A DNA stretch of 64,000 nt, taken from positions 1 through 64,000 of the forward strand of contig PDLQ01000028.1 of assembly GCA_002591745.1 (NCBI GenBank). Reading direction: 5' to 3'. Under the pieces are notes generated by a model. It was not told where the DNA came from. It did no database searches and saw only the letters and a list, made by a program, of their open reading frames with translations. This DNA is from Lewinellaceae bacterium SD302 (lineage in GTDB: Bacteria > Bacteroidota > Bacteroidia > Chitinophagales > Saprospiraceae). A program made the translations under genes and the position numbers. This document shows positions 1-64,000 of the stretch, in pieces (position 1 is the stretch's first letter; each line of letters starts with the position of its first letter).

Positions 1-1165
1 TGGCCGTCAACCTGAGTTTCAACAGCGCCGGGACGGGTGCGAACGGCTACGAGGTGCTGGTGGACGGTCAGATGGCGGGCACCTTCAGCTACGCGGGCAA
101 CGGCAACGAATCGGCCACGGTACTGGTAGCCGGTGACGGTCAGTCACACACGATCGTGGTACGGGACGCGGACGATGCGACCTGCAGCGCCAGCACTACG
201 GTGACGACGCCGGACTGCAATGCTTCAACCTGTCAGATCAGTAATCTGACGGCCACGGAAACCGGCGGTTGCCAAGGCAATCAGTCGGTGAACGTGACGG
301 TGAGCTTCGCCCAGAGTGGTGGCTCGGCCGGTGGATATCAGCTTCGTTTAGATGGTGGCCTGATTGGAACCTATCCCTACGCCGGAGCGACGACGACACA
401 AACGATTGACGTAGCTGGTGACGGTCAGCCACACCTTATTGAGGTGAGGGACGTTGAGGACGCGGCCTGTACGGCAACGACGACGATCACGACGACGGAC
501 TGCTCGATCCCCTGCGGGCTGACGAACCTGACGGCCTCGACCGGTGGCGGCACGGTCCACCAGGTGGAGGTACGGGATTTTGATTTTTTACCAGAGCAGA
601 TCACGATCGCGTCGGGGGACCGGGTGGAATGGGTCTGGACGGGCGCAGTGGCGCACACGGCGACCTCGGATGCGACGAGCGGGGCGGATAGCTGGGACAG
701 CGGATTGCTGGGTCAAGGGGCGACCTACCTGAGTCCGGAACTGTCGGCGGGGGTTCATCCTTACTACTGCGTTCCCCACGGAGCGCCCGGCGGGGTGGGC
801 ATGAGCGGCACGGTGACGGTGCAAGCGGACTGCGACAACGGTTCGGTGGCCGTCAACCTGAGTTTCAACAGCGCCGGGACGGGTGTGAACGGCTACGAGG
901 TGCTGGTGGACGGTCAGATGGCGGGCACCTTCAGCTACGCGGGCAACGGCAACGAATCGGCCACGGTACTGGTAGCCGGTGACGGTCAGTCACACACGAT
1001 CGTGGTACGGGACGCGGACGATGCGACCTGCAGCGCCAGCACTACGGTGACGACGCCGGACTGCAATGCACCGACCTGTCAGATCAGTAATCTGACGGCC
1101 ACGGAGACGGGCGGTTGCCAAGGCAATCAGTCGGTGAGCGTGACGGTGAGCTTCGCCCAGAGTGG
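1..1165 (+). repeat. Internal tandem duplication, 846-bp period
   Basis: Bases 1-319 are nearly identical to bases 847-1165, with only a handful of substitutions (for example around 226, 260 and 289). The offset of 846 is exactly 282 codons, so the frame is kept. One period carries two Ig-like modules plus one cupredoxin domain. Further copies probably lie upstream of the window. The nucleotide-level identity suggests a recent duplication or gene conversion. Confidence 0.9.
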
Positions 1166-3896
1166 CGGTTCGGCCGGCGGCTACCAGCTGCGGCTGGATG
1201 GCGGCTTGCTAGGCACCTTCTTCTACGGCGGTGCCACGACGACTCAGGTAATCAACGTGGCCGGTGACGGTCAGGAACATTCCATTACGGTGACGGACGT
1301 GAGTGAGGGAAATTGTACTACGTCAACAGACATCATCACCACCGATTGCTCTATCTCCTGCTCGCTTTCTGGTGGTAATGTGACCATACTGGAAGGAACC
1401 CCTCCTTCATTGAACCATACGATTTTCGTTGAGGATTTTTCTTTTAACCCATTAGAGTTAAACATTAATGTAAACGATACCGTAAGCTGGGTTTGGACAG
1501 GACAGATCCCTCACACGACTACGTCCATCGCTACCACGGGGATGGACAGTTGGGATAGCGGCCTGCTAGGGAACGGTGAAGTATTTTCTACCGTTATTGA
1601 CAATGAGGGCGAACACCCCTATTATTGTATACCTCACGGAACTCCAAGTGGTACAGGGATGGCCGCGAATCTGACCGCTTCAATTCCTGATGGGGACCTC
1701 TGTGATCAGAATGGCCAGGTAATGGCTCGTTTAAGCTTTACAGCCACCGCCCCGGGAAATCAGGGGTTCGTGGTAATTGCTAACGGGCAACAGGTATATA
1801 GTGGTCCGTATTCTGCTAATGGCCAGACCATTGTCGACATCTTGTTGCCGGGCAACGGAGAAGAACAGGAACTGATGGTGGTAGATGTAGAGCAACCGGA
1901 CTGCGCGCTGTTGCTCAGTGTAATGACGCCCCAATGCGTACCGTCGGAAGAATGTGAACTAACGATGCAAACGAGCCTGGGCAATTGCACGGCCGATGGA
2001 AGAGTCGCCGTGACGATAGAAGTAGGAGGCTTGAACGATACGCCCATGGACTTTAATCTTTTCGTAGAGGGTAACCTGATCAACGACGGGCCATTAGCAT
2101 TGAGTAGTAACGATTCAATATACACCTTTCTATGGCCGGGGCTGGGGCAGGAAATCTTTATTGAACTACTGGGCATCGAACTTGATTCCTGTGCCGTGGA
2201 TCAATCCGTCGAACTTACGCAATGTGGGTTGGAATGTGCCATTTATGATCTTTCGGTGGAAGGAGGAAACCGTAGACACCTGGTATTCGTCGAGGACTTT
2301 ACGTTTACTCCCAATGATCTAGAAGTTCTGGTCGGCGATACGGTACATTTTGTGTGGACGGGAATTATTCCGCATACCACGACCTCGGACGCAATCTTCG
2401 GTCCGGATACCTGGGATTCCGGTTTGTTGGGCCAGGATGCCGAATTTGAAGTAGTCATTATTTCGGAAGGGGAGCATCCCTATTACTGTATACCACACGG
2501 CGGGCCGGGGGGGATTGGCATGTCCGGTATGATACAAGCTTCTCCGGTTTGTACGGAAGCGGGACTGTATAACACCTCGGTTAATTTCGGGGTATTTGGA
2601 GGATCAATAGCCGGTTATCGGGTTTTCGTTGACGGGGAGTTGTTAACGGAGTTCATGCCATATACCCTGACCAATGGCGTAAATACCTTCAACCTGAGTG
2701 TGCCCGGCGATGGATTACCTCACCAAGTCACTTTACAGGATATGGAGAATGATATATGTGCGGCCACTACGGTATTCATGGCCGAAGACTGTAGTCCTCC
2801 GCAACCCTGTATAATCAGTAACGTTACCGCTGTGCTTTCTCAACCGGTTGCTCAGATAGTAGAGGTCAGAGATTTTGATTTTTTTCCGGAAAATGTCGTC
2901 GTAAACGTCGGAGATACCATCCGGTTCGTCTGGACGGGCCAGATACCGCATACGGCTACGTCGGACACTCCTGGTAGTTGGGACAGCGGGTTGCTAGATA
3001 ACGGAGCCGTTTTCGACGTTGTGATGGACAGTGCCGGGGTGTTTCCCTATTACTGTATTCCCCACGGAGGCCCCGGCGGAATTGGTATGGCCGGTTCGAT
3101 TTCTGTTCGGGAAGACTGCGACGAGGACGGGCTCCGAAGTATATCCCTTGGATTTGAGATTGTCGGCGAACGATCGGACGCTTTCGAAGTGATCGTGGAT
3201 GGAGAAACTCATACAGGAGGCCCCTATACCTACGTAGAGGGAGCGCTACAATCTGTTGATATTTTGCTGCCCGGTTCGGAAGATCCCCGATCCATAGCTA
3301 TTGTTGACAGCGAATTTAGTGAGTGTAGTGGCATTATATCTTTGATCGTTCCTCCCTGTCTGGAAGGATGCGCTGCGGTGATCGCTGATTTTTCCTACCA
3401 ATTGAATGGAACGACCGTACAGTTTACTGATCTTACCCAAGGTAACGTGACCTCATGGCTCTGGGGCTTCGGAGACGGTGGGACCAGCAACGAGGTCGAT
3501 CCCATCCATACTTTTGAAGATCCGGGCACGTATAACATTTGTCTGCTGGTACAGGATTCAGTATTAAATTGCAACGCCGCTTACTGTGAGTCCATTCAGG
3601 TAGGGCCGGTGGCGGTAGAAGATCCCGAGTCCGCATTCAGACAGATTGACATTTATCCCAATCCGATCGGTGGAGAGCAAGGATATTCATTCAGGGTCAG
3701 AAACGGACCGGCAGGAAACATGGACGATATCACGGCTACGCTGACCACAATCGATGGGCGAACTCTCTCCCGTCCGATCCTCCGTCGTGAAGGAGCTGAA
3801 ATCAGCGTTCTAGCCGGACGACTGTTACCGGGAATGTACACTTTGCGCCTTGCGTATGGTAATCAAGTGTACATTGGCAAACTCATGGTTCACTAG
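1..3896 (+). CDS. Multi-cupredoxin T9SS-secreted protein, 5'-truncated
   Basis: The reading frame is open from the window edge (first full codon at base 3), so the true start and signal peptide lie outside. The visible ~1298 residues alternate ~85-residue Ig-like modules (hallmark AGDGQ then a Cys pair) with four cupredoxin-like domains near bases 558-825, 1405-1680, 2270-2545 and 2845-3110. Each copper domain keeps a His in an (A/P)HT(A/T)TS motif, then YYC(V/I)PHG and a Met, giving the His-Cys-His-Met type 1 copper ligand set with spacing C-x2-H-x7-M. Near 3379-3600 there is a PKD domain (WGFGDGG and HTFEDPGTY), followed by a T9SS type A sorting domain (IDIYPNP, ending KLMVH). The family reading is a cell-surface or secreted copper electron carrier; the substrate is unknown. 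Bases 1 to about 1310 are more GC-rich and repetitive than the rest. A 95-nt gap separates it from the cytochrome cluster on the same strand. Confidence 0.9.
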   Translation, partial: AVNLSFNSAGTGANGYEVLVDGQMAGTFSYAGNGNESATVLVAGDGQSHTIVVRDADDATCSASTTVTTPDCNASTCQISNLTATETGGCQGNQSVNVTVSFAQSGGSAGGYQLRLDGGLIGTYPYAGATTTQTIDVAGDGQPHLIEVRDVEDAACTATTTITTTDCSIPCGLTNLTASTGGGTVHQVEVRDFDFLPEQITIASGDRVEWVWTGAVAHTATSDATSGADSWDSGLLGQGATYLSPELSAGVHPYYCVPHGAPGGVGMSGTVTVQADCDNGSVAVNLSFNSAGTGVNGYEVLVDGQMAGTFSYAGNGNESATVLVAGDGQSHTIVVRDADDATCSASTTVTTPDCNAPTCQISNLTATETGGCQGNQSVSVTVSFAQSGGSAGGYQLRLDGGLLGTFFYGGATTTQVINVAGDGQEHSITVTDVSEGNCTTSTDIITTDCSISCSLSGGNVTILEGTPPSLNHTIFVEDFSFNPLELNINVNDTVSWVWTGQIPHTTTSIATTGMDSWDSGLLGNGEVFSTVIDNEGEHPYYCIPHGTPSGTGMAANLTASIPDGDLCDQNGQVMARLSFTATAPGNQGFVVIANGQQVYSGPYSANGQTIVDILLPGNGEEQELMVVDVEQPDCALLLSVMTPQCVPSEECELTMQTSLGNCTADGRVAVTIEVGGLNDTPMDFNLFVEGNLINDGPLALSSNDSIYTFLWPGLGQEIFIELLGIELDSCAVDQSVELTQCGLECAIYDLSVEGGNRRHLVFVEDFTFTPNDLEVLVGDTVHFVWTGIIPHTTTSDAIFGPDTWDSGLLGQDAEFEVVIISEGEHPYYCIPHGGPGGIGMSGMIQASPVCTEAGLYNTSVNFGVFGGSIAGYRVFVDGELLTEFMPYTLTNGVNTFNLSVPGDGLPHQVTLQDMENDICAATTVFMAEDCSPPQPCIISNVTAVLSQPVAQIVEVRDFDFFPENVVVNVGDTIRFVWTGQIPHTATSDTPGSWDSGLLDNGAVFDVVMDSAGVFPYYCIPHGGPGGIGMAGSISVREDCDEDGLRSISLGFEIVGERSDAFEVIVDGETHTGGPYTYVEGALQSVDILLPGSEDPRSIAIVDSEFSECSGIISLIVPPCLEGCAAVIADFSYQLNGTTVQFTDLTQGNVTSWLWGFGDGGTSNEVDPIHTFEDPGTYNICLLVQDSVLNCNAAYCESIQVGPVAVEDPESAFRQIDIYPNPIGGEQGYSFRVRNGPAGNMDDITATLTTIDGRTLSRPILRREGAEISVLAGRLLPGMYTLRLAYGNQVYIGKLMVH

Positions 3897-3991
3897 GGGC
3901 AAGGGATGTTGAAATTCCCGCTCAGCGGGCTAATCTTCCCACTCGACAAGTTGAATTTGCTATTTACCACCGGAAAGTCCAATTTAGGGGC

Positions 3992-4774
3992 ATGAATATG
4001 GTTGGATTAAAAAAATCGATGGGCTGGTTGATCGGGAGCATGCTTTTGCAGCTGATAGTGACCGGTTACGGTTGTGAACATATGCCCACTATGCCGGATG
4101 ACCCGATCACTACGATCGACACTACAACCAACCCGATTGATACTTCGGGTAATGGGATGGATACGACGGTGACATCCAACCCCTGTGAACCGGATATTAT
4201 CTATTTCGAGCGGGATATTCTGCCTATCCTGATCAGTAACTGTACCACCAGCGGGTGCCACAACGCCCAAGATGCTCAGGATGGCGTAATACTGAACAAT
4301 TATCAAAATACGGTTGAAACGGCCGATGTGCGTCCCTTTGATCTACTGGGCAGTGATCTCTATGAAGTGATCACCGAGGACGATCCGGACAAGGTCATGC
4401 CCCGGCCACCAAACGCTCCTCTGACCAACAGCCAGATCAACCTGATATCCGCCTGGATACTTCAGGGAGCCGAAGATCTGAGCTGTGATGAGACGGCCGG
4501 CCAATGCGATACCGAAGATGTAAGCTATAATGAAGTCGTCGAACCGATCATCATTACCAATTGCCGGGGGTGCCACAGTGGCGGTAGCCCCAGCGGGGGT
4601 ATCGACCTGGGTGATTTCGCGGCGGTAAGGGCTCAGGCGCTGAACGGAAACCTTTATGGCGTGATCGAACGCCTGCCCGGATTCGTACCCATGCCGCTCA
4701 ACGCGGATAAACTGCCCCAGTGCCAGATCGACCAGATCGAAAGCTGGATCGAGAACGGGGCTCTCCAAAACTAG
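3992..4774 (+). CDS. Di-heme cytochrome c-like envelope protein
   Basis: 260 residues. The hydrophobic N-terminus ends in a Cys near residue 28 that could be lipidated, although the lipobox (TGYGC) is non-canonical. A Thr/Asp/Pro-rich linker follows. Two cytochrome c-like domains come next: the first has an unusual C-x4-CH site (CTTSGCH, residues 84-90) and the second a normal C-x2-CH site (CRGCH, near residue 190). Each is followed by a Met-Pro segment (VMPRPP, VPMPL) that could give the axial Met and by a W(I)xxGA-type helix end. This layout matches short periplasmic cytochromes of Bacteroidota and Planctomycetes. The next gene begins 7 nt downstream and encodes a single-domain relative, so they are probably co-transcribed and related by duplication. 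Confidence 0.8.
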   Translation: MNMVGLKKSMGWLIGSMLLQLIVTGYGCEHMPTMPDDPITTIDTTTNPIDTSGNGMDTTVTSNPCEPDIIYFERDILPILISNCTTSGCHNAQDAQDGVILNNYQNTVETADVRPFDLLGSDLYEVITEDDPDKVMPRPPNAPLTNSQINLISAWILQGAEDLSCDETAGQCDTEDVSYNEVVEPIIITNCRGCHSGGSPSGGIDLGDFAAVRAQALNGNLYGVIERLPGFVPMPLNADKLPQCQIDQIESWIENGALQN

Positions 4775-4781
4775 CGGTAAC

Positions 4782-5138
4782 ATGAAATACTATTTGCTCG
4801 CCTTACTCTGCATCCTGTTCGGAGGTTGCTATTATGACGTGGAAGAAGAACTCTATCCCAGCCTAGACTGCGCCACCGAAGGGGTAACCTATTCGGCTAC
4901 GGTCGTACCGCTGTTGCAAGATAATTGCTACGCTTGCCACGACGCGGAAGCTAATTTCGGCGGGGTTACTCTGGAAGGCTATGACCGTTTACAGACCTAC
5001 GTGAACAACGGTGAGTTACTGGGGGCCATTCGCCATACCCCGGGCTTCTCCCCAATGCCCAATAATGCTCCCCAGCTGCCGGGTTGCGAAATTGAAAAAA
5101 TCGTCGTCTGGGTCGAAGCCGGAGCACCAAACAACTAA
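4782..5138 (+). CDS. Mono-heme cytochrome c-like lipoprotein
   Basis: 118 residues. The signal sequence ends in a good lipobox (LFGGC, Cys16), so the protein is probably membrane-anchored. One C-x2-CH heme site (CYACH, residues 49-53) is followed by GGVTLEGYD and by GFSPMPNNAP, whose Met is the likely axial ligand. The C-terminus (VVWVEAGAPNN) closely resembles that of the second domain of the upstream di-heme protein, pointing to duplication. It lies 7 nt after that gene and 5 nt before the next. An electron-shuttle role is inferred from family and context only. Confidence 0.82.
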   Translation: MKYYLLALLCILFGGCYYDVEEELYPSLDCATEGVTYSATVVPLLQDNCYACHDAEANFGGVTLEGYDRLQTYVNNGELLGAIRHTPGFSPMPNNAPQLPGCEIEKIVVWVEAGAPNN

Positions 5139-5143
5139 ATACA

Positions 5144-5554
5144 ATGAACAAGAAGAATATTCTGATTGCCATACTTCTTTTGGCCGCAGTTGGCGGTGGG
5201 GTAGCTTACTACCTCTACCAGCAAAAAACCCCGGACGCGGCGTCCTACCGTACGGATCATCGTCTTAAGGCCACTGAGTTGTTCGCGGCTTACGAGGCGA
5301 ATGAGGAGAAGGCCAACGAAAAATTCCTGGGGAAGACCCTGGAAGTGAACGGAACCGTGCGCGAGGTAGCCACCAACGCCGAAACAGGTACCTTGACCGT
5401 TCACCTCGAAGCCGGTGGCCTGCTGGGCGGTGTCAGTTGTGAGATGGCGCCCGGAAGCCGGGCTGAAATCGTGCCCGGCCAAGCATATACCTTAAAAGGC
5501 ATCTGCAGTGGAATGCTGATGGATGTCGTTCTTAATCGTTGCGTTGTGCTCTGA
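5144..5554 (+). CDS. OB-fold (tRNA_anti-like) membrane-anchored protein
   Basis: 136 residues with one N-terminal transmembrane helix (residues 5-24) and a C-terminal domain resembling the tRNA_anti-like OB-fold family: FLGKTLEVNGTV, then GQAYTLKGICSGML near the end. Despite the family name there is no sign that it works on tRNA; members are often small envelope proteins. It follows the cytochrome lipoprotein by 5 nt and precedes the YceI gene by 51 nt, so it belongs to the same transcription unit. The function is unknown. Confidence 0.7.
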   Translation: MNKKNILIAILLLAAVGGGVAYYLYQQKTPDAASYRTDHRLKATELFAAYEANEEKANEKFLGKTLEVNGTVREVATNAETGTLTVHLEAGGLLGGVSCEMAPGSRAEIVPGQAYTLKGICSGMLMDVVLNRCVVL

Positions 5555-5605
5555 TGATCGCCGCGTAGCATTGTCAATAATCCCTAATTTAAAACCATTG
5601 CTTCT

Positions 5606-6181
5606 ATGAAGTCCTTATCTCAATTATCTCAGAAAACCATATTGTTCTTCCTCCTTGCTGTAACTATGAGCATCAGCCTCCACGGGCAGAAGTTCTTTAC
5701 GCGGGCCGGACAGATCACTTTCCACTCCGACGCACCGCTGGAAAAAATCGAAGCCACCAACGGCAGCGTGACCAGTGTGCTCGACACCGAAACAAATCGT
5801 CTGCAATTCGCTGCTCTCATCAAGGCTTTTCAGTTTGAAAAAGCACTGATGCAGGAGCATTTCAACGAAAACTACATGGAAAGCAGCAAATTTCCGAAAG
5901 CTACTTTTGCCGGTGAGATCGTGAACGCGGGGGAAGTGGACTGGTCGGCCGATGGCACTTACGAGGTGAAGGTCGATGGTAAACTCAGTATTCACGGCGT
6001 GGAAAATGAGGTGAGCGTGCCCGCCACTATCGTGATAAAGGGTGGTAAGATCACCGCCAATTCCAGCTTCATCGTAGCCGTTGCGGACTACGAAATCGAG
6101 ATTCCCGGAGTAGTGGCTGATAACATCGCTAAGGAGGTGGAGATTATGGTCGACATCAATTACGAAGCCCTGCAACAATAG
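5606..6181 (+). CDS. YceI-family periplasmic protein (copy 1)
   Basis: 191 residues with a clear signal peptide (hydrophobic to about residue 27, ending SLHGQ). The mature part is the YceI lipocalin-like barrel: ITFHSDAPLE, EHFNENYMESSKFPKATF and a C-terminal DINYEAL strand. YceI proteins bind isoprenoid or lipid-like ligands, including quinone-type molecules in some studied members; the ligand here is unknown. It is followed after 3 nt by the DUF5777 barrel gene, a common Bacteroidota pairing. A second YceI lies at 9387-9932. Confidence 0.88.
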   Translation: MKSLSQLSQKTILFFLLAVTMSISLHGQKFFTRAGQITFHSDAPLEKIEATNGSVTSVLDTETNRLQFAALIKAFQFEKALMQEHFNENYMESSKFPKATFAGEIVNAGEVDWSADGTYEVKVDGKLSIHGVENEVSVPATIVIKGGKITANSSFIVAVADYEIEIPGVVADNIAKEVEIMVDINYEALQQ

Positions 6182-6184
6182 CCT

Positions 6185-7075
6185 ATGCTCGCCGAAAAGC
6201 TTTTTATTTCCCTGTTCTTTCTTTCCGTTCTTTGTTCCGGCCTAAGTGCCCAGGAGGACGATCTGCTTTCTTTGCTCGGAGAAAGTGAACCTACGTTGGA
6301 GCTGGCCGAGGCCGCATTCAAAACCAACCGGGTCATCAACCTGCACAGCATCGAGAACACTGCCGCCGGGGTGCTCGATTTCAAGATCGGTCACCGTTTC
6401 GGCTTTCTGAGTGGTGGATTTTCCGAACTTTTTGGCCTGGACGATGCTTCTATTCGGCTGGGTTTCGATTACGGACTAACGAACCGCCTGCAAATCGGGA
6501 TCGGCCGTAGTGGCTTTCGCAAGACTTACGACGCTTACGGGAAATTCAAACTGCTTCGGCAAAGCAGCGGACTGAGAAACTTTCCCATCACGGTCGCCGT
6601 ACTCGGTACGGCGGCCATTCAAACCCTGCCCTGGCAGAACCCGGACCGTGAGAACTACTTTACCTCGCGGCTGTATTATACCGGCCAGTTGATCATGGGG
6701 CGTAAGATTTCCGAATCGATCAGCTTTCAGCTCAGCCCTACGGTAATTCACCGGAACCTGGTACGGACTTCCGAAGAAAGCAACGACGTACTGGCGCTCG
6801 GCGGGGCCGGCCGCGTAAAGCTTTCCCGCCGTATCGCCCTCAACGCGGAGTATGTTTATGTGTTGCCGGGGCAGCTGACTCCGGGCTTCCGCAACTCACT
6901 TTCGGTGGGGGTGGATATCGAAACCGGCGGCCACGTTTTTCAGTTGCACTTTACCAATTCAACCAGCATGATCGAACCGGGGTTCATTACCGAAACGGTG
7001 GGGAGTTGGGCGAACGGCGACGTTCACTTCGGCTTCAACGTCTCCCGTGTCTTCACTGTACGCAAACCCGGGTAA
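6185..7075 (+). CDS. DUF5777-family beta-barrel protein
   Basis: 296 residues. A signal peptide (MLAEKLFISLFFLSVLCSGLSAQ) precedes a region rich in alternating aromatic/polar strands, as expected for an outer-membrane barrel. Family-like features are HSIENTAAGVLDFKIGHRFG near residue 55 and the repeated GL(T)NRLQIGIGRS style. It starts 3 nt after the YceI gene. Proteins of this family usually sit beside YceI and small cytochromes, and the biochemical role has not been assigned. A barrel could be the outer-membrane part of the electron-transfer cluster, which is inference. Confidence 0.8.
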   Translation: MLAEKLFISLFFLSVLCSGLSAQEDDLLSLLGESEPTLELAEAAFKTNRVINLHSIENTAAGVLDFKIGHRFGFLSGGFSELFGLDDASIRLGFDYGLTNRLQIGIGRSGFRKTYDAYGKFKLLRQSSGLRNFPITVAVLGTAAIQTLPWQNPDRENYFTSRLYYTGQLIMGRKISESISFQLSPTVIHRNLVRTSEESNDVLALGGAGRVKLSRRIALNAEYVYVLPGQLTPGFRNSLSVGVDIETGGHVFQLHFTNSTSMIEPGFITETVGSWANGDVHFGFNVSRVFTVRKPG

Positions 7076-7286
7076 GTTGTGACTATACCTGAAACGAAGT
7101 AGTTTGTAAATGGTGGGTGGGAACAAACAGCAAAGCCAAACCAATTGGATTGGGATAGGTTTTGGCTGGCAAAGTAGCCGTGGGGATTAGGAGTGAGAGC
7201 AGTTGTCGCCCGCGGAGATCGCCTCAAAATGATGCTGGCCGAATACTAGGGAGCCTTGAGTCGTATCGGATAAACATTTGAATATT
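7076..7286. other. Intergenic gap holding one dispersed-motif copy
   Basis: 211 nt separate the DUF5777 gene from the redoxin gene and break the otherwise tight spacing, so a new promoter may lie here. I could not identify one securely. The gap contains the GCTACTTTG dispersed motif on the minus strand at 7170-7178, extended as GCTACTTTGCCAGCCAAAAC. No coding potential is convincing. Confidence 0.5.
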
Positions 7287-7835
7287 ATGCGCATAATCAG
7301 CAAGCATTTAAGAATCGGTTTAAACATAAGTGTCGTGTTACTTGCTTGTCTGCAATGCGCCTCGCTTTTCGCGCAACGGGACGGCGACTTACAGGTCTAT
7401 ATATTTGTGGCTGAGGAATGCCCCATCAGTATCGCCATGGCCGCTCCTTTACGAGAGGTTGTCGAGCAATTCGGTGACCACGCTGCGTTCACTGCGGTCT
7501 TCCCCAACCGAAAGAGCGATGAGATCAGCATCCGGGCTTTTCTGGGCCGCTATGAACTGAAAGGCTTCGAACCCGTGCTGGACCCTGATCAGAAGATCAC
7601 CCGCCGGCTCGGCGCGACCGTTACACCGGAAGTGGTCGTCACGGACGCGGCGGAACGTATTCTTTACCGTGGCCGGATCTCGGATGCCTATTCCTCGCCC
7701 GGGCGGGTACGTCATGGAAAGTCGAATAACAATCTGGCCAGGGTAATGAGCAAACTGGTAAATGGAGAAGAAGCGACCAGGCCCTGGCCCGAGGCGGTCG
7801 GCTGTTTCATCACCTTTTTCGGGACGGCACCATGA
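7287..7835 (+). CDS. Redoxin/thioredoxin-like envelope protein
   Basis: 182 residues from the ATG at 7287; an in-frame TTG lies nine bases earlier but the ATG places the signal peptide better. After the signal peptide (ending SLFAQ) comes a thioredoxin-like fold with VYIFVAEECPIS, in which only one Cys remains at the usual CxxC place, then TPEVVVTDAAERILYRGRI, a typical strand with cis-Pro and neighbours. The end (VGCFITF) matches the conserved VGC-type tail of redoxins that accompany cytochrome/PHM proteins. The stop overlaps the next start by 4 nt (ATGA), so the two are translationally linked. Confidence 0.78.
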   Translation: MRIISKHLRIGLNISVVLLACLQCASLFAQRDGDLQVYIFVAEECPISIAMAAPLREVVEQFGDHAAFTAVFPNRKSDEISIRAFLGRYELKGFEPVLDPDQKITRRLGATVTPEVVVTDAAERILYRGRISDAYSSPGRVRHGKSNNNLARVMSKLVNGEEATRPWPEAVGCFITFFGTAP

Positions 7836-9394
7836 AAATGATTCTTTCTTGCGGCCGGCCGGGCTCATTTTGGCTGTGGCTAATATTGATATTACCACGA
7901 CTTCAGGCTCAGCCGGTTGAATTTTACGCGCACGTTGCGCCCATCGTGGCCGAGCATTGCACCCCCTGCCATTCCCCCGGTGGCCCCGGACCCATGCCGT
8001 TCACTAACTACGAGGAGACGGTTGCTTACGGTGCCATGATCGCCTACGTTACCCGCACCCGTTACATGCCTCCCTGGAGAGCCGACCAGGATTACGGACA
8101 TTTTAATACACCACTCAGTCTGAGCGAAGGGCAGATCGATGCTATCCAACGGTGGATGCAGGCCGGTTTTCCTCCCGGAGCCGGGAAAGCAGATCTGTCC
8201 GAAGCACCACCGGTTGCGCTGGAGCCGTTGGAATGGGATCTGGAACTGACGATGGACACGGCCTTCGAACAATACGATATTTATTTCGATCAATTCCAGG
8301 TCTTCCGGTTGCCTACCAGGTTGAAAACGGATCGATGGGTGGAAACCGTCGAGTTTGTTCCCGGCGACGCTTCCATCGTGCGCTACGTGTCCGTTTCCCT
8401 TAGCCAGGGTAAGACGGCCGCCCGATTGGATAAATGGGACCCACGGTACGGTTACACCAGTTTCGGTGGCCCCGGCTTTATGCCCGAGACGGAGGGATGG
8501 TTCACCTGGTCGATAGGGGACGAAAACCGAATGACGGACGGAAGCCGACGCTTTCTTCCGGCCGGTTCCGAATTGATCATGTACATTCATTACGGCCCTA
8601 CGGGAGTGAAGAAACTGGACAGGAGTACGATCAGATTAAAGTTCGCCGAGTCGGAAAGTGAGCTTCCCGTAACTTTCACCATTAGCTTGATCAATCCGAC
8701 TTTGTTGCCCGGAAAGACACTAGAAATTCCGGCGGGTGAACTGACTACCTTACAGGCTGGGGTGAAAATACCCCGACGCGTAAAATTGTATTCTATTGAG
8801 CCTCAGGGGCTATTGCTGACCCGTTCCTGGGAAGTTTTCGTCAGACTTCCCGGAGGAGAGGTAAAGCCATTGCTCAAGATATCCGATTATGATATGCACT
8901 GGCGGCGGTCCTATCGGTTGCCCCAGCCTCTGGAACTTCCGGCGGGTAGTGAGATTCAGGCCCGGGCAGTTTACGACAATCGCCCGGAAAACCCTTTTTT
9001 ACCGGTAAGTCCGCCAATCAAGGCTCATTGGGGGTCAAGATTATACGAGGAGCAATTTCTGCTGCGTTTGCGATTAGAGTGGCCTGATCATTCACGAGGA
9101 CGATGGTTGTCGGGGCATCCGAATCAGGTGGAGGCCTATCGCCAGGTCAAATTGGCCCGTCCGGTCTACGGCAAATTCACGATTAGAGTAGTATCGCTTC
9201 AGGCGGGTACTTCGTACCGGGACTATCATTTCTCTCCGGCTAGGGTAGGGGCGAATGACGTAGAGGTGAACCTGAGTGGCCTCCCCTACGGTAATTTTAT
9301 GCTTAGTTTAGTAGACAGGAACGGCCGGATACTGGACAGTGAGCTTTTCGTATACTGGCCACCGGAAATGACCAAATCGCTACTGGATGAATAA
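7832..9394 (+). CDS. Cytochrome c / PHM-like monooxygenase-fold protein
   Basis: 520 residues with a signal peptide. The N-terminal module has one heme site (CTPCH, near residue 45) followed by the GGPGPMPF and MPPWRAD segments usual in the cytochrome part of these fusions. The rest resembles the copper type II ascorbate-dependent monooxygenase (PHM/DBM) fold. The first-domain His-His copper pair is replaced (SIVRYVSVSL where family members carry histidines), and the second site retains only a single obvious His in IHYGPTG. It is therefore probably not a normal monooxygenase. It overlaps the redoxin gene by 4 nt and the next YceI gene by 8 nt. Confidence 0.72.
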   Translation: MKMILSCGRPGSFWLWLILILPRLQAQPVEFYAHVAPIVAEHCTPCHSPGGPGPMPFTNYEETVAYGAMIAYVTRTRYMPPWRADQDYGHFNTPLSLSEGQIDAIQRWMQAGFPPGAGKADLSEAPPVALEPLEWDLELTMDTAFEQYDIYFDQFQVFRLPTRLKTDRWVETVEFVPGDASIVRYVSVSLSQGKTAARLDKWDPRYGYTSFGGPGFMPETEGWFTWSIGDENRMTDGSRRFLPAGSELIMYIHYGPTGVKKLDRSTIRLKFAESESELPVTFTISLINPTLLPGKTLEIPAGELTTLQAGVKIPRRVKLYSIEPQGLLLTRSWEVFVRLPGGEVKPLLKISDYDMHWRRSYRLPQPLELPAGSEIQARAVYDNRPENPFLPVSPPIKAHWGSRLYEEQFLLRLRLEWPDHSRGRWLSGHPNQVEAYRQVKLARPVYGKFTIRVVSLQAGTSYRDYHFSPARVGANDVEVNLSGLPYGNFMLSLVDRNGRILDSELFVYWPPEMTKSLLDE

Positions 9395-9932
9395 TTACTT
9401 GCTGACTTTTTTGCTGTTTATCTATTACTGTGCAAATCTGAGTGGTCAGTTGTACAGGGGAGAAAAGTGTACGGTAAGTTTCCGTTCTGATGCTCCTCTC
9501 GAACTGATCGAAGCGGATTCACGTCGACTACGTTGCGCCATCGATACCGAGGCAAGAGTGTTTGCTTTCCGGGTGAAGATCAATTCATTCGAGGGTTTTA
9601 ATGGTAGTTTACAAAGAGAGCATTTCAACGAGAACTATCTTGAGTCTTCCACTTACCCCGAAGCTACTTTCAAGGGTGCGATTATCGAGAGAATCGATCT
9701 ATCCGAAGCCGGTGAGTACACCGTAAGAGCAAAAGGAACCTTGATCGTACACGGCATTGCTCAAGAGAGAATAATCAAAAGCACCGTGCGTTCGGATGGT
9801 GAACGCCTGGAGGTTCGTTCTAACTTTACCATCCCCCTGGAAGACCATGGTATTGAGGTGCCGAGGATCGTCAACCAGAAAATTGCGAGCGACATTGAGG
9901 TCAGTGTAGTCGCTGATTTAGCGGTTCAATAA
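9387..9932 (+). CDS. YceI-family periplasmic protein (copy 2)
   Basis: 181 residues with a short signal peptide (to LSGQ). The mature barrel repeats the landmarks of the first YceI: SFRSDAPLELIEADS, EHFNENYLESSTYPEATFKG and a C-terminal SDIEVSVVADL strand. It is a diverged paralogue, not a recent duplicate. It overlaps the PHM-like gene by 8 nt and the kinase gene by 1 nt (TAATG), so it is tightly coupled to both. It may deliver or sense a lipid-like ligand, but this is inference from family and placement. Confidence 0.87.
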   Translation: MNNYLLTFLLFIYYCANLSGQLYRGEKCTVSFRSDAPLELIEADSRRLRCAIDTEARVFAFRVKINSFEGFNGSLQREHFNENYLESSTYPEATFKGAIIERIDLSEAGEYTVRAKGTLIVHGIAQERIIKSTVRSDGERLEVRSNFTIPLEDHGIEVPRIVNQKIASDIEVSVVADLAVQ

Positions 9933-12808
9933 TGTTGCCGAAACTGATGATCGAACGAAGGTACGCTCGGGTCGTTTCAGGCGGCATTTTGTTGTTATTA
10001 ATGCTGTTCCCGTTGACAGGGTCGGCCCAGCAGCCCTTTTTTCGGTTTCAGCCTTTAAAACATTCTGCTCTGGCCACCGATCCGGTAATGATCCGTCCGG
10101 ATGACGACGGCAGAATGTGGGTGGGAACGAAACAGGGTCTTCATCGGCTGGAGGGTAACTCCTTCCGGAAAATTCCCGTTGTCGGGCAGGAGGAGAGTGT
10201 AGTTTCAGCCATCTACCAGACCAGGGACGGAGAGTTGTGGGTAGGATATCTGGATGGCTCAGTCAGGATAATGAAGGGAGATCGCTTGCATAAGTGGGAA
10301 CCCGAGGAAGGTCTTCCCGTCAAGGCGATCACCGGTTTCGCGGAGGATGACCTGGGCCAGCTTTGGATCAGTACCTACGGTGAGGGATTATATTGTCTGG
10401 CGAAGAACGGCCGTCTCTACAATCTCGGGCCGGACGATGGTCCGTTACAGCATGACATTTATGCGCTATGTAGTGGACCGAACGGGGAAGTATGGGCGGG
10501 CACCGACGCGGGAATTTCCGTTTGCACCTTCAGGCGGGGGAACAAAAAGATCCGCCGGTTCAATGACCTACCGGACGAGATCGTACTGTCCTTACTAGCT
10601 GATGATCACAACGTCTGGATCGGAACCCATGAAGGAGGACTGGTCCGTTATGACACGGAGCAGAAAATATTCAATGGCATGGACTCATCCGGAATCTTCG
10701 GCGCAATCGTTCAATTAGTCAACGGGGTTGGTGACGAACAGTTTGCTCTTAATCAGGCGGGTGAACTATTCAGAGTGACGGCCGGAAAGATCCACCGCGT
10801 GCATCCTCGTAAGGCGCAGGAGACACGGTTAGATCACTTGGGAACAGACAAAGAAGGCAACTTATGGCTACTCGACGCAAAGAGCGGGTTATATTCGGCA
10901 TCCCTGAGATTCGACTTTATGGATATGGATTTCGGACAACCACAAACCGTACTTAAAATAGTGGAAGGAGCTACTTGGGTGGGGACCGAAAACGGTTTGA
11001 TTCGGAAAGGGCCGGAAAGTGAAAATTATCAGACTGTTAGCGGATCGGCCGGCACGAACGTATTGTGTATCTATGCCCTAAGCGAGAAAGATGGGAGCGA
11101 AAGAATACTAGTGGGCACTTTTGGCCAGGGATTGCTGGTCTGCCAAGCAGAGAACTGCCGCAGAATCGGGGAGGCGGAAGGATTACCCAACACCAATATA
11201 CTGTCCATTGACGGAGGCCGCGGCGATACGATCTGGATGGCGACCCTGGGTGGGGTGCTGGCACTCGATCTTGCCAGTCTGGAGGAGACCAAACCCTTGG
11301 TAAGAAAACTGAAGGGGGTGGCCGAAGGATTCATCTATCAGTTACATTGCGCGCCTGACGATATATTATGGGTGGCAACCGACGGAGACGGTTTGCTTAG
11401 ATACGACGAGAGCGGCGTGAAAAGGATAAGCCTGGATGAAAATTTTTTGGAGGATCGACAATTGCCCTCTACTGTATTCTCCGTCGTGCCAGCCAGAGGA
11501 GGAGGCATCTGGGTAAATAGCCAGGAGAAAGGAATTTTGAAATTCGATCAGGGTAAGTTGAAGCAATTAAACGTGGGAGATTATCTGGTGGAATCGGGGC
11601 AAGAGATCAGTGGCCTTCTGGAAGCTCCTTCGGGCGAACTCATCGTCGTGCATCCGCAGGGTGTTAGTCTGTTTTCTTCCTCGGATTCGACCTGGCTGAC
11701 TTACGGGGCACAGTCAGGATTCACGACTGGGGGTTCGGCCTTCAATGCGATCGGTGAGAACGAGGACGGAGAGATATGGCTGGTAGCTGGCAATCAGTTG
11801 GTACACTATCGTAGTGACAGCGGGCTGCGGTCCAAGCCGGTTACCCGCCTGACTTCCGTTCTGGCATCGGGCCTGGAGATCGAAGCGAACGATACGACCC
11901 TGGCCTACGACCAAAATTACCTGGTGTTTAGTTACGAAGGCAACTGGCTTACTGATCAGGAGGCCGTCAGCTATCGGTACTGGTTGAAAGGCCACGACCA
12001 AAATTGGATTACCTCGGCGGACGACCGGGTAAATTACTCTAACCTTTCGCCAGGCAAATATGCTTTCTGGCTGGAAAGCGGACTAAATGGGCAATTTTCC
12101 GGGCGTCCTGACCTGACGTACGAGTTTTCCATTGCAAGTCCCTGGTGGATGCGTTGGTGGGCTTTACTAGGATTTGTCACGCTTTTTGGCTTAATTCTCA
12201 ACTTACTTACATACCACCGTCGTAATAGACGCGCCAGACTGTTATTGCTCGAAAAAGAAAGAGTACAAAGCGAACTGGCCGCCCTGAAAGCTCAGGTTAA
12301 TCCTCACTTTTTGTTCAATAGTTTCAGTACACTGATCGCTACAATTGAACGATCGCCGGATAATGCTATCGCTTACGTAGAACAATTATCCGCTTTCTTT
12401 CGCAAGGTGCTCTCAATGCGGCAAACCGATCTTCTTCCTCTGGTCGATGAGTTGGAACTTGCGCAAAATTATTTCTACCTGCTCAGAAAACGGTTTGGAG
12501 AAAAATTACGTCTGGAAGTTGACTGTCCTGACCATGGAGGTCTGCTCCCCCCGATGAGCCTGCAGATACTGGTGGAGAACGCAGTGAAGCACAATATGGT
12601 CAGTCGTCGGCATCCGATGATCATCGAGATCACCCGAAAAGGGAACGTGCTGTTGGTGCGCAACCCGGTACATCCAAAGCGCAAGCCGGAAATCAGTACC
12701 GGCTTCGGGCTCAGTGCCATCAGGAGAAGGTACCAATTGCTGGGTATCAGAGAACCTCGTGTCGAAGAATCGGGCGGCTACTTTTGCGTTCATTTACCGA
12801 TACTGTAA
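9932..12808 (+). CDS. Propeller-type LytS-like sensor histidine kinase
   Basis: 958 residues. A signal peptide or first membrane helix (residues 10-32) leads into a long periplasmic region with repeated two-component-regulator propeller blades (W(V)GT or LWVG motifs such as RMWVGTKQGL and ELWVGYLDGS). A Y_Y_Y-type domain (WLKGHDQNW, LSPGKYAFWLES) and a transmembrane helix (about 745-765) follow. The cytoplasmic end is a His_kinase (LytS/YehU) domain with NPHFLFN (His792) and the ATP-binding ILVENAVKHN. The partner regulator starts 12 nt downstream. Together they probably control the electron-transfer cluster upstream; the signal is unknown. Confidence 0.9.
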   Translation: MLPKLMIERRYARVVSGGILLLLMLFPLTGSAQQPFFRFQPLKHSALATDPVMIRPDDDGRMWVGTKQGLHRLEGNSFRKIPVVGQEESVVSAIYQTRDGELWVGYLDGSVRIMKGDRLHKWEPEEGLPVKAITGFAEDDLGQLWISTYGEGLYCLAKNGRLYNLGPDDGPLQHDIYALCSGPNGEVWAGTDAGISVCTFRRGNKKIRRFNDLPDEIVLSLLADDHNVWIGTHEGGLVRYDTEQKIFNGMDSSGIFGAIVQLVNGVGDEQFALNQAGELFRVTAGKIHRVHPRKAQETRLDHLGTDKEGNLWLLDAKSGLYSASLRFDFMDMDFGQPQTVLKIVEGATWVGTENGLIRKGPESENYQTVSGSAGTNVLCIYALSEKDGSERILVGTFGQGLLVCQAENCRRIGEAEGLPNTNILSIDGGRGDTIWMATLGGVLALDLASLEETKPLVRKLKGVAEGFIYQLHCAPDDILWVATDGDGLLRYDESGVKRISLDENFLEDRQLPSTVFSVVPARGGGIWVNSQEKGILKFDQGKLKQLNVGDYLVESGQEISGLLEAPSGELIVVHPQGVSLFSSSDSTWLTYGAQSGFTTGGSAFNAIGENEDGEIWLVAGNQLVHYRSDSGLRSKPVTRLTSVLASGLEIEANDTTLAYDQNYLVFSYEGNWLTDQEAVSYRYWLKGHDQNWITSADDRVNYSNLSPGKYAFWLESGLNGQFSGRPDLTYEFSIASPWWMRWWALLGFVTLFGLILNLLTYHRRNRRARLLLLEKERVQSELAALKAQVNPHFLFNSFSTLIATIERSPDNAIAYVEQLSAFFRKVLSMRQTDLLPLVDELELAQNYFYLLRKRFGEKLRLEVDCPDHGGLLPPMSLQILVENAVKHNMVSRRHPMIIEITRKGNVLLVRNPVHPKRKPEISTGFGLSAIRRRYQLLGIREPRVEESGGYFCVHLPIL

Positions 12809-12820
12809 ATACGAATACCT

Positions 12821-13564
12821 ATGAGGATCATTATCGCCGAAGACGAACCGCTCACGGCAAATCGACTCAAAAAGATGATCGCTGAGTTGTTGACCGAAAA
12901 AGCGGACTATATTTTTACGGAAACCGTATCTGAAACACTGGAGGAACTAGCCGGCGTCACCCCGCCGGACCTCCTGCTGCTGGACGTGCATTTGGCAGAC
13001 GGGTCTTCCCTGGACATTTTCGCCGTGACGACAGTCAGCATTCCGGTCATCTTCACTACCGCCTATGATGAACACGCTGTCAGGGCCTTCAGACTTAATG
13101 CCGTAGATTATCTGCTCAAACCCATTAACAAAGATGAGTTGGCTGCGGCATTGCTGAAATGGAGAGCACAACAGACCTCGGAAATCGACTATGCCAAGCT
13201 GGTAAGGGCAATGAAGACAGAAGCTAATACCCATCGATTTCTGATTAAAAGCGGACAACAAATTCACCTGGTTGAGGCTACGGAGGTCGCTTTCTTCTCC
13301 ACGGAGGACCGCCTGACCATCCTTACGACACTAACGGGAAAACGACACGTGCTGGATCAGTCACTAGATCGGCTGGAAACAGAGTTGGACGCCAATCAAT
13401 TCTTCCGGGTCAATCGGCAATTTATCGTTCAGCGTCGGGCGATAAAGGAGATGCACGCTTACTCAAAAGCGAGAGTGAAACTAGTGCTGACCACGGGTCA
13501 GGAAACCATAGTCAGTACCGAACGTTCCCCTCACTTCAAAGAATGGCTGGTAAGTGGCGTTTGA
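12821..13564 (+). CDS. LytTR-family response regulator
   Basis: 247 residues. The N-terminal receiver has the acidic pocket (EDE near residues 7-9), the phospho-acceptor Asp55 in LLLLDVHLADG, a conserved TTAYDEHAVRAF segment and the Lys of YLLKP. The C-terminal ~100 residues form a LytTR DNA-binding domain (FLIKSGQQIHLV, FFRVNRQFIV). It pairs with the histidine kinase immediately upstream. LytTR regulators usually bind direct repeats near promoters; I could not identify its operator here. Confidence 0.93.
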   Translation: MRIIIAEDEPLTANRLKKMIAELLTEKADYIFTETVSETLEELAGVTPPDLLLLDVHLADGSSLDIFAVTTVSIPVIFTTAYDEHAVRAFRLNAVDYLLKPINKDELAAALLKWRAQQTSEIDYAKLVRAMKTEANTHRFLIKSGQQIHLVEATEVAFFSTEDRLTILTTLTGKRHVLDQSLDRLETELDANQFFRVNRQFIVQRRAIKEMHAYSKARVKLVLTTGQETIVSTERSPHFKEWLVSGV

Positions 13565-13607
13565 ATAGACCCGCGATGTTGACGAAAGCTTTACCGGCCA
13601 GCTAATA

Positions 13608-13615
13608 TAAATTTG
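13608..13615 (+). promoter_or_regulatory. Candidate -7 element upstream of hemL
   Basis: TAAATTTG matches the Bacteroidota -7 consensus TAnnTTTG and lies 36 nt before the hemL ATG. No well-spaced TTTG -33 element is visible (the nearest TTG, at 13579-13581, is 26 nt away). Confidence 0.4.
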
Positions 13616-13651
13616 TATAGCTGCCGTATTCTTGCAGAAACTATTCTTACC

Positions 13652-14959
13652 ATGTCATTCGAACAGCGTATTCCCCGCGAAAAATCGGCAGCATTATTCG
13701 CGGAAGCCAAGCAGTATTTTCCCGGCGGAGTCAATTCTCCCGTACGGGCTTTTAAGTCGGTCAGCGGACCGCCGCTGTTCATCAAGGAAGGACAGGGCAG
13801 TCATTTTACGGATGAGGATGATAATACCTATCTTGACTTTTGCTGTAGCTGGGGCCCGCTGATCCACGGCCACAATAATGATCACATCCGGGAGGAAGTA
13901 TATAAAACGGTGGCGAAAGGGACCAGTTTCGGCACGCCCAACCGCTTGGGAAATGAACTGGGACAATTGATCCTAGATAACCATCCTTACCTGGAAAAAC
14001 TGCGCTTCGTTAGTTCCGGCACGGAAGCGGTAATGAGTGCGCTACGCCTGGCCCGGGGCTTTAGTGGAAAGGATAAGATCATTAAATTCGACGGCTGTTA
14101 CCACGGTCACGTCGATAGTTTACTGGTGCAGGCTGGTTCCGGCCTAGCCACCTTCGGCACCAGTTCTTCGGCCGGGGTGCCGGAAGCTTATGCCCGTGAT
14201 ACCCTGGTTTTGCCACTAAACGACCGCGATCTGCTGGAAGAAACGCTAAGTAAACACGCCCACGAAATAGCCGCCGTTATCGTGGAACCCATCCCGGCCA
14301 ATAATGGATTGTTACTCCAGGACAAAAGTTGGCTGGAATGTCTGCGCACCAAGTGTTGGAAACACGGTGTATTACTGATTTTCGATGAGGTGATCAGCGG
14401 CTTTCGGGTCGGCTTTACCGGGGCAGCAGGCTACTACGATGTACAGCCCGATATCCTGACCTTTGGTAAGGTGATCGGTGGTGGATTCCCCGTGGGCGCT
14501 TACGGAGCCAGTGCGGAGATCATGAGCCACATCGCCCCGGAAGGTAGCGTCTACCAGGCCGGCACACTTTCGGCCAATCCGGTAGCCATGGCGGCCGGTA
14601 AAGCAGCCCTGGAGCAATGTCTGGAGTCAGGCTTTTACGAGAGACTGGCAGAAAAAACGGCGAATATGGCCGCGAAAATTCAGTCACACGCTACGGAGAA
14701 AAAATACCCGCTACACGTCGTCAACGTCGGTTCTATTTTCTGGCTGGCTTTCGCCGAAGAGCGCATTACCCGGGCCGATCAGATTGATCCTGCCAGTATG
14801 GAGCATTTCAAAGTTCTCCACCACGAACTCTTGCAGGAAGGCGTTTACTTAGGACCGAGCGGCTACGAAGTCGGCTTCGTCAGTAGCGCACACACGGAGG
14901 AAGACCTGGCCTTAGCCGCCAGGAAAATTTGCGCTGCTCTGGACCTGGTGTTCGGCTAG
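13652..14959 (+). CDS. hemL: Glutamate-1-semialdehyde 2,1-aminomutase
   Basis: 435 residues from the ATG at 13652; the upstream in-frame TTG at 13613 adds a non-family extension and overlaps the likely promoter. HemL converts glutamate-1-semialdehyde to 5-aminolevulinate in the C5 heme pathway using PLP. Visible landmarks: FPGGVNSPVRAF at the N-terminus, SSGTEAVMSALRLARG and FDGCYHGHVDSLLV for cofactor binding, FDEVISGFRVG, and the Schiff-base Lys in TFGKVIGGGFPVGAYG. Length and motif order are those of the family. It sits alone after the two-component pair; heme supply would suit the nearby cytochromes, but hemL is a housekeeping gene. Confidence 0.96.
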   Translation: MSFEQRIPREKSAALFAEAKQYFPGGVNSPVRAFKSVSGPPLFIKEGQGSHFTDEDDNTYLDFCCSWGPLIHGHNNDHIREEVYKTVAKGTSFGTPNRLGNELGQLILDNHPYLEKLRFVSSGTEAVMSALRLARGFSGKDKIIKFDGCYHGHVDSLLVQAGSGLATFGTSSSAGVPEAYARDTLVLPLNDRDLLEETLSKHAHEIAAVIVEPIPANNGLLLQDKSWLECLRTKCWKHGVLLIFDEVISGFRVGFTGAAGYYDVQPDILTFGKVIGGGFPVGAYGASAEIMSHIAPEGSVYQAGTLSANPVAMAAGKAALEQCLESGFYERLAEKTANMAAKIQSHATEKKYPLHVVNVGSIFWLAFAEERITRADQIDPASMEHFKVLHHELLQEGVYLGPSGYEVGFVSSAHTEEDLALAARKICAALDLVFG

Positions 14960-15005
14960 CTTGCTGGTGTTAAAGATGTGAGTGATCGTGGTGGTAATGA
15001 GCACT

Positions 15006-15171
15006 GCTACTTTGTTAGCCAAAAGCCAAAAGCCAAAAGCCAAAAGACACTAGACACTAGACACTAGACACTAGACTTCCGAACGAGGCACGCTAAGGTG
15101 GCAGTCTAATAGTGGAGCGGTCTAGCGTCTAACATCTAACAGCAGAGCGGTCTTTTTGACTTCAAAGTAGC
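15006..15171. repeat. Composite inverted-motif element (REPIN-like), copy 1
   Basis: The element begins GCTACTTTGTTAGCCAAAAG and ends TTTTTGACTTCAAAGTAGC, so its two ends are inverted copies of the dispersed GCTACTTTG motif. The interior holds two heptamer arrays and short GTCTAAC-type repeats. A second element with the same ends lies at 56485-56590. It fills most of the gap between hemL and the next lipoprotein gene and shows no coding potential. Confidence 0.65.
15017..15073 (+). repeat. Two adjacent heptamer tandem repeats
   Basis: Four units of AGCCAAA (15017-15044) are followed, after one base, by four units of GACACTA (15046-15073). Both have a 7-bp period but different sequence. The first array appears to have grown from the AGCCAAAA end of the dispersed motif copy at 15006-15014. 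Such arrays are prone to slippage. Confidence 0.9.
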
Positions 15172-15225
15172 AATGCCTCCTAAAACCCAAAACCCATATC
15201 TTGCGGACCAAACAACCAAGATACC

Positions 15226-15798
15226 ATGCAGCGCAAGTACTTTTTAATGTTTCTGTCGGTCACTATGACCTTATTATTGACGGCTTGTAGTGGAGAAGAA
15301 ACGACGACCAGTAGCGGATCAGAAACCGACGAAGCCGCCGTAGTTGTAGAGCCACCAGCACCAAAACCAGAGGCTACTGACCTGGGGATAAAAGCCGGCG
15401 ATGTGATTGCCGATAACGAACGACTGCAAGCCGGAGAACTGCGTAGTGGAGAGGGTGAATTCGATGTCTTCTACCTGAAGAATGAAGCAGGACAACGGAT
15501 TGGCTACGTGATAGAAGATTTTGATGCACCGGGTAAAGTGGGTGATATCTTTATTACCAACGCCGGCAGTACCGCCCCTGGTGCCAAAGGCATTAAAGTG
15601 GGCCAGAGCTGGGCCGATCTACAAGCAGCTTTCCCGGATATTGAGGCTTACGGCTCCGAGGTGGAATCACGTACTTACGCTATCACCGATGAGTTGAGTT
15701 TTCGACTGAGCGTGATGAATAACCAGTACGAAGTAGAGGAATCGACCATTCCAGCCGACACCAAGATTACGGAAATACTAATTAAAGCGCCCCGCTGA
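15226..15798 (+). CDS. Putative lipoprotein of unknown function
   Basis: 190 residues. The signal sequence ends in a clear lipobox (LLTACSG, Cys21), followed by a Ser/Thr/Glu-rich linker to about residue 50. The globular part contains VFYLKNEAGQRIGY-like strands and a KGIKVGQSWADLQAAFPDIEA segment. That resembles the VGxxxxxLxxxFP pattern seen in several bacterial lipoprotein families, but I do not recognise a specific one. The stop overlaps the metZ start by one base, so co-translation with metZ is likely, though no functional link is apparent. Confidence 0.75.
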   Translation: MQRKYFLMFLSVTMTLLLTACSGEETTTSSGSETDEAAVVVEPPAPKPEATDLGIKAGDVIADNERLQAGELRSGEGEFDVFYLKNEAGQRIGYVIEDFDAPGKVGDIFITNAGSTAPGAKGIKVGQSWADLQAAFPDIEAYGSEVESRTYAITDELSFRLSVMNNQYEVEESTIPADTKITEILIKAPR

Positions 15799-16985
15799 TG
15801 ATGAAGGAGGAGGAAGGACAAAGGTTTTCCACCCGCGCGATCCGTGGGCAAACCGAACGCACCCAGTATCGGGAGCACGCAACGCCACTTTTCCTGACCA
15901 GTAGCTTTACCTTCGATACGGCCGAGCAGATGGCCAACACTTTCGCGGGTGAGGAGGAAGGAATAATTTACAGCCGCTACAGCAATCCCACGGTAGATGA
16001 ATTGATCGCCAAGGTTTGTGTAATGGAAGGTTGTGCCGCCGGTTTTGCTACGGCTACCGGAATGGCGGCAGTATTTTCGAGTTTGGCGGCTTTACTTCGG
16101 GCGGGAGATCACATCATTGCTACTCGGGCGGTATTCGGTTCGACCCATCAGATCCTGACTGAAATACTACCGCGCTGGGGAATTACCACAACCTACGTTG
16201 ACCCGGAAAATACCAGCCAATGGGATGCCGCGATCAAGCCGACTACCAAACTAATGATGTTGGAGACGCCTTCCAACCCTGGCCTGAAGTTGGTTGATCT
16301 GAAAGCCGCAGGAGAATTTTGCACCCACCACGGTTTAATTTACGTAGTTGATAACTGTTTTGCCACTCCTTACCTGCAACGCCCGGCCGAATACGGAGCC
16401 GATCTGGTGATTCACAGTGCTACTAAGTGGATGGATGGACAGGGCAGGGTATTGGGCGGATTGATCGTGGGGAAGGAAAAATACCTGGAGCCAATTACCT
16501 TTTTTTGCCGCCATACCGGACCGGCGATGTCACCTTTTAATGCCTGGGTTTTAACAAAAAGCCTGGAAACGTTAAAGGTCAGGATGGATGCTCATTGTGC
16601 CAATGCTCTGGAGCTGGCGAGCTGGCTGAGTGAACAGGATTGGATAAATAAAGTACATTATCCGGGCCTGAAGAGCCACCCACAATACGAGTTGGCGCAG
16701 CGGCAGATGAAGGCCGGGGGCGGAATTGTAACCTTTGAGTTGAAGGGTGGTGTTTTAGCTGCTGGTGAGCTTATCGACGGAGTCAAAATTTGTAGTCGCT
16801 CCTCAAACCTTGGAGATACCCGTACTATTCTGACGCATCCGGCTACTACTACGCACAGTAAGTTGACGGAGACGGAACGACTGGCCGTTGGAATCAGCCC
16901 CGGCTTGATTCGGATGAGCGTAGGACTGGAAGACACCCAAGACCTCAAAAATGATTTGACCCAAGCCGTATTACCACATGGATGA
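15798..16985 (+). CDS. metZ: O-succinylhomoserine sulfhydrylase
   Basis: 395 residues; a second ATG three bases later is an equally good start. A PLP enzyme of the trans-sulfuration family that makes homocysteine from O-succinylhomoserine and sulfide in methionine synthesis. Landmarks: SRYSNPT, the ATGMAAVF region, ETPSNPGLKLVD, DNCFATPYLQRP, and the PLP Lys in SATKWMDGQGRVLGG, a signature separating MetZ from cystathionine gamma-synthase. The end (ISPGLIRMSVGLED) is typical. It overlaps the following FAD oxidoreductase by 8 nt. Confidence 0.93.
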   Translation: MMKEEEGQRFSTRAIRGQTERTQYREHATPLFLTSSFTFDTAEQMANTFAGEEEGIIYSRYSNPTVDELIAKVCVMEGCAAGFATATGMAAVFSSLAALLRAGDHIIATRAVFGSTHQILTEILPRWGITTTYVDPENTSQWDAAIKPTTKLMMLETPSNPGLKLVDLKAAGEFCTHHGLIYVVDNCFATPYLQRPAEYGADLVIHSATKWMDGQGRVLGGLIVGKEKYLEPITFFCRHTGPAMSPFNAWVLTKSLETLKVRMDAHCANALELASWLSEQDWINKVHYPGLKSHPQYELAQRQMKAGGGIVTFELKGGVLAAGELIDGVKICSRSSNLGDTRTILTHPATTTHSKLTETERLAVGISPGLIRMSVGLEDTQDLKNDLTQAVLPHG

Positions 16986-18117
16986 GCCGTACCGCAATAG
17001 CTTTTGGGAAAGTACGAGTTTGCTACGCCCTGTGGGCATTACGGTGATCGGTGGCGGCCTCACGGGCCTGCAAACGGCCATTGCTATCAAGACGTTGCGG
17101 CCGGAATTGGACGTTTTACTACTGGAGAGAGCACCCTTTAGCCGTGGGGCATCCACGAGGAATGCCGGTTTTGCCTGTTTTGGTTCTCCCACCGAACTGC
17201 TTGAGGATTTGGAAAACGGAGATGAGACAACCGTATGGGATACGGTGTCTCGCCGCTACGCCGGGATCCGAAAACTGGAGGAAAAATACGGAGCCCATTG
17301 TGATTATCATCAGTACGGTGGCTATGAGTTATTCTATGAAAAGTCGACGGCTTACCAGAAAGTATTAGCGGCTCTGCCAGCCTTGAACGAATCGTTTTCA
17401 AGAACGACAGGAGCTGGTCCGGCCTGGAAGATCGTACATAGTGCTCCAGGAATTGCGGATGATTGTCGGCTGGTTTACTGTACACTGGAAGGTCAACTGC
17501 ACCCCGGAAAACTGGTCGAGCACTTGATGCAAAGAGCCGATCGATTGGGTGTCCGAAGTCTGTATGGAATGGCGGTGGCTTCCATAAATGGAGAAGTTGG
17601 ACGATATGAACTATCATTTACCGATCAAAGTGCAACGCTAATCACGCAAGAGGTAATCGTAGCTACCAATGCCTTTACAAAAGCTTTACTACCTGATCTA
17701 ACGATTCAAGCTGTCCGCAATCAGGTAATAATTACGAAGCCAATTCCCCGATTACAGTTACGTGGCTGCTTTCACTACGACCGTGGTTATGTCTATTTCC
17801 GGAACATCGGCCCCGATCGGCTGTTGATTGGAGGAGCCCGCAACCAGGCAGGAAAGATTTCAGAAACGACCGAATTCGGATCTAATGAGAAGATCGACGC
17901 CCTGCTGCTTAGCTATCTGCAGAGAGCGTTGCCATCAACGATCAGGGAGCAGGTTGAAGTAGATAGACGTTGGAGTGGAATCATTGCCCAGGGGGGTAAA
18001 AGTCCAATCGTTAGTAGACTGGAAAATGGCCTCATCGTTGCGGCTCGACTGTCGGGAATGGGCGTTGCCCTCAGTGCTCAAGTGGCCGAAGAAGCTGCTT
18101 TATTAGCATTGTCGTAA
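16978..18117 (+). CDS. FAD-dependent oxidoreductase (DAO family)
   Basis: 379 residues. The N-terminal Rossmann motif (GITVIGGGLTGLQTAIAI) binds FAD. ERAPFSRGASTRNAGFACFG follows, the RNAG loop seen in D-amino-acid-dehydrogenase-like oxidases. Near the C-terminus there is RWSGIIAQGGKSP and RLSGMGVALS, consistent with the second FAD contact. It overlaps metZ by 8 nt and ends the operon. The substrate is unknown; an amine or amino acid is likely from the family. Confidence 0.85.
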   Translation: MDEPYRNSFWESTSLLRPVGITVIGGGLTGLQTAIAIKTLRPELDVLLLERAPFSRGASTRNAGFACFGSPTELLEDLENGDETTVWDTVSRRYAGIRKLEEKYGAHCDYHQYGGYELFYEKSTAYQKVLAALPALNESFSRTTGAGPAWKIVHSAPGIADDCRLVYCTLEGQLHPGKLVEHLMQRADRLGVRSLYGMAVASINGEVGRYELSFTDQSATLITQEVIVATNAFTKALLPDLTIQAVRNQVIITKPIPRLQLRGCFHYDRGYVYFRNIGPDRLLIGGARNQAGKISETTEFGSNEKIDALLLSYLQRALPSTIREQVEVDRRWSGIIAQGGKSPIVSRLENGLIVAARLSGMGVALSAQVAEEAALLALS

Positions 18118-18203
18118 CGCAAGTGCCGCAATAATCGGGGGGATGATGATCGTTTATTAAATTGGTGGATATAAACTATGCACCACAAACCAACACTAGT
18201 ATT

Positions 18204-19019
18204 ATGAGTAAGCACACCCTTTCAATTGCCTTTTTCTTCCTGATGGGCCTATTAGCCGGCCAGAATCAGTATAGCGGAATCTATCAGCCTACTGAGGCTC
18301 AGATGGATTACCGTGAAGCTAAGGGCTGGGAAGCCTTTTTGACGGATAACGAAAGCATGAACGCAAAGGGGTATCGCCTGATCGACGTAGAATCCAGTCA
18401 GGTAGGAGGTGACGAAAGAATCTATTACGGAGTATATACGGAGAGTTCCCTGAAAGATTCGTTGGGTATTTCGTTGGGTTGGGAAGATTTTGTGGCTATG
18501 AAACGCAAAATGGCGGCTGCCGAATACACGATGGTCGATGTACACGCTTTCGCGTTGAATGAATTCGATACCAAGTACATTGGAGTATGGGTCGACGAAG
18601 AGAACGACCATAAGATCGCAAAAATGACTTCACGCGAGGGACTGGACCGTCGAATCAAGAATATGGGGCGAGCCCGCTATAAGCTTAAGCGCGTGCACGT
18701 ACTCTCTACACCCGATGGCGAACCGGAATACATCGCGCTGTTCCATTACAGTCCGGTTCAGGAATACAATTTCCTGCATTACACCGAAAGTATGGAAGAT
18801 TTTATGCGTGAATTCAATGAGCGCATCATTAGCAAGACCCGCTTGGTAGACTATGCTACTTTTTGGGAAAACGGCAAGAAATACCATTTGGGCGTTTACC
18901 AGAATGGCGACTACGATTACCGCTTCCTACGTAATGCAGATAAGAAAGTACTGGATGCGGAAGGAGACAAGCTGAAAGAAGCTAAAGGTTTATCGCTGTT
19001 TAATATGAACGTATACTAA
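18204..19019 (+). CDS. Secreted four-repeat protein (BTRD-like)
   Basis: 271 residues from the ATG at 18204, which gives a proper signal peptide (MSKHTLSIAFFFLMGLLAG); the in-frame TTG at 18162 is rejected. The mature protein is four ~55-residue repeats of the form (W/L)xxFxxxxxxxxxxxYRLxDVxxxxxxxxxxYxGVY. Examples begin at GWEAFLTDN, GWEDFVAMK, SREGLDRRI and SMEDFMREF. This resembles the bacterial tandem repeat domain found at the N-terminus of polyglycine-hydrolase-like proteins; no catalytic domain is present. It ends 7 nt from the convergent DUF4174 gene. The function is unknown. Confidence 0.7.
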   Translation: MSKHTLSIAFFFLMGLLAGQNQYSGIYQPTEAQMDYREAKGWEAFLTDNESMNAKGYRLIDVESSQVGGDERIYYGVYTESSLKDSLGISLGWEDFVAMKRKMAAAEYTMVDVHAFALNEFDTKYIGVWVDEENDHKIAKMTSREGLDRRIKNMGRARYKLKRVHVLSTPDGEPEYIALFHYSPVQEYNFLHYTESMEDFMREFNERIISKTRLVDYATFWENGKKYHLGVYQNGDYDYRFLRNADKKVLDAEGDKLKEAKGLSLFNMNVY

Positions 19020-19026
19020 TACCTAT

Positions 19027-19518
19027 TTACCACTCGCGGTAGCGTACCGCATCTTTACCGTTGGTAGTGTTACTGTTACCCGTATTGCCATATCGTTTAC
19101 GCAATTGCTTTTGGCGCATCGGCATGGAGTCGATGAGTTCAAAAATAGCTTTGGCAGGGGTGACACTATTAGTAGCTCGAAGTTTTACGTTCCCATCAAG
19201 ACCAACTAATATCATTTCAAATTGGTAGGGCTTGGGGCTGTACAGGTCATAATACTGAGCCGCTTCAGCTTCGTCCACAAAAAGGGTAGTGTTTTCAAAA
19301 TTACCACTCGGCTCGACGAAGATCGTGATGAGCTGGCGATCCACCATCTCATCCACCACTGTTTTAAGTTCGGCAAATTGCTGCTGAAAAACAGGATTAT
19401 CAGGTTCCGGTGTAAAAAGAATCAATACCCGGTTTTTCCACTGGAATCGATTCAGTGCCTGACTCTGCAGACAAATTGGAAATAGAAGAATAAGGAGGAG
19501 GTTTACTAGCACTTTCAT
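19027..19518 (-). CDS. DUF4174-family secreted protein
   Basis: 163 residues from the ATG at 19518; a longer open frame upstream adds residues that would bury the signal peptide. After the signal (to LQSQA) comes FQWKNRVLILFTP, the hallmark of DUF4174, then FVEPSGNF and ILVGLDGNVKLRA. The fold is expected to be thioredoxin-like, but no CxxC is present. The tail is Asn/Thr/Arg-rich. Convergent with the tandem-repeat protein gene and downstream of the hypothetical gene at 19565-20152. Confidence 0.78.
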   Translation of the reverse strand: MKVLVNLLLILLFPICLQSQALNRFQWKNRVLILFTPEPDNPVFQQQFAELKTVVDEMVDRQLITIFVEPSGNFENTTLFVDEAEAAQYYDLYSPKPYQFEMILVGLDGNVKLRATNSVTPAKAIFELIDSMPMRQKQLRKRYGNTGNSNTTNGKDAVRYREW

Positions 19519-19564
19519 ATTACTACAACCTTGAGAAACAACAACTTGTTCGAAATCAAGGCTT

Positions 19565-20152
19565 TTACAGGGCACTCATCAGGGCGCCGAAATTTTCACC
19601 TTCTCGGTAGAGGGCATCCTTGTAAATGGTAGCCCTTAAGCGCAGATTTCTTACTTGGTCATCCCGTAATTCCAGTTCAATGGTGATGTTTCCAAATCGC
19701 TGATTGATCGCTTCTCCTTCGGCGTACTTATTCCTTGGTTTAAGGTAATGTCGTTCCTGGGTTTCCACCCAACCGGAGCGACTGAAAATCCTGCGGTCAC
19801 TGATTTGTAGGCGGTATTCCAGACTTTGTACCCGTTCTTTTAGATAGTGAAAGAAATGAGTAACCTCCGCTTTCGTATAATTCGTTTCGTGGAAATGGAT
19901 AACGAATCCCTTCGAGCTGGGCGTATCCAGGAAATCAATGGACCTGTCCTGACGGCCATCGCTGAGATAAACGGCATATTGATCCATCAGCCAGTCGATC
20001 AGCCGGCGCTTGGCCAGGGTATTTTTCCAACGATCAAAATCCGCTGACTCTTCCGGCCCGCGTTCGATCATTTCGTGTACGGCGGGATGAGCGGGTGAAC
20101 TTTCCTCAGCCCGCTCGAATAACTGTTTTACTTGCTCCCAAAAGGACGCCAT
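19565..20152 (-). CDS. Conserved-looking hypothetical protein
   Basis: 195 residues, with no signal peptide or membrane segment. Mixed alpha/beta composition with many charged residues; the C-terminal half (GNITIELELRDDQVRNLRLRA) looks like paired beta strands. I do not recognise the family. It is followed after 46 nt by the DUF4174 gene and starts 11 nt after msrA on the same strand, suggesting one transcription unit. Confidence 0.65.
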   Translation of the reverse strand: MASFWEQVKQLFERAEESSPAHPAVHEMIERGPEESADFDRWKNTLAKRRLIDWLMDQYAVYLSDGRQDRSIDFLDTPSSKGFVIHFHETNYTKAEVTHFFHYLKERVQSLEYRLQISDRRIFSRSGWVETQERHYLKPRNKYAEGEAINQRFGNITIELELRDDQVRNLRLRATIYKDALYREGENFGALMSAL

Positions 20153-20163
20153 CGGGAGAAATT

Positions 20164-20892
20164 TTAAGGCTGCTTACGGTATTCCGGCTTCAGAATGTCC
20201 TGAAATGTTTTCATCACCTTCTCTACTTTCGGCTTACTCACGTTTTGTACGTAGCTCTGGTTGGGATTGGTGGGGTCTTCGTAATAATCCTGGTGGTAGC
20301 CCTCGGCTACATAGAAGTCACTTGCTGCTTCGATCTCCGTGACTATGGGGTCATCAAATTTACCCGCTTTTTCCAGGGTGGCGACCTTAGCCAGGGCGGC
20401 CTTTTCCTGCTCTGGGCTAAGAAAGTAAATGCCGGAGCGGTATTGAGGTCCACGATCCGGCCCCTGACGGTTCAGGGTAGTGGGGTCGTGCGCCACGAAG
20501 AAAACATCCAGTAGTTTTTCGTAAGTAATGACCGCGGGGTCGTAATACACGACGATAGCTTCGGCGTGGCCGGTTTGTCCGGAAGCAACCTGGCGATAGG
20601 TAGGGGCTTTTTCCGGTCCTCCGGTATAGCCGCTGTATACATCTTCCACTCCATTGATCCGGTCGAAAGAAGCTTCGGTACACCAAAAGCAACCACCGGC
20701 GAAATAGGCTTTTTCAAAATCAGCGTATTGCTCGTCCAGCTCCTCGATGGTAATCCCGTCCTTCATTTCTGGTTGGGTAGTCACCGTTGCCGTATTAACC
20801 GTATTAGATTCGGTTTTGGCTGACGAAGTAGCAGTGTTGCAGGAAAACAGCAGGCCGAACAGCCCGGCGGCGATCAGATTTGAGAGGGTCAT
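20164..20892 (-). CDS. msrA: Peptide methionine-S-sulfoxide reductase, lipoprotein form
   Basis: 242 residues. The N-terminus is a lipoprotein signal (FGLLFSC), so this MsrA is exported, unlike the second copy at 36671. It reduces the S form of methionine sulfoxide in proteins. Active-site motif FAGGCFWCTEASF, then VYSGYTGG, HAEAIVVYYDP, HDPTTLNRQGPDRGPQYRS and EGYHQDYY. It lacks a C-terminal resolving Cys, so recycling would rely on the second Cys of GCFWC. First gene of a three-gene minus-strand group with the hypothetical and DUF4174 genes. Confidence 0.95.
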   Translation of the reverse strand: MTLSNLIAAGLFGLLFSCNTATSSAKTESNTVNTATVTTQPEMKDGITIEELDEQYADFEKAYFAGGCFWCTEASFDRINGVEDVYSGYTGGPEKAPTYRQVASGQTGHAEAIVVYYDPAVITYEKLLDVFFVAHDPTTLNRQGPDRGPQYRSGIYFLSPEQEKAALAKVATLEKAGKFDDPIVTEIEAASDFYVAEGYHQDYYEDPTNPNQSYVQNVSKPKVEKVMKTFQDILKPEYRKQP

Positions 20893-21025
20893 AACTTGAT
20901 TTTTAGCTACAACAGCTTCCTGTCTGCTTAGTTCTTAGAGAATAAAGTACTTGTAATTAGATGACATAAGACGGATGAAATAAGCCCAGACGTATCTATG
21001 CGTATCCGAGCGAAAATTTGCGAAC

Positions 21026-22342
21026 CTAGCGGATCCGGTGCCGTAACCCAATCTGCAAACCAGCCAACCAATAGCGTTCATTCAACGCATAATCTGCGTG
21101 GGTGAAAGAAGAGCGATAGTTTTTGAAGGTTGGCTCGACCAACAAACTATTACCCATCCCCAGGTCATAGGCTGCGGTGAAGCTGAATTGGTAACTCAAA
21201 CCAATGTTGTTGCGGTAGATGTTTTCGTCTTCCAGGCTAACGGGTTCCATGAGGTCGGGTAACAAATAACGACCGTTCGCGGTGGTGGATAAGTTGATAA
21301 CCGGGCCGGCGTTCAGGGCCAGTCGGAAGCGTCTGCCGGGTAAGGTGAAAGAAGCCAGTAGCGGCACTTCCAGCATCTTGATCTGGTTGCTGCTTTTGAT
21401 CAAGATAGTCGCCTCACTCGGAGCAGGTGATCGCTGTTCGAACTCAAATTGATTACGGACTTGAGTATACAAAAGTCCGGTTCTAATGCTCCAGCGAGGC
21501 CCCAAACGGTAAGAAACTCTAACGCCAGCCAGCAATGACACAGTTGGAAACTCACTGATTTCCCGGGCATTCAGTAATTCGCGGTCAGCTTCGTCGTCGA
21601 GCGTGAAAAGCTGGTTAGCGTAAGCCGGACCGGCCAGTAAATCGATCTCCAGGCGGTTTTTCTTGCTGCGCTCAAAGCTTTCCTGCTCCTGGTCCAATAC
21701 GTTAGCAACCGGTGCCGGTACACTGGCGGCACGTGGGGAAAGGATCGGAAGGGGCAGGGTGGGTAATTGGTCGGCACGTTGGTCGACAGCGGCTAAAGTA
21801 GTTCGTGACTCCTCAATCATTTGAATCGGCTGATCGCCCAGTACTACTTGTTCCGTCAGTTTTTCGCTTGCAGCAGATCCGGAAGTCATAACTGTCGATG
21901 AGGCTGATTGATTGAGTATCTTTTTGTCAGTTGCCGTAGTAGCATGATTCGTCAGGCGCCGATCTGCTAACTGATCTACCTCAACCTGGGCGCTAATATC
22001 GCCATTGTCAGCCAGGGAGTTTGGTGGCTGTTCGGTAACCAAGGGAGTTGAAACAGCCTGTGCTTCATCCTTTAACTGAAATGTAGCTGCTGGTAATCCT
22101 GATTTGATTTCTTGTTCGGCAGCAGCGTCGATGGATGAATTAAAATAGTTATAACTCGGCCAGACAATGGCCAGAAGCAACAATAATGCCCCGGCGTATT
22201 TGGTAGCGGTCATCAGACGAGCACGCTTGCGCTTGCGGGCCTGGTCCGAAGCGATAGCGGCCCAGATGTCCGGGGCGGAAGAAACCGGCGCTTTATGACG
22301 ACCGAGCTTCTCGCGGAAGATCTTGTCTATTTGCTCACTCAT
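21026..22342 (-). CDS. Sigma-factor-linked membrane protein with barrel-like C-terminus
   Basis: 438 residues. A short cytoplasmic N-terminus (IDKIFREKLGRHKAP, DIWAAIASD) resembles anti-sigma regions that follow ECF sigma genes in Bacteroidota. A single transmembrane helix lies at about 48-68, followed by a Ser/Thr/Ala/Gln-rich linker of about 150 residues. The last ~200 residues look like an outer-membrane beta-barrel of the PorT type (VSLLAGVRVSYRLGPRWSIRTGLLYTQVRNQF, split by turns, ending in aromatic strands). It overlaps the sigma gene by 4 nt. Probably a regulator of that sigma factor, with sensing through the C-terminal domain; this is inferred from position and topology. Confidence 0.72.
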   Translation of the reverse strand: MSEQIDKIFREKLGRHKAPVSSAPDIWAAIASDQARKRKRARLMTATKYAGALLLLLAIVWPSYNYFNSSIDAAAEQEIKSGLPAATFQLKDEAQAVSTPLVTEQPPNSLADNGDISAQVEVDQLADRRLTNHATTATDKKILNQSASSTVMTSGSAASEKLTEQVVLGDQPIQMIEESRTTLAAVDQRADQLPTLPLPILSPRAASVPAPVANVLDQEQESFERSKKNRLEIDLLAGPAYANQLFTLDDEADRELLNAREISEFPTVSLLAGVRVSYRLGPRWSIRTGLLYTQVRNQFEFEQRSPAPSEATILIKSSNQIKMLEVPLLASFTLPGRRFRLALNAGPVINLSTTANGRYLLPDLMEPVSLEDENIYRNNIGLSYQFSFTAAYDLGMGNSLLVEPTFKNYRSSFTHADYALNERYWLAGLQIGLRHRIR

Positions 22343-22908
22343 ATGGCGATGCGTTGCTGGTTTTCAATTTGTTTTTGTAAAAGTTTACGCGCTTTCAGCA
22401 GCTGACTACGCGAACTGGCTTCCTGAATACCCAGGGTCTTGGCAATTTCCTTGTGACTGTAGCCCTCGATGGCGTACAGATTAAAAACGACTCGATAGCC
22501 GTCGGGTAGTCTCATGACCAGACCCATTAACTCTTGCTCGCCTAATCTGGCGTATGCACTGGGGTCGCCGCTTTGCTCGGGCACTGCTTCCAGACCGCTT
22601 TGCTCGTGGGTGAAGCGTTTACGCTGGTAGGCTTTCAGAGCCACGTTTACGGTCAGTCTTTTAAGCCAACCCTCGAAAGAACCTTTGTAATCGTAAAGTC
22701 CCAGTTTATCGAAAATGCGGATAAAGGATTCCTGTAACGCATCTTCGGCCTCACTGCGGTTACGGCAATAACGAAGACAAACCCCCATCAAAACGGGAGA
22801 GTAACGGTCAAAAAGCGCACGCTGACAACGTGCGTCTCGCTTTTTGGCCCCTTCGATCAGTTCTTTTTCCGACATGCTCAGCATTCGCGGGCGGGCTTCT
22901 TTTAACAA
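22339..22908 (-). CDS. ECF-type RNA polymerase sigma factor
   Basis: 189 residues; alternative Met starts lie at residues 9 and 12. Region 2 contains DARCQRALFDRYSPVLMGVC and EAEDALQESFIRIFDKL, and region 4 has GYRVVFNLYAIEGYSHKEIAKTLGI followed by SRSQLLKARKLLQ. It directs transcription of a stress or envelope regulon, identity unknown. The membrane partner gene overlaps by 4 nt. A candidate -7 element lies at 22951-22958. Confidence 0.93.
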   Translation of the reverse strand: MLKEARPRMLSMSEKELIEGAKKRDARCQRALFDRYSPVLMGVCLRYCRNRSEAEDALQESFIRIFDKLGLYDYKGSFEGWLKRLTVNVALKAYQRKRFTHEQSGLEAVPEQSGDPSAYARLGEQELMGLVMRLPDGYRVVFNLYAIEGYSHKEIAKTLGIQEASSRSQLLKARKLLQKQIENQQRIAI

Positions 22909-22950
22909 TTAGACACTATCAGGTGCTGTTTCGTGGCCCGGCCGTCTAAA

Positions 22951-22958
22951 CAAAGATA
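22951..22958 (-). promoter_or_regulatory. Candidate -7 element upstream of the ECF sigma gene
   Basis: Reading on the minus strand the sequence is TATCTTTG, matching TAnnTTTG, 42 nt before the first start codon. No correctly spaced -33 element is obvious. Confidence 0.4.
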
Positions 22959-23044
22959 AGGTTTAAAGGGACGCGATCCCTTAGCCATCGTAAGTAAAAG
23001 GAGGATCAACCCGCCCTTAATGAACCCTTTTCCTCTGCTTGGGT

Positions 23045-23052
23045 TACCTTTG
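23045..23052 (+). promoter_or_regulatory. Candidate -7 element upstream of the Nudix-like gene
   Basis: TACCTTTG matches TAnnTTTG, followed by GTCGC and an ATG 24 nt later. No strict -33 TTTG is visible at the expected distance. Confidence 0.42.
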
Positions 23053-23075
23053 TCGCAACAGTAACGCATTTTCTT

Positions 23076-23465
23076 ATGAGTATTCGCAAACAGGCCAGCC
23101 TCATCATCTACCGTTTTAAAGAGCGTGGACTAGAAGTATTCATGCTCAATAAATCCAATCAGTGGGGGTTGCCGGAAGGCAACGTAGAAACTGCCCACGA
23201 CCAGGAAATGATCGAGTTGGATCCCTGCGAAGAAGATGATTGCCAGGCTTTGGCCATGGAAGGCGACTGGCACGAAATCCCCAGCCTCAAAGCGATGCTT
23301 TACCAGGATGCCAAAGAACTCAAAGAAAAACTCAAAGAGATCGAAGGCGGCACTTATGTCTCCATTAAGGAAGCTTTGGAACGCAAGCTTTCTCCCGGTC
23401 AGTACCAGTTCCTTAAGGAGCTCAAAGACGTGCTGGTAGATCGTAACTCCGTGCGGGATATCTAA
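23076..23465 (+). CDS. Nudix-like protein with degenerate Nudix box
   Basis: 129 residues. The N-terminus (KQASLIIYRFKERGLEVFMLNKSNQWGLPEGNVE) follows the Nudix fold, including the W-x-L/F-P-G-like WGLPEGN. However, the catalytic Nudix box G-x5-E-x7-REUxEExGU is not recognisable, and the region is replaced by an acidic stretch (ELDPCEEDDCQ). It is probably not a normal nucleoside-diphosphate hydrolase; it could be a regulatory or binding relative. Stands alone between the sigma gene (divergent) and recR (convergent). Confidence 0.6.
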   Translation: MSIRKQASLIIYRFKERGLEVFMLNKSNQWGLPEGNVETAHDQEMIELDPCEEDDCQALAMEGDWHEIPSLKAMLYQDAKELKEKLKEIEGGTYVSIKEALERKLSPGQYQFLKELKDVLVDRNSVRDI

Positions 23466-23564
23466 AAGCGCAGCAGCTATGTTGTACTATTCCCTCTCAA
23501 TTAGCTTTTTTTTGACTAACAAAGTAGCAGTGTTTAAGCTCGTCCGCCTCGGCCGATGAGCTGA

Positions 23565-24167
23565 TTACTCAATTACGCTCCGGGCAATAATACTCCTACC
23601 CAACGTTACCCCATCCGCATATTCCAGCTCACCGCCGAAACTGACGCCGCGGGCAATGCCGCTGACGGTAACATCGATGTCTTTCAACAACTTATTGATG
23701 TAAAAGATAGTCGTGTCTCCCTCAATAGTGGGGGAAATCGCCATAATGACCTCCTTGGCACCAACATCTTTGACGCGGGTGACCAGGTCCTCAATGTAAA
23801 GGTCGCCGGGGCCGATTCCCTCGATGGGGCTGATCACGCCACCGAGTACGTGATAAACGCCCCTGAACTGGTGGGTATCCTCGATCGCCATAAGGTCGCG
23901 GATGTTTTCTACCACGCAGATCTGTTGTTGGTCGCGCTTGTGGTCGGTGCAGATGTTACAGATATCGTTATCACCCAGGTTATGGCACTTTTTGCACTCC
24001 TTGATACCATGACGGAATCGGGTGAGACCAAGAGCGAATTTGTCCGTCTCTTCCTTGGGTTGTTGCAGCAGGTGAAGGACTAGCCGGAGAGCCGTTTTAC
24101 GGCCCACGCCGGGCAAGCTGGCGAATGCTTCTACGGCGTCTTCGATCAGTTGGGAGGAGAATTGCAT
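23565..24167 (-). CDS. recR: Recombination mediator RecR
   Basis: 200 residues from the ATG at 24167, the normal RecR length; an upstream in-frame start adds about 30 non-family residues. RecR works with RecO/RecF to load RecA at gaps. Landmarks: LPGVGRKTALRLVLHLL helix-hairpin-helix, zinc-finger cysteines in CKKCHNLGDNDICNIC, a Toprim domain (ICVVENIRDLMAIE) and GDTTIFYINKLL. The gene is bracketed by inverted copies of the dispersed motif at 23520-23528 and 24270-24278. Confidence 0.95.
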   Translation of the reverse strand: MQFSSQLIEDAVEAFASLPGVGRKTALRLVLHLLQQPKEETDKFALGLTRFRHGIKECKKCHNLGDNDICNICTDHKRDQQQICVVENIRDLMAIEDTHQFRGVYHVLGGVISPIEGIGPGDLYIEDLVTRVKDVGAKEVIMAISPTIEGDTTIFYINKLLKDIDVTVSGIARGVSFGGELEYADGVTLGRSIIARSVIE

Positions 24168-24367
24168 AGAGCGTAAAAATACAACAAATTGTGGTGCTGT
24201 TTTAGTCTGGAAAGCGGAATGTTTACCGCTGGTTGCCGGCCAATCCACATCAGACACAACATTGACCTTGCTACTTTGTTAGTCCAAATAATCGCCCACA
24301 TTTTGCTAAGAACAATTTTGGTGGCAAATTTGCGGACTTACAACACACAGCAAAAGAAAAGAAAATT

Positions 24368-25726
24368 ATGGCAGAGGTCATTCGGATGCCCCGCATGAGT
24401 GATACGATGGAGGAAGGCAACATCGTAGCCTGGCTTAAAGAAGAAGGTGAAACCGTAGAAGCAGGAGAGATCCTGGCCGAGGTAGAAACCGATAAAGCAA
24501 CCATGGAACTGGATTCTTATTTTGATGGTGTGCTGCTGCACATTGCCATTAAGGAGGGTGTCGTTCCCATAAATGGTGTCATTGCCGTGATCGGGGAAGA
24601 AGGCGAAGACTGGAAAGCTGCCATCGAAGGCTCCGGCGGTAACAGTGCCGCCGATAGTGATTCAGACACCGAAGCAACCGATACCAAAGAACCCGCTCAG
24701 GAAAAAGTAGTTGGGCCGGCCTCCGCCGACGACGTCACGCCGGGTGCTGCCTCCGATAATGGGGCCGCCAGTTCGGACGAGCGCATTAAAGCCAGTCCAC
24801 TAGCCAAAAGCATGGCCAAAGATGCCGGCATCAGCCTGTCTTCCATCTCCGGTAGTGGTGAGAACGGCCGCATCGTGAAACGCGACGTGGAAGCCGCCAT
24901 GACCCAGGCACCCGCACCAGCCGCCCAGGCCGCGCCCGCCCAACCTGCTGCGGCCATGGCCCCTGCTAATCAGGCGACCTCACCCGCTGCCGCCGCTCCG
25001 GCTCCTGCTGCGAATGTACCGGCCTTCTCCTTCAACGGAGGCGGCGAGAATTACGAAGACCAGCCCGTCAGCCAGATGCGCAAAGCTGTTTCCCGCTTGG
25101 TAAGCGGCAGCAAGTTCAGTGCGCCTCACTTCTACGTAACCGTAGAAATCGACATGGGCCGTATCTGGGAAATGCGCAAGAAACTCAATGAGGTGGCCCC
25201 GGTCAAAATCAGCTTCAACGATCTCGTAGTGAAAGCCTGCGCCGTGAACCTGACCAAGCATCCGGTCATCAACTCCAGCTGGCAGGAAGACCACATTCGC
25301 GTCCACCAAGACGTACACATCAGCGTAGCCGTAGCCATTCCGGACGGACTGATGATGCCCGTAGTACGCTACGCCAATATGAAGAGCCTGAGTCAGTTGA
25401 ATACTGAGGTGAAAGAACTCGTCGGCCTGGCTAAGGCACGAAAACTGGGCACCGACCAAATGTCTGGCAGTACCTTCAGTATTTCCAACCTGGGGATGTT
25501 CGGCATCGAAGAATTCACCGCTATTCTAAATACCCCCAACGCCGCTATCCTGGCCGTGGGCGGTATCAACGACAAGCCGGTCGTCAAGGACGGCAAGATC
25601 GTACCCGGCAAAATCATGAAGGTTACCCTGAGCAGCGACCACCGCGTGGTGGACGGAGCTTCCGCCGCGGCCTTCCTGAATGACGTAAAAGCTACTTTGG
25701 AGGATCCGATCCGGTTGCTGGTGTAA
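24368..25726 (+). CDS. pdhC: Pyruvate dehydrogenase E2, dihydrolipoyl acetyltransferase
   Basis: 452 residues. Lipoyl domain with the modified Lys43 in ETDKATMEL, an acidic then Ala/Pro-rich linker, a peripheral subunit-binding domain (IKASPLAKSMAKDAGI, GRIVKRDVEAA), a second Ala/Pro linker and the catalytic acyltransferase domain ending with the active-site SSDHRVVDGA. It transfers acetyl groups to CoA in the pyruvate dehydrogenase complex. PDH rather than another 2-oxo acid complex is favoured by the single lipoyl domain starting MAEVIRMPRMSDTMEEG, typical of bacterial PDH E2. E1 and E3 genes are not in the window. Confidence 0.9.
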   Translation: MAEVIRMPRMSDTMEEGNIVAWLKEEGETVEAGEILAEVETDKATMELDSYFDGVLLHIAIKEGVVPINGVIAVIGEEGEDWKAAIEGSGGNSAADSDSDTEATDTKEPAQEKVVGPASADDVTPGAASDNGAASSDERIKASPLAKSMAKDAGISLSSISGSGENGRIVKRDVEAAMTQAPAPAAQAAPAQPAAAMAPANQATSPAAAAPAPAANVPAFSFNGGGENYEDQPVSQMRKAVSRLVSGSKFSAPHFYVTVEIDMGRIWEMRKKLNEVAPVKISFNDLVVKACAVNLTKHPVINSSWQEDHIRVHQDVHISVAVAIPDGLMMPVVRYANMKSLSQLNTEVKELVGLAKARKLGTDQMSGSTFSISNLGMFGIEEFTAILNTPNAAILAVGGINDKPVVKDGKIVPGKIMKVTLSSDHRVVDGASAAAFLNDVKATLEDPIRLLV

Positions 25727-25878
25727 ATGATCTAATGCGTCAATGATTGAATGATCTGATGCTTTTGCAGGACCGATCATTCAGTCATTGATCTGTTTAT
25801 TCATTAGAACATTCAATCACTAGATCATTGCTTCAGTGTGGATCATTGCTTCACTAGATCATTGACGCATTAGATCAT
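25727..25878. repeat. Intergenic 21-bp inverted repeat with ATCATT-rich spacer
   Basis: The 21 bases at 25727-25747 (starting ATGATCTAATGCG) are the exact reverse complement of 25858-25878 (ending CGCATTAGATCAT). The 110-nt spacer is itself full of GATCATT, CAATCA and TCATTAG words. The repeat begins right after the pdhC stop codon and ends 21 nt before the CoA-binding gene. It could act as a terminator or attenuator; there is no T-run. Confidence 0.85.
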
Positions 25879-25899
25879 CGATCTATTCAATCATTACCC

Positions 25900-26256
25900 A
25901 TGACCCTCGTCTTAGGTGCAACCCCGAACCCCTCCCGCTACGCCAATATCGCGACCAAGCGTCTACTGCGTAACGGTCATGAGGTAGTTTTGGTCGGCAT
26001 CAAAAAAGGGGAGATCGATGGCCAAAAAATCCTCAATGGCAAACCGGATTTGGAGACGGAAATCGACACGGTCACGCTTTACGTCGGCCCGCGCCATCAG
26101 CCGGAGTATTACGACTATCTATTGCGGCTGAAACCAAGACGGATCATTTTCAATCCCGGCACCGAAAATGCTGAGTTGATAGAACTGGCTAAAGAAGCGG
26201 GTATCAAGCCGGTAGTGGCCTGCACCCTGGTAATGTTGAGTACGGGAGAATACTAA
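25900..26256 (+). CDS. CoA-binding domain protein (YccU-like)
   Basis: 118 residues forming a single Rossmann-type CoA-binding domain: TLVLGATPNPSRYANIATKRLL at the N-terminus with the NPxRYA loop, VTLYVGPRHQPEYYDYLL in the middle, and IIFNPGTENAEL then ACTLVMLSTGEY at the end. Length and order match the family. The physiological role of this family is not established. It follows pdhC after the structured spacer. Confidence 0.88.
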   Translation: MTLVLGATPNPSRYANIATKRLLRNGHEVVLVGIKKGEIDGQKILNGKPDLETEIDTVTLYVGPRHQPEYYDYLLRLKPRRIIFNPGTENAELIELAKEAGIKPVVACTLVMLSTGEY

Positions 26257-26396
26257 TGGCCGTTAACTGACTGCTGAGATAAAAGGTGCCGAATCATACG
26301 TATGCTTTTACCGATAGAGGGCGGAGACACTAAGCCACGCGTGTACCTTGAAACTTGTGTATACTTGTGTCGCTCATTGCCCGTGTGGTAAATCCT

Positions 26397-27254
26397 ATGG
26401 TAAAGCCAAATCCTTATCTCCGCTGGTCCAACATCTGTCTTCTGGCCGGTTTCGGCTGGCTGGTTTATCGGCGTGGGATGCCCTGGCGCAACCTGGTCTG
26501 GGACGAGGGAGCTTTTCAGCCGCTGCTGGAGCTGATTGGGGTAGATTGGGGCTGGTGGGTAAGTAGCCCGGCGGTAGAGGTCGGTTTACTGCGACTGGAC
26601 TGGCTGGTTATTATTATCTGTTGGTTAGGAGGCCTGGCCTTGTTGCTGGTCCAACGGACCCCAAAGCAGATTCGCAATTTTTTTCTTGCAACGACGGGAT
26701 CCATTCTACTGCTCAACCTGCTGTTAAATACCAAAGGGAATTTCTGGCGAGTCGGTTATTTCATTGAACACGCTGCTCAGGTAGCTACGCCGTTTTTGTT
26801 GCTTTATTTAGCTACGCTCACTCGGCGTTCCAGTCTGACCTGGTGGCTAAAAATTGTGATTGCGCTCACCTTTATCGGTCACGGATTATTTGCGTTGGGG
26901 GTACATCCCGTTCCTCCTCACTTCGTCTTAATGACTACGGAAGGCTTGAGTTTTATGGGGATTAGCAAAGTAGCAATGGGCGAGGTTACGGCCGCCAAAT
27001 TATTTTTGTTCACCGTCGGAATTATGGATCTGCTGGCGGCATTACTGCTTCTGCTCCCCGGCAAAAAATGGATGAAGGCGGCCCTCTGTTGGATCATTCC
27101 CTGGGCGATACTGACAACTTTAGCCAGGCTCTGGTCCGGCGGGCAATTCAGCTCCGGGATTAGCTTCTGGTCTTACTGGGTGCCGGAATTTTTAGTGCGG
27201 GTGCCGCACGTATTGCTACCGGTTTTGTTGTGGAAGTTAGTTGCGAAAAAATGA
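26397..27254 (+). CDS. Polytopic membrane protein of unknown function
   Basis: 285 residues from the ATG at 26397; an in-frame TTG at 26355 is less plausible. About seven hydrophobic segments, with many Trp residues (WDEGAF, WGWWV) in the first loop. There is a conserved-looking HGLFALGVHPVPPHF between helices and a final VPEFLVRVPHVLLPVLLW. I do not recognise the family. A copy of the dispersed motif is embedded in frame at 26966-26974, coding SKVAM. Confidence 0.75.
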   Translation: MVKPNPYLRWSNICLLAGFGWLVYRRGMPWRNLVWDEGAFQPLLELIGVDWGWWVSSPAVEVGLLRLDWLVIIICWLGGLALLLVQRTPKQIRNFFLATTGSILLLNLLLNTKGNFWRVGYFIEHAAQVATPFLLLYLATLTRRSSLTWWLKIVIALTFIGHGLFALGVHPVPPHFVLMTTEGLSFMGISKVAMGEVTAAKLFLFTVGIMDLLAALLLLLPGKKWMKAALCWIIPWAILTTLARLWSGGQFSSGISFWSYWVPEFLVRVPHVLLPVLLWKLVAKK

Positions 27255-27406
27255 ACGCAGACGCAGCAGACGAATCATTGTGCTTCGTTCAGACGGGTCC
27301 TGCTTTTAACATGAAGAATAACTTCTAAACTTTCCCATACACGGCGAAGCCGTTATTAGCGATCCGCGTCCCAGACCTAGAGCGACCAGGAGGTCGCTAG
27401 CCAATC
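27255..27406. terminator. Convergent intergenic region with small hairpins
   Basis: 152 nt between two convergent genes. Two short palindromes are visible: GGCGAAGCC near 27343 and GCGACCAGGAGGTCGC near 27383. They could terminate transcription from either side and resemble, in miniature, the hairpin islands elsewhere in the window. Confidence 0.4.
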
Positions 27407-28171
27407 CTAATTGCGTTTCACCCGACCATCCAATTCCGCCGTAAAGGGTCCACCGTCTTTGCGCGCGTATTCGATCAATAAATCCCGGATCCGCTGCCCG
27501 GATTTGTACTGCTTACGATCCATCAACATCTTACTGTCGGAACCTCCGTTAGCTACGTAGTCCGGTACGGCAATGACGTAGTTTCGGTTAAACTGGATAG
27601 GTTCTCCCCGGATCAGCACTTCCACCGCTTTTTCATCCTGAATACGGTAGCTTACTTCTTTGGAAACCGGCCAGCCACCGGAACCCGCCATGTGGTCAAG
27701 GAATTCCTGGAGTACAAAACCGTTAAGTTCCACGGCCACCAGTTCGTTATCGAAAGGCATCAGTTCGTATAAATTTCCGACCTCTAATTCTCCGGCGGCC
27801 AGTTCACCCACCCGGATGCCACCATAATTCTGGACGCTGAAAGCAATGTCGCGATCAGTAAACAAGTCAACGGCTGCTTTCTGCATCATATCCGCTAGCC
27901 AGTTGCCGAGCCGACTTTCCGGACGTGCTTTTTCCAATGTCTGGGGGAGGGCACCTAGCACTTCCTGCATTTTCTCGCCCAACTGTGCTTTATACGGTTC
28001 GATGGTAGCGGCCACCGCATCGGCGGTAACACTACCTTCCGTATCGATTTGCGGACTGATGGGCCGACTGAGGTTCTCGGTTTCCTTGGGGTGGTAATAG
28101 GATTTACAGCCGGCGGTGGTTAACAGACCGAGGATAGCTACGAGACTATAAGCCAGGAAACGATTAATCAT
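27407..28171 (-). CDS. 5'-nucleotidase C-terminal domain lipoprotein
   Basis: 254 residues from the ATG at 28171, giving a lipoprotein signal (LLTTAGC). The whole protein corresponds to the substrate-specificity domain of 5'-nucleotidase/UshA: ESRLGNWLADMMQ, FSVQNYGGIRV, LYELMPFDNELVAVELNG and VPDYVANGGSD. The metallophosphatase catalytic half is absent. In many Bacteroidota the two halves are separate neighbouring genes, but no partner is present on either side here. It may bind nucleotides or pair with a distant gene. Confidence 0.85.
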   Translation of the reverse strand: MINRFLAYSLVAILGLLTTAGCKSYYHPKETENLSRPISPQIDTEGSVTADAVAATIEPYKAQLGEKMQEVLGALPQTLEKARPESRLGNWLADMMQKAAVDLFTDRDIAFSVQNYGGIRVGELAAGELEVGNLYELMPFDNELVAVELNGFVLQEFLDHMAGSGGWPVSKEVSYRIQDEKAVEVLIRGEPIQFNRNYVIAVPDYVANGGSDSKMLMDRKQYKSGQRIRDLLIEYARKDGGPFTAELDGRVKRN

Positions 28172-28408
28172 TATCAGAAATTTGACTGCAAGATAAGAAC
28201 CTTGCATTAGGAGTAGGGTGCTTTTAGAAATAGGAAATAGGATCACCATCGGTCGCTGCGCTTCCTTGACTTTAGAAAATAGTAGCCGAGCCAGATGCGT
28301 TCCAGGGATGAGTACAGGTTGCGTTATATTCCTTCTGAGGGTCGGGTTTGCGTAGCAATCAGACTGTCACGAGGGCTCCTGTTTCCAAAAGCGCAGCGTT
28401 CTTATCTC

Positions 28409-30238
28409 TTATTTCCAGTCCTTCCGCAACACCATCGACTTTACCAACAACGCCCCCTCAATCGGCTGCGCAAGTGAAATGCTGATGTCTCTCATTGTCG
28501 AATCAATCTGCAAATAGCTGCTCACCTCATTCCATTTTCGCGGGTAAACCTCCTTTCGCTGCACCAGGTCCCTGGTAGCCAGGTCTTTATTAGGGAAAAC
28601 CGGAGCGGCCATGCCACTAAGCTGGCGACCGGCAGTGATTTTAATGTTACAAGGGGCATCCACTGCTGCGGTTGCGTATTCAATCGTACAGTGGTAACGA
28701 CCCGGTTCGATCACTTTCACCGGCCAGCTGATACCATCCTGATTACTACGGATGTTTTCTGCCCAGTCATTGGCCCAGCCGTATTGATCGTGAAACTTAG
28801 CCTCGCCGAAGGGCTCACCTTCGTGGGCCAGTAAACTGAGGGCACTTACCTGAGGGTGGCCGATTTCAATGGGAGGCGCCACCAGGTCCGATCGAGACAA
28901 GTCAGCGGTAAAATTGGCGTAGTCGTCTGCCAGAGCACGATGCCCAGGTTTTTCGCCATCGTAAAGATTGGTTTCTTGGCCGGGGTCATCGATCAAGTCA
29001 TAAAGTTCATGCACGCCCGGCTTCCTTAGAACGTAGCGGTAACGGTCATTGCGAAAACCACCAGGGTAATTGACGAAGGGAAAGCCCTGTTTGATCACGT
29101 AAAGGTTCCGTTCCGTCCAGGACCGCCCGTTACCCTGAAGTAACGGCAACAGGCTTCTGCCGTCCAGAGGATCGGGCCATTCAGCCGGTGAGGCGCCCGT
29201 TAGTTCCAGTAATGTCGGTAGTAAATCCAGGTGAGCGGCCGGGGTGGTGATCTCACCGCTGAGTGCTGGGAAGCCCATCCGTTTTCCAACTTTACCCAGC
29301 CGGATGCCGAACGGAACCCGGATCCCTCCCTCGTCCACCTGGCCTTTCTGACCGCGTAAGCCCATTCGGTAACGATCACCATTGGGGCCATTATCCGTGG
29401 CAAAAATGACGACGGTATTGTCGAGTTTACCGCTGGCCTCCAATTCATCCAATAGCCTGCCGATGGCTTGGTCGTTAGCTTCGATCATGGCGTAGATGCC
29501 AGCGTTGTAATCGGTCAGTCCCAGTGATTTATAGTGGGCAAACAGACTATCCGGTCCCTGCACCGGCGTATGCGGAGCCTGGTAAGTAAGCATACAGAAG
29601 AATGGAGCTGTTGCTTCTTGCATGAAGTGCAGCGCAGTGTCCGTGAGTACGTCCGTCAGGTAAGCTGAAAAAGGAACGCGCTCACCGTTTTCATTTTCCA
29701 GATGGTAGTCGTAATAACTGTTGTAATGCCCCATGCTGAAACCCAGAAATTCCTCAAATCCCTGTCCGGCAGGATTGTACGGATAAGTTGCCCCGTTATG
29801 CCATTTACCAAATAGACCAGTCCGGTAACCACGCTCGGCGAGCACTTCGGCGATGGTGGTCACGCCATCATCCATCGTCTCGGCGCGGCGGGTAACGAAG
29901 AGTGCGCCCGTGCGTTGAGGGTACTGACCACTCAAAAAAGCCGCCCGGGTGGGTGCGCAAACCGGATCAACGTAAAATTGCGTAAACCGGTGGCTTTGGC
30001 GCAGCAACTCGTCCGTACGTGGCGTCCGGATACTGTCGTTGCCGTGCAGGCTCAGGTCGCCGATGCCCTGGTCGTCGGTAAGGATGAAGAGGAAATTGGG
30101 TAGCTCGCCGGTTGGCTCGTCCGTTTTATTTTCAGCATTGCAGGCCAATAGCAGGCAGCAAGCAATGATGGTGAAGTTTATTTTGACTGGCAAAGTAGCA
30201 ATGTTAATGAATGGACTAAAGTAACTTTTTACAAGCAC
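28409..30238 (-). CDS. Sulfatase (arylsulfatase-like), lipoprotein
   Basis: 609 residues from a GTG at 30238; the start is uncertain because the first ~17 residues precede a lipoprotein signal (IIACCLLLAC). Type I sulfatase: metal site FLFILTDDQGIGD, formylglycine motif CAPTRAAFLSG (C-x-P-x-R), GLFGKWHNG, FATDNGPNGD and GQKGQVDEGGIRVP. The C-terminal extension may be a carbohydrate-contact domain. It should hydrolyse sulfate esters, probably on sulfated polysaccharides, in the periplasm or at the surface. It needs an anaerobic or FGE-type maturase, which is not in the window. The dispersed motif overlaps its N-terminal codons at 30191-30199. Confidence 0.9.
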   Translation of the reverse strand: MLVKSYFSPFINIATLPVKINFTIIACCLLLACNAENKTDEPTGELPNFLFILTDDQGIGDLSLHGNDSIRTPRTDELLRQSHRFTQFYVDPVCAPTRAAFLSGQYPQRTGALFVTRRAETMDDGVTTIAEVLAERGYRTGLFGKWHNGATYPYNPAGQGFEEFLGFSMGHYNSYYDYHLENENGERVPFSAYLTDVLTDTALHFMQEATAPFFCMLTYQAPHTPVQGPDSLFAHYKSLGLTDYNAGIYAMIEANDQAIGRLLDELEASGKLDNTVVIFATDNGPNGDRYRMGLRGQKGQVDEGGIRVPFGIRLGKVGKRMGFPALSGEITTPAAHLDLLPTLLELTGASPAEWPDPLDGRSLLPLLQGNGRSWTERNLYVIKQGFPFVNYPGGFRNDRYRYVLRKPGVHELYDLIDDPGQETNLYDGEKPGHRALADDYANFTADLSRSDLVAPPIEIGHPQVSALSLLAHEGEPFGEAKFHDQYGWANDWAENIRSNQDGISWPVKVIEPGRYHCTIEYATAAVDAPCNIKITAGRQLSGMAAPVFPNKDLATRDLVQRKEVYPRKWNEVSSYLQIDSTMRDISISLAQPIEGALLVKSMVLRKDWK

Positions 30239-30325
30239 TTAAAAGATACTGGATTACTTGCTCGCTTCGCTCACTACGTAGGAAGGATACGCCTGTCAAA
30301 CGTACACCAGTAGGAATGGCCCTTT

Positions 30326-30344
30326 GATTTGCCAGGGGCAAATC
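30326..30344. repeat. Perfect 8-bp hairpin
   Basis: GATTTGCC and GGCAAATC are separated by a 3-nt loop. It lies in the 239-nt divergent gap between the sulfatase and phospholipase genes, so it may be a protein-binding palindrome or a UTR hairpin. Confidence 0.5.
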
Positions 30345-30465
30345 GAAGTAATTAGATGAGCCAAGAGCGAATCTGGGAACTATTCCTATTAGCTGTACAG
30401 ATCGCTTTCTGCTGTATTCCTACGTAGCGGCTGCTGCCGAAAGCCATCTTGTGTCTTTAACATCG

Positions 30466-30473
30466 TATCTTTA
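30466..30473 (+). promoter_or_regulatory. Candidate -7 element very close to a start codon
   Basis: TATCTTTA is one base off TAnnTTTG and lies 4 nt before the phospholipase ATG, implying a nearly leaderless transcript if real. The same placement occurs at gldG (56767-56774). Confidence 0.3.
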
Positions 30474-30477
30474 CAAC

Positions 30478-31812
30478 ATGCAGAAAAAACATCTCCTTCC
30501 ATTCTTTCTTACCATTATTGTAGCTGCAGTATCTGCTGGTAGCGTAGTAGAGTATTTCTCGCCGGAATGGGGGTTTTTCGGCCACCGCCGGATCAACCGG
30601 ATGGCCGTTTTTACGCTGGATCAGGATATGATGCCTTTCTTTCGTGCTAATCTGGAGTACTTAACCGATCATGCCGTCGACCCGGATAAACGTCGCTACG
30701 CCACCAAACACGAGGCCGTACGTCATTACGTCGACATCGATCATTGGGGAACTTACCCTTACCCGAACGTACCCCGCGACTGGGCCGAAGCACTGCTCTG
30801 GAAAGCCGAAGTTCAGGAAATCAAAAGTTCGGGTGATACATTGGTGTGGACCGTAGACACAATCGTCAGGGTCAATCGAAACGGCCCGGAAGAAGAAATT
30901 TTCAATGGTAATGTTCCCACTGCTACTTTGCCAACCAAAAAACTGCCTCAGGTAAGCGTTTACGCTACGGATAGTGTACACTTGAGCAGCAGCGCCGGTG
31001 ATAAATTCTCCCTGGCGCTGGGCGATTACCGGACCTTCTGGTACCAGTACATGATCGGTCAATACTACGAAGACGACTGGTTGCTGGAGTGCCGCGTACA
31101 AGCGACTCTTAACTGGCCGGTCAGTGGTGATTGCAGCCGGTTTCGCTATGTCGATCACTTCAGCGAATACGGCATCCTGCCATATCACCTGCTACAAATG
31201 AAGGGCCGCCTGACCAACGCTTTTATCGATAAGGATCCGGCTAAAATATTACGCCTCTGCGCAGAGTTCGGCCACTACATCGGGGATGCCCACGTACCGT
31301 TGCATACTACCGAGAATTACAACGGGCAGATGACCGATCAGGTCGGTATCCACGGCTTCTGGGAAAGCCGGATCGTTGAACTTTTTGCGGACGATAATTA
31401 CGATTACTTCGTCGGTAAAGCCGAATACATCGAAGACCCCAAGGCCTATTTTTGGGAAGTCGTGATGAAAAGCAACTCCTTGGTAGACAGCGTATTAATG
31501 ACCGAAAAACGCCTCAGTGTCCAGTATCCGGTCGATCAACAATTCTGCTACGAAGATCGCGCCGACATCACCATTCGTACCCAGTGCCGTGAATACGCCG
31601 CCGCCTGGAGTGCCGCTATGGACGGTATGGTCGAAGAACGTTTCCGCGCCTCCATCCTTGGCATTGGCAGCGTCTGGTACACCTGCTGGGTAGACGCCGG
31701 CCAGCCAAACCTGGACCTGTTACTTGGCGAAGGCTACAAAGCACCGGAGTTGGATAGTCTGGAGCGGGCGTTTCGGAGTGAAAAGATCAAGGGGCGGGAC
31801 CACGGGAGTTGA
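30478..31812 (+). CDS. Secreted zinc-dependent phospholipase C / S1-P1 nuclease-type protein
   Basis: 444 residues from the ATG at 30478, with a signal peptide (to about residue 25). The mature protein has WGFFGHRRINRMAV with the N-terminal Trp/His ligands, HYVDIDHW, EFGHYIGDAHVPLHT (H-x3-D zinc motif) and GIHGFWESRI. This is the three-zinc fold shared by phospholipase C and S1/P1 nucleases, with an insertion of about 100 residues (about 110-210). Which reaction it performs cannot be decided from sequence. It is convergent with mscS across hairpin island A. Confidence 0.8.
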   Translation: MQKKHLLPFFLTIIVAAVSAGSVVEYFSPEWGFFGHRRINRMAVFTLDQDMMPFFRANLEYLTDHAVDPDKRRYATKHEAVRHYVDIDHWGTYPYPNVPRDWAEALLWKAEVQEIKSSGDTLVWTVDTIVRVNRNGPEEEIFNGNVPTATLPTKKLPQVSVYATDSVHLSSSAGDKFSLALGDYRTFWYQYMIGQYYEDDWLLECRVQATLNWPVSGDCSRFRYVDHFSEYGILPYHLLQMKGRLTNAFIDKDPAKILRLCAEFGHYIGDAHVPLHTTENYNGQMTDQVGIHGFWESRIVELFADDNYDYFVGKAEYIEDPKAYFWEVVMKSNSLVDSVLMTEKRLSVQYPVDQQFCYEDRADITIRTQCREYAAAWSAAMDGMVEERFRASILGIGSVWYTCWVDAGQPNLDLLLGEGYKAPELDSLERAFRSEKIKGRDHGS

Positions 31813-32037
31813 TGGACGGCCTACGGCCTTGTGGACGCTTCGCTTTTGGACATTGCTGCGCGACTTTTGGACGATCGCTGAAGCGATTCTTTTGGAGGAG
31901 TTAAGTTCGAAGATGGAAATGCTGTCCATTGATTCGAGTTGCCCCAAAAGACCGCTTCAGCGATCGCCCAAAAGGGCTTTAGCCCGTCCAAAAGCGAAGC
32001 GTCCAATAGCCGCAGGCGTCCAAAGGGCGCAGCCCAT
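31813..32037. repeat. Mini-hairpin island A between convergent genes
   Basis: The region is a nested inverted repeat. GGACGCTTCGCTTTTGGAC at 31833-31851 is the exact reverse complement of 31986-32004. Bases 31872-31895 pair almost perfectly with 31944-31966. Small hairpins such as GGCCTACGGCC (31818-31828), GGGCTTTAGCCC and GGGCGCAGCCC are joined by TCCAAAAG spacers. The central ~48 nt (31896-31943, starting after TTTTGG) resembles that of island C. Likely bidirectional terminator or mobile repeat; translated frames through it are spurious. Confidence 0.75.
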
Positions 32038-33039
32038 CTAACTCTCCTTCTCCTTTTTCTCTCGTTCCACTACCGCTCGTGGCCGCGGAGCATTCCCTTC
32101 TTTCGGTGCCGGCCAGCCTTCGCGTTGGGCGTTGCGATCGCCGTCGGTCTCTTCGGTTTGGTCGTGGAAGAGGTGGACCTGGGTTTCGTAGGGCATATCG
32201 ATCTTGGCCTCATCCAGGGCTTGTTTGATGGCTTTCATAACGCGGGCGTGGACCTGTACCACATTGGCGCGGGCACTGTTTGTCCACCAGCGGACGCGGA
32301 TGGTCACCCAGCTGGCAGCCAGGTCCCAGGGCAGCACGTCGATATCTTTTTCCGAAGAGACGCCTTCCAGCCCCTTCACGGCTTTACGGAGAACTTCCAC
32401 GGCTTCCTGCATATCGTCTCCGTAGCCGATCCCGATGTCGTACTGACTGCGGATGAGTTTGTTGGCGGTCTTCACTTTCACCGCGTTGGTGTAAATGTCG
32501 CTATTCGGAATCACCACCCGCTCGTGGTTGTACTGGCGGATGATGGTGGCCCTGGTCTCGATGCGTTCCACGCTGCCTTCAAAACCGTTGACGACGATCT
32601 GATCACCGATTTCGAACGGCTGACGCAGCAAAATGAGAATGCCGGCCAGCCAGTTTTGCAGAATGTCCTGAAAAGCAAAGCCGATGGCTACGGAACTGAC
32701 ACCGAGCCCGGCGATCAAGTCACCCGGACTGAGGGTCGGCATCACGATCGTGGCGGCAAATAGGAAACCGGCGATCAGGATGATCCACTTTACGAATCCT
32801 CCGGCCACGTGGCCCAGATTAGCGCGACCACTGGCCTCCAGTCGTTTTTCCAGCATGCGCCGGATCAACCGGGCAATGAAATAGAAAATAATGAAGACAA
32901 CGATCCCTACCAGTAAATTGGGCAGGATACGAACGGCTCCATCGAGCCAGCTGTCCAGTTTCTCCCAGAGGATGCCGGGATTGAAATCTACTTCCTGAGG
33001 CGTGTCCTGTGGCGTATCCTGATTCTGTTGAAAAAACAT
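32038..33039 (-). CDS. MscS-family mechanosensitive channel
   Basis: 333 residues from the ATG at 33039; a longer frame upstream is not family-like. Transmembrane helices at about 30-55, 80-100 and the pore-lining helix (GLGVSSVAIGFAFQDILQNW). The MscS beta domain follows: LLRQPFEIGDQI, GSVERIETRATIIR and VVIPNSDIYTNAV, then the cytoplasmic alpha/beta domain. It releases solutes on hypo-osmotic shock. The charged tail (REKKEKES) is unstructured. Convergent with the phospholipase gene. Confidence 0.93.
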   Translation of the reverse strand: MFFQQNQDTPQDTPQEVDFNPGILWEKLDSWLDGAVRILPNLLVGIVVFIIFYFIARLIRRMLEKRLEASGRANLGHVAGGFVKWIILIAGFLFAATIVMPTLSPGDLIAGLGVSSVAIGFAFQDILQNWLAGILILLRQPFEIGDQIVVNGFEGSVERIETRATIIRQYNHERVVIPNSDIYTNAVKVKTANKLIRSQYDIGIGYGDDMQEAVEVLRKAVKGLEGVSSEKDIDVLPWDLAASWVTIRVRWWTNSARANVVQVHARVMKAIKQALDEAKIDMPYETQVHLFHDQTEETDGDRNAQREGWPAPKEGNAPRPRAVVEREKKEKES

Positions 33040-33227
33040 TGATTTGCTAGGTTGATCTATTATATATCGGAATAAGCGCGGTTGAGGTTCATATTGGTAA
33101 GCTTTCAGCGAGTACGGCTTCGCCTTTGAGGCAGGGCCCACTAACGCACAGTCTACTAACACAGAGCGTACTAATCTTCAAAGTCAATAAATAAACCACT
33201 TCCATTTTGAGTAGTTAGGTCGTTACC

Positions 33228-34778
33228 ATGGCCGAAAAACAATACAAAACTCTGCGCCTGATCCTGGGCGACCAACTCAATAGCCAGCATTCCTGGTTCG
33301 CTAAAACGGATGATTCAGTAGTTTACTGTCTCTTCGAATGTCTGAATGAGACGGCTTACGTGAAACACCACATTCAGAAGATCACCGGCTTTTTCCTGGC
33401 CATGCGCGCCTTCGCCGGGGAGTTGCAAGCAGCGGGCCACCGGGTAATTTACCAGCGGCTGGACGAGGACAGTGACTTGCTTAGTTTGACTGACAAAGTA
33501 GCAAAGTTTTTGGCCGAAACTAAAGCCGAGCGCTTCGAATACCAACTGCCCGACGAATACCGGCTGGACGAAGAACTCCGCAATTTCTGTGCTGACATTG
33601 ATCAGGAGATCGGAGTTTACGATAGTGAGCATTTCCTCAGCGAGCGGGACGCTATCGAAAAAACCTTTGCTGGTAAGAAGACTTACCTGATGGAAACCTT
33701 TTACCGGAAAATGCGGCAAAAACACGAGCTGTTGATGGATGCCAACGGCGAACCGGCCACCGACCAGTGGAACTACGATCACGACAACCGTGGCAAACTG
33801 CCCAACAAGCTGGAAATACCATCTACCCTGCGATTTACCCGAGATGCCACCGAGATCGTCGAGTTACTGAACAAAATGGGCGTGGAGACCATGGGGAGGA
33901 TGAAAGACAATCAATTTGACTATCCCATTACCCGCACCGAAGGGCTGGAAGCCTTGGAAGATTTTTGCCAAAACCGGTTGGAACATTTCGGTACTTATCA
34001 GGATGCCCTGACGGTCCGCCATGATCTGCTTTTTCACTCCCGCCTCAGTTTCGCGATGAACGTCAAGCTCATTTCCCCGCTGGAAGTGTGCCAAAGGGTA
34101 ATTACTGAATGGGAAGAGCGGCCGGAAGAGATCGCGATCAATCAGGTGGAAGGTTATATCCGCCAGATCATCGGCTGGCGAGAGTATATGCGGGGCGTCT
34201 ATTGGGCACAAATGCCGGGCTACGAGGAGAAGAACCATTTCAACCATACGGCCAAACTACCGGACTGGTACTGGACCGGTGCAACCAAAATGACCTGTCT
34301 GAGCCAGTCCATCAACGAAAGCCTCGATAATGCCTACGCTCACCATATTCAACGCCTGATGGTAACGGGGAACTTCGCGTTACTGCTTGGTGCCCATCCG
34401 GATGAGGTCGATGCCTGGTATTTAGGGGTATACATCGACGCTATCCAGTGGGTAGAGATCACCAACACCCGTGGCATGAGTCAATGGGCAGACGGTGGTT
34501 TAGTAGCTACCAAACCCTACATCAGCAGCGCAAATTACATCCACAAACAGGGTGATTACTGCAAGAACTGTCAATACGACCGTAAGGCCAGGGTAGGGGA
34601 GAAGGCCTGCCCTTTCAATAGTCTCTACTGGGATTTTCTGGACCGCCACGAAGAGGAACTGCGTAAAAACTTCCGGATGGGTATGATTTACCGGGTCTGG
34701 GATAGGTTTGAGGGCGAACAAAAACAGGGGATTCTGGAGCGGGCGGCCTGGGTGAAGGAACACGTAGAATCGCTGTGA
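33228..34778 (+). CDS. phrB: Iron-sulfur (6-4) photolyase, FeS-BCP type
   Basis: 516 residues starting RLILGDQLNSQHSWF, typical of the deoxyribodipyrimidine photolyase-related (PF04244) family. Four cysteines lie at 357, 445, 448 and 461; their spacings (88, 3, 13) are the same as those of the 4Fe-4S ligands of Agrobacterium PhrB (Cys350/438/441/454). Other landmarks: YIRQIIGWREYMRGVYW and MSQWADGG. It probably repairs (6-4) photoproducts with light, using FAD and a lumazine-type antenna. It stands as a single gene. A dispersed-motif copy lies in frame at 33494-33502 (DKVAK). Confidence 0.92.
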   Translation: MAEKQYKTLRLILGDQLNSQHSWFAKTDDSVVYCLFECLNETAYVKHHIQKITGFFLAMRAFAGELQAAGHRVIYQRLDEDSDLLSLTDKVAKFLAETKAERFEYQLPDEYRLDEELRNFCADIDQEIGVYDSEHFLSERDAIEKTFAGKKTYLMETFYRKMRQKHELLMDANGEPATDQWNYDHDNRGKLPNKLEIPSTLRFTRDATEIVELLNKMGVETMGRMKDNQFDYPITRTEGLEALEDFCQNRLEHFGTYQDALTVRHDLLFHSRLSFAMNVKLISPLEVCQRVITEWEERPEEIAINQVEGYIRQIIGWREYMRGVYWAQMPGYEEKNHFNHTAKLPDWYWTGATKMTCLSQSINESLDNAYAHHIQRLMVTGNFALLLGAHPDEVDAWYLGVYIDAIQWVEITNTRGMSQWADGGLVATKPYISSANYIHKQGDYCKNCQYDRKARVGEKACPFNSLYWDFLDRHEEELRKNFRMGMIYRVWDRFEGEQKQGILERAAWVKEHVESL

Positions 34779-34872
34779 TAACTTGGTAGCGGATTCACCA
34801 ACATTGTCTCTCGGGAACAGCCGGTGGTTTTACGGATCGATAATTGAGATTTCGTCGTACGAATGCCAGGGG

Positions 34873-34899
34873 GGACTTCGGTCCGTTTGAACGAAGTCC
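34873..34899 (+). terminator. Hairpin downstream of the photolyase gene
   Basis: GGACTTCG pairs with CGAAGTCC across an 11-nt loop, flanked on both sides by G-runs. There is no T-run after it, so factor-independent termination is uncertain. It lies 95 nt after the photolyase stop codon. Confidence 0.45.
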
Positions 34900-34996
34900 G
34901 GGGGGATTCGCCTGCCCGTCTCCGTCGCCTGCGTTTATGTTTGTCAACGCTTTGCAAAGACCCTCCCTAATTTTCCCCGCTTCCCGGCCCCGGTAG

Positions 34997-35004
34997 TATC
35001 TTCG
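34997..35004 (+). promoter_or_regulatory. Candidate -7 element upstream of the BT_3928 gene
   Basis: TATCTTCG followed by CCGC, one base off TAnnTTTG, 18 nt before the start codon. The same TATCTTCG string precedes gldG. Confidence 0.35.
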
Positions 35005-35022
35005 CCGCAAATTCACCCGAAT

Positions 35023-36528
35023 ATGACACTGACTACGCTGCTCATTAGCATTGCCATTGCTGCCGTTATCCTGACATTGTTGACGCACTTCGTTTTCAAG
35101 TCGGTCAAGAGTTGGCCCGTTAGTCTGTTGCAGAATTTCTGTGGTGCATTGTTTGTCTTTTCCGGTTACGTTAAAGCCGTCGATCCGCTGGGTACCGCTT
35201 ACAAAATGGAGCAGTATTTCGCCGAGTTCGAGAGTACGTTCGCCGATACGACTTTCAGTTTCCTGGCCCCGATCTTTCCCTGGTTGGGTGAGTTTGTGGT
35301 GGCCTTTTCCGTCTTTATGATCGTGCTGGAAATCGTACTGGGCGTAATGCTCATCATGGGACACTGGCGCAAGTTTACCGCCTGGTTATTCTTCATCATC
35401 GTTGCTTTCTTTACGGTACTTACCGGTTTTACCTTCCTGACAGGCTACGTGCCTTCCGGCGTCAATTTTTTCGATTTCGGCGGCTGGGGCCCCTACGTGG
35501 AAACCAATATGAAAGTGACCGACTGCGGTTGCTTCGGTGATTTCCTCAAGCTGGAACCCTACACCTCTTTCCTCAAGGATGTCTTCTTGATGGTACCCGC
35601 CATCTTGTTCCTGTTCACCACGCGTAAGATGCACCAGGTATTCAATCCGCTGGTCCGTAACCTGGTTACCGCAGTAGCAACCTTTGGCCTCATCTTGTAT
35701 TGCTTCAGTAACTTCCTTTGGGACATCCCCGGCCAGGACTTCCGCCCCTTCAAAGTCGGTACGGATATCGCCGCCCAGAAGCTGGCCGAAGAAGATGCTG
35801 CTGCCAACATTCAGGTGCTCGGTTACGAGATAGAGAACAAGGAAACGGGAGAAGTCACCAGCCTGAGTATGAACGAATACCTGGAACAGTACAAGAATTT
35901 CCCGGAAACCGAGTACAGCATCAACCAGCTCACTACCGACCCAGTTATCGAACCGACTAAGATCTCCGAATTCGAACTGAGTAATGCCAGCGGGGAAGAC
36001 ATCGTACCGCAGCTACTGGAGGTAGAAGCGCCCGTGCTCTTCATCGTTGCCTATGACCTAAAAGGTGAGCAAACCGGTACTACTTCCAAGACCATCACCG
36101 AGCAGGAGATGCGTATCGATACGATTGGTACTGTAGACGAGACGAATTTGACCAGGAATGGTGAGATCTACGACACCAACTACGTCGACGTAGAGCGTGA
36201 AATTACCGTACCCGTCTTCACCTTCCCCGCCGGCTACCTGGCCAAGTGGACGGATCACGTTCAGCCCGTCATCAACGAGGCCCGCGCCGCAGGCATCAAC
36301 GTCATCGCCGCCACCAAGTACGCTGATCCGGACATGATCGCCGCCCTTAAAGAACAGGTCGGCGCGGACTATAACTTCGTCCAGGGCGATGACATCATGC
36401 TCAAGACGATCATCCGGTCCAACCCCGGAGTCTTGCTGCTGAAGAAAGGGGTGATTTTGGATAAGTGGCACTACCGTAAACTACCTAGCTTCAATGAACT
36501 GAAAGTAGCTTACGGATTGGGAGAGTAG
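35023..36528 (+). CDS. BT_3928-family DoxX/MauE-like membrane protein
   Basis: 501 residues. The N-terminal ~210 residues carry about five transmembrane helices in DoxX/MauE style, with NFCGALFVFSGYVKAVDPLGTAYKM and a VTDCGCFGDFLKL motif in a loop. That Cys pair is typical of the family and suggests disulfide or thiol chemistry. The C-terminal ~250 residues, probably periplasmic, look thioredoxin-like (VLFIVAYDL, INVIAATKYADPDMIAALK, SNPGVLLLKKGVILDKWHY). The function is not established; a redox role is inferred. An inverted motif pair follows immediately. Confidence 0.87.
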   Translation: MTLTTLLISIAIAAVILTLLTHFVFKSVKSWPVSLLQNFCGALFVFSGYVKAVDPLGTAYKMEQYFAEFESTFADTTFSFLAPIFPWLGEFVVAFSVFMIVLEIVLGVMLIMGHWRKFTAWLFFIIVAFFTVLTGFTFLTGYVPSGVNFFDFGGWGPYVETNMKVTDCGCFGDFLKLEPYTSFLKDVFLMVPAILFLFTTRKMHQVFNPLVRNLVTAVATFGLILYCFSNFLWDIPGQDFRPFKVGTDIAAQKLAEEDAAANIQVLGYEIENKETGEVTSLSMNEYLEQYKNFPETEYSINQLTTDPVIEPTKISEFELSNASGEDIVPQLLEVEAPVLFIVAYDLKGEQTGTTSKTITEQEMRIDTIGTVDETNLTRNGEIYDTNYVDVEREITVPVFTFPAGYLAKWTDHVQPVINEARAAGINVIAATKYADPDMIAALKEQVGADYNFVQGDDIMLKTIIRSNPGVLLLKKGVILDKWHYRKLPSFNELKVAYGLGE

Positions 36529-36533
36529 TCGTT

Positions 36534-36585
36534 GACTTCAAAGTAGCAAAGCGGGAGTGCTCATAATCACTGCTACTTTGAAGCC
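36534..36585 (+). terminator. Compact inverted pair of dispersed motifs
   Basis: GACTTCAAAGTAGCA (36534-36548) and TGCTACTTTGAAGCC (36571-36585) pair at 14 of 15 positions around a 22-nt loop. The hairpin begins 5 nt after the BT_3928 stop codon and could act as a terminator. It is made of two class B copies of the dispersed motif. Confidence 0.65.
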
Positions 36586-36670
36586 CAAAAACGTCCGATA
36601 AATACGTTTTTTCCAGCACAATCAGCCAACTTAGATATGCCGCCACGGGTTTAATGAGTAAAGTTTATTT

Positions 36671-37267
36671 ATGTCCAAGAATCCCAACGTCGCCAACGCC
36701 ATCGTTCATGTCAATAATACCGACCGCGAAGAAGTCGCCATTATTGGTGGTGGATGTTTCTGGTGTATCGAGCCGATCTACAGCGACCTGATCGGCGTGG
36801 AAGCGAGCATTAGTGGTTACGCCGGCGGAAAAGCAGAGACGGCCGATTACGAATCCGTTTGCAGTAAAACCACTAAACACGTTGAGGTCATTCTGATCCG
36901 CTTCGACCCCCAGGTAGTCAGCTACGAGGAAATTTTACAGATTTTCTTCAGCGTTCACGATCCGACGACCCCTAATCGCCAGGGTAACGATTCCGGACCC
37001 CAGTACCGCAGTGCTATTTTCTATACCGATGAACGCCAAAAGGAGATTGCCGAAAAGGTCATCAAAGACTTTGCCCCCAGCCTCCACGACGACCCCATCG
37101 TTACCGAACTGCTTCCGTTTTCTCCTTTTTACCCCGCCGAAGACTACCACCAGGACTATTTCAATAAAGTAGGTGACCGCAACCCCTACTGCAACTTCGT
37201 AATCAAGCCGAAGGTGAGTAAGTTTCGGAAGAGTTTTGCGGGGCGGTTGAAATCCAATCAGACTTAG
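36671..37267 (+). CDS. msrA: Peptide methionine-S-sulfoxide reductase, cytoplasmic form
   Basis: 198 residues with no signal peptide, unlike the lipoprotein MsrA at 20164. Active-site motif IIGGGCFWCIEPIY, then SGYAGG, HVEVILIRFDPQ, HDPTTPNRQGNDSGPQYRS and EDYHQDYF. A third Cys near the end (NPYCNF) could act as a resolving residue. The differing loops (SDLIGVEAS against DRINGVEDV) show an old divergence, so this is a cytoplasmic repair enzyme complementing the exported one. Confidence 0.95.
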   Translation: MSKNPNVANAIVHVNNTDREEVAIIGGGCFWCIEPIYSDLIGVEASISGYAGGKAETADYESVCSKTTKHVEVILIRFDPQVVSYEEILQIFFSVHDPTTPNRQGNDSGPQYRSAIFYTDERQKEIAEKVIKDFAPSLHDDPIVTELLPFSPFYPAEDYHQDYFNKVGDRNPYCNFVIKPKVSKFRKSFAGRLKSNQT

Positions 37268-37349
37268 AGAACCACTAAGGTGCACCAGGAAACACAAGGA
37301 GAGAGATTATCCATTATTTCTCCTTGTAATTCTTAGTGCACTGGTGGTT

Positions 37350-38963
37350 TTACCCCTTGATCTTCCCGAAGTACTCCTTCGCTAATTTCACCACCAGCCC
37401 GGAAAGCAGCAGCAGTGCCAGCACATTCGGCAAGGTACCCAGGGCCATGGACAGGTCTCCCATCTCCCAGATCAGGTTGAGGGAGAGAATGGCACCTACA
37501 AAATGCATCGCGATGTAGAGAACGCGGTAGGGGAGGATGGCTTTGGTGCCGAACAGGTAGACGGTACAGCGGTCTCCGTAATAACTCCAGCTGATGGCCG
37601 TAGAAAGGGCAAAAAGCAATACACAGGCTAGTACAATGCCACTGCCCCAACTGCCGAGGGCGTATTCGTAGGCCCAGAGGGTCAAGGGGGCGGCGGTTTC
37701 CACGGCGGTAGCGTAAAGAACGGAATAACTAACGCCATCTTCGTCAAAAGCCAGTGCATCGTTTCTGCTGATGTGGCCGGTGAAGGGAGTGGCTAAGTTC
37801 TCGTCGATATATAAGCGGCCGGTACGAACTTCGTGCCAGCCTAAAGCTACGGCATTAGTTTTGCTGGCTTCTCCCCGGAGAACAAGGATATCGTCGTTCA
37901 GGTCGCTGGGGTGATAGCCGTCTTTGTTGGCTTCAAGGTAGCAGAGGTCCCCGGAACTGAGTTCAATGGGGGTGACTTTTTGTTGATTCCATACACCGGT
38001 GCAGAGGATGGCCAGGGCCGTAATGGTACAGATGATAATGGTGTCGATCAGTGGCTCAAGTAGAGCTACTACGCCTTCGGAAACCGGTTCGTCCGTTCTG
38101 GCGGCGGCGTGGGCAATGGGGGCGGAGCCCTGGCCAGCTTCGTTGCTGAACAAACCACGGCGAACGCCCCAGATCAATGTTTGGGCAAATACTCCTGCTC
38201 CGGTGCCGGCCACCCCCGCACTGGGACTGAAAGCCTCGGTGAAAATGAGTTGAAAGGATGGCAGAATCTGATCGGCGTGCAGGAAGATCACGGCCAGACC
38301 GCCGAGCACGTAAAGAGCAGCCATCAGGGGAGCCAGTATCCCCGTAACCTTTCCGATCCGACCGATGCCACCAATGATCACCAGCCCTACGATGGCCGCT
38401 CCCACCGCGCCACTTATCCAGGCCGGGATACCGAAGGAAGTACCCAGTAGGTCCGATAGTGTGTTGGCCTGGATAGCATTACCTGAGATCATCGCCATAG
38501 TGATGAGGGCCAGGGAGAAGAACATGGCTAATGGTTTCCAATTTGGTCCCAGACCTTTTTCGATGTAGTACATTGGCCCACCGGCTACCTGCCCGTCGGC
38601 GGTCTCGGACCGGAAGTGCTGAGCCAGCGTAACTTCACTGAATTTGGTCGCCATGCCCAGCAGAGCCGTCACCCACATCCAGAAAATGGCTCCCGGCCCG
38701 CCCCAGTGAATAGCAATGGCCACCCCGGCAATATTCCCAATGCCAACCGTTGCCGAGAGCGCCGTAGTCAGGGCTTGAAAATGAGTGACTTCGCCCGGCG
38801 CGTCGGGGTCATCATATTTGCCGCTCACCACCGCCAGCCCGTGGCCGAGATAGCGGAATTGAATGAGCCCGAGCCGGACCGTCAGCCACAACCCCGTGCC
38901 AAGCAGCAGGACCATGAGGATAATTTCGAGAGAGTCGTTGAGGTATGCGATGATGCTTTCCAC
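37350..38963 (-). CDS. Sodium:alanine symporter (AGCS family) with loop insertion
   Basis: 537 residues, longer than the usual 450-490. AGCS hallmarks: ALTTALSATVGIGNIAGVAIA, GGPGAIFWMWVTALLGMATKFSE, GGPMYYIEKGLG, RRGLFSNEAGQGSAPIAHAAA and SWSYYGDR. Between TGVWNQ and LTLWAYEYALGSWG there is an extra soluble stretch of about 85 residues (bases ~37730-37985) in place of the short usual loop. It imports alanine or glycine with sodium. Confidence 0.92.
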   Translation of the reverse strand: MESIIAYLNDSLEIILMVLLLGTGLWLTVRLGLIQFRYLGHGLAVVSGKYDDPDAPGEVTHFQALTTALSATVGIGNIAGVAIAIHWGGPGAIFWMWVTALLGMATKFSEVTLAQHFRSETADGQVAGGPMYYIEKGLGPNWKPLAMFFSLALITMAMISGNAIQANTLSDLLGTSFGIPAWISGAVGAAIVGLVIIGGIGRIGKVTGILAPLMAALYVLGGLAVIFLHADQILPSFQLIFTEAFSPSAGVAGTGAGVFAQTLIWGVRRGLFSNEAGQGSAPIAHAAARTDEPVSEGVVALLEPLIDTIIICTITALAILCTGVWNQQKVTPIELSSGDLCYLEANKDGYHPSDLNDDILVLRGEASKTNAVALGWHEVRTGRLYIDENLATPFTGHISRNDALAFDEDGVSYSVLYATAVETAAPLTLWAYEYALGSWGSGIVLACVLLFALSTAISWSYYGDRCTVYLFGTKAILPYRVLYIAMHFVGAILSLNLIWEMGDLSMALGTLPNVLALLLLSGLVVKLAKEYFGKIKG

Positions 38964-39010
38964 CGTAGAGTTGGTTTTGTTACGGTGGCAATGCTAGGTG
39001 GGATTGGGGC

Positions 39011-39053
39011 TTGTCGGAAGGCTTTGTCGGAAGGGAAAAAGAATTGTCGGAAG
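39011..39053 (+). repeat. Three direct copies of TTGTCGGAAG
   Basis: Exact 10-mers at 39011-39020, 39024-39033 and 39044-39053, in the gap between the membrane protein gene and the AGCS symporter gene. They could be operator half-sites for the symporter (minus strand) or a local slippage product. A weak inverted repeat (ACTTGAGGTC with GACCTCGAGT) follows to 39101. Confidence 0.6.
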
Positions 39054-39098
39054 AGAACTTGAGGTCTTGTAGTGTTCGCGACCTCCAGACCTCGAGTC

Positions 39099-40235
39099 TT
39101 ACTTCAAGCTCACCCGTTCCCCCGGAATTGCCAGCCGTATCCTTCGGTCCTGACTAGCCGAAGACTCGAACAGGGCTGAGCGTAGCGGATCGAAGTGCAG
39201 TTCTTTGGTCCAGTGGCCTTTACCGTAAATACCGTCGGCAATGTTGGTGACCAGACGTTTAATCTGGTTGTGGTCGTTGATGTCGTACTGGCGTTCGCCG
39301 CGGCTACCCTGTTTGGGCTTAATTTCCAGCCAGCCCCCGGCGGGATCTTCCCGGAGGCGGCGCTCGACGAAGGTGTGGAGAAGTTCATAGGCGGCAGGGC
39401 TCAAATTGGCTTCTACCGGTGCCTTAAAACTGGTAAGGCCGGAAAGACGGATGCGGCGATAGTTTTTGTGCGTAGTTGCATCCACCCCTTTCAGTAAAGC
39501 CAGGCTTAATTTTTGTTCACCCGGCAGGACGGCGGCTTCGGAAAGTTCCTTTACCCAGCTGAGTGCCAGGGCAAAGAATAGCATAATGAGGTTGGTCTTG
39601 AAAATAGCGGAGAAAAGGAGCAAGCTGGTGACGTCGTCGGTAAATTTATAGGCCTGGGCCAGGATGGTGACCAATGTACAGATAACGGAGAGCCAGGCCA
39701 GGATGGGGAGCCTTCGCTTATTGAAGGAAGTCCAAAGCACCACGGTAAGGAAAGCCAGGGTGAGAAGAGCGTAATAAACGTCCAATTCGCCGATGAAACC
39801 GGAAGTGCGTCCGCTGAACAGCCCACTGACCGTAGGCAGCAGAGAAAATAAGAAAGGCAACCCGATTATAAGGGGCCAAAAGCGGTTCTTGACCAAGGGT
39901 TGAAGCCAGGTTGGCAGGTTTCGGAACCAGGGTAGTGCCAGGAGGATAAACAAGCTGTTAAAAAGTGAGAGGATACTCCGCCCGGCCGATAGTCCGATAG
40001 CCATATCGCCTTGGGTTCCCAGGTCAGCACTGCTACTTTGGTAGCCATAATAGGCCTCTAACAAGCCCGAAACACTCCAGCAAAATACGGAAAGTGCCAG
40101 CCAGACCTGTCCAAAATCATCCTGTCGCCGGCCAATGTGCCACCAGATACCTAAAAGTCCCAGCCCGGCGAAAAGGCAAACGGCAAATTGCCAATAACCA
40201 AAGAGTTCCAGCAATTGCGGCGCGGCGGTGTGCAT
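39099..40235 (-). CDS. Membrane protein with soluble C-terminal domain
   Basis: 378 residues. Seven hydrophobic segments fill about residues 10-230, followed by a cytoplasmic part of about 145 residues (RIRLSGLTSFKAPVEANLSPAAYELL, GERQYDINDHNQIKRLVTNI). The layout of a 7TM sensor-like N-terminus and a small effector end recalls membrane regulators, but I do not recognise the family. A dispersed-motif copy at 40032-40040 is read as YQSSSA within it. Confidence 0.7.
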   Translation of the reverse strand: MHTAAPQLLELFGYWQFAVCLFAGLGLLGIWWHIGRRQDDFGQVWLALSVFCWSVSGLLEAYYGYQSSSADLGTQGDMAIGLSAGRSILSLFNSLFILLALPWFRNLPTWLQPLVKNRFWPLIIGLPFLFSLLPTVSGLFSGRTSGFIGELDVYYALLTLAFLTVVLWTSFNKRRLPILAWLSVICTLVTILAQAYKFTDDVTSLLLFSAIFKTNLIMLFFALALSWVKELSEAAVLPGEQKLSLALLKGVDATTHKNYRRIRLSGLTSFKAPVEANLSPAAYELLHTFVERRLREDPAGGWLEIKPKQGSRGERQYDINDHNQIKRLVTNIADGIYGKGHWTKELHFDPLRSALFESSASQDRRIRLAIPGERVSLK

Positions 40236-40261
40236 TGCGCTAAGATAGGCTGACTATTTGA

Positions 40262-40480
40262 CTACAACGAACGACGCAAGGATGCACCCTCGCGGAGGTA
40301 GCGGCGGATATTCAGCCAAAAGGCGGCAAAGAAATAAAACAGCAGCGGGGAGCCCAAAGTCAGGCAGGACAGATAAATGAAATAAGTGCGTACCCTGGCC
40401 CGGGGAATGCCCATTTTATCGGCCAGGTAAGCACAGACACCGAAGGCGGAACGTTCTAACTTATTTCTGAAATTTTCCAT
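40262..40480 (-). CDS. PspC-domain small membrane protein
   Basis: 72 residues. FGVCAYLADKMGIPRARVRTYFIYLSCL matches the PspC domain, with one transmembrane helix (TLGSPLLFYFFAAFWLNI) and a basic tail. PspC proteins take part in envelope-stress (phage-shock) signalling in other bacteria; here the role is unknown. No pspA or pspB lies nearby. It is followed by the 7TM protein gene on the same strand. Confidence 0.85.
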   Translation of the reverse strand: MENFRNKLERSAFGVCAYLADKMGIPRARVRTYFIYLSCLTLGSPLLFYFFAAFWLNIRRYLREGASLRRSL

Positions 40481-40547
40481 AATTCCCCTGTTTGCAACGA
40501 TAAAGTAAGCAAAATAAGAACAGTTGTCTACCCAAATTAGTGCGCAT

Positions 40548-41138
40548 TCAAGTACTTAGACCCAAGCTTGCGTACATTTCCGTTTTAGCTAAGGATTTAA
40601 CTGGCTTTTGACTTAATTGTTCAAGTGAAAGTCCTTCGATCCGGTGGCGGATAAGCCGCAGAACCGGGAAGCCGACGGCGGCGCACATCCTACGGACCTG
40701 GCGGTTTTTGCCTTCAGTGAGCGTCAGCTCCAGCCATGAATCCGGGATGGTTTGCCGCACCCGAACGGGCGGATCGCGTGGCTCGCTTACCGGCGTAATG
40801 CCCAATAGTTCGGCCCGGGCGGGCAAGGTCGTCCAGCTCTTTTTCTTGGCCCGGATCGGCACACCGCCCCGCAGTTTTTGCATCGCTTCTTCGCCGGGAA
40901 TACCTTCTACCTGCACCCAGTAACTACGCTGATGACCCCATTTCGGGTTGAGCAGTCGTGTGTGTAACTGCTTATCGTCGGTCAGGATCAATAGCCCCTC
41001 ACTGTCGCGGTCGAGACGGCCAACGGGGTAAACGGATTTGGGAAAATCGTGGAGGTCTCCGAGGACCCGGTGATGATCTGCCTCGCGGGTAAATTGCGAG
41101 AGCATGCCATAGGGTTTATTGATGATAAAGTAATGCAT
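40548..41138 (-). CDS. RluE/RsuA-type pseudouridine synthase
   Basis: 196 residues with no S4 domain, which favours the RluE/RluF-like short form over RsuA. Catalytic motif VYPVGRLDRDSEGLLILTDD with the conserved Asp, YWVQVEGIP, and LTEGKNRQVRRMCAAVGFPVLRLIR. It converts a uridine in rRNA, probably 23S, to pseudouridine. Divergent from the TfoX-like gene. Confidence 0.9.
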   Translation of the reverse strand: MHYFIINKPYGMLSQFTREADHHRVLGDLHDFPKSVYPVGRLDRDSEGLLILTDDKQLHTRLLNPKWGHQRSYWVQVEGIPGEEAMQKLRGGVPIRAKKKSWTTLPARAELLGITPVSEPRDPPVRVRQTIPDSWLELTLTEGKNRQVRRMCAAVGFPVLRLIRHRIEGLSLEQLSQKPVKSLAKTEMYASLGLST

Positions 41139-41149
41139 CGGAGAATTCG

Positions 41150-41157
41150 TAAGTTTG
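41150..41157 (+). promoter_or_regulatory. Candidate -7 element upstream of the TfoX-like gene
   Basis: TAAGTTTG matches TAnnTTTG and lies 24 nt before the start codon. No well-placed -33 TTTG is visible. Confidence 0.4.
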
Positions 41158-41181
41158 GGGGCGAAGACATAAAGTTACATC

Positions 41182-41550
41182 ATGGCCTACAAGGAAGAAC
41201 ACGCCGAACGGTTACGTAGTATGCTCTGGGCGGCGGGGGCGGAATTCAACCAACTCAAAATGATGGGCTCCTGTTGCTATAAAGTAGACGATAAACTCTG
41301 TGCAGGGGTGGTCACTGAAAAAGAAAGCGGTGAAGACCTAGTGCTTTTGCGCCTCGGCCCGGAGGCAGTCGGAAAGGCCCTGGAAAAGCCAGGTGTGAAG
41401 CCTTTTCAGCCCGGTTCCACCCCCATGAAAGATTACGTGCTGATCAGCGAAGATCACTTGGTTGACGACGAAGCCTACGCCGAATGGATCGCCCTGGCCC
41501 TGGCCTTCAATCCTTTGGCGAAAGCCAGTAAAAAGCGAAAGAAAAAGTAA
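41182..41550 (+). CDS. TfoX/Sxy N-terminal-domain-like protein
   Basis: 122 residues. ERLRSMLWAAGAEFNQLKMMGSCCYKVDDKLCAGVV follows the TfoX N-terminal pattern, with KKMMGG-like residues altered to KMMGSC. FQPGSTPMKDYVLISEDHL supports the same family. It ends in a Lys-rich tail (KASKKRKKK). The full-length Sxy/TfoX regulates competence in gammaproteobacteria; in Bacteroidota single-domain members have no assigned role, so no competence claim is made. It precedes the Gfo/Idh gene by 12 nt. Confidence 0.82.
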   Translation: MAYKEEHAERLRSMLWAAGAEFNQLKMMGSCCYKVDDKLCAGVVTEKESGEDLVLLRLGPEAVGKALEKPGVKPFQPGSTPMKDYVLISEDHLVDDEAYAEWIALALAFNPLAKASKKRKKK

Positions 41551-41562
41551 AACCACCTAGCG

Positions 41563-42930
41563 ATGAAAAAAAGAACATTTCTTAAAAATGCCGCCATCTT
41601 CGGTGCCGGCGTCGTCCTGTTCCCCGGTTGCGGCGATGGGGGGGCTAACAAAGTAGCAATGTCTGACGAAGCCACCAGCTCCCCGCTCCCGGACCGACTC
41701 AGAACGGCCCACATCGGCGTTGGCAATATGGGCGGAGAGGACCTGGCCGCCATATCCTCCCACGATAAGGTGGACGTAGTAGCCCTTTGCGACGTAGATG
41801 CCACCGCATTGGCCGCTGCCAAAGCACTGCATCCGGACGCAAAGACCTACCGCGATTACCGAACTATGTTAGAGGAATTGAAAGATGAGATCGACGCCGT
41901 CGTGGTCTCCACCCCTGATCATACCCACGCCCCGGCCTCCATGTTGGCCATGAACCTGAACAAGCCGGTTTACTGTCAAAAACCCCTGACTCACCACGTT
42001 TCCGAAGCCCGGGCCATGCGAAAATTGGCCGCTGACAAAGGGCTGATCACCCAAATGGGAATTCAGGTACACTCTTTCTACGATTATAAACTGGCCACCC
42101 TGCTGATCCAGGACGGCATCATCGGTAAAGTACAGCGGGTACGGGCCTGGTCACCCAAAAACTGGGGTTACGACGGGCCGGAACCTACCGGTGAAGATCC
42201 GGTTCCGGAAAATCTGGACTGGAACCTCTGGCTGGGCACCTCGGCCGAACGCCCCTATAAAGCTGACGTCTACCACCCCGGCAATTGGCGCAAGCTGGTT
42301 GATTATGGTTGTGGAACCCTGGGCGATATGGGCGTTCATATCTTCGACACACCTTATAACGCCCTGGCGCTGGACGTACCCAAAACCATTACTACGGAGT
42401 GCCGCCCACCCAATAATTTCGGTTTCCCGGAGAAGAATCGGGTAACCTATACTTTCCCCGGCACCGAATTCACAACGGAGGAATTTGAATGGGTCTGGTA
42501 TGATGGCCCAGGCGCTCCGGACGAGCACGAAGAACTAGTATTGCCCAACGGTGATCCTCTGCCCGAGCAAGGTGCAATGTTCATTGGCGAAAAGGGCCGC
42601 TTCTTGCTGCCCCACTTCATGGAGATGCCCCGACTGATCGTTGATGGTGAGTACCAGGATTTCGACGTTGATAAATTTGAACTCGGAGAGCCGGTACGGG
42701 ATTACGCTTCCGAGAGTCCCAAACATTACCACCAATTCGTGGATGCCTGCTTAGGCAAGGCCGAATGTACTGCACCTTTCGACTACGCCGCCCGCCTGAC
42801 GGAAACGATCCTGCTGGGCACCATTGCCGGTCGGTTCCCCGGACAAACCCTACACTGGAGTAACGAGAAAGCAGCCTTCGAAGAGGAGGAGGCGAATGTA
42901 TTTTTGGAGTCGGAGTACCGGGTGTTTTAG
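41563..42930 (+). CDS. Gfo/Idh/MocA oxidoreductase, exported
   Basis: 455 residues. The N-terminus KKRTFLKNAAIFGAGVVLFPGC is a secretion signal with a possible lipobox, of the type used by secreted oxidoreductases of Bacteroidota. NAD-binding Rossmann motif HIGVGNMGG, DAVVVSTPDHTHA, and VYCQKPLTHHVSEARAM (the EKP-type motif is QKP here). The C-terminal substrate domain contains GDMGVHIFDTPY. The substrate is probably a sugar derivative, unidentified. A dispersed-motif copy at 41649-41657 falls in the linker after the signal (ANKVAMS). Confidence 0.9.
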   Translation: MKKRTFLKNAAIFGAGVVLFPGCGDGGANKVAMSDEATSSPLPDRLRTAHIGVGNMGGEDLAAISSHDKVDVVALCDVDATALAAAKALHPDAKTYRDYRTMLEELKDEIDAVVVSTPDHTHAPASMLAMNLNKPVYCQKPLTHHVSEARAMRKLAADKGLITQMGIQVHSFYDYKLATLLIQDGIIGKVQRVRAWSPKNWGYDGPEPTGEDPVPENLDWNLWLGTSAERPYKADVYHPGNWRKLVDYGCGTLGDMGVHIFDTPYNALALDVPKTITTECRPPNNFGFPEKNRVTYTFPGTEFTTEEFEWVWYDGPGAPDEHEELVLPNGDPLPEQGAMFIGEKGRFLLPHFMEMPRLIVDGEYQDFDVDKFELGEPVRDYASESPKHYHQFVDACLGKAECTAPFDYAARLTETILLGTIAGRFPGQTLHWSNEKAAFEEEEANVFLESEYRVF

Positions 42931-43099
42931 ACTATTTGAACGGCTGCGCCTTTAGAGCCGCTCTGGCAGCCTAAAGCGCAGCCTTCTAAAGGGCTCCGCC
43001 TGTTCTAAAGGCGTTTACGCCGTCCTATAGTAAGGAACGAAAGTTCTAGCGGGCTCCGCCCGTCCTAACACGCAGCGAACTTAAGACCGAGGATCGTCC
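42931..43099. repeat. Mini-hairpin island B between convergent genes
   Basis: A run of small hairpins with 3-4-nt loops: GGCTGCGCC (42942-42950), GGGCTCCGCC (42991-43000), GGCGTTTACGCC (43010-43021) and GGGCTCCGCCC (43051-43061). They are linked by TCTAAAG or GTCCTA words. It lies between the convergent Gfo/Idh and mazG genes, the same position as islands A and C, but without their recognisable core. Likely a transcription barrier or repeat element. Confidence 0.65.
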
Positions 43100-43858
43100 T
43101 CACTTCGCCTCCTGCCAAAGCGCCTCCATCTCCGCTAAACTCAGACTACTCAGCTTATCCCCGGCCTCCCGCTCGATGTGTTCGAAGCGGTGCTTGAACT
43201 TTCGGTTGGTCTTTTCCAGGGCAGCTTCGGGGTCGATGCCTTGCCAGCGGGCGTAATTGATGAGGGAGAAGAGGAGATCTCCGAACTCGCTTTCCTGTTC
43301 ATCGAAGCTCATTTTTTCGTCAACGGTTTCCTTGTACTCAGCCAGCTCTTCCTCCACTTTGTCCCAGACCTGCTCTTTGTTCTCCCAATCGAAGTTGAAC
43401 TGGGCGGTCTTTTCCTGCATGCGCAATGCCTTCACCATAGCGGGCAGGGCCTTTGGCACACCGCTGAGTACTGTTTTTTTGCCCTTGCCGGCCTTAAGCT
43501 TGATCTGCTCCCAGTTACGCTTAACGGCTTCCTCGTCTTCGGCCACCACGTCACCGTAGATGTGGGGATGACGCTCCACCAGTTTATCACAGACCGCGTT
43601 GAGGGCATCGGCGATGTCCCACGCTCCTTGCTCGCTGGCGATTTTAGCGTAAAAAACCATGTGGAGCAGCAGGTCGCCGATCTCCTCCTTGATGCCTTCC
43701 AGATTTTCCTCCAGTAGTTCGTCGGCCAGTTCATAAACCTCTTCTATAGTCAACTTGCGGAGGCTGCCAAAGGTCTGTTTGCGGTCCCAGGGGCATTGCT
43801 CGCGCAATTCGTCCATTATGGTCAAAAGGCGTTGAAAAGCGATCAGTTTGGCGTCCAT
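43100..43858 (-). CDS. mazG: Nucleoside triphosphate pyrophosphohydrolase MazG
   Basis: 252 residues with two MazG domains. The first has CPWDRKQTFGSLRKLTIEEVYEL, then EEIGDLLLHMVFYAKIA with the EExx12-28ExxD-type acidic metal ligands. The second has ELAEYKETV and SEFGDLLFSLINYARWQGIDPEAALEKTNRKF. It cleaves NTPs, including abnormal ones, to NMP and pyrophosphate. Divergent from the small membrane protein gene; a minus-strand -7 element is visible 18 nt upstream. Confidence 0.95.
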   Translation of the reverse strand: MDAKLIAFQRLLTIMDELREQCPWDRKQTFGSLRKLTIEEVYELADELLEENLEGIKEEIGDLLLHMVFYAKIASEQGAWDIADALNAVCDKLVERHPHIYGDVVAEDEEAVKRNWEQIKLKAGKGKKTVLSGVPKALPAMVKALRMQEKTAQFNFDWENKEQVWDKVEEELAEYKETVDEKMSFDEQESEFGDLLFSLINYARWQGIDPEAALEKTNRKFKHRFEHIEREAGDKLSSLSLAEMEALWQEAK

Positions 43859-43862
43859 AGTC

Positions 43863-43884
43863 TATCTTTGCAGCCGCAAAGGTA
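43863..43884. promoter_or_regulatory. Back-to-back -7 elements of a divergent promoter region
   Basis: TATCTTTG on the plus strand (43863-43870) faces the small cysteine-rich gene, and TACCTTTG on the minus strand (43877-43884) faces mazG. Only 6 nt separate them. If both are used, polymerase binding at one should exclude the other. Confidence 0.45.
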
Positions 43885-43932
43885 AGACAACATTACCCGC
43901 TTCCAGCTGTTTACTGGTTAAAGACAATTCTT

Positions 43933-44136
43933 ATGGCATTCTGGCAACTCTTTCTGGTCATCTTCGCTGTTTTCGGCATTAGTTTCCTGCTGATCAATAT
44001 CCGTCAGGTCGTAACCGGCCAGGAATTTCGCGGTACTTGTGCAACCAACAACCCTATGCTGAAAAACAAGATCGGCGACTGTACGGTCTGTGGCAAGAAG
44101 GGTGATGAGCCTTGCGCGATGCCGGAAGTGAAGTAG
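43933..44136 (+). CDS. Small cysteine-rich membrane protein (NqrM-like arrangement)
   Basis: 67 residues. One N-terminal transmembrane helix (FWQLFLVIFAVFGISFLLI) is followed by FRGTCATNNPML, GDCTVCGKKGDEPCAM. The single Cys after the membrane, then CxxC, resembles the layout of NqrM, which delivers iron to the sodium-translocating NADH:quinone reductase. Sequence similarity beyond the Cys pattern is weak, so this is a resemblance only. No nqr genes are in the window. Convergent with the MBL gene across hairpin island C. Confidence 0.75.
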   Translation: MAFWQLFLVIFAVFGISFLLINIRQVVTGQEFRGTCATNNPMLKNKIGDCTVCGKKGDEPCAMPEVK

Positions 44137-44334
44137 ACGCGCTTCGCGCTTGTTGACAGCCCCTGGCCTTTTGAACGATCGCTTAAGCGATCTTTTGGGG
44201 GAGTTGAAATCTGAGAAATTGTACTAAACTCTTCGATCAGCTTACCCAAAAGCGAAGCGTTCAAAAGTCGCGCATCGACGTCCAAAAGGCCGCAGGCCGT
44301 CCAAAAGCAAAGCATCCACAAGGCCAACGGCCGC
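44137..44334. repeat. Mini-hairpin island C between convergent genes
   Basis: Small hairpins include GCGCTTCGCGC (44139-44149), the perfect palindrome GATCGCTTAAGCGATC (44177-44192), GGCCGCAGGCC (44288-44298) and GGCCAACGGCC (44322-44332), with TCCAAAAG spacers. The centre, from TTTTGGGGGAGTTGA at 44193 to TTACCCAAAAG near 44252, matches the core of island A in its edges and length. Likely the same repeat family as island A. Confidence 0.72.
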
Positions 44335-45429
44335 CTATTCCTCCCACCACCTCGGCTGACAAAATTCCTTACTCCCAAGCTGAAACCGTTCTCCGATAGA
44401 AGGGGTAAGTACGCAAGCCTTCCTGTCGGCTTCAAGAATACGGCGGATGGGATCCGACCAAGGGTGATTGGAGAGCGTAAAGCCACCCCAATGAATCGGT
44501 AGCAGCTGATCTCCGTTGAGATCATCGTGGGCCTGAATAGCCTCTTCGGGTTGCATATGTACTCCCTGCCAGCGGTCGTGATACTGGCCGCAATCGAGCA
44601 TCGTGAGGTCGAACGGCCCCAGTTTTTCGCCAATTTCTTTGAAGTGACTGCCATAGCCGCTGTCGCCGCCGAAGTAGATGTTCTTTCCGTCGGCTAATCT
44701 GATGGCGAAGCTGCCCCATAAACTTTTGTTGCGCATGCCTGGTGAACGCCCCCCGAAATGACGGGCCGGTGTAAGGGTGTATTCTACACCTTTTATAGTA
44801 GTGCAGTCCCACCAGTCCAGTTCAGTGATTTTTTCTGCGCTAACGCCCCAGGCCATCAGGTGAATGCCCACGCCAAGAGGCACGAGATAATGGTCGGTAA
44901 CGGGGTCCAGTCTTTCGATGCTGTTCATGTCCAGGTGATCATAGTGATCGTGGGAGAAGATGACGAGGTTGATTCGCTCGAAATCCCCGTTCAATGGGGA
45001 GGCAGCATATTGAAAACGGTGGCCGAGAAAGGGGATGGGGGCCACCCAGTCTTCCAGCATAGGGTCTAGCAGAATGGTCTGCCCATTGGTTTCCAGTCTT
45101 AAAGCAGAGTGGCCGTACCAGGTCAGGTAATGAGCTTTTGGGTCAGGTGGGGTGGGGGACTCATCGCGCACGGTCGGTACTGCCAGACGGGGAAAAGTGT
45201 CTTTGGCCCGCATGTAACCGATCAGATCACCGATGAGGCTTTTGAAATCTTCCTGGATCGGCGTGCGGTCGATGTTGCGAAAACGGCCGCGTTTCCACTG
45301 AGGACTAGCCTTAAGTCTTTTCAGGTAGGTGCCTTCCGGTTTACCTCCGAACTGAGGGTCTTTACGCAGCTTGCGGGCAACGAACAGAGCGGGAAGGGCG
45401 GCCAGACTCCAGAGCCAGTTTCGAGTCAT
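44335..45429 (-). CDS. MBL-fold hydrolase (NAPE-PLD-like)
   Basis: 364 residues. A short hydrophobic N-terminus (NWLWSLAALPALFVA) may anchor it. The metallo-beta-lactamase fold has LTWYGHSALRLE, metal ligands FSHDHYDHLD, ARHFGGRS, YFGGDSGYG and the late His of LLPIHWGGFTLSNHPW. The motif set is that of the family including N-acyl phosphatidylethanolamine phospholipase D and UlaG-like proteins. The substrate is unknown, possibly a phospholipid or lactone. Confidence 0.87.
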   Translation of the reverse strand: MTRNWLWSLAALPALFVARKLRKDPQFGGKPEGTYLKRLKASPQWKRGRFRNIDRTPIQEDFKSLIGDLIGYMRAKDTFPRLAVPTVRDESPTPPDPKAHYLTWYGHSALRLETNGQTILLDPMLEDWVAPIPFLGHRFQYAASPLNGDFERINLVIFSHDHYDHLDMNSIERLDPVTDHYLVPLGVGIHLMAWGVSAEKITELDWWDCTTIKGVEYTLTPARHFGGRSPGMRNKSLWGSFAIRLADGKNIYFGGDSGYGSHFKEIGEKLGPFDLTMLDCGQYHDRWQGVHMQPEEAIQAHDDLNGDQLLPIHWGGFTLSNHPWSDPIRRILEADRKACVLTPSIGERFQLGSKEFCQPRWWEE

Positions 45430-46071
45430 TCAAATTTGGTTTTTTATGATAAGGCTTCCGCCCCGGACAATGTTTTATCGGATGACTTCAAAGTAGCAAA
45501 GTTAAGTCTATAGTGATGATATTAGCGGGCAGTGGGTGCCGGCTCAAAGACGGGACGGGCTGAAGAATCAGCGGGAATAGGTCTACGGAGCTTTTAAAAC
45601 CGGATCGGAGCCTGTTGACCCTGTTTTGCTTCCCCGAATCAGTGGTGAACTGGTAAAACGGGCCTTAAAGCTTTCAATTTATCGAAATATTGTATATGAT
45701 ATTTGGATGACAAATGAAAAGTCCTATTTTTGTGACTGGATTGCATTATACCTATTCTATGGAATGCCTTTCGGCTTCCGCGATTAGGTTCTGAATTTTT
45801 ACCCTGCATTTACACCTAAATATATCCATCAGAGCCTAAGCGCCATAACCGTTCATTTGGGAAAATCGGTATTGTTGACTTCCCCCCTTCAGGTCAACTA
45901 AGCCGTAAAAAAGAAACTGCTTTACGTGAATTCACCCGTTTTCGGGTTGGGTTGCTCGTAAGGCATTAGTTACGTTACACCGTCCGTTCTCGGGCAACTT
46001 ATCTATTTACCAAAAACCGCAGCACTGCCCAATGGGGCCGCATAGTTGCAAAAGTTTAATCCCTACATATA
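45430..46071. other. Long leader region of the giant T9SS gene
   Basis: 642 nt without a convincing gene. It holds a dispersed-motif copy (45489-45497), a consensus promoter (45702-45732), a weak hairpin (TTGAC and GTCAA near 45877-45899) and then AT/GC-mixed sequence. A transcript from the promoter would have an untranslated leader of roughly 330 nt. I cannot match the leader to a known riboswitch by eye. Confidence 0.55.
45702..45732 (+). promoter_or_regulatory. Bacteroidota-type promoter for the giant gene
   Basis: TTTG (45702-45705) and TATTTTTG (45725-45732) match the -33 and -7 consensus with a 19-nt spacer, the best full match seen in the window. It points toward the 46072 gene. Confidence 0.55.
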
Positions 46072-49000
46072 ATGAAGCATTCGTTTACCCAATTGCAGTT
46101 GTTTTTACTGCTATGTTGCCTTGTGGGCGGCTTTTCCGGCCTACGGGCGGAAGTTCCCTTCGTCAACGATCTGGTCAGCCACGATCACCCCACTTCCACT
46201 CAATTGTTCAATGCCGCGGAGCCTATCCCTTTTCTGGGGGCAATGTTGCAGGCCCAAACGGATCAGCAATATGCCGGACAGACGTCAATGATGCCTTGTT
46301 TGGATATCATTACTGTAGGCGACGACCAATCACTCTGTTTCGGCGATACCGCTACTTTGATCGGCTTGGCCGTAGAAGGGTTGGATACTTTCCAGGGTAC
46401 CTGGTTCGTACTGGAACCGGGGGGAAGCGGGCTTGACGACGATGGTGTCTTCACGAACGTCGATGGATCGCCAGCTAGTGAATTGATCGTGCCTGGTTCG
46501 AATCTCTACCAATCCAATAGTGTTTCTGGAAGAGATACCATGCGCTTCTCCCGAGGTATGATGGACGACCCTAACCGCACTGATTATCTAGTGGTCTTTA
46601 GCGCTAGCGGCAGTTGTGGTACTTCAGAATCCGACACGATGTTGGTTCGTTTCGACCTGGAACCAAACCTGACACTGGACGTGAATAGCGGCGGAACTAC
46701 ACAGACACTGGAAACAGGGGCTTTCCCGGTTGGTGCCGCTTTATCCGGTGCTTACTGTTCCGGCAGTGATCTGGAACTCGTGCCGTCAGTAATTAACAAC
46801 CCGACGCTTTCCGGTAAGCCGGTCTTTCTGCGGGTAGAATTAGTGGATACTGCCGGTTTATTCGGTTTTGGTGCAACCCCCCCTGCCGGTGATACTTTTA
46901 ATATTCCACTTCCAGCCTTCGAAGTCGATACTATCCTGCAGAATTTAGGCGACGAAGACAAAGTGGCCAGCATTAAATTGCGCCCCTACCACGAGACGGA
47001 CGGCGATATGACCGATCCGAACAGCACTTACAATGAGGGCATTGATATAATAGGTGACAGCATCGAGTTCGATCTGGTCGTCTTCTCCGAGCCAATCGCT
47101 TCCTTCGGTGGTAACGATACCATTTGTTTCGACGCAACCGTCCCCCTGGACTTCACTGGTACGCCAAACACCCGGGTTTTCTACCGGGATACCATTACGA
47201 TGACTACGGACTCCGTCGACCTGAACGCACTGGGTAATTCTCAGGTCATCTTCAATAACGTAACCACGAATCTTTACTTCGTGATCGACAGTCTGGTACG
47301 TCTGGACCCGCCATTCTGTGCCGCCAGCCCCGCTACCATTGCCGGTATCGCCGCACAGCCATTCATCGTACTGGACAGCATCGGGGTTACCACTGACGCC
47401 GTGGACAGCATTGCCTGTGATACGTTGAGCATCGTGAGTTTCGACTTTTTTGCCAACGACAGTGCTAGCGTATACTCCTTTAGCCTGACCAATAATATCG
47501 ACGGGTTCGATTCTACTTACGTTGCCCAGGGGGAGGATACGCTCTCTATCAACCTGGCGGAACTGAACTTCGGTGGTATGGACGCTCCACGCACCATTAC
47601 CTTTTACGTTAGTGGTGTAGTAGATACTTCTTCTACGGCCAATTGCGACAACCCTATTCTTCAGGATTCTTTCGTCATCTTCGTCGATCCGGAACCAGCT
47701 ATTCGGATTGGCCTGGCCGGGAACAGTGCCTTTTCCGACGATACGCCGATGATGTTGTTCGATACTTTCTGTATCACCGACGACGTGGCTTTCTCCGGTA
47801 TCATTACCAGCGACCCGGCCGCCAGCGGTTTACCGCTTTACGTGCGCCAGATTGACTCGGTATATAATGTCGAAACCAACGTATTGATTTCGGTAGACAC
47901 CGTGTTCCTGCCAGTGGACGCTGCTTACATGAGCAATGCTACTTTGGTAGCCGATAACCCTGACAGTATTGGCTTCGTACGTCGAATTCTGCCTTATTTC
48001 GAATCTGACGCTGCAAATGCGCCCGTTGATTACGACGATGATTCTGAATGCTCAGGAGGAGAAGTTCGTCTGGAAATTCTATTAACCCCCGCTCCATTGG
48101 AGCCGGTCCTGGCTTTTAGTACAGATACAATTTGTGGTATGCCGGGTAGCAACCCTGACATTCTGATCACTGGTGGTACTCCGGGCGCTACTGTTTCTTA
48201 TGTAACAGTGAGTAACGGTGTCAACGGCGGCGTAAGTAGCACTATTCTTGACGTCAACGGTGAAGCGACCATCAGCTACACACCCGTTATTGATAGCGGA
48301 ATGGTTGTAGCTCGTCTGCAAGCTACCTTCACGGAGTGTGCCCGCCTGCTAAGCCAAAGCGACACTTTAATCGTGAAGCCCCGCCCAACCGGTACGATCA
48401 CCGCTCTGAACGATAGTATTTGTCTTACCGACACTGCTTACGTGGTTTTCAACACTGACTTCAGTTACAATGGCGTCGATTCTCTCGAATTACGCTACCG
48501 AATCATCGTTCCTGGAGATGCCAGCGGACCAGCCACCGACCTGATTGTTCGGGATGGTGATACCATTTTCTCTGGACTGCTGCCCGATGATCGTGTATTC
48601 CAACTGGAGCGTTTACGTCACGTATTCGGGATGAATTGCACCAATCAGGATGACGTATTCGATACTATTTATGTAGACAACGAGCCACAACTGATGATCG
48701 ACGTCAGTGAGGTCAGCGTAAGCCCTCTTACCATGGCAACGGTTACGACCGACCCGATGGGAATGGATTCAGTTTACGTGGAAACCTGTGCTGCGGATAG
48801 CCTCTTCCTCATCTATGGTGTGCCGAACGCTATGACTGATACGAGCCAGTTCAACGATTCGCTTTACGTCGCACTTACTATTGTAGATCCACTGGGCGTG
48901 ACCCCAGCCGGTATCGGAACGACCACAGTTTACTTCGATATCGACGAGCCTGGCGCTTATGATACCCTGAGCCTGATCAACAATACCAATGATACGGCCC

Positions 49001-52000
49001 GCATCGAATTGACGGCCGTACCATTCTTCTACGATCCAAGTAGCGGTCTCACTCCCGCTGGTGCCTTCTCAGAAAGCTGCCAGGGTGATACCGTGAAGAT
49101 CACCATTGACGTGATCAACAACTTCGTATCTACCATTGGCGGAAACTACATCCTGTGTACTGGAACCGATACGGTCGTCTTGATCACCGGTCCTGATTTC
49201 GCGGAAGTGGATTACGTGGCCATCTTTGAAAATGCGATGGGCGACCAGGATACTTCGATGGTCCGCACCGTTGTACTCGACGGCCTTGGCCGCTTCGAAA
49301 TCGAGATCGACAGTATTCTGGCCGATACGACTTACGATCTGATCGCCGCCCGTCTTCCGGGTAGTGGATGTGAGGCCAACCTCGGTCCGAATATTGATGT
49401 AACTGTTATTCCAGTTCCAATCGCAACCTTCGACTCCACCACCCTGATGGTCTGTGAAGGTACTGGCTTCAGTACCACGCTGATGGGGCCTCCAGAAGGA
49501 TTTGCCCGAATCACCAACAACCTGAATGGTGATTCCGAGTTTGTCAGCTTTAACGATGACAGCGTTGCCATCTTCACCTTTGATTCCCTGGTTGGAGACA
49601 TAACCTTCTACGTAGACAGCATCATTAATGATACGACCGGCCTTAATCCAGTCTGCGTAACCGATACGATCACCGACTCCTTGATGGTCATCCAGCTGGC
49701 CGCACCGACGGCTGAATTGGTGAGTGACACCATTTGCTTCGGTGATACTGCTTACGTGACCTTCTCTACAACGATGCTGATGGATAGCTTCGATGTTGAA
49801 ATCCTCGTTGCCGGAGGGACTACCTTTACCCTCAATGACGTGATGAACGGCGATACCGTTGCTCAGCTAAACGGCCTTACCGCCGACAGCACTGCGGTAT
49901 TCCTGCAATCCGCCCAGATACTGAATACATCGATGTGTTTTGTGTTACCGTTGGGAGCTGACGTAGATACCGCTTACGTGCGGGTAGACACCCTGCCCCA
50001 GATCTCTACTACTTTCACCGAGCCTTTCGACCTGACAGTTGATGCTAATACGGTGAATGACACCATCGTCATGTGTTACGAAGAAGTGGTGACCAATACC
50101 ATCACTATTGACCCAATGACCAGTATCGCTGGTAATGGTGCGATGGTCTTTGGTAATGCAATGGTAAGAGTAGGCAACGCTGCTCCTTTCCCGCTGCTTG
50201 GGCCGGACTTCTCCGTGCCACCATCAGCACTCGAATTTAGTATGTTTGACGTAGCAGGTGCCTTGGGTAATCCTTCAGACTCCATTATTATCGATTTTGA
50301 GGTACAAGCTTACTTACCTTCTTCGATGGGAGCCAGCTACGATCCCGCTACCGATTGTATTGGTGATACCGCTACCTTCACGTTAATTGTACTGCCACAA
50401 CCAACGGCGATATTCAGTTTCGCTTCGGACCCGATCTGTGAAAGTGAAATCACCCCTATTTCTATCCTCGGTAACCCTGGTGATACAGTACTCTTTGCTG
50501 TTGAAGGTTTAGGTACTTTCAACGTTGTTATCCCGGCTGATGGTTCCTTCGAATACATGATGCCTTCCGTGGCTGACATAGAAGCAGCGATTTTGTCTAC
50601 CACGGGAATGGCTAACGACGATCAGATCGCTTTTGCCATCGTGAACGTACTTTCCGCGACGAACCCATCATGTGATGGTGGCGGTAGTGCTTTCTCTCCG
50701 CTATCTGTTCAATTCCTGGATATAGAACGTCTGATGCGCGTAGACCTGACGATTGCCGATACGACGGTTTGTACCGGTACCGACGCCGTACTGAACTTCA
50801 GCGGTATGCCGAACGCCACCTTCGAAGCTACTTTCGATTACGCCGATGACAATCTGGACAACCAGCAAACGCTGATGCTGGACGGCATGGGCGCATTGAC
50901 AGTGATTATCCCTAATTTCCGGGATACCCTTACGGTGAGTATCGATTCAGTCTTCTCCGGTTCCGGCCTGATGTGTCTGGATACCAGTATGGTTGATACC
51001 TTCCCAACTATCTTCTCAATTCCATTACCGGACGCTAATTTCAGCCCCGATACGGTCTGTAACAATGGCTCGGTCGACGTAATATTTGACTATACCGGCG
51101 AGAGCATGGCTGCAGCAGGAGATACTTTCGAGGTAAGCTACACTGATCAAAATGGTATGGCTCAACTCGATACCCTTGAAGACGGAGAAACCGTTACGAC
51201 GCTAATGGGGTCGGGTACTTATACTTTCACAATTCTTGCTGTTACTGATCTGCAAACCGGATGTGATACGACATACATGGGCGGCTTAACGCAGACCTTC
51301 GTAATCGAAGATGCGCCCGCCTTCCAGGTTGAGTTTACCGGAGGTGTAAATAATGGTGTTGTATTTGATACGGATATGCCGTTTACTTTCCCTAACCCAG
51401 GTATTACCAGTGTATGTAGCGGAACGAACCTGACCACCGACGTGATCGGAATGAACAGTTCTTCGGACGGTGATCCGACCTACGCCCGCCTGATCATTAC
51501 TCAGGATCCATTGGGTGTGTTTGGTCCTGGTGCCGTGCCTCGGACTGAGTTCGTACCATTATCTACGCTGGAACTAAACACCCTGCTGGTTAACAATACG
51601 ACCTCTGTACAGAACGTCGCCTTTAGCTGGACGGCTTATTTCGAGACGAATACTGCTGTACCAAACCTGGACGCAGGTGAGTGTATCGGTGGCACCCAGA
51701 ATTTCCTGATCCGCGTTGCCCCTAATCCAATGGCCGAGTTCACGAACATGGACACCATGCGGGTTTGCCGTGGAGACGATGTCTTCATCAAGTTCAGCGG
51801 CACGGACGACGCTACCGTTTCCTTTACCGATGACAATGGGAATGTGTACACCTCCGTAGTAGGACCTAACGACAGCGTATCCATCGATACTGATATTCCC
51901 GGCCCCGACACAATCCGCTTCGGTATCGATACGGTTGGATTCACTTTCCCGGTCGTTAACCTGAATTGTACGTCTACACCGACCGATAGCTTCGTGCTCA

Positions 52001-55000
52001 TCATCAACGAATTCCCCATTGCTACTTTGGAGTTCATGGCCAACGATACGGTCTGCTTTAATGAGTCAGTGGAAGTAGTATTCCGTAGTATGACCGGAAT
52101 CGCGCCTTATGAGGTTACTGTAAATGGTATGAATTTCACCGACGTTCGCGACGGAGATACGCTGTTTAACTCCGGCCCATTGACGATGAACACCAACTTT
52201 ACGATCACCTCCGCCAGTGATTCCAATGGCTGTATGCTACCGATGGAGTACCTGGACAGTGTAGTCGTAGACGAAGTGCCGCTGCTGAGTACCGATATAG
52301 AACTGTTTAGCCTGACCAACTCCAGTCTGGGTACCGAGACCCTGGTGGACGGTGAGCTTGAACTGGATACCTTCTGTTCTTTACAGCGCCTTGAATTCAC
52401 GGGAATGACGACATCCACCAATAACGCCGGTGATCCGGTATGGGTACGGGTAGAACTTACCGGTGACGTTAATGCCATTTGGCCTGCTTACCTAGGAGAT
52501 ACAATCTTCTTCCTACCGTTCGGTGATCTGGGCTCCGCATTGGATATGCCGGCTATTGCCAATAATAGCAACATGACCATCGAGGCCGATATCTTCCTGA
52601 CGCCTTACTTCGAATCCGATCCCTTCGGTATGATGCCGATGATTGACGGTGCAGAATGTAGTGGTGCCGAGGATACGCTCAGTATCGCCATCGACCCTCG
52701 CCCGAATGCGAATCCGACCTTCTTTGATGACGAGATTTGCTCCGGTGACACCTTCACTTTTGATCTGTCTACGGCGATCGATAATTTCCAGATGGGAACT
52801 ACTTTCTCCTACACGACCAGTTCTACCGGTACGGCCAGTGCTGCACCGCGTCCGGTAAGCTCGGAGGATGATATTGCTGACGTGATCACGAATATCAGCA
52901 CCAACCGTGACACCGTTACTTACGTTGTGACACCATTCAGCCCCAGCGGCTGTGAAGGTGGTGACTTTGAAATCGAAGTGATCGTTCGTCCGGAACCAGT
53001 ATTGATTGCTAATGCCGACACCATCTGTAGCAACTCTGAATCTATGCTCGAGGTTACTCGCCAGCTCGGTGTGATCAACCCGACGAGTTACATCGTTACT
53101 GACGTGGTATTCGACGCGGATTCTTTGACTGCCATCGACGTGATCACCCCCGTGGATACCTTTGACCGTACCGTATCAGTGCCGGGTGAGGACAACCTCT
53201 TCATTCGTGATGAGTTTGTCAATATCAGCTTCGATACCCAGCGGGTAGATTACTACCTCGTGCCATTACGTAACGGAACCGGTTGTACTGGTGATACGGT
53301 TGTATTCAGTCTCTACATTGCTCCGGAACCATTGCTGCCGGCTGGTCTTAGCGATACCGTTTGTACGGATGTGCGTTTGGCTATCGACTTACAGGAAACT
53401 GTACTAAATGGTGTCGCGAGCGATTTCATCTGGGAGTTTGAGAGCGCCGATCCTTTCATCGAAGGAATCACGATGGGGCCACAAACAAATGGTGTTATCA
53501 ATGACAGTCTGCGACTGAGTGCCGGTGCCGGTACCCAAGTACGCCGGGTGACTTACCGCGTAGAAGCAGTTGGTCAGAACGGTTGTCCATTGGGCGTTCC
53601 GGACACTTTCCTCTATGACGTATTCATCAGCCCGCAGATTCTGCTCAGCATCGACGCTCCGGGTAGTGACTTCATCTGTACCGGAGAAAGCAACATTATT
53701 GTTGAGGCCAACGCTAGCAATACCATCGGTATGGTGAACTATAATTGGTTCGTTACCGATCAAGATCCTGGAGTGACCAGCGTCAACATCATTAATCCGA
53801 CCGGAAACGGTTCTTCCGTTTCTCTGGAAGCAATTGGTAACGGCCAGTTTACCATCAATGTAGAAGTTGATGATGATGGTGGTTGTACTGCCATTGCCAG
53901 CCGCACCGTCACCGTCTACGATGAATTGGTAGCCAGCTTCGATACGACTACCGTCGGTCTTTCTACGGTAGACTTCTTCGATACCTCAGAAGGCTTCCCG
54001 ACCCAGTGGATGTGGATCTTTGATGACCCCGCCTCTGGCAACGCTGATACCTCGATGGTACAGAACCCGACGCATACATTTACCGCACCCGGTACTTACG
54101 ATGTAAGTCTGCAAGTGATTCGCCAGGCTTTCTGTCCGGATACCGCAACGGTCATTCAGCAGGTTTTCGTTGGCTTTACGCCAGTGGCTCGCATCGACAC
54201 CGTTATCCTGAACGAAGGCTTTAATATCATCAGTTTTGATGTTGATCCATCTAATGACAGCATTACCAGCGTATTCGGTGACGTAATTGCTAACGGCAAC
54301 CTGGTTGATATCTTCAGTGTCGATCCAAACTCCGCTACTCAGTTTGAAACCTTCGATCCGAACCTTCCTCCCGTATTCAACAGCCTCGATATCATCCGCC
54401 CTGGATTTGGTTACTTCGTGGAAATGGCTCCGGGAACTACTGACACTATCTTCCTGCCGGGGCTTACGCTGGATCCTCAATTGCGTATCGACCTGCGGGC
54501 CGGCTTCAACTTTGTAGCTTACCTCTACCAGCAGGATACTTTCTTCAATAGCTATTTTGATGACCTGATCATCAATCCGGCTTTTGTAGATGCATTGACC
54601 TATGAGAACAGCGTGCTGATCGATTACGATCCTAACCCACTATTCAACCCGCTGGATTCTCTCCATAACGGACTGGGTTACGTGATTGAAACCAATGCTT
54701 CGCTGGACGGAAGCGTTTACCGGAGCGATGAGCCTATCTCGACTTCCAACCTCGAGTTCCTCTTCGGTTACACCGACCTGACGGATGCCGTTGGACAACG
54801 GATCAATATCCTCGATGAAGACCGCAATTACCGCGGACACTTCGTGATCGGAACTGATGGAATCCTGATGCCACAGGCGGTATTCGGTGACTTGGCGCAC
54901 ACTTCCGAAGTGGAGGGCATGCTCCCAGGCACTAAACTGCTATTTGAGTACAACAACCAACTACTGGACATCAACTACATCTTCCAGGGTGACTGGAGCC

Positions 55001-55323
55001 GCAACCTCATTGAACTCAACTTCGGTGAAACGGTCAGCAGTACCAACGAACTGGATGCCATTGGAGATCGCTGGATCATGAGTCCGAACCCATCCTTTGG
55101 TAACGTTGCCATCGACTTCCATTCCGCATCTTTCCGTCAGGAACTGACCATCGAAGTGATGAATGCTTACGGACAGGTCGTGACAACCCGCCAATTCGAG
55201 GCCCTGTCCGAAGGTAAGCACCGCTTCCTGCTGGACCTGACCAAAAACCAAAGTGGTATGTACCTCGTACGTATTGCTGCGGACGGTGAGGTAATCGGAA
55301 CTGAAAGTCTGATTCTTCAGTAG
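46072..55323 (+). CDS. Giant T9SS-secreted Ig/PKD repeat protein
   Basis: 3083 residues. A signal peptide (to about residue 26) is followed by many Ig-like domains opening with P-x-P...DT(I/V)C-x-G/E (about 14 seen). These are interleaved with six copies of a larger domain that ends YFExD...ECxG. The six begin near bases 46666, 47701, 48691, 50001, 51325 and 52282, so the composite unit is 320-440 residues. Near 53926-54180 there is a PKD domain (WMWIFDDPASG, HTFTAPGTY). The end is a T9SS type A sorting domain (WIMSPNPSFGN...MYLVRIAADGE). It is Asp/Thr-rich with few Lys and paired cysteines, consistent with a surface adhesin or sheath protein. The function is not known. Confidence 0.92.
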   Translation: MKHSFTQLQLFLLLCCLVGGFSGLRAEVPFVNDLVSHDHPTSTQLFNAAEPIPFLGAMLQAQTDQQYAGQTSMMPCLDIITVGDDQSLCFGDTATLIGLAVEGLDTFQGTWFVLEPGGSGLDDDGVFTNVDGSPASELIVPGSNLYQSNSVSGRDTMRFSRGMMDDPNRTDYLVVFSASGSCGTSESDTMLVRFDLEPNLTLDVNSGGTTQTLETGAFPVGAALSGAYCSGSDLELVPSVINNPTLSGKPVFLRVELVDTAGLFGFGATPPAGDTFNIPLPAFEVDTILQNLGDEDKVASIKLRPYHETDGDMTDPNSTYNEGIDIIGDSIEFDLVVFSEPIASFGGNDTICFDATVPLDFTGTPNTRVFYRDTITMTTDSVDLNALGNSQVIFNNVTTNLYFVIDSLVRLDPPFCAASPATIAGIAAQPFIVLDSIGVTTDAVDSIACDTLSIVSFDFFANDSASVYSFSLTNNIDGFDSTYVAQGEDTLSINLAELNFGGMDAPRTITFYVSGVVDTSSTANCDNPILQDSFVIFVDPEPAIRIGLAGNSAFSDDTPMMLFDTFCITDDVAFSGIITSDPAASGLPLYVRQIDSVYNVETNVLISVDTVFLPVDAAYMSNATLVADNPDSIGFVRRILPYFESDAANAPVDYDDDSECSGGEVRLEILLTPAPLEPVLAFSTDTICGMPGSNPDILITGGTPGATVSYVTVSNGVNGGVSSTILDVNGEATISYTPVIDSGMVVARLQATFTECARLLSQSDTLIVKPRPTGTITALNDSICLTDTAYVVFNTDFSYNGVDSLELRYRIIVPGDASGPATDLIVRDGDTIFSGLLPDDRVFQLERLRHVFGMNCTNQDDVFDTIYVDNEPQLMIDVSEVSVSPLTMATVTTDPMGMDSVYVETCAADSLFLIYGVPNAMTDTSQFNDSLYVALTIVDPLGVTPAGIGTTTVYFDIDEPGAYDTLSLINNTNDTARIELTAVPFFYDPSSGLTPAGAFSESCQGDTVKITIDVINNFVSTIGGNYILCTGTDTVVLITGPDFAEVDYVAIFENAMGDQDTSMVRTVVLDGLGRFEIEIDSILADTTYDLIAARLPGSGCEANLGPNIDVTVIPVPIATFDSTTLMVCEGTGFSTTLMGPPEGFARITNNLNGDSEFVSFNDDSVAIFTFDSLVGDITFYVDSIINDTTGLNPVCVTDTITDSLMVIQLAAPTAELVSDTICFGDTAYVTFSTTMLMDSFDVEILVAGGTTFTLNDVMNGDTVAQLNGLTADSTAVFLQSAQILNTSMCFVLPLGADVDTAYVRVDTLPQISTTFTEPFDLTVDANTVNDTIVMCYEEVVTNTITIDPMTSIAGNGAMVFGNAMVRVGNAAPFPLLGPDFSVPPSALEFSMFDVAGALGNPSDSIIIDFEVQAYLPSSMGASYDPATDCIGDTATFTLIVLPQPTAIFSFASDPICESEITPISILGNPGDTVLFAVEGLGTFNVVIPADGSFEYMMPSVADIEAAILSTTGMANDDQIAFAIVNVLSATNPSCDGGGSAFSPLSVQFLDIERLMRVDLTIADTTVCTGTDAVLNFSGMPNATFEATFDYADDNLDNQQTLMLDGMGALTVIIPNFRDTLTVSIDSVFSGSGLMCLDTSMVDTFPTIFSIPLPDANFSPDTVCNNGSVDVIFDYTGESMAAAGDTFEVSYTDQNGMAQLDTLEDGETVTTLMGSGTYTFTILAVTDLQTGCDTTYMGGLTQTFVIEDAPAFQVEFTGGVNNGVVFDTDMPFTFPNPGITSVCSGTNLTTDVIGMNSSSDGDPTYARLIITQDPLGVFGPGAVPRTEFVPLSTLELNTLLVNNTTSVQNVAFSWTAYFETNTAVPNLDAGECIGGTQNFLIRVAPNPMAEFTNMDTMRVCRGDDVFIKFSGTDDATVSFTDDNGNVYTSVVGPNDSVSIDTDIPGPDTIRFGIDTVGFTFPVVNLNCTSTPTDSFVLIINEFPIATLEFMANDTVCFNESVEVVFRSMTGIAPYEVTVNGMNFTDVRDGDTLFNSGPLTMNTNFTITSASDSNGCMLPMEYLDSVVVDEVPLLSTDIELFSLTNSSLGTETLVDGELELDTFCSLQRLEFTGMTTSTNNAGDPVWVRVELTGDVNAIWPAYLGDTIFFLPFGDLGSALDMPAIANNSNMTIEADIFLTPYFESDPFGMMPMIDGAECSGAEDTLSIAIDPRPNANPTFFDDEICSGDTFTFDLSTAIDNFQMGTTFSYTTSSTGTASAAPRPVSSEDDIADVITNISTNRDTVTYVVTPFSPSGCEGGDFEIEVIVRPEPVLIANADTICSNSESMLEVTRQLGVINPTSYIVTDVVFDADSLTAIDVITPVDTFDRTVSVPGEDNLFIRDEFVNISFDTQRVDYYLVPLRNGTGCTGDTVVFSLYIAPEPLLPAGLSDTVCTDVRLAIDLQETVLNGVASDFIWEFESADPFIEGITMGPQTNGVINDSLRLSAGAGTQVRRVTYRVEAVGQNGCPLGVPDTFLYDVFISPQILLSIDAPGSDFICTGESNIIVEANASNTIGMVNYNWFVTDQDPGVTSVNIINPTGNGSSVSLEAIGNGQFTINVEVDDDGGCTAIASRTVTVYDELVASFDTTTVGLSTVDFFDTSEGFPTQWMWIFDDPASGNADTSMVQNPTHTFTAPGTYDVSLQVIRQAFCPDTATVIQQVFVGFTPVARIDTVILNEGFNIISFDVDPSNDSITSVFGDVIANGNLVDIFSVDPNSATQFETFDPNLPPVFNSLDIIRPGFGYFVEMAPGTTDTIFLPGLTLDPQLRIDLRAGFNFVAYLYQQDTFFNSYFDDLIINPAFVDALTYENSVLIDYDPNPLFNPLDSLHNGLGYVIETNASLDGSVYRSDEPISTSNLEFLFGYTDLTDAVGQRINILDEDRNYRGHFVIGTDGILMPQAVFGDLAHTSEVEGMLPGTKLLFEYNNQLLDINYIFQGDWSRNLIELNFGETVSSTNELDAIGDRWIMSPNPSFGNVAIDFHSASFRQELTIEVMNAYGQVVTTRQFEALSEGKHRFLLDLTKNQSGMYLVRIAADGEVIGTESLILQ

Positions 55324-55334
55324 TAGCTATCTAT

Positions 55335-55342
55335 TATATTTG
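55335..55342 (+). promoter_or_regulatory. Candidate -7 element before the small T9SS gene
   Basis: TATATTTG matches TAnnTTTG, but it lies just upstream of the strong hairpin at 55344-55382, so its use is doubtful. Confidence 0.3.
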
Positions 55343-55343
55343 C

Positions 55344-55382
55344 TACCGGCGGGCATCTTCTTTCGAGAGTTGCCCGCCGGTA
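55344..55382 (+). terminator. Strong 11-bp hairpin after the giant gene
   Basis: TACCGGCGGGC (55344-55354) pairs perfectly with GCCCGCCGGTA (55372-55382) around a 17-nt loop, 21 nt after the stop codon. Followed by an AT-rich but not T-only stretch. It probably ends the giant transcript or stabilises its 3' end, and lies 15 nt before the next start codon. Confidence 0.7.
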
Positions 55383-55397
55383 ATTAAATCCCATAAA

Positions 55398-56456
55398 ATG
55401 AATTTTACCTCTACTTTTCGATTAGTGACGGTATTGCTGATCTCTATGCTTAGCGTTACGCTGACCGCCCAGGCACCGCCGGAATTTGATGCCCCATTCG
55501 GGTGCTTCGTAGCGTTTAACCCCAATACGAACGTCCTTGGTGTTGTGAACCTTACCGGAGCCTGCGGGCCCGCTACCGGAGACGATTACATCGGTGTCAG
55601 AGATGCTCAGGGATTCTTTATCGGATCTCAGCAACTGCTTTCAAATGGGCAAACTTTCAGCGTTAACATCGCTGAGCAGGGTGCCCCGAACGGTGCCAGC
55701 TGTATGGAACCAGACTATGGTTACATCACCACCGGTGAAACGGTGACGGTAATCATTTACGACGCAGATCAGGATGCATTCTACGTTGGCAATAATTCCA
55801 CCTTCGTGGGTGTAAAGGGAGGCAACGGCCGCCTGAACGGTCCGGATGGTGATGCAAACGTGATCGATACTTATAATTTTGACTGTAACATGCAGGTGCT
55901 GCCAGTGACCCTGGCCGGCTTCCGCGCCCGCGTACAGGATAACGGTACTGTAAAGATCGAGTGGTCTACTCTGGACGAGACCAACAACGATCGGTTTGAA
56001 GTACAGCGCTCCTTAGATGGTGGCCGTACTTTCGAGCAGATTGGTCAGGTTGCCGGCAACGGTAATTCCGACGTCTTTAACAACTACAATTTCCTGGACC
56101 GTACGCCTCAAAACGGAAGCAACGTTTACCGCCTCAAGCAGGTCGACTTTGACGGTTCTTTCGAGTACTCTCCGATCGCCCTGGTAGAAATCGGTGGTGG
56201 CAGTGAGCCGGGAAAAGTAGTCCTTTACCCGAATCCGGTAGCCGAATCGGGACAAACCACCGTCAGCCTCAGCGGAAACTGGGGGGCCGGTACGAGTGCT
56301 GACCTTTACGACATCAACGGCCGTATTGTAACCAGTTTTGCCGGCCTGCAGGGTGGCAGCACGACGATTGATCTGCCCAGCCTGACTACTGGAGTTTATC
56401 AAATGGTAGTGACTGATGCCCAACAAAGGGAAGTGGTTCGCTTGGTAGTCCGCTAG
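55398..56456 (+). CDS. T9SS type A sorting-domain secreted protein
   Basis: 352 residues. Signal peptide to LTAQA. The N-terminal ~150 residues form a beta-rich domain (DDYIGVRDAQGFFIGSQQ, TGETVTVIIYDADQDAFYVG) of a type common in secreted Bacteroidota proteins. It is followed by a fibronectin-like module (VQDNGTVKIEWSTLDETNNDRFEVQRSLDG, then NVYRLKQVDFDGSFEYS). The end is a T9SS sorting domain (VVLYPNPVAESG, ending VVRLVVR). It lies directly after the giant T9SS gene, so they may work together at the cell surface. Confidence 0.9.
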   Translation: MNFTSTFRLVTVLLISMLSVTLTAQAPPEFDAPFGCFVAFNPNTNVLGVVNLTGACGPATGDDYIGVRDAQGFFIGSQQLLSNGQTFSVNIAEQGAPNGASCMEPDYGYITTGETVTVIIYDADQDAFYVGNNSTFVGVKGGNGRLNGPDGDANVIDTYNFDCNMQVLPVTLAGFRARVQDNGTVKIEWSTLDETNNDRFEVQRSLDGGRTFEQIGQVAGNGNSDVFNNYNFLDRTPQNGSNVYRLKQVDFDGSFEYSPIALVEIGGGSEPGKVVLYPNPVAESGQTTVSLSGNWGAGTSADLYDINGRIVTSFAGLQGGSTTIDLPSLTTGVYQMVVTDAQQREVVRLVVR

Positions 56457-56484
56457 CGAAAAGCTTCGGTTATTTTCGGGCATT

Positions 56485-56590
56485 GCTACTTTGTTAGCCA
56501 AAAGACTATAAATAAAGGACTTTGAACCTCAGATATTCTGCAGATGAATGTAAGTCTATAGTGTCTAACCGTTTTTGACTTCAAAGTAGC
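56485..56590. repeat. Composite inverted-motif element (REPIN-like), copy 2
   Basis: Begins GCTACTTTGTTAGCCAAAAG and ends TTTTTGACTTCAAAGTAGC, the same two ends as the element at 15006-15171, with a shorter interior that shares GTCTAAC near the right end. The copies differ mainly by the heptamer arrays in the first. No coding potential. Confidence 0.65.
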
Positions 56591-56766
56591 AAGCTTTAAA
56601 ATGACCACGAGCACTTAAGCTCAGCGAAGAACGGCAATGAAATCTTCGGCCGCTTCGTTTATATAATTCGATCCGCAATTATCCTGAGTGATGGTTGCGG
56701 ATCGGCTTTTTGGCAAGCTTCCCGACCACAACCGGTTTCCGGTAGGTCCTTTTCCAACCACTAATG

Positions 56767-56774
56767 TATCTTCG
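56767..56774 (+). promoter_or_regulatory. Candidate -7 element directly before gldG
   Basis: TATCTTCG followed by CGCCG, 5 nt before the start codon. If functional the transcript would be leaderless or nearly so. Confidence 0.3.
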
Positions 56775-56779
56775 CGCCG

Positions 56780-58513
56780 ATGGCAAATATTGAAGCTAAA
56801 AATAAGACGCATTCACTGGTGCAATTCGTACTAGTGGTGCTGCTGCTCATTCTGGTAAACTGGTTGGCCAACAGCCGAATCGGGGGGCGTTCCCTGTTTG
56901 CGGCTCTGGACTTGACGGAAGATCAACGCTATACACTGACGCCGAGTACGGTGGAGCAGATTGAAGATCTGGAAGAAGTGGTTTTCGTAAGGGTATTACT
57001 GGAAGGCGATTTTCCGGCGGGTTACCAGAGGTTACAAAACAGTGTCCGGGAATTGCTGGAAGATTTCAGGGGATATAATTCACTGGTAGAATTTGAATTC
57101 AGTGATCCGCTAGCGGGTGATCCTGCGGGTGTACAGGAAAGGCAACGTAACCTGGCCGAGCAGGAGGGCATTTTACCGCTTTCACTGGTCAATCAGAGCG
57201 CAAATCAACGGGAAGTGAAAGCGATTTACCCTTACGCCATCATCTACTATAAGGGGAGACAGAACGTGGTAAATTTGCTGGAAAACGATTCCCCCGGCGT
57301 ACCTCAGGAAGTAATTCTGAACAAAGCCAATGCTTTGCTGGAATATAAATTCAGCAGCGCTATCGAAAAGTTAGTCTCGGTGCGGCGCCCATTGATCGCA
57401 ATTACCAGCGGCCACGGAGAGTTGCCGCCAATCCGTACTTCCGACATCGAGAAAACCCTACGAGAGCAGTACGAAGTCGGTCACCTCGACCTGGATAGCG
57501 TAGGGCTGATTCCTAATGATGTGGACCTGCTGATCATAGCAAAACCGACCGAGCCCTTTAACGACAAGGATGCCTTCAAGATCGATCAGTACATCATGAA
57601 CGGTGGACGGGTACTCTTCTCCGTTGACGCGGTAGCTATGGCCCTGGATTCCCTGCGCGGACGCAACGAATTTTTTCCCGAAGCCACGGACTTGGGTAAG
57701 TTGGAGGACTTATTTTTCCGTTACGGATTTCGGTTGAATCAGGACTTGGTACTGGACCTGGTGAATACCCGGATCCCGATCCGAACTTCTACGGTAAACG
57801 GACAGCCGCAGATTGAAAAATTTCCTTTTCCGTATCACGTACTGGCCTTGCCCAACAGTACTCATCCGATCGTCAAGAATCTGGATCCGATCGACCTGCG
57901 TTTTCCTTCCAGCATTGATCTGGATGTGGAGACGAATACGGAACTGAAAAAGATTCCTTTGCTTACTTCCAGCGACCGCTCCCGCTACCAACGACTGCCA
58001 TCGGCCATTGACCTCGACGTGCAGAAGTACAGCGTAGATCTGGATCGCTTTGATAAAGAAGGACTGGTCATGGCGGCCCTACTGGAAGGGCCGTTCCAAA
58101 GTCCTTACGCCAACCGAATCAGCTCGGATAACCTGGAGGTTTTAAAACAGATTGGCCAGGAATACCAATCCGAGATCGCGAATAACCGGGTGATTATCGT
58201 CAGCGATGGCGATTTGCTTTCCAATGGTGTTTCACCGGATGGGGAAGTAAGGCCGCTCGGTCTGAACGTATTCGAGGGCTATCAATTCGATAACAAGACC
58301 CTGGTACAAAATATGGTGGAGTATTTGCTCAACGACCAGGGCGTGATCCTGGCGAGAGGGAAAGAAGTAAAACTGCGCCTATTGAATCGTGATGCCGCAG
58401 CCGCCGAAGCTGGTTTTTGGCGTAGTCTTAATATAGCCTTGCCGCTTGGCTTTTTACTGCTCTTTGGCTTGGTCTATAATTACGTACGCCGCAGGCGTTA
58501 CGCTAAAAAATAA
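56780..58513 (+). CDS. gldG: GldG, gliding-associated ABC transporter component
   Basis: 577 residues. N-terminal transmembrane helix (QFVLVVLLLILVNWLANSR), an ABC-type_uni domain (FFEALDLTEDQRYTL-like FAALDLTEDQRYTL; FNDKDAFKIDQYIMNGGRVLFSVD) and a C-terminal transmembrane helix before a basic tail (YNYVRRRRYAKK). GldG works with GldF and GldA in gliding motility, or in a related export step. In many Bacteroidota gldF lies directly upstream; here it does not. The DUF4340 gene follows by 47 nt, a common companion. Confidence 0.9.
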   Translation: MANIEAKNKTHSLVQFVLVVLLLILVNWLANSRIGGRSLFAALDLTEDQRYTLTPSTVEQIEDLEEVVFVRVLLEGDFPAGYQRLQNSVRELLEDFRGYNSLVEFEFSDPLAGDPAGVQERQRNLAEQEGILPLSLVNQSANQREVKAIYPYAIIYYKGRQNVVNLLENDSPGVPQEVILNKANALLEYKFSSAIEKLVSVRRPLIAITSGHGELPPIRTSDIEKTLREQYEVGHLDLDSVGLIPNDVDLLIIAKPTEPFNDKDAFKIDQYIMNGGRVLFSVDAVAMALDSLRGRNEFFPEATDLGKLEDLFFRYGFRLNQDLVLDLVNTRIPIRTSTVNGQPQIEKFPFPYHVLALPNSTHPIVKNLDPIDLRFPSSIDLDVETNTELKKIPLLTSSDRSRYQRLPSAIDLDVQKYSVDLDRFDKEGLVMAALLEGPFQSPYANRISSDNLEVLKQIGQEYQSEIANNRVIIVSDGDLLSNGVSPDGEVRPLGLNVFEGYQFDNKTLVQNMVEYLLNDQGVILARGKEVKLRLLNRDAAAAEAGFWRSLNIALPLGFLLLFGLVYNYVRRRRYAKK

Positions 58514-58560
58514 GCCCCTTTAACTGCGTACATCACCTGAGTACCAACTAACCGAAAGAA

Positions 58561-59580
58561 ATGCAAAAGAGAATTTACTGGATGCTGGGCGCTGCCCTGG
58601 TGCTCATCGCAGCTATATTTATCCTGGATAAGACCGACGGTAATTCCGCTCAGGGCACCCGTATCGTTGACGAACGTGACTTCAAGATTGAAGACACCGA
58701 TAGAATTGGAAAGATCTTCCTGGCTGACCGGAAAGGCTATACAACTATCCTGGAGCGACAGGAAAACGGTGATTGGGAATTGGATGGCCAATACAAGGCC
58801 TACGACAATGCCATGAAAAATCTGTTGGATGCTGTCTCACGGATCGACCTTCAGTTTATTCCTGCGGCCAAGGCCGTACCGGCAATCGTAGGTAACCTGG
58901 CTAGTGAGGGGATTCACGTCGAACTCTTTGACTTGAAAGGGGAGAAGATCAAAGGCTACTACATTGGTGGTTCTACCAATGATGAGCGTGGTACCTACGC
59001 GATCATGGAAGACGCTGAGCAGCCCTACGTAGTACACTTGCCGGGCTGGACGGGGAACTTAAGGTTTCGTTACAGTCTGATCGAGCAGGAATGGCGGGAC
59101 CGACAATTATTCGGAACGGATCTGGCAGACATCCAATTGGCGAGCATTGAGTATCCCACCCGTCGTAATCGCAGTTTTGTACTCGAGCGGAATGGAGAAG
59201 AATGGACGGTTGGGCCTTACTACGAAACGTCCCAGCCCGTACGCGAGGTTCCCCGGGGAAGAGCGGAGTATTTTCTGGTCAATTTCGAAGAATCCTATCT
59301 GGTGTCCTACGCCAACTACAGTCTGGAAGAAAAGACTGATTTGATCCAGCGTATTCCTTACGCCATCATTCGTTTAGCTCGTAAGGATGGCAGTGAAAAA
59401 GTAGTGAAGATTTTCCCCCGCCTGGATGAAAGCATTAAATCTCTGGACCCGAATACGGATGCTTTTGCCTCTGCACTCGGTGAGCGTGGTTTTAATCTGC
59501 TTTTTAACGATGATAAAGACTTTGCCACGGCGGCGACGGATCAGATCGTGCCTTTCCTACGGTCTTACGACAATTTTTAA
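58561..59580 (+). CDS. DUF4340-domain protein
   Basis: 339 residues. N-terminal signal anchor (YWMLGAALVLIAAIFIL) and a periplasmic DUF4340 region with repeated strand pairs: DRIGKIFLADRKGYTTILERQENGDWELDG, VELFDLKGEKIKGYYIGG and the RDRQLFG segment. Proteins of this family are usually found downstream of gldG-like genes and probably assist the same transporter. The 3' end overlaps the convergent M1 peptidase gene by 4 nt. Confidence 0.87.
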   Translation: MQKRIYWMLGAALVLIAAIFILDKTDGNSAQGTRIVDERDFKIEDTDRIGKIFLADRKGYTTILERQENGDWELDGQYKAYDNAMKNLLDAVSRIDLQFIPAAKAVPAIVGNLASEGIHVELFDLKGEKIKGYYIGGSTNDERGTYAIMEDAEQPYVVHLPGWTGNLRFRYSLIEQEWRDRQLFGTDLADIQLASIEYPTRRNRSFVLERNGEEWTVGPYYETSQPVREVPRGRAEYFLVNFEESYLVSYANYSLEEKTDLIQRIPYAIIRLARKDGSEKVVKIFPRLDESIKSLDPNTDAFASALGERGFNLLFNDDKDFATAATDQIVPFLRSYDNF

Positions 59581-61211
59581 GCGTCCTTCGCTACCCGCAC
59601 GTAAAAGTCCTCGACGATCTGAATATCAGACGCCGATTTACTCACCTTCAGCATTTGCTCCTGCTCGGTTGGGTAAATCCGCATCTTTTTTCCATCCACG
59701 ATAATATCCAGGGGCATTTTGAAGCCGGGGGCGACTTTGCTCCAGCGATAGGTTAGTTTGCCTTTTTTCAGCCGGTAGGTCAGAGTCGGAATTTCCGTGC
59801 CTTGCACGTAGCTGGTAAAGAAGGGTAGGGGCGAAAAATTGTCGGTAGTCGTTCGCTGGGCAATGTAGTCGAATATCTGATCGGAGGTGACGGTCTGGTG
59901 GCGAAAGTCAGCGTTGAGACCACGGAGGATAGTGCGCCATTTTTCATCGTCGTCGATCACCGTTCGCAGGGTGTGGAGGATATTGGCCCCTTTATAATAC
60001 ATGTCGCCGCTGCCTTCGTGTGCAACCCCCCGGTGGGGACTTTGGATGGGCCGGTCATTCATGATGAGCCGACGGGTGCCGATGACGTACTTGCGGGCAT
60101 TTTCTTTACCGTAGTGGTAATCCAGAAACAGGTTTTCGGAATAGGCGGTGAAGCCTTCGTGAATCCACATGTCTGCTACGTCGGCATTGGTAATATTGTT
60201 GGCGAACCATTCGTGGCCGGCTTCGTGGATGATGATAAAATCGAAGCGTAATCCTTCGCCGGTACCACTGAGATCACGGCCAAGATAGCCCTGGCGGTAC
60301 TTGTTGCCGTAAGTGACGGAACTCTGGTGCTCCATGCCCAGGTAAGGCACTTCAACCAATTTGAAACCATCTTCGTAAAAAGGGTAGGGGCCAAACCAAT
60401 GCTCAAAAGCCTCCATCATACGACGGGCGTCCTTGAAATGTTCTTTGGCCTGGCTTTCGTTTTCGCGCAGAACGTAATAGCTCATGCTTAGCGGTCCGGC
60501 TTCTCCCCGGTACTCTTCTTCCCAGCTCACATAATCACCAATGCTAAGGTTGACACCATAATCATTGATCGGATTCTTAACCGTCCAATGAAAAGTTGTT
60601 TTGCCATTACGTGTCTCCTGGCTAATTAGTTGGCCGTTGCTGACGTCCATTAGTCCTTCGGGTACCGTAACGCTGATGTCCATACTGTCTACCTCGTCAG
60701 CGGGGTGGTCTTTAACGGGCCACCAGACACTGGCACCGATGCCCTGATTGGCGTTGGCCACCCAGGGCTTACCATTGCTGTCCTTTTTCCAGACCAATCC
60801 ACCATCCCAGGGTGGATTTTCCGCGACGATGGGCGAACCACTAAAATGAAGCAGAACAGTTGCCCGCTCTCCGGCTGAGAGTTGGTAGGGCAGATCAACG
60901 TAATGTGCATTACCGAGATGGGTAAGTTTCAATTGCTGGCCGGCATAAGTAGCCCGCTCGAGTTTCATCGGTTCCTGGAGATCGATCTGTAACCTTTGCC
61001 CGGCTTGAGAGGCGGTAAAACGAACTTCGTTGGTACCAGAAATGGCTTGCCCTTCTACGTCAACGTCCACTTTCAGGTGATAGTAATTGAGGTCCCACCA
61101 AACCCGCTCTTCGGTAAGACCACCGCGAATGGAGTCTGCGGTACTGAAGGATTGTGCGCTCAGCCCTGATAACAGTAAGCAGGAAAAGAGGAGAACTAAT
61201 ATAGGCTTCAT
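59577..61211 (-). CDS. M1-family zinc metallopeptidase
   Basis: 544 residues with a signal peptide (ending GLSAQ). M1 aminopeptidase N-like: GxMEN-type region replaced by GMEHQSSVTYGN, zinc site HEAGHEWFANNITNADVADMWIHEG split as HEAGH with the third ligand Glu 18 residues on, and a later Tyr-containing GDMYYKGANILHTLR. It lacks the long C-terminal domain of classical APN. It probably degrades peptides in the periplasm. It lies 3 nt downstream of the EEP gene on the same strand. Confidence 0.93.
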   Translation of the reverse strand: MKPILVLLFSCLLLSGLSAQSFSTADSIRGGLTEERVWWDLNYYHLKVDVDVEGQAISGTNEVRFTASQAGQRLQIDLQEPMKLERATYAGQQLKLTHLGNAHYVDLPYQLSAGERATVLLHFSGSPIVAENPPWDGGLVWKKDSNGKPWVANANQGIGASVWWPVKDHPADEVDSMDISVTVPEGLMDVSNGQLISQETRNGKTTFHWTVKNPINDYGVNLSIGDYVSWEEEYRGEAGPLSMSYYVLRENESQAKEHFKDARRMMEAFEHWFGPYPFYEDGFKLVEVPYLGMEHQSSVTYGNKYRQGYLGRDLSGTGEGLRFDFIIIHEAGHEWFANNITNADVADMWIHEGFTAYSENLFLDYHYGKENARKYVIGTRRLIMNDRPIQSPHRGVAHEGSGDMYYKGANILHTLRTVIDDDEKWRTILRGLNADFRHQTVTSDQIFDYIAQRTTTDNFSPLPFFTSYVQGTEIPTLTYRLKKGKLTYRWSKVAPGFKMPLDIIVDGKKMRIYPTEQEQMLKVSKSASDIQIVEDFYVRVAKDA

Positions 61212-61214
61212 CGA

Positions 61215-63158
61215 CTAGTGGTTGATCAGAATTTGTTGGGAGGATAATAGCCTGCTGCCGCTACGGACGGTGAGCCGATAACTTCCGGGTATCAGATTTT
61301 GTGGCAAGAGAAAACTTCCATTTTCAGAATGGGATGAACCACCAGCACTGCTACTTTGAAGTCCCGCTAGCACTAGCTCTCTACCCAGCACGTCTGTAAG
61401 AGTAACGATAGCATCCGCCGGTAGATTATAGAATTGAATTTCCGCGCCGGCTGGAGAGGGATTGACGAACCGGAGACTGGTAAGGTTCCTCGTATTCGTA
61501 TTCTTTGTTGAACTGAGTTCATCGATGCCGAGGTAGAGAACAAAACCGTCATGGTCACTGGCCCTGGCCAGTTGAAAGGCATTATTTGCATAATTGATGG
61601 AGGCATCGGAATTGCCCCTGGCGAAGGCAAATTCATTGACGGTCAGTCCGCTTAGTTCGTTGTGCAGGCAGTGATCCAATTGTTGGGCAGAACCCTGAAA
61701 AACAAAGCTATATTGCTCTTCTTCCGGGAGTGATGCAGCAGCGTTGACCAACGGAGGGTTTACTATTTCTTCTACCGGAAACTGCGCCCCCAAACTAGGC
61801 AGCCCACTGATCTGGTTGAAGACGTCCACGTAGCCGTCCGTGAACTGAAAAGCGTTGTAATCACCGACAACCACCAGGTTTTCGTCGCGTAAATTCTCTA
61901 CCATATTGGCGATACTGATGGCTTGTTCGTTGCGGCGGATGCGGACCTCTACGTCATCGTCCACCCCATTGAGGGAACGAATGTGTAAGTTGAGTACCCG
62001 CAAGGTTGTAGACTCGTCGCCTGGAACGTTCAACTCCACCAACAGGGGAGGACGATTGTGGAGAAAACCCCCACAGCTGCAAAATTCGTTGCTGCCCAGT
62101 TCGGTAAAGGCAGGTGGGTCGATCCGGTTGTGAACCAGGTAAGCTACGTTGAGAAAACCTTCGTCCGGGGGCGCGAAACCCTGGTAATCTCCCAGTTCCG
62201 GGTCGAGTTGGCGAAGTCTGAAAATGAGGTCTTCGATCTCATCCGATCCACCGGTTTCCTGGATAGCCAGTACATCGGGAAAGTGTAGCTGCTCACCAAT
62301 GTAGGCGACGATTTTATTCAAACGCAGACCGTAGTCACTTTCGTCGTTACGCAAAAAGAGGGTGTTGAGGGAGGCGACGGTAATTTCGTCATCCGTTCGT
62401 GCCCGTACGGGGCGGGTAGGCTCCACCAGTTCCACCGTCGTTGGCTCGATGGGGCTAAGTTCGTAGCCGAAACTGAATTGTTCCAGGATGCCAGTGCCCT
62501 CGATCACATCACCGGCGTTGTGGAAAATAAAGTTGCTCTGGCCCAATCCGTTGGGATCATAGTTCATCAGTTCAGGGTTGCCGTCAAATACGGGCAGATC
62601 GGGCAAGCCGGGGGGGAGCAGCCCCGGCTCGCGAAAGGGACGATCTACGGAAGTAACGTGTACGTCAACGGAATTAAAATCATCCGACCCGGAGGCGGCG
62701 GTGACCGAAAAATTCAGCAGCATGCCCTCGAACCTTTCCAGGGGAGAGGCTCCGTTGACCAGACTGGTGCCCGGGTCGAAAGCAACGGGAGTCAGGGGTG
62801 TGCCGGAAGACAGTTTATTGATGGTCACGGAGGCACCCAGGGCAGTTTGTCCGCTTAATTCCTGTACCTGACCGGAAATGAGTACGCGATCACCTGGAAC
62901 CAACTGGAAGGTGTTGCCGTCGTCAATCAGTAATCCTTCGCTGGTGTTGGGGTCGCCGTCGCCCTCGGCATCCTGAATGTACGCAAACTCGGAATTGGCG
63001 AAAGTGACTACCGAAGTGTCGAGTTGTACGAGCTGTCCGAGGAACGGGCTGACCGAGCCGCTGCCCTGAACATCATGGATGCTCACCGCTGAGGTCTGGG
63101 CGGTAAGAGAAGCAAAGAAGAGGAGAAACGGGAGGGTGAAAAGGAGAGAAGTTTTCAA
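61215..63158 (-). CDS. T9SS-secreted endonuclease/exonuclease/phosphatase protein
   Basis: 647 residues with a signal peptide (to TAQTS). The N-terminal ~250 residues carry an OB-like/LTD-type beta domain (VQLDTSVVTFANSEFAYIQD, GDRVLISGQVQEL). The EEP fold follows: VASLNTLFL, VLAIQETGG (metal-binding Glu), LNLHIRSLN, VVGDYNAF, and the terminal ASDHDGFVLYL. This arrangement resembles secreted nucleases of the ExeM type. The end is a T9SS sorting domain (FVNPSPAGAEIQFYN). A -7 element lies 27 nt upstream. It may digest extracellular DNA, which is inferred. Confidence 0.88.
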   Translation of the reverse strand: MKTSLLFTLPFLLFFASLTAQTSAVSIHDVQGSGSVSPFLGQLVQLDTSVVTFANSEFAYIQDAEGDGDPNTSEGLLIDDGNTFQLVPGDRVLISGQVQELSGQTALGASVTINKLSSGTPLTPVAFDPGTSLVNGASPLERFEGMLLNFSVTAASGSDDFNSVDVHVTSVDRPFREPGLLPPGLPDLPVFDGNPELMNYDPNGLGQSNFIFHNAGDVIEGTGILEQFSFGYELSPIEPTTVELVEPTRPVRARTDDEITVASLNTLFLRNDESDYGLRLNKIVAYIGEQLHFPDVLAIQETGGSDEIEDLIFRLRQLDPELGDYQGFAPPDEGFLNVAYLVHNRIDPPAFTELGSNEFCSCGGFLHNRPPLLVELNVPGDESTTLRVLNLHIRSLNGVDDDVEVRIRRNEQAISIANMVENLRDENLVVVGDYNAFQFTDGYVDVFNQISGLPSLGAQFPVEEIVNPPLVNAAASLPEEEQYSFVFQGSAQQLDHCLHNELSGLTVNEFAFARGNSDASINYANNAFQLARASDHDGFVLYLGIDELSSTKNTNTRNLTSLRFVNPSPAGAEIQFYNLPADAIVTLTDVLGRELVLAGLQSSSAGGSSHSENGSFLLPQNLIPGSYRLTVRSGSRLLSSQQILINH

Positions 63159-63184
63159 ATAAGTTGTTTAAGGGGTAACAATCC

Positions 63185-63192
63185 CAAAGATA
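63185..63192 (-). promoter_or_regulatory. Candidate -7 element for the secreted EEP gene
   Basis: Reading on the minus strand the sequence is TATCTTTG, matching TAnnTTTG, 26 nt before the start codon. No -33 element is clear at 19-21 nt. Confidence 0.42.
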
Positions 63193-63214
63193 TAATGTTA
63201 GGCCCTAAACTATA

Positions 63215-63685
63215 ATGTTACTTATGGCCGACACTTCCCTCTTCGAACGCCGCTTCGATCCGCTCATGCAAGCTGCCGTTTGTCTAGGAGGCGTACTCAT
63301 CGCAGACCTGCTGGGCGCAGGGTTCAGTAGTATTGGCGAGAGCGAAGCACCCAGTCGTTTTGCTTGGTTATCCATAACCGCTTTTATGCTGTTTTTTGCC
63401 ATTTTCAACGCCATATTTTCCGTGGCCAGCAAAAACCTTTTCAAGTATTGGAGTCGTTCCATTTACGCTTATATGGGCCTGGCCGGCCTGGGCGGCTTGA
63501 TGGCCTGGGGCTTCAGCGGGCTCACCATCTGGGAGGCTGGTTCATACAGTTGGATGTACATTGTGGTCACCATCGGTTACCTGGTTTTTATCAGTATGAT
63601 CACGTTGATGCGTAAAGTGGTAGAGTTTGCGCAGAAAGAGGAGTGGAATGCACCGAAGATTCGTCAGAAGAAGCGGAGGCGGTGA
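63215..63685 (+). CDS. Small polytopic membrane protein
   Basis: 156 residues; a second ATG at 63224 (MADTSLF) is equally plausible. Four hydrophobic segments (QAAVCLGGVLIADLLGAGF, WLSITAFMLFFAIFNAIF, YMGLAGLGGLMAWGF, WMYIVVTIGYLVFISM) and a strongly basic tail (RQKKRRR). I do not recognise the family. Divergent from the EEP gene; the TATAATGTTA decamer occurs twice just upstream (63191 and 63211). Confidence 0.75.
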   Translation: MLLMADTSLFERRFDPLMQAAVCLGGVLIADLLGAGFSSIGESEAPSRFAWLSITAFMLFFAIFNAIFSVASKNLFKYWSRSIYAYMGLAGLGGLMAWGFSGLTIWEAGSYSWMYIVVTIGYLVFISMITLMRKVVEFAQKEEWNAPKIRQKKRRR

Positions 63686-64000
63686 GGGAGGTGCCCCTTT
63701 GGCGCTTTGTTTGCAGCGGCGCTTTGAGCGACGGTCGCCTTGATTTGCCGTTTTTACCTGCCGCTCTTGCCCTACTTTTTCCATTGATGAAAAAGTAGCA
63801 AAAAGTCTAGAACTCAGTAACTCTGAGGACGAAGGACGATCAGCGAAGCTAAACTCGCTATCGCTCAGACAGTACTGAGTTCGGTCCTACTCCGGTCCGC
63901 AACTTCTGGCAAGCGTGAGAGTTACTCGAAGCGACATGTTCGGGCTTCGCACCTGGGGGGCGCCAAGAACAACCACCGACAAACAAGCTTTTGTGAAGGA
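63686..64000. repeat. Structured repeat region at the window edge
   Basis: 315 nt without a gene. There is a perfect hairpin at 63772-63798 (CTACTTTTTC and GAAAAAGTAG with a 7-nt loop), followed by a 10-bp inverted pair GAACTCAGTA (63810-63819) and TACTGAGTTC (63873-63882). The hairpin's right arm continues as GTAGCAAAAAG, one base different from the dispersed GCTACTTTG motif. It may be a longer member of the same repeat family. The right limit lies outside the window. Confidence 0.6.

Follow-up and report, generated by a model that had tools for sequence, protein, structure and literature searches.

Results

Occurrence and sequence context of the word GCTACTTTG

The question raised by this locus is why one nine-base word, GCTACTTTG, should recur on both strands, within and between genes, of the 64-kb stretch of DNA analysed here (the window), and what kind of system might read it. 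The 21 exact sites listed in an earlier note on this DNA were all verified for coordinate and strand (11 plus, 10 minus), whereas 100 dinucleotide shuffles of the window gave a mean of 0.49 and a maximum of 3 sites. The genome-wide abundance was likewise far over control, with exact counts of 1,533 for GCTACTTTG and 80 for the reversed word, the latter being a rough control only. This amounts to about one copy per 3.6 kb overall, or one per 7 kb per strand. The main sample comprised 691,285 bases of the genome with 198 copies and flank frequencies were taken from 631,285 bases with 181 copies. Contigs C3, C4, C5, C10, C20, C30, and C40 (about 9 kb in all) were left out of every count and genes were called with a simple home-made caller.

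In the window, intergenic copies with both flanks were found at 15006..15014 (plus) and 15163..15171 (minus), which lie in the same gap on different strands, at 23520..23528 (minus), 24270..24278 (plus), and 45489..45497 (minus), and as an inverted pair at 36539..36547 (minus) and 36572..36580 (plus). The copy at 56485..56493 (plus, both flanks) shares its gap with a copy on the other strand at 56582..56590 (minus), which under the flank rule lacks one flank, as does the intergenic copy at 7170..7178 (minus). Copies with both flanks were also located within a sulfatase gene (30191..30199, minus), a photolyase-related (DPRP) gene (33494..33502, minus), a further gene (40032..40040, plus), a GFO/IDH/MocA oxidoreductase gene (41649..41657, minus), a 3,067-codon gene (47938..47946 and 52021..52029, both plus), and a gene of the endonuclease/exonuclease/phosphatase family (61350..61358, plus). 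The in-gene copies at 26966..26974 (minus) and 30922..30930 (plus) lack one flank. One flank is also missing at 25691..25699 (plus), in the gene of a 2-oxoacid dehydrogenase E2 component where the word encodes the residues ATL kept in three relatives, and at 46351..46359 (plus), in the 3,067-codon gene; both look like chance occurrences of the bare 9-mer. Both flanks are thus present in 15 of the 21 copies.

The extended consensus is CAYT-GCTACTTTG-N(1-2)-AGYC-AAAA, that is, a nine-base core with about 12 semi-conserved flanking bases. The extended context described in the earlier note is present in the window (C at -4 and T at -1 in 18/21 copies each), but the upstream bases are looser than had been claimed: among 181 copies, C was found at -4 in 92%, A, T, or C at -3, a pyrimidine at -2, and T at -1 in 88%. 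Its division into two downstream classes accommodates most of the 198 sampled copies, 106 falling into class A and 62 into class B by the patterns used here, but leaves 30 in neither. When all one-mismatch words were summed, a mild excess was detected (197 versus 145.9 expected in the 631,285-base sample). In the one-mismatch near-copies with complete flanks, the changes were confined to two of the nine core positions (23/23), which looks like tolerance of a reader rather than neutral decay.

The word is maintained at the DNA level in genes and is denser between them

Within genes of the 691,285-base sample, 90 copies were counted, whereas two codon-preserving controls predicted 6.2 and 11.4, so codon usage is rejected as the cause of the in-gene copies. 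This supports the earlier proposal of selection or spread operating at the level of the DNA, not of the peptide. The remaining 108 of the 198 copies lie in the 12.8% of the DNA that is intergenic, at 8.1 times the genic density. Orientation was even over the whole genome (770/763, contig directions being arbitrary) and unbiased with respect to the gene, as 44 of the 90 in-gene copies run in the same direction as the gene. With GC skew as a stand-in for a located origin, and hence the G-rich strand for the leading strand, 102 of 198 copies lie on the G-rich strand; the check on strand bias that the earlier note had proposed therefore found none, and a replication-strand bias is rejected.

Two regulatory roles were also discarded. 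The promoter -7 box of Bacteroidota is TAnnTTTG, and the core of GCTACTTTG is similar but one base short, ignores gene direction, and is often inside genes. As to a terminator, 9 of the 108 intergenic copies lie in convergent gaps, in proportion to the gap DNA that these make up, and only one copy is present in 56 of the 82 gaps that contain the word.

Copies on the same strand exclude one another over about 3 kb

Pairs of GCTACTTTG on the same strand and less than about 3 kb apart numbered 17 whereas 53.0 were expected, and none of 2,000 shuffles gave a value as low. The spacing on each strand was more regular than random, with a coefficient of variation of 0.56 to 0.57. Pairs on opposite strands were near random overall, with an excess at less than 200 bases (22 versus about 10), where divergent pairs accounted for 14 versus about 5. 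In intergenic regions with two copies, these were on opposite strands in 26 of 26 cases. Below 3 kb, convergent pairs (41 versus 44.5) and divergent pairs (51 versus 45.1) were both near null, and a one-sided action of the word is therefore rejected. The identical test was applied to Chi in E. coli, for which 67 sites in 350 kb, 16 of them on the plus strand, gave 23 same-strand pairs versus 23.6 expected and no exclusion. For a second word, TGCACCTGC, pooled from two relatives, 20 same-strand pairs versus 37.5 expected were found (0/2,000 shuffles). The strand-resolved exclusion and the different word in relatives both go beyond what had been noticed in the earlier note.

Related genomes and viruses carry a different word

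The source genome falls in the same genus as Neolewinella maritima. None of 20 congeners contained more than 81 copies of GCTACTTTG. The other dispersed word, TGCACCTGC, was rich in 9 of these congeners (9 to 49 times control), intermediate in 4, and at no more than 1.7 times control in 7; its conserved stretch in the relatives is about 18 bases. The two words appear to be dialects. Their best overlap is 6 of 10 aligned bases, and an ungapped profile comparison gave no significance, 142 of 500 column shuffles being equally good. Among relatives in the order, GCTACTTTG was modestly high in G056 (127 versus 27) and G033 (179 versus 66). Thin samples (13 to 40 kb) of nine further genomes yielded no equally strong word and only weak candidates in G021 and G025. 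Four loci of at least 15 kb passed the word filter, namely L052 (with TGCACCTGC), L069, L116, and L077; the candidate word of L077 resembles coding repeats. Genomes G002, G006, and G008 were left out of one genome comparison, and G024, with short contigs only, was left out of the thin-sample set. A changed reader was also sought in the divergence of ComEC, and this was dropped, as the long ComEC branch found here is matched by a deep lineage in the E2 tree.

A tailed-phage contig (L356 + L359; 38,716 bases, of which 22 kb were examined) encodes tape-measure and tail proteins as well as an S49 peptidase and contains four flanked copies of TGCACCTGC. Two copies of TGCACCTGC were present in 12 of the 80 viral stretches listed (of 96), most with full pyrimidine flanks. 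The extended form of GCTACTTTG occurred once each in 18 viral stretches and no virus tagged with GCTACTTTG was found among them.

Genes for DNA import and repair in the genus

ComEC was detected in 21/21 and DprA in 20/21 genomes of the genus. For PF00437, the ATPase family of type IV pili and type II secretion, a search of 14 of the 21 genomes gave partial and no convincing matches; these covered about 83 of 370 positions and scored 20 to 25 bits, the cut-off of 24.9 being barely reached in 7 of the 14, whereas a true match in G041 reached 410. We read the matches in the genus as other ATPases. For want of a convincing type IV pilus ATPase in these genomes, GCTACTTTG was not classed as a DUS or USS. 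The PF12705 nuclease family was matched in 21/21 genomes, in 20 of them by an open frame, roughly 1,000 to 1,150 residues long, which was read as AddB-type.

On contig C115 of the source genome, a barrel with a weak CarboxypepD_reg match is followed by a lipoprotein with three DUF5689 domains, and from sequence this outer-membrane pair is a candidate receptor for the source species. The barrel's CarboxypepD_reg and Plug matches are both under the Pfam cut-offs, and the lipoprotein matched NCBIfam NF052645 (M949_1556 family) at 3e-34 with 118.6 of 475 bits, far under the cut-off. The DUF5689 protein gave no match in a PDB sequence search and four distant matches in plasmids. The pair adjoins MbnP and MauG/MbnH-type genes, which suggests a metal role. 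It was found in 1/21 genomes; as the 20 congeners lack it, including the 9 that are rich in TGCACCTGC, the pair is not a general reader. TonB barrels of G003 and G018, which match part of the C115 barrel, were dropped, the one in G003 adjoining a gene read as PnuC.

Discussion

Of the three suggestions made in the earlier note (a REP-like repeat, an uptake-like sequence, or a nucleoid-protein site), the uptake-like one fits best and the REP-like one fits poorly, while the nucleoid-protein site retains some probability. We tentatively propose, as a serious possibility somewhat short of probable, that GCTACTTTG serves as an uptake-type self tag at the species level, read in a strand-resolved manner and probably acting through pilus-independent import of the ComEC type. 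Selection or recombination drive on the DNA itself would hold each strand at roughly one copy per 7 kb, and the word would most likely label DNA that is to be imported, or recombined once imported, by this ComEC-type route. Reading would be strand-resolved if the substrate were single-stranded DNA, or double-stranded DNA recognised in one orientation, and an additional same-strand copy less than about 3 kb away would then add nothing. We infer that the word is read by a system for import or for recombination linked to import, and the length of the exclusion would mirror the length of DNA handled per event. A fuller version is possible but doubtful: a self tag that is recognised in single-stranded form while DNA is imported or recombined, with no type IV pilus, with words that differ between congeners while the rule of about 3 kb is kept, carried by at least one phage, and the first of its kind known in Bacteroidota. 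The enrichment, in-gene excess, intergenic preference, lack of orientation bias, exclusion for both words, and restriction of mismatches to two core positions are consistent with the uptake-type proposal, as are the traits shared with USS and DUS, the dialects known for DUS, the presence of ComEC, DprA, and the barrel/DUF5689 pair, and the report of a pilus-unlike transformation machine in Bacteroidota. Against it, the genus seems to lack the machine that serves known DUS/USS systems, judged from the pilus ATPase family in 14 genomes, species with neither word also have ComEC and DprA, and a surface receptor blind to orientation would not give rise to an exclusion resolved by strand; such an exclusion goes unmentioned in the USS/DUS literature as far as available in excerpts.

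The principal rival, which we consider somewhat unlikely, is a Chi-like site: AddAB or another repair nuclease would scan one strand and the word would switch it from degradation to recombination, thereby marking self DNA. Each strand would then need its own copies. A strand-resolved reading is natural for Chi, the density is similar to that of Chi in E. coli, and the PF12705 family is found throughout the genus. Phages may carry Chi, and the benefit to a phage is plainer for a Chi-like signal, or one of self-protection, than for an uptake tag, so the well-flanked TGCACCTGC copies on the tailed phage weigh against the uptake-type proposal and in favour of the Chi-like site. However, Chi in E. 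coli is strand-biased and shows no exclusion whereas GCTACTTTG is unbiased and shows exclusion, the conserved stretch is longer than known Chi sites, which have 5 to 8 bases, and the 7 of 20 congeners that are near control for TGCACCTGC and not rich in GCTACTTTG nevertheless possess PF12705. Oriented sites at intervals might instead bind a chromosome-organising or polar-barrier protein, as loop anchors or translocase barriers; orientation-dependent spacing, a long flanked motif, the irrelevance of gene direction, and some excess of close divergent pairs fit such a protein, but there is no strict pairing rule below 3 kb and both words are missing from several congeners, so that we regard it as distinctly unlikely. 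Quite improbable is the loss of direct pairs by recombination, in which same-direction copies of a recombination-prone word would delete the DNA between them and inverted copies would only invert it. Direct pairs are indeed missing while inverted ones are tolerated and even in excess at close range, but unaided deletions spanning 1 to 3 kb would normally call for a longer stretch in common, so a dedicated recombinase would be needed; this process can be combined with an uptake-type explanation. Transposase-driven spread of a short REP- or MITE-like element would account for very many identical cores in one species next to at most 81 copies in any congener, but nothing is shared past about 20 bases around the core, the in-gene copies lie in stop-avoiding frames, and those at C1 88990, 210751, and 322006 align to homologues without insertion (weak evidence, at 42 to 66% identity), which makes it very improbable. 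Four other in-gene sites lie in gap-rich stretches of the homologue alignments.

It is possible that the word lets cells recognise their own DNA during uptake or repair, as a type of tag so far undescribed in this bacterial branch. Descriptions of uptake sequences cover only two families, each equipped with type IV pili (excerpts of PMC1626085 and PMC7811141). If GCTACTTTG is an uptake sequence, a further phylum evolved self-specific DNA exchange independently and with other machinery. The genus would then offer a natural series, with GCTACTTTG in a single species, TGCACCTGC abundant in nine, intermediate in four, and at or near background in seven. If it is Chi-like, it would be an unusually long site with a word that changes within a genus and is mimicked by a phage. 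The strand-resolved spacing provides a quantitative clue as to whether such tags are read on single- or double-stranded DNA, and genomes of Haemophilus and Neisseria are open to the same question.

Comparison with known systems

REP/RAYT elements are mainly extragenic units whereas 90 of 198 GCTACTTTG copies are in genes. The translocase guides KOPS and FRS have a strand bias on each replichore, unlike GCTACTTTG, as judged with the G-rich strand as stand-in, and HIP1 of cyanobacteria is a short palindrome whereas GCTACTTTG differs from its own reverse complement. With Chi, the words share a probable strand-resolved reading, a similar density, a nuclease family of putative AddAB type, and the occurrence of TGCACCTGC on phage; they differ from it by the absence of strand bias, the long motif, the same-strand exclusion, and their being missing or different in congeners.

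Transformation of Riemerella anatipestifer is reported to require ComEC, DprA, ComF, and RecA together with four more proteins, which include a neighbouring pair of CarboxypepD_reg and DUF5689 proteins, and the machine is unlike known pilus-based transformation machines (PMC8459023, in part); the text of that article contains neither "uptake sequence" nor "uptake signal". The source genome is similar in having ComEC, DprA, and an adjacent barrel (with its weak CarboxypepD_reg match) and DUF5689 lipoprotein, and it differs in the NF052645 match far under cut-off and the MbnP and MauG-type neighbours, the likeness of the barrel being predicted. As in the DUS dialects of Neisseriaceae, where related species have different word versions at high copy number (PMC3630211, in part), different words are found here in related species, although the two share at most 6 of 10 aligned bases and their profile match is insignificant. 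Both USS and DUS lack orientation bias, are spaced over-regularly, form close inverted pairs, and prefer non-coding DNA with many coding copies (excerpts of PMC1626085). The USS of Pasteurellaceae (AAGTGCGGT in Haemophilus influenzae) resembles GCTACTTTG in all of these traits and also in having about 1,500 copies of a nine-base core, an AT-rich stretch after the core, and variant words in relatives (PMC1626085 and PMC1939737, in part). Unlike the USS, which occurs about once per kb, GCTACTTTG occurs about once per 3.6 kb, its uptake role is predicted from sequence, its host is a member of the Bacteroidota with no convincing type IV pilus ATPase, and it avoids same-strand but not opposite-strand neighbours.

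Abundance and anatomy of the dispersed word

The earlier note had counted 21 copies of GCTACTTTG, here called the own word, in the window, and every position proved exact, the mean in shuffled sequences being 0.49. The genome (5,478,864 bases, 147 contigs, the window being on contig C69) has 770 forward and 763 reverse copies of the own word, versus 43 and 37 of the reversed word. A sample of 691,285 bases (13% of the genome) contained 198 copies, and the two proposed classes, in which the word is followed by NNAGYC (class A) or AAGYC (class B), are real, with 106 and 62 members, respectively, and 30 copies in neither. The logo of 181 copies reads C (92%), A/T/C, Y, T (88%), GCTACTTTG, 1-2 bases, AGYC and AAAA; further out there are weak base preferences, and beyond about 20 bases nothing is common. 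One-mismatch versions show a mild overall excess (197 versus 145.9). Under an identical flank rule, complete flanks surround 23 one-mismatch copies versus 138 exact ones, and the changes in these 23 lie at the sixth (17) or the eighth (6) core base and at none of the other seven positions, unlike neutral decay, which would scatter them.

Other repeats in the window include two adjoining 7-base tandem repeats (AGCCAAA x4.3 and AGACACT x4.6; 15017-15076), 3 bases past the own-word copy at 15006-15014, and related imperfect repeats with CGTCCAAAAG at two distant sites (31985-32032 and 44258-44307). The window also carries two genes for peptide methionine sulfoxide reductase (20164-20892 and 36671-37267).

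Selection on the DNA rather than on the peptide

In the sample, 90 of the 198 copies are genic, and own-word density is 8.1 times higher in intergenic than in genic DNA. Shuffling codon order within genes left a mean of 6.2 genic copies (20 shuffles, largest count 11), and resampling synonymous codons with proteins fixed left 11.4 (10 runs, largest count 16), so that the proposal of selection or spread on the DNA and not on the peptide is supported and codon usage does not explain the genic copies. They are read as ATL on the same strand (32), KVA on the opposite strand (32), QSS (14) and two rarer frames (9 and 3), and the frame containing a stop is never used. Eight genic sites could be aligned to a homologue: in three there is no insertion, the conserved ATL of E2 accounts for one and the other four fall in gap-rich stretches, so the word sits mostly at variable protein positions.

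The word excludes itself on each strand

Adjacent own-word copies switch strand in 127 of 176 cases, above expectation. Pairs closer than 3 kb comprise 17 same-strand and 92 opposite-strand pairs; when strand labels were shuffled over fixed positions, 53.0 +- 5.2 same-strand pairs were expected, and 17 or fewer were reached in 0 of 2,000 shuffles. A null model in which copies fall at random but keep the actual densities of intergenic and genic DNA (300 runs) predicts, below 3 kb, 90 +- 10 pairs on the same strand, 44.5 convergent and 45.1 divergent, versus 17, 41 and 51 observed. Below 3 kb the two strands are thus filled nearly independently, save for an excess of opposite-strand pairs below 200 bases (22 versus about 10 expected), and the word has an exclusion zone on either strand. 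Same-strand spacings in successive 1-kb bins number 2, 7, 8, 29, 24 and 23, and the 26 intergenic regions that hold two copies have, without exception, one on each strand. The effect is sharper among the 147 copies with both flanks (6 same-strand pairs versus 27.9 +- 3.7, none below 1.7 kb), and 11 of the 17 exceptional pairs involve a copy lacking a flank. The same test showed no exclusion for Chi over 350 kb of E. coli DNA (23 versus 23.6) or for two frequent words of the SD302 genome (47 versus 43.9 and 27 versus 25.2). These results suggest a reader that handles single strands, or only one orientation at a time, across a span of roughly 3 kb. The accessible parts of PMC7811141, PMC1626085 and PMC1939737 contain no strand-resolved exclusion in their accounts of spacing and orientation.

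Relatives carry another word

In a comparison of 59 relatives, each of the 20 congeners, which belong to the genus of Neolewinella maritima, had at most 81 own-word copies (best ratio to control 2.6; 46 versus 18, G009), and the largest counts outside the genus were 179 (versus 66, G033) and 127 (versus 27, G056). The nearest named loci, on which the genus name rests, are those of Neolewinella marina, litorea, maritima and agarilytica. In six congeners, 22-60 kb of DNA from each yielded another word, TGCACCTGC (counted as GCAGGTGCA), extended as CYYTGCACCTGCGGCCGCGCCY and then A-rich sequence. Copies number 598+576 in congener G002 (control 42), 419+389 in G003 (22), 633+648 in G005 (47) and 629+603 in G014 (25). 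Relative to control, nine congeners reach 8.8-49x, four 2.3-5.1x and seven at most 1.7x, and the SD302 genome has 31 versus 60. Exclusion recurs for this word in G014 (13 same-strand pairs versus 25.1 expected; 0/2,000 shuffles), less firmly in G005 alone (7 versus 12.4; 49/2,000) and in both pooled (20 versus 37.5; 0/2,000); two G005 gaps, one by pooled gene calls, are contrary in holding two same-strand copies. Aligned ungapped, TGCTACTTTG and TGCACCTGCG have 6 of 10 bases in common, and the same T is the base altered most often in both. Since a formal profile comparison was not significant (142/500 shuffles equally good), common descent of the two words is only suggestive.

Further repeats occur outside SD302. 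In an uncultured Saprospiraceae MAG (L069), 21 kb of sequence hold 13 copies of CCTTTCGG, 12 of them with complementary bases on the two sides; this sequence is also enriched in some family genomes (e.g., G068, G071, G123) and probably represents a hairpin, for instance a terminator. In a Bacteroidia bacterium MAG (L116), AAAATCCAT is dispersed 17 times over 21.6 kb on both strands, sometimes followed by GGATTT. Local repeat arrays occur in congeners G001 (L030, 3738-5512), G005 (L038, 1633-2637) and G003 (L034, 20-459).

Possible functions and candidate machinery

Of the readings considered, the likeliest is that the own word is a self tag, marking DNA for import or for recombination linked to import; we give it slightly less than an even chance. 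Strand counts bear on other roles: 44 of the 90 genic copies lie on the gene's strand and 102 of the 198 on the G-rich strand (20-kb windows; p = 0.72, no bias), and this lack of any tie argues against a role as promoter, terminator, translocase guide or ordinary Chi. Less probable alternatives to the self tag are a Chi-like site, an oriented site of chromosome structure and the removal of direct pairs by recombination. Viral sequences also carry the words: 18 viral stretches hold a single copy each of the extended own word, and 96 hold the relatives' word, with two copies in 12 of the 80 stretches listed, mostly with a pyrimidine-rich flank. L356 and L359, from one IMG/VR contig (38,716 bases), together hold four copies and have genes for a tape-measure protein, for tail proteins and for an S49 peptidase; similar word contexts recur in other viral contigs, so these viruses are related. 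Tailed-phage stretches with at least two copies of TGCACCTGCG..CGCGCC are L356/L359, L325, L334, L344, L349, L350, L355, L367 and L390. Carriage by phage favours a function inside the cell, e.g., protection from a Chi-reading nuclease; resident prophages gaining tags along with their host could also be the source of these copies.

ComEC and nuclease family PF12705 are present in 21/21 genus genomes and DprA in 20/21, the exception being 55% complete, and presence of the three does not correlate with the word. Five of the 21, SD302 (G000:C83:10661-11338) and four congeners, have a second PDDEXK_1 protein, which is shorter, with open frames spanning 923-1,009 residues. Because the sole machinery check came out negative, the pilus/secretion ATPase family giving no more than partial matches across 14 genus genomes, 7 of which just reached the cut-off, the own word is left outside the class of DUS and USS, the uptake sequences of Neisseriaceae and Pasteurellaceae. 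A literature search, with most subscription papers outside its reach, revealed no description of an uptake sequence from Bacteroidota.

According to the accessible text of PMC8459023, transformation of Riemerella anatipestifer (Bacteroidota) requires ComEC, DprA, ComF, RecA and four more proteins, including an adjacent CarboxypepD_reg outer-membrane protein and DUF5689 protein. DUF5689, a family picked from that paper, occurs among the 21 genus genomes only in SD302, where contig C115 encodes a lipoprotein with three such domains, immediately following a barrel-like protein with CarboxypepD_reg and Plug matches under Pfam cut-offs; the other 20 genomes gave only partial matches to this barrel-like protein. 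As the coincidence is one in 21, MbnP and MauG/MbnH-type genes are among the neighbours, and word-rich relatives lack the pair, it may serve as a lead for the SD302 species and no more. Like the Riemerella machine, the SD302 genome has ComEC, DprA and a barrel-like protein adjoining a DUF5689 protein. The distribution of the own word matches the behaviour of USS and DUS as described in the accessible parts of PMC1626085, PMC1939737 and PMC3630211.
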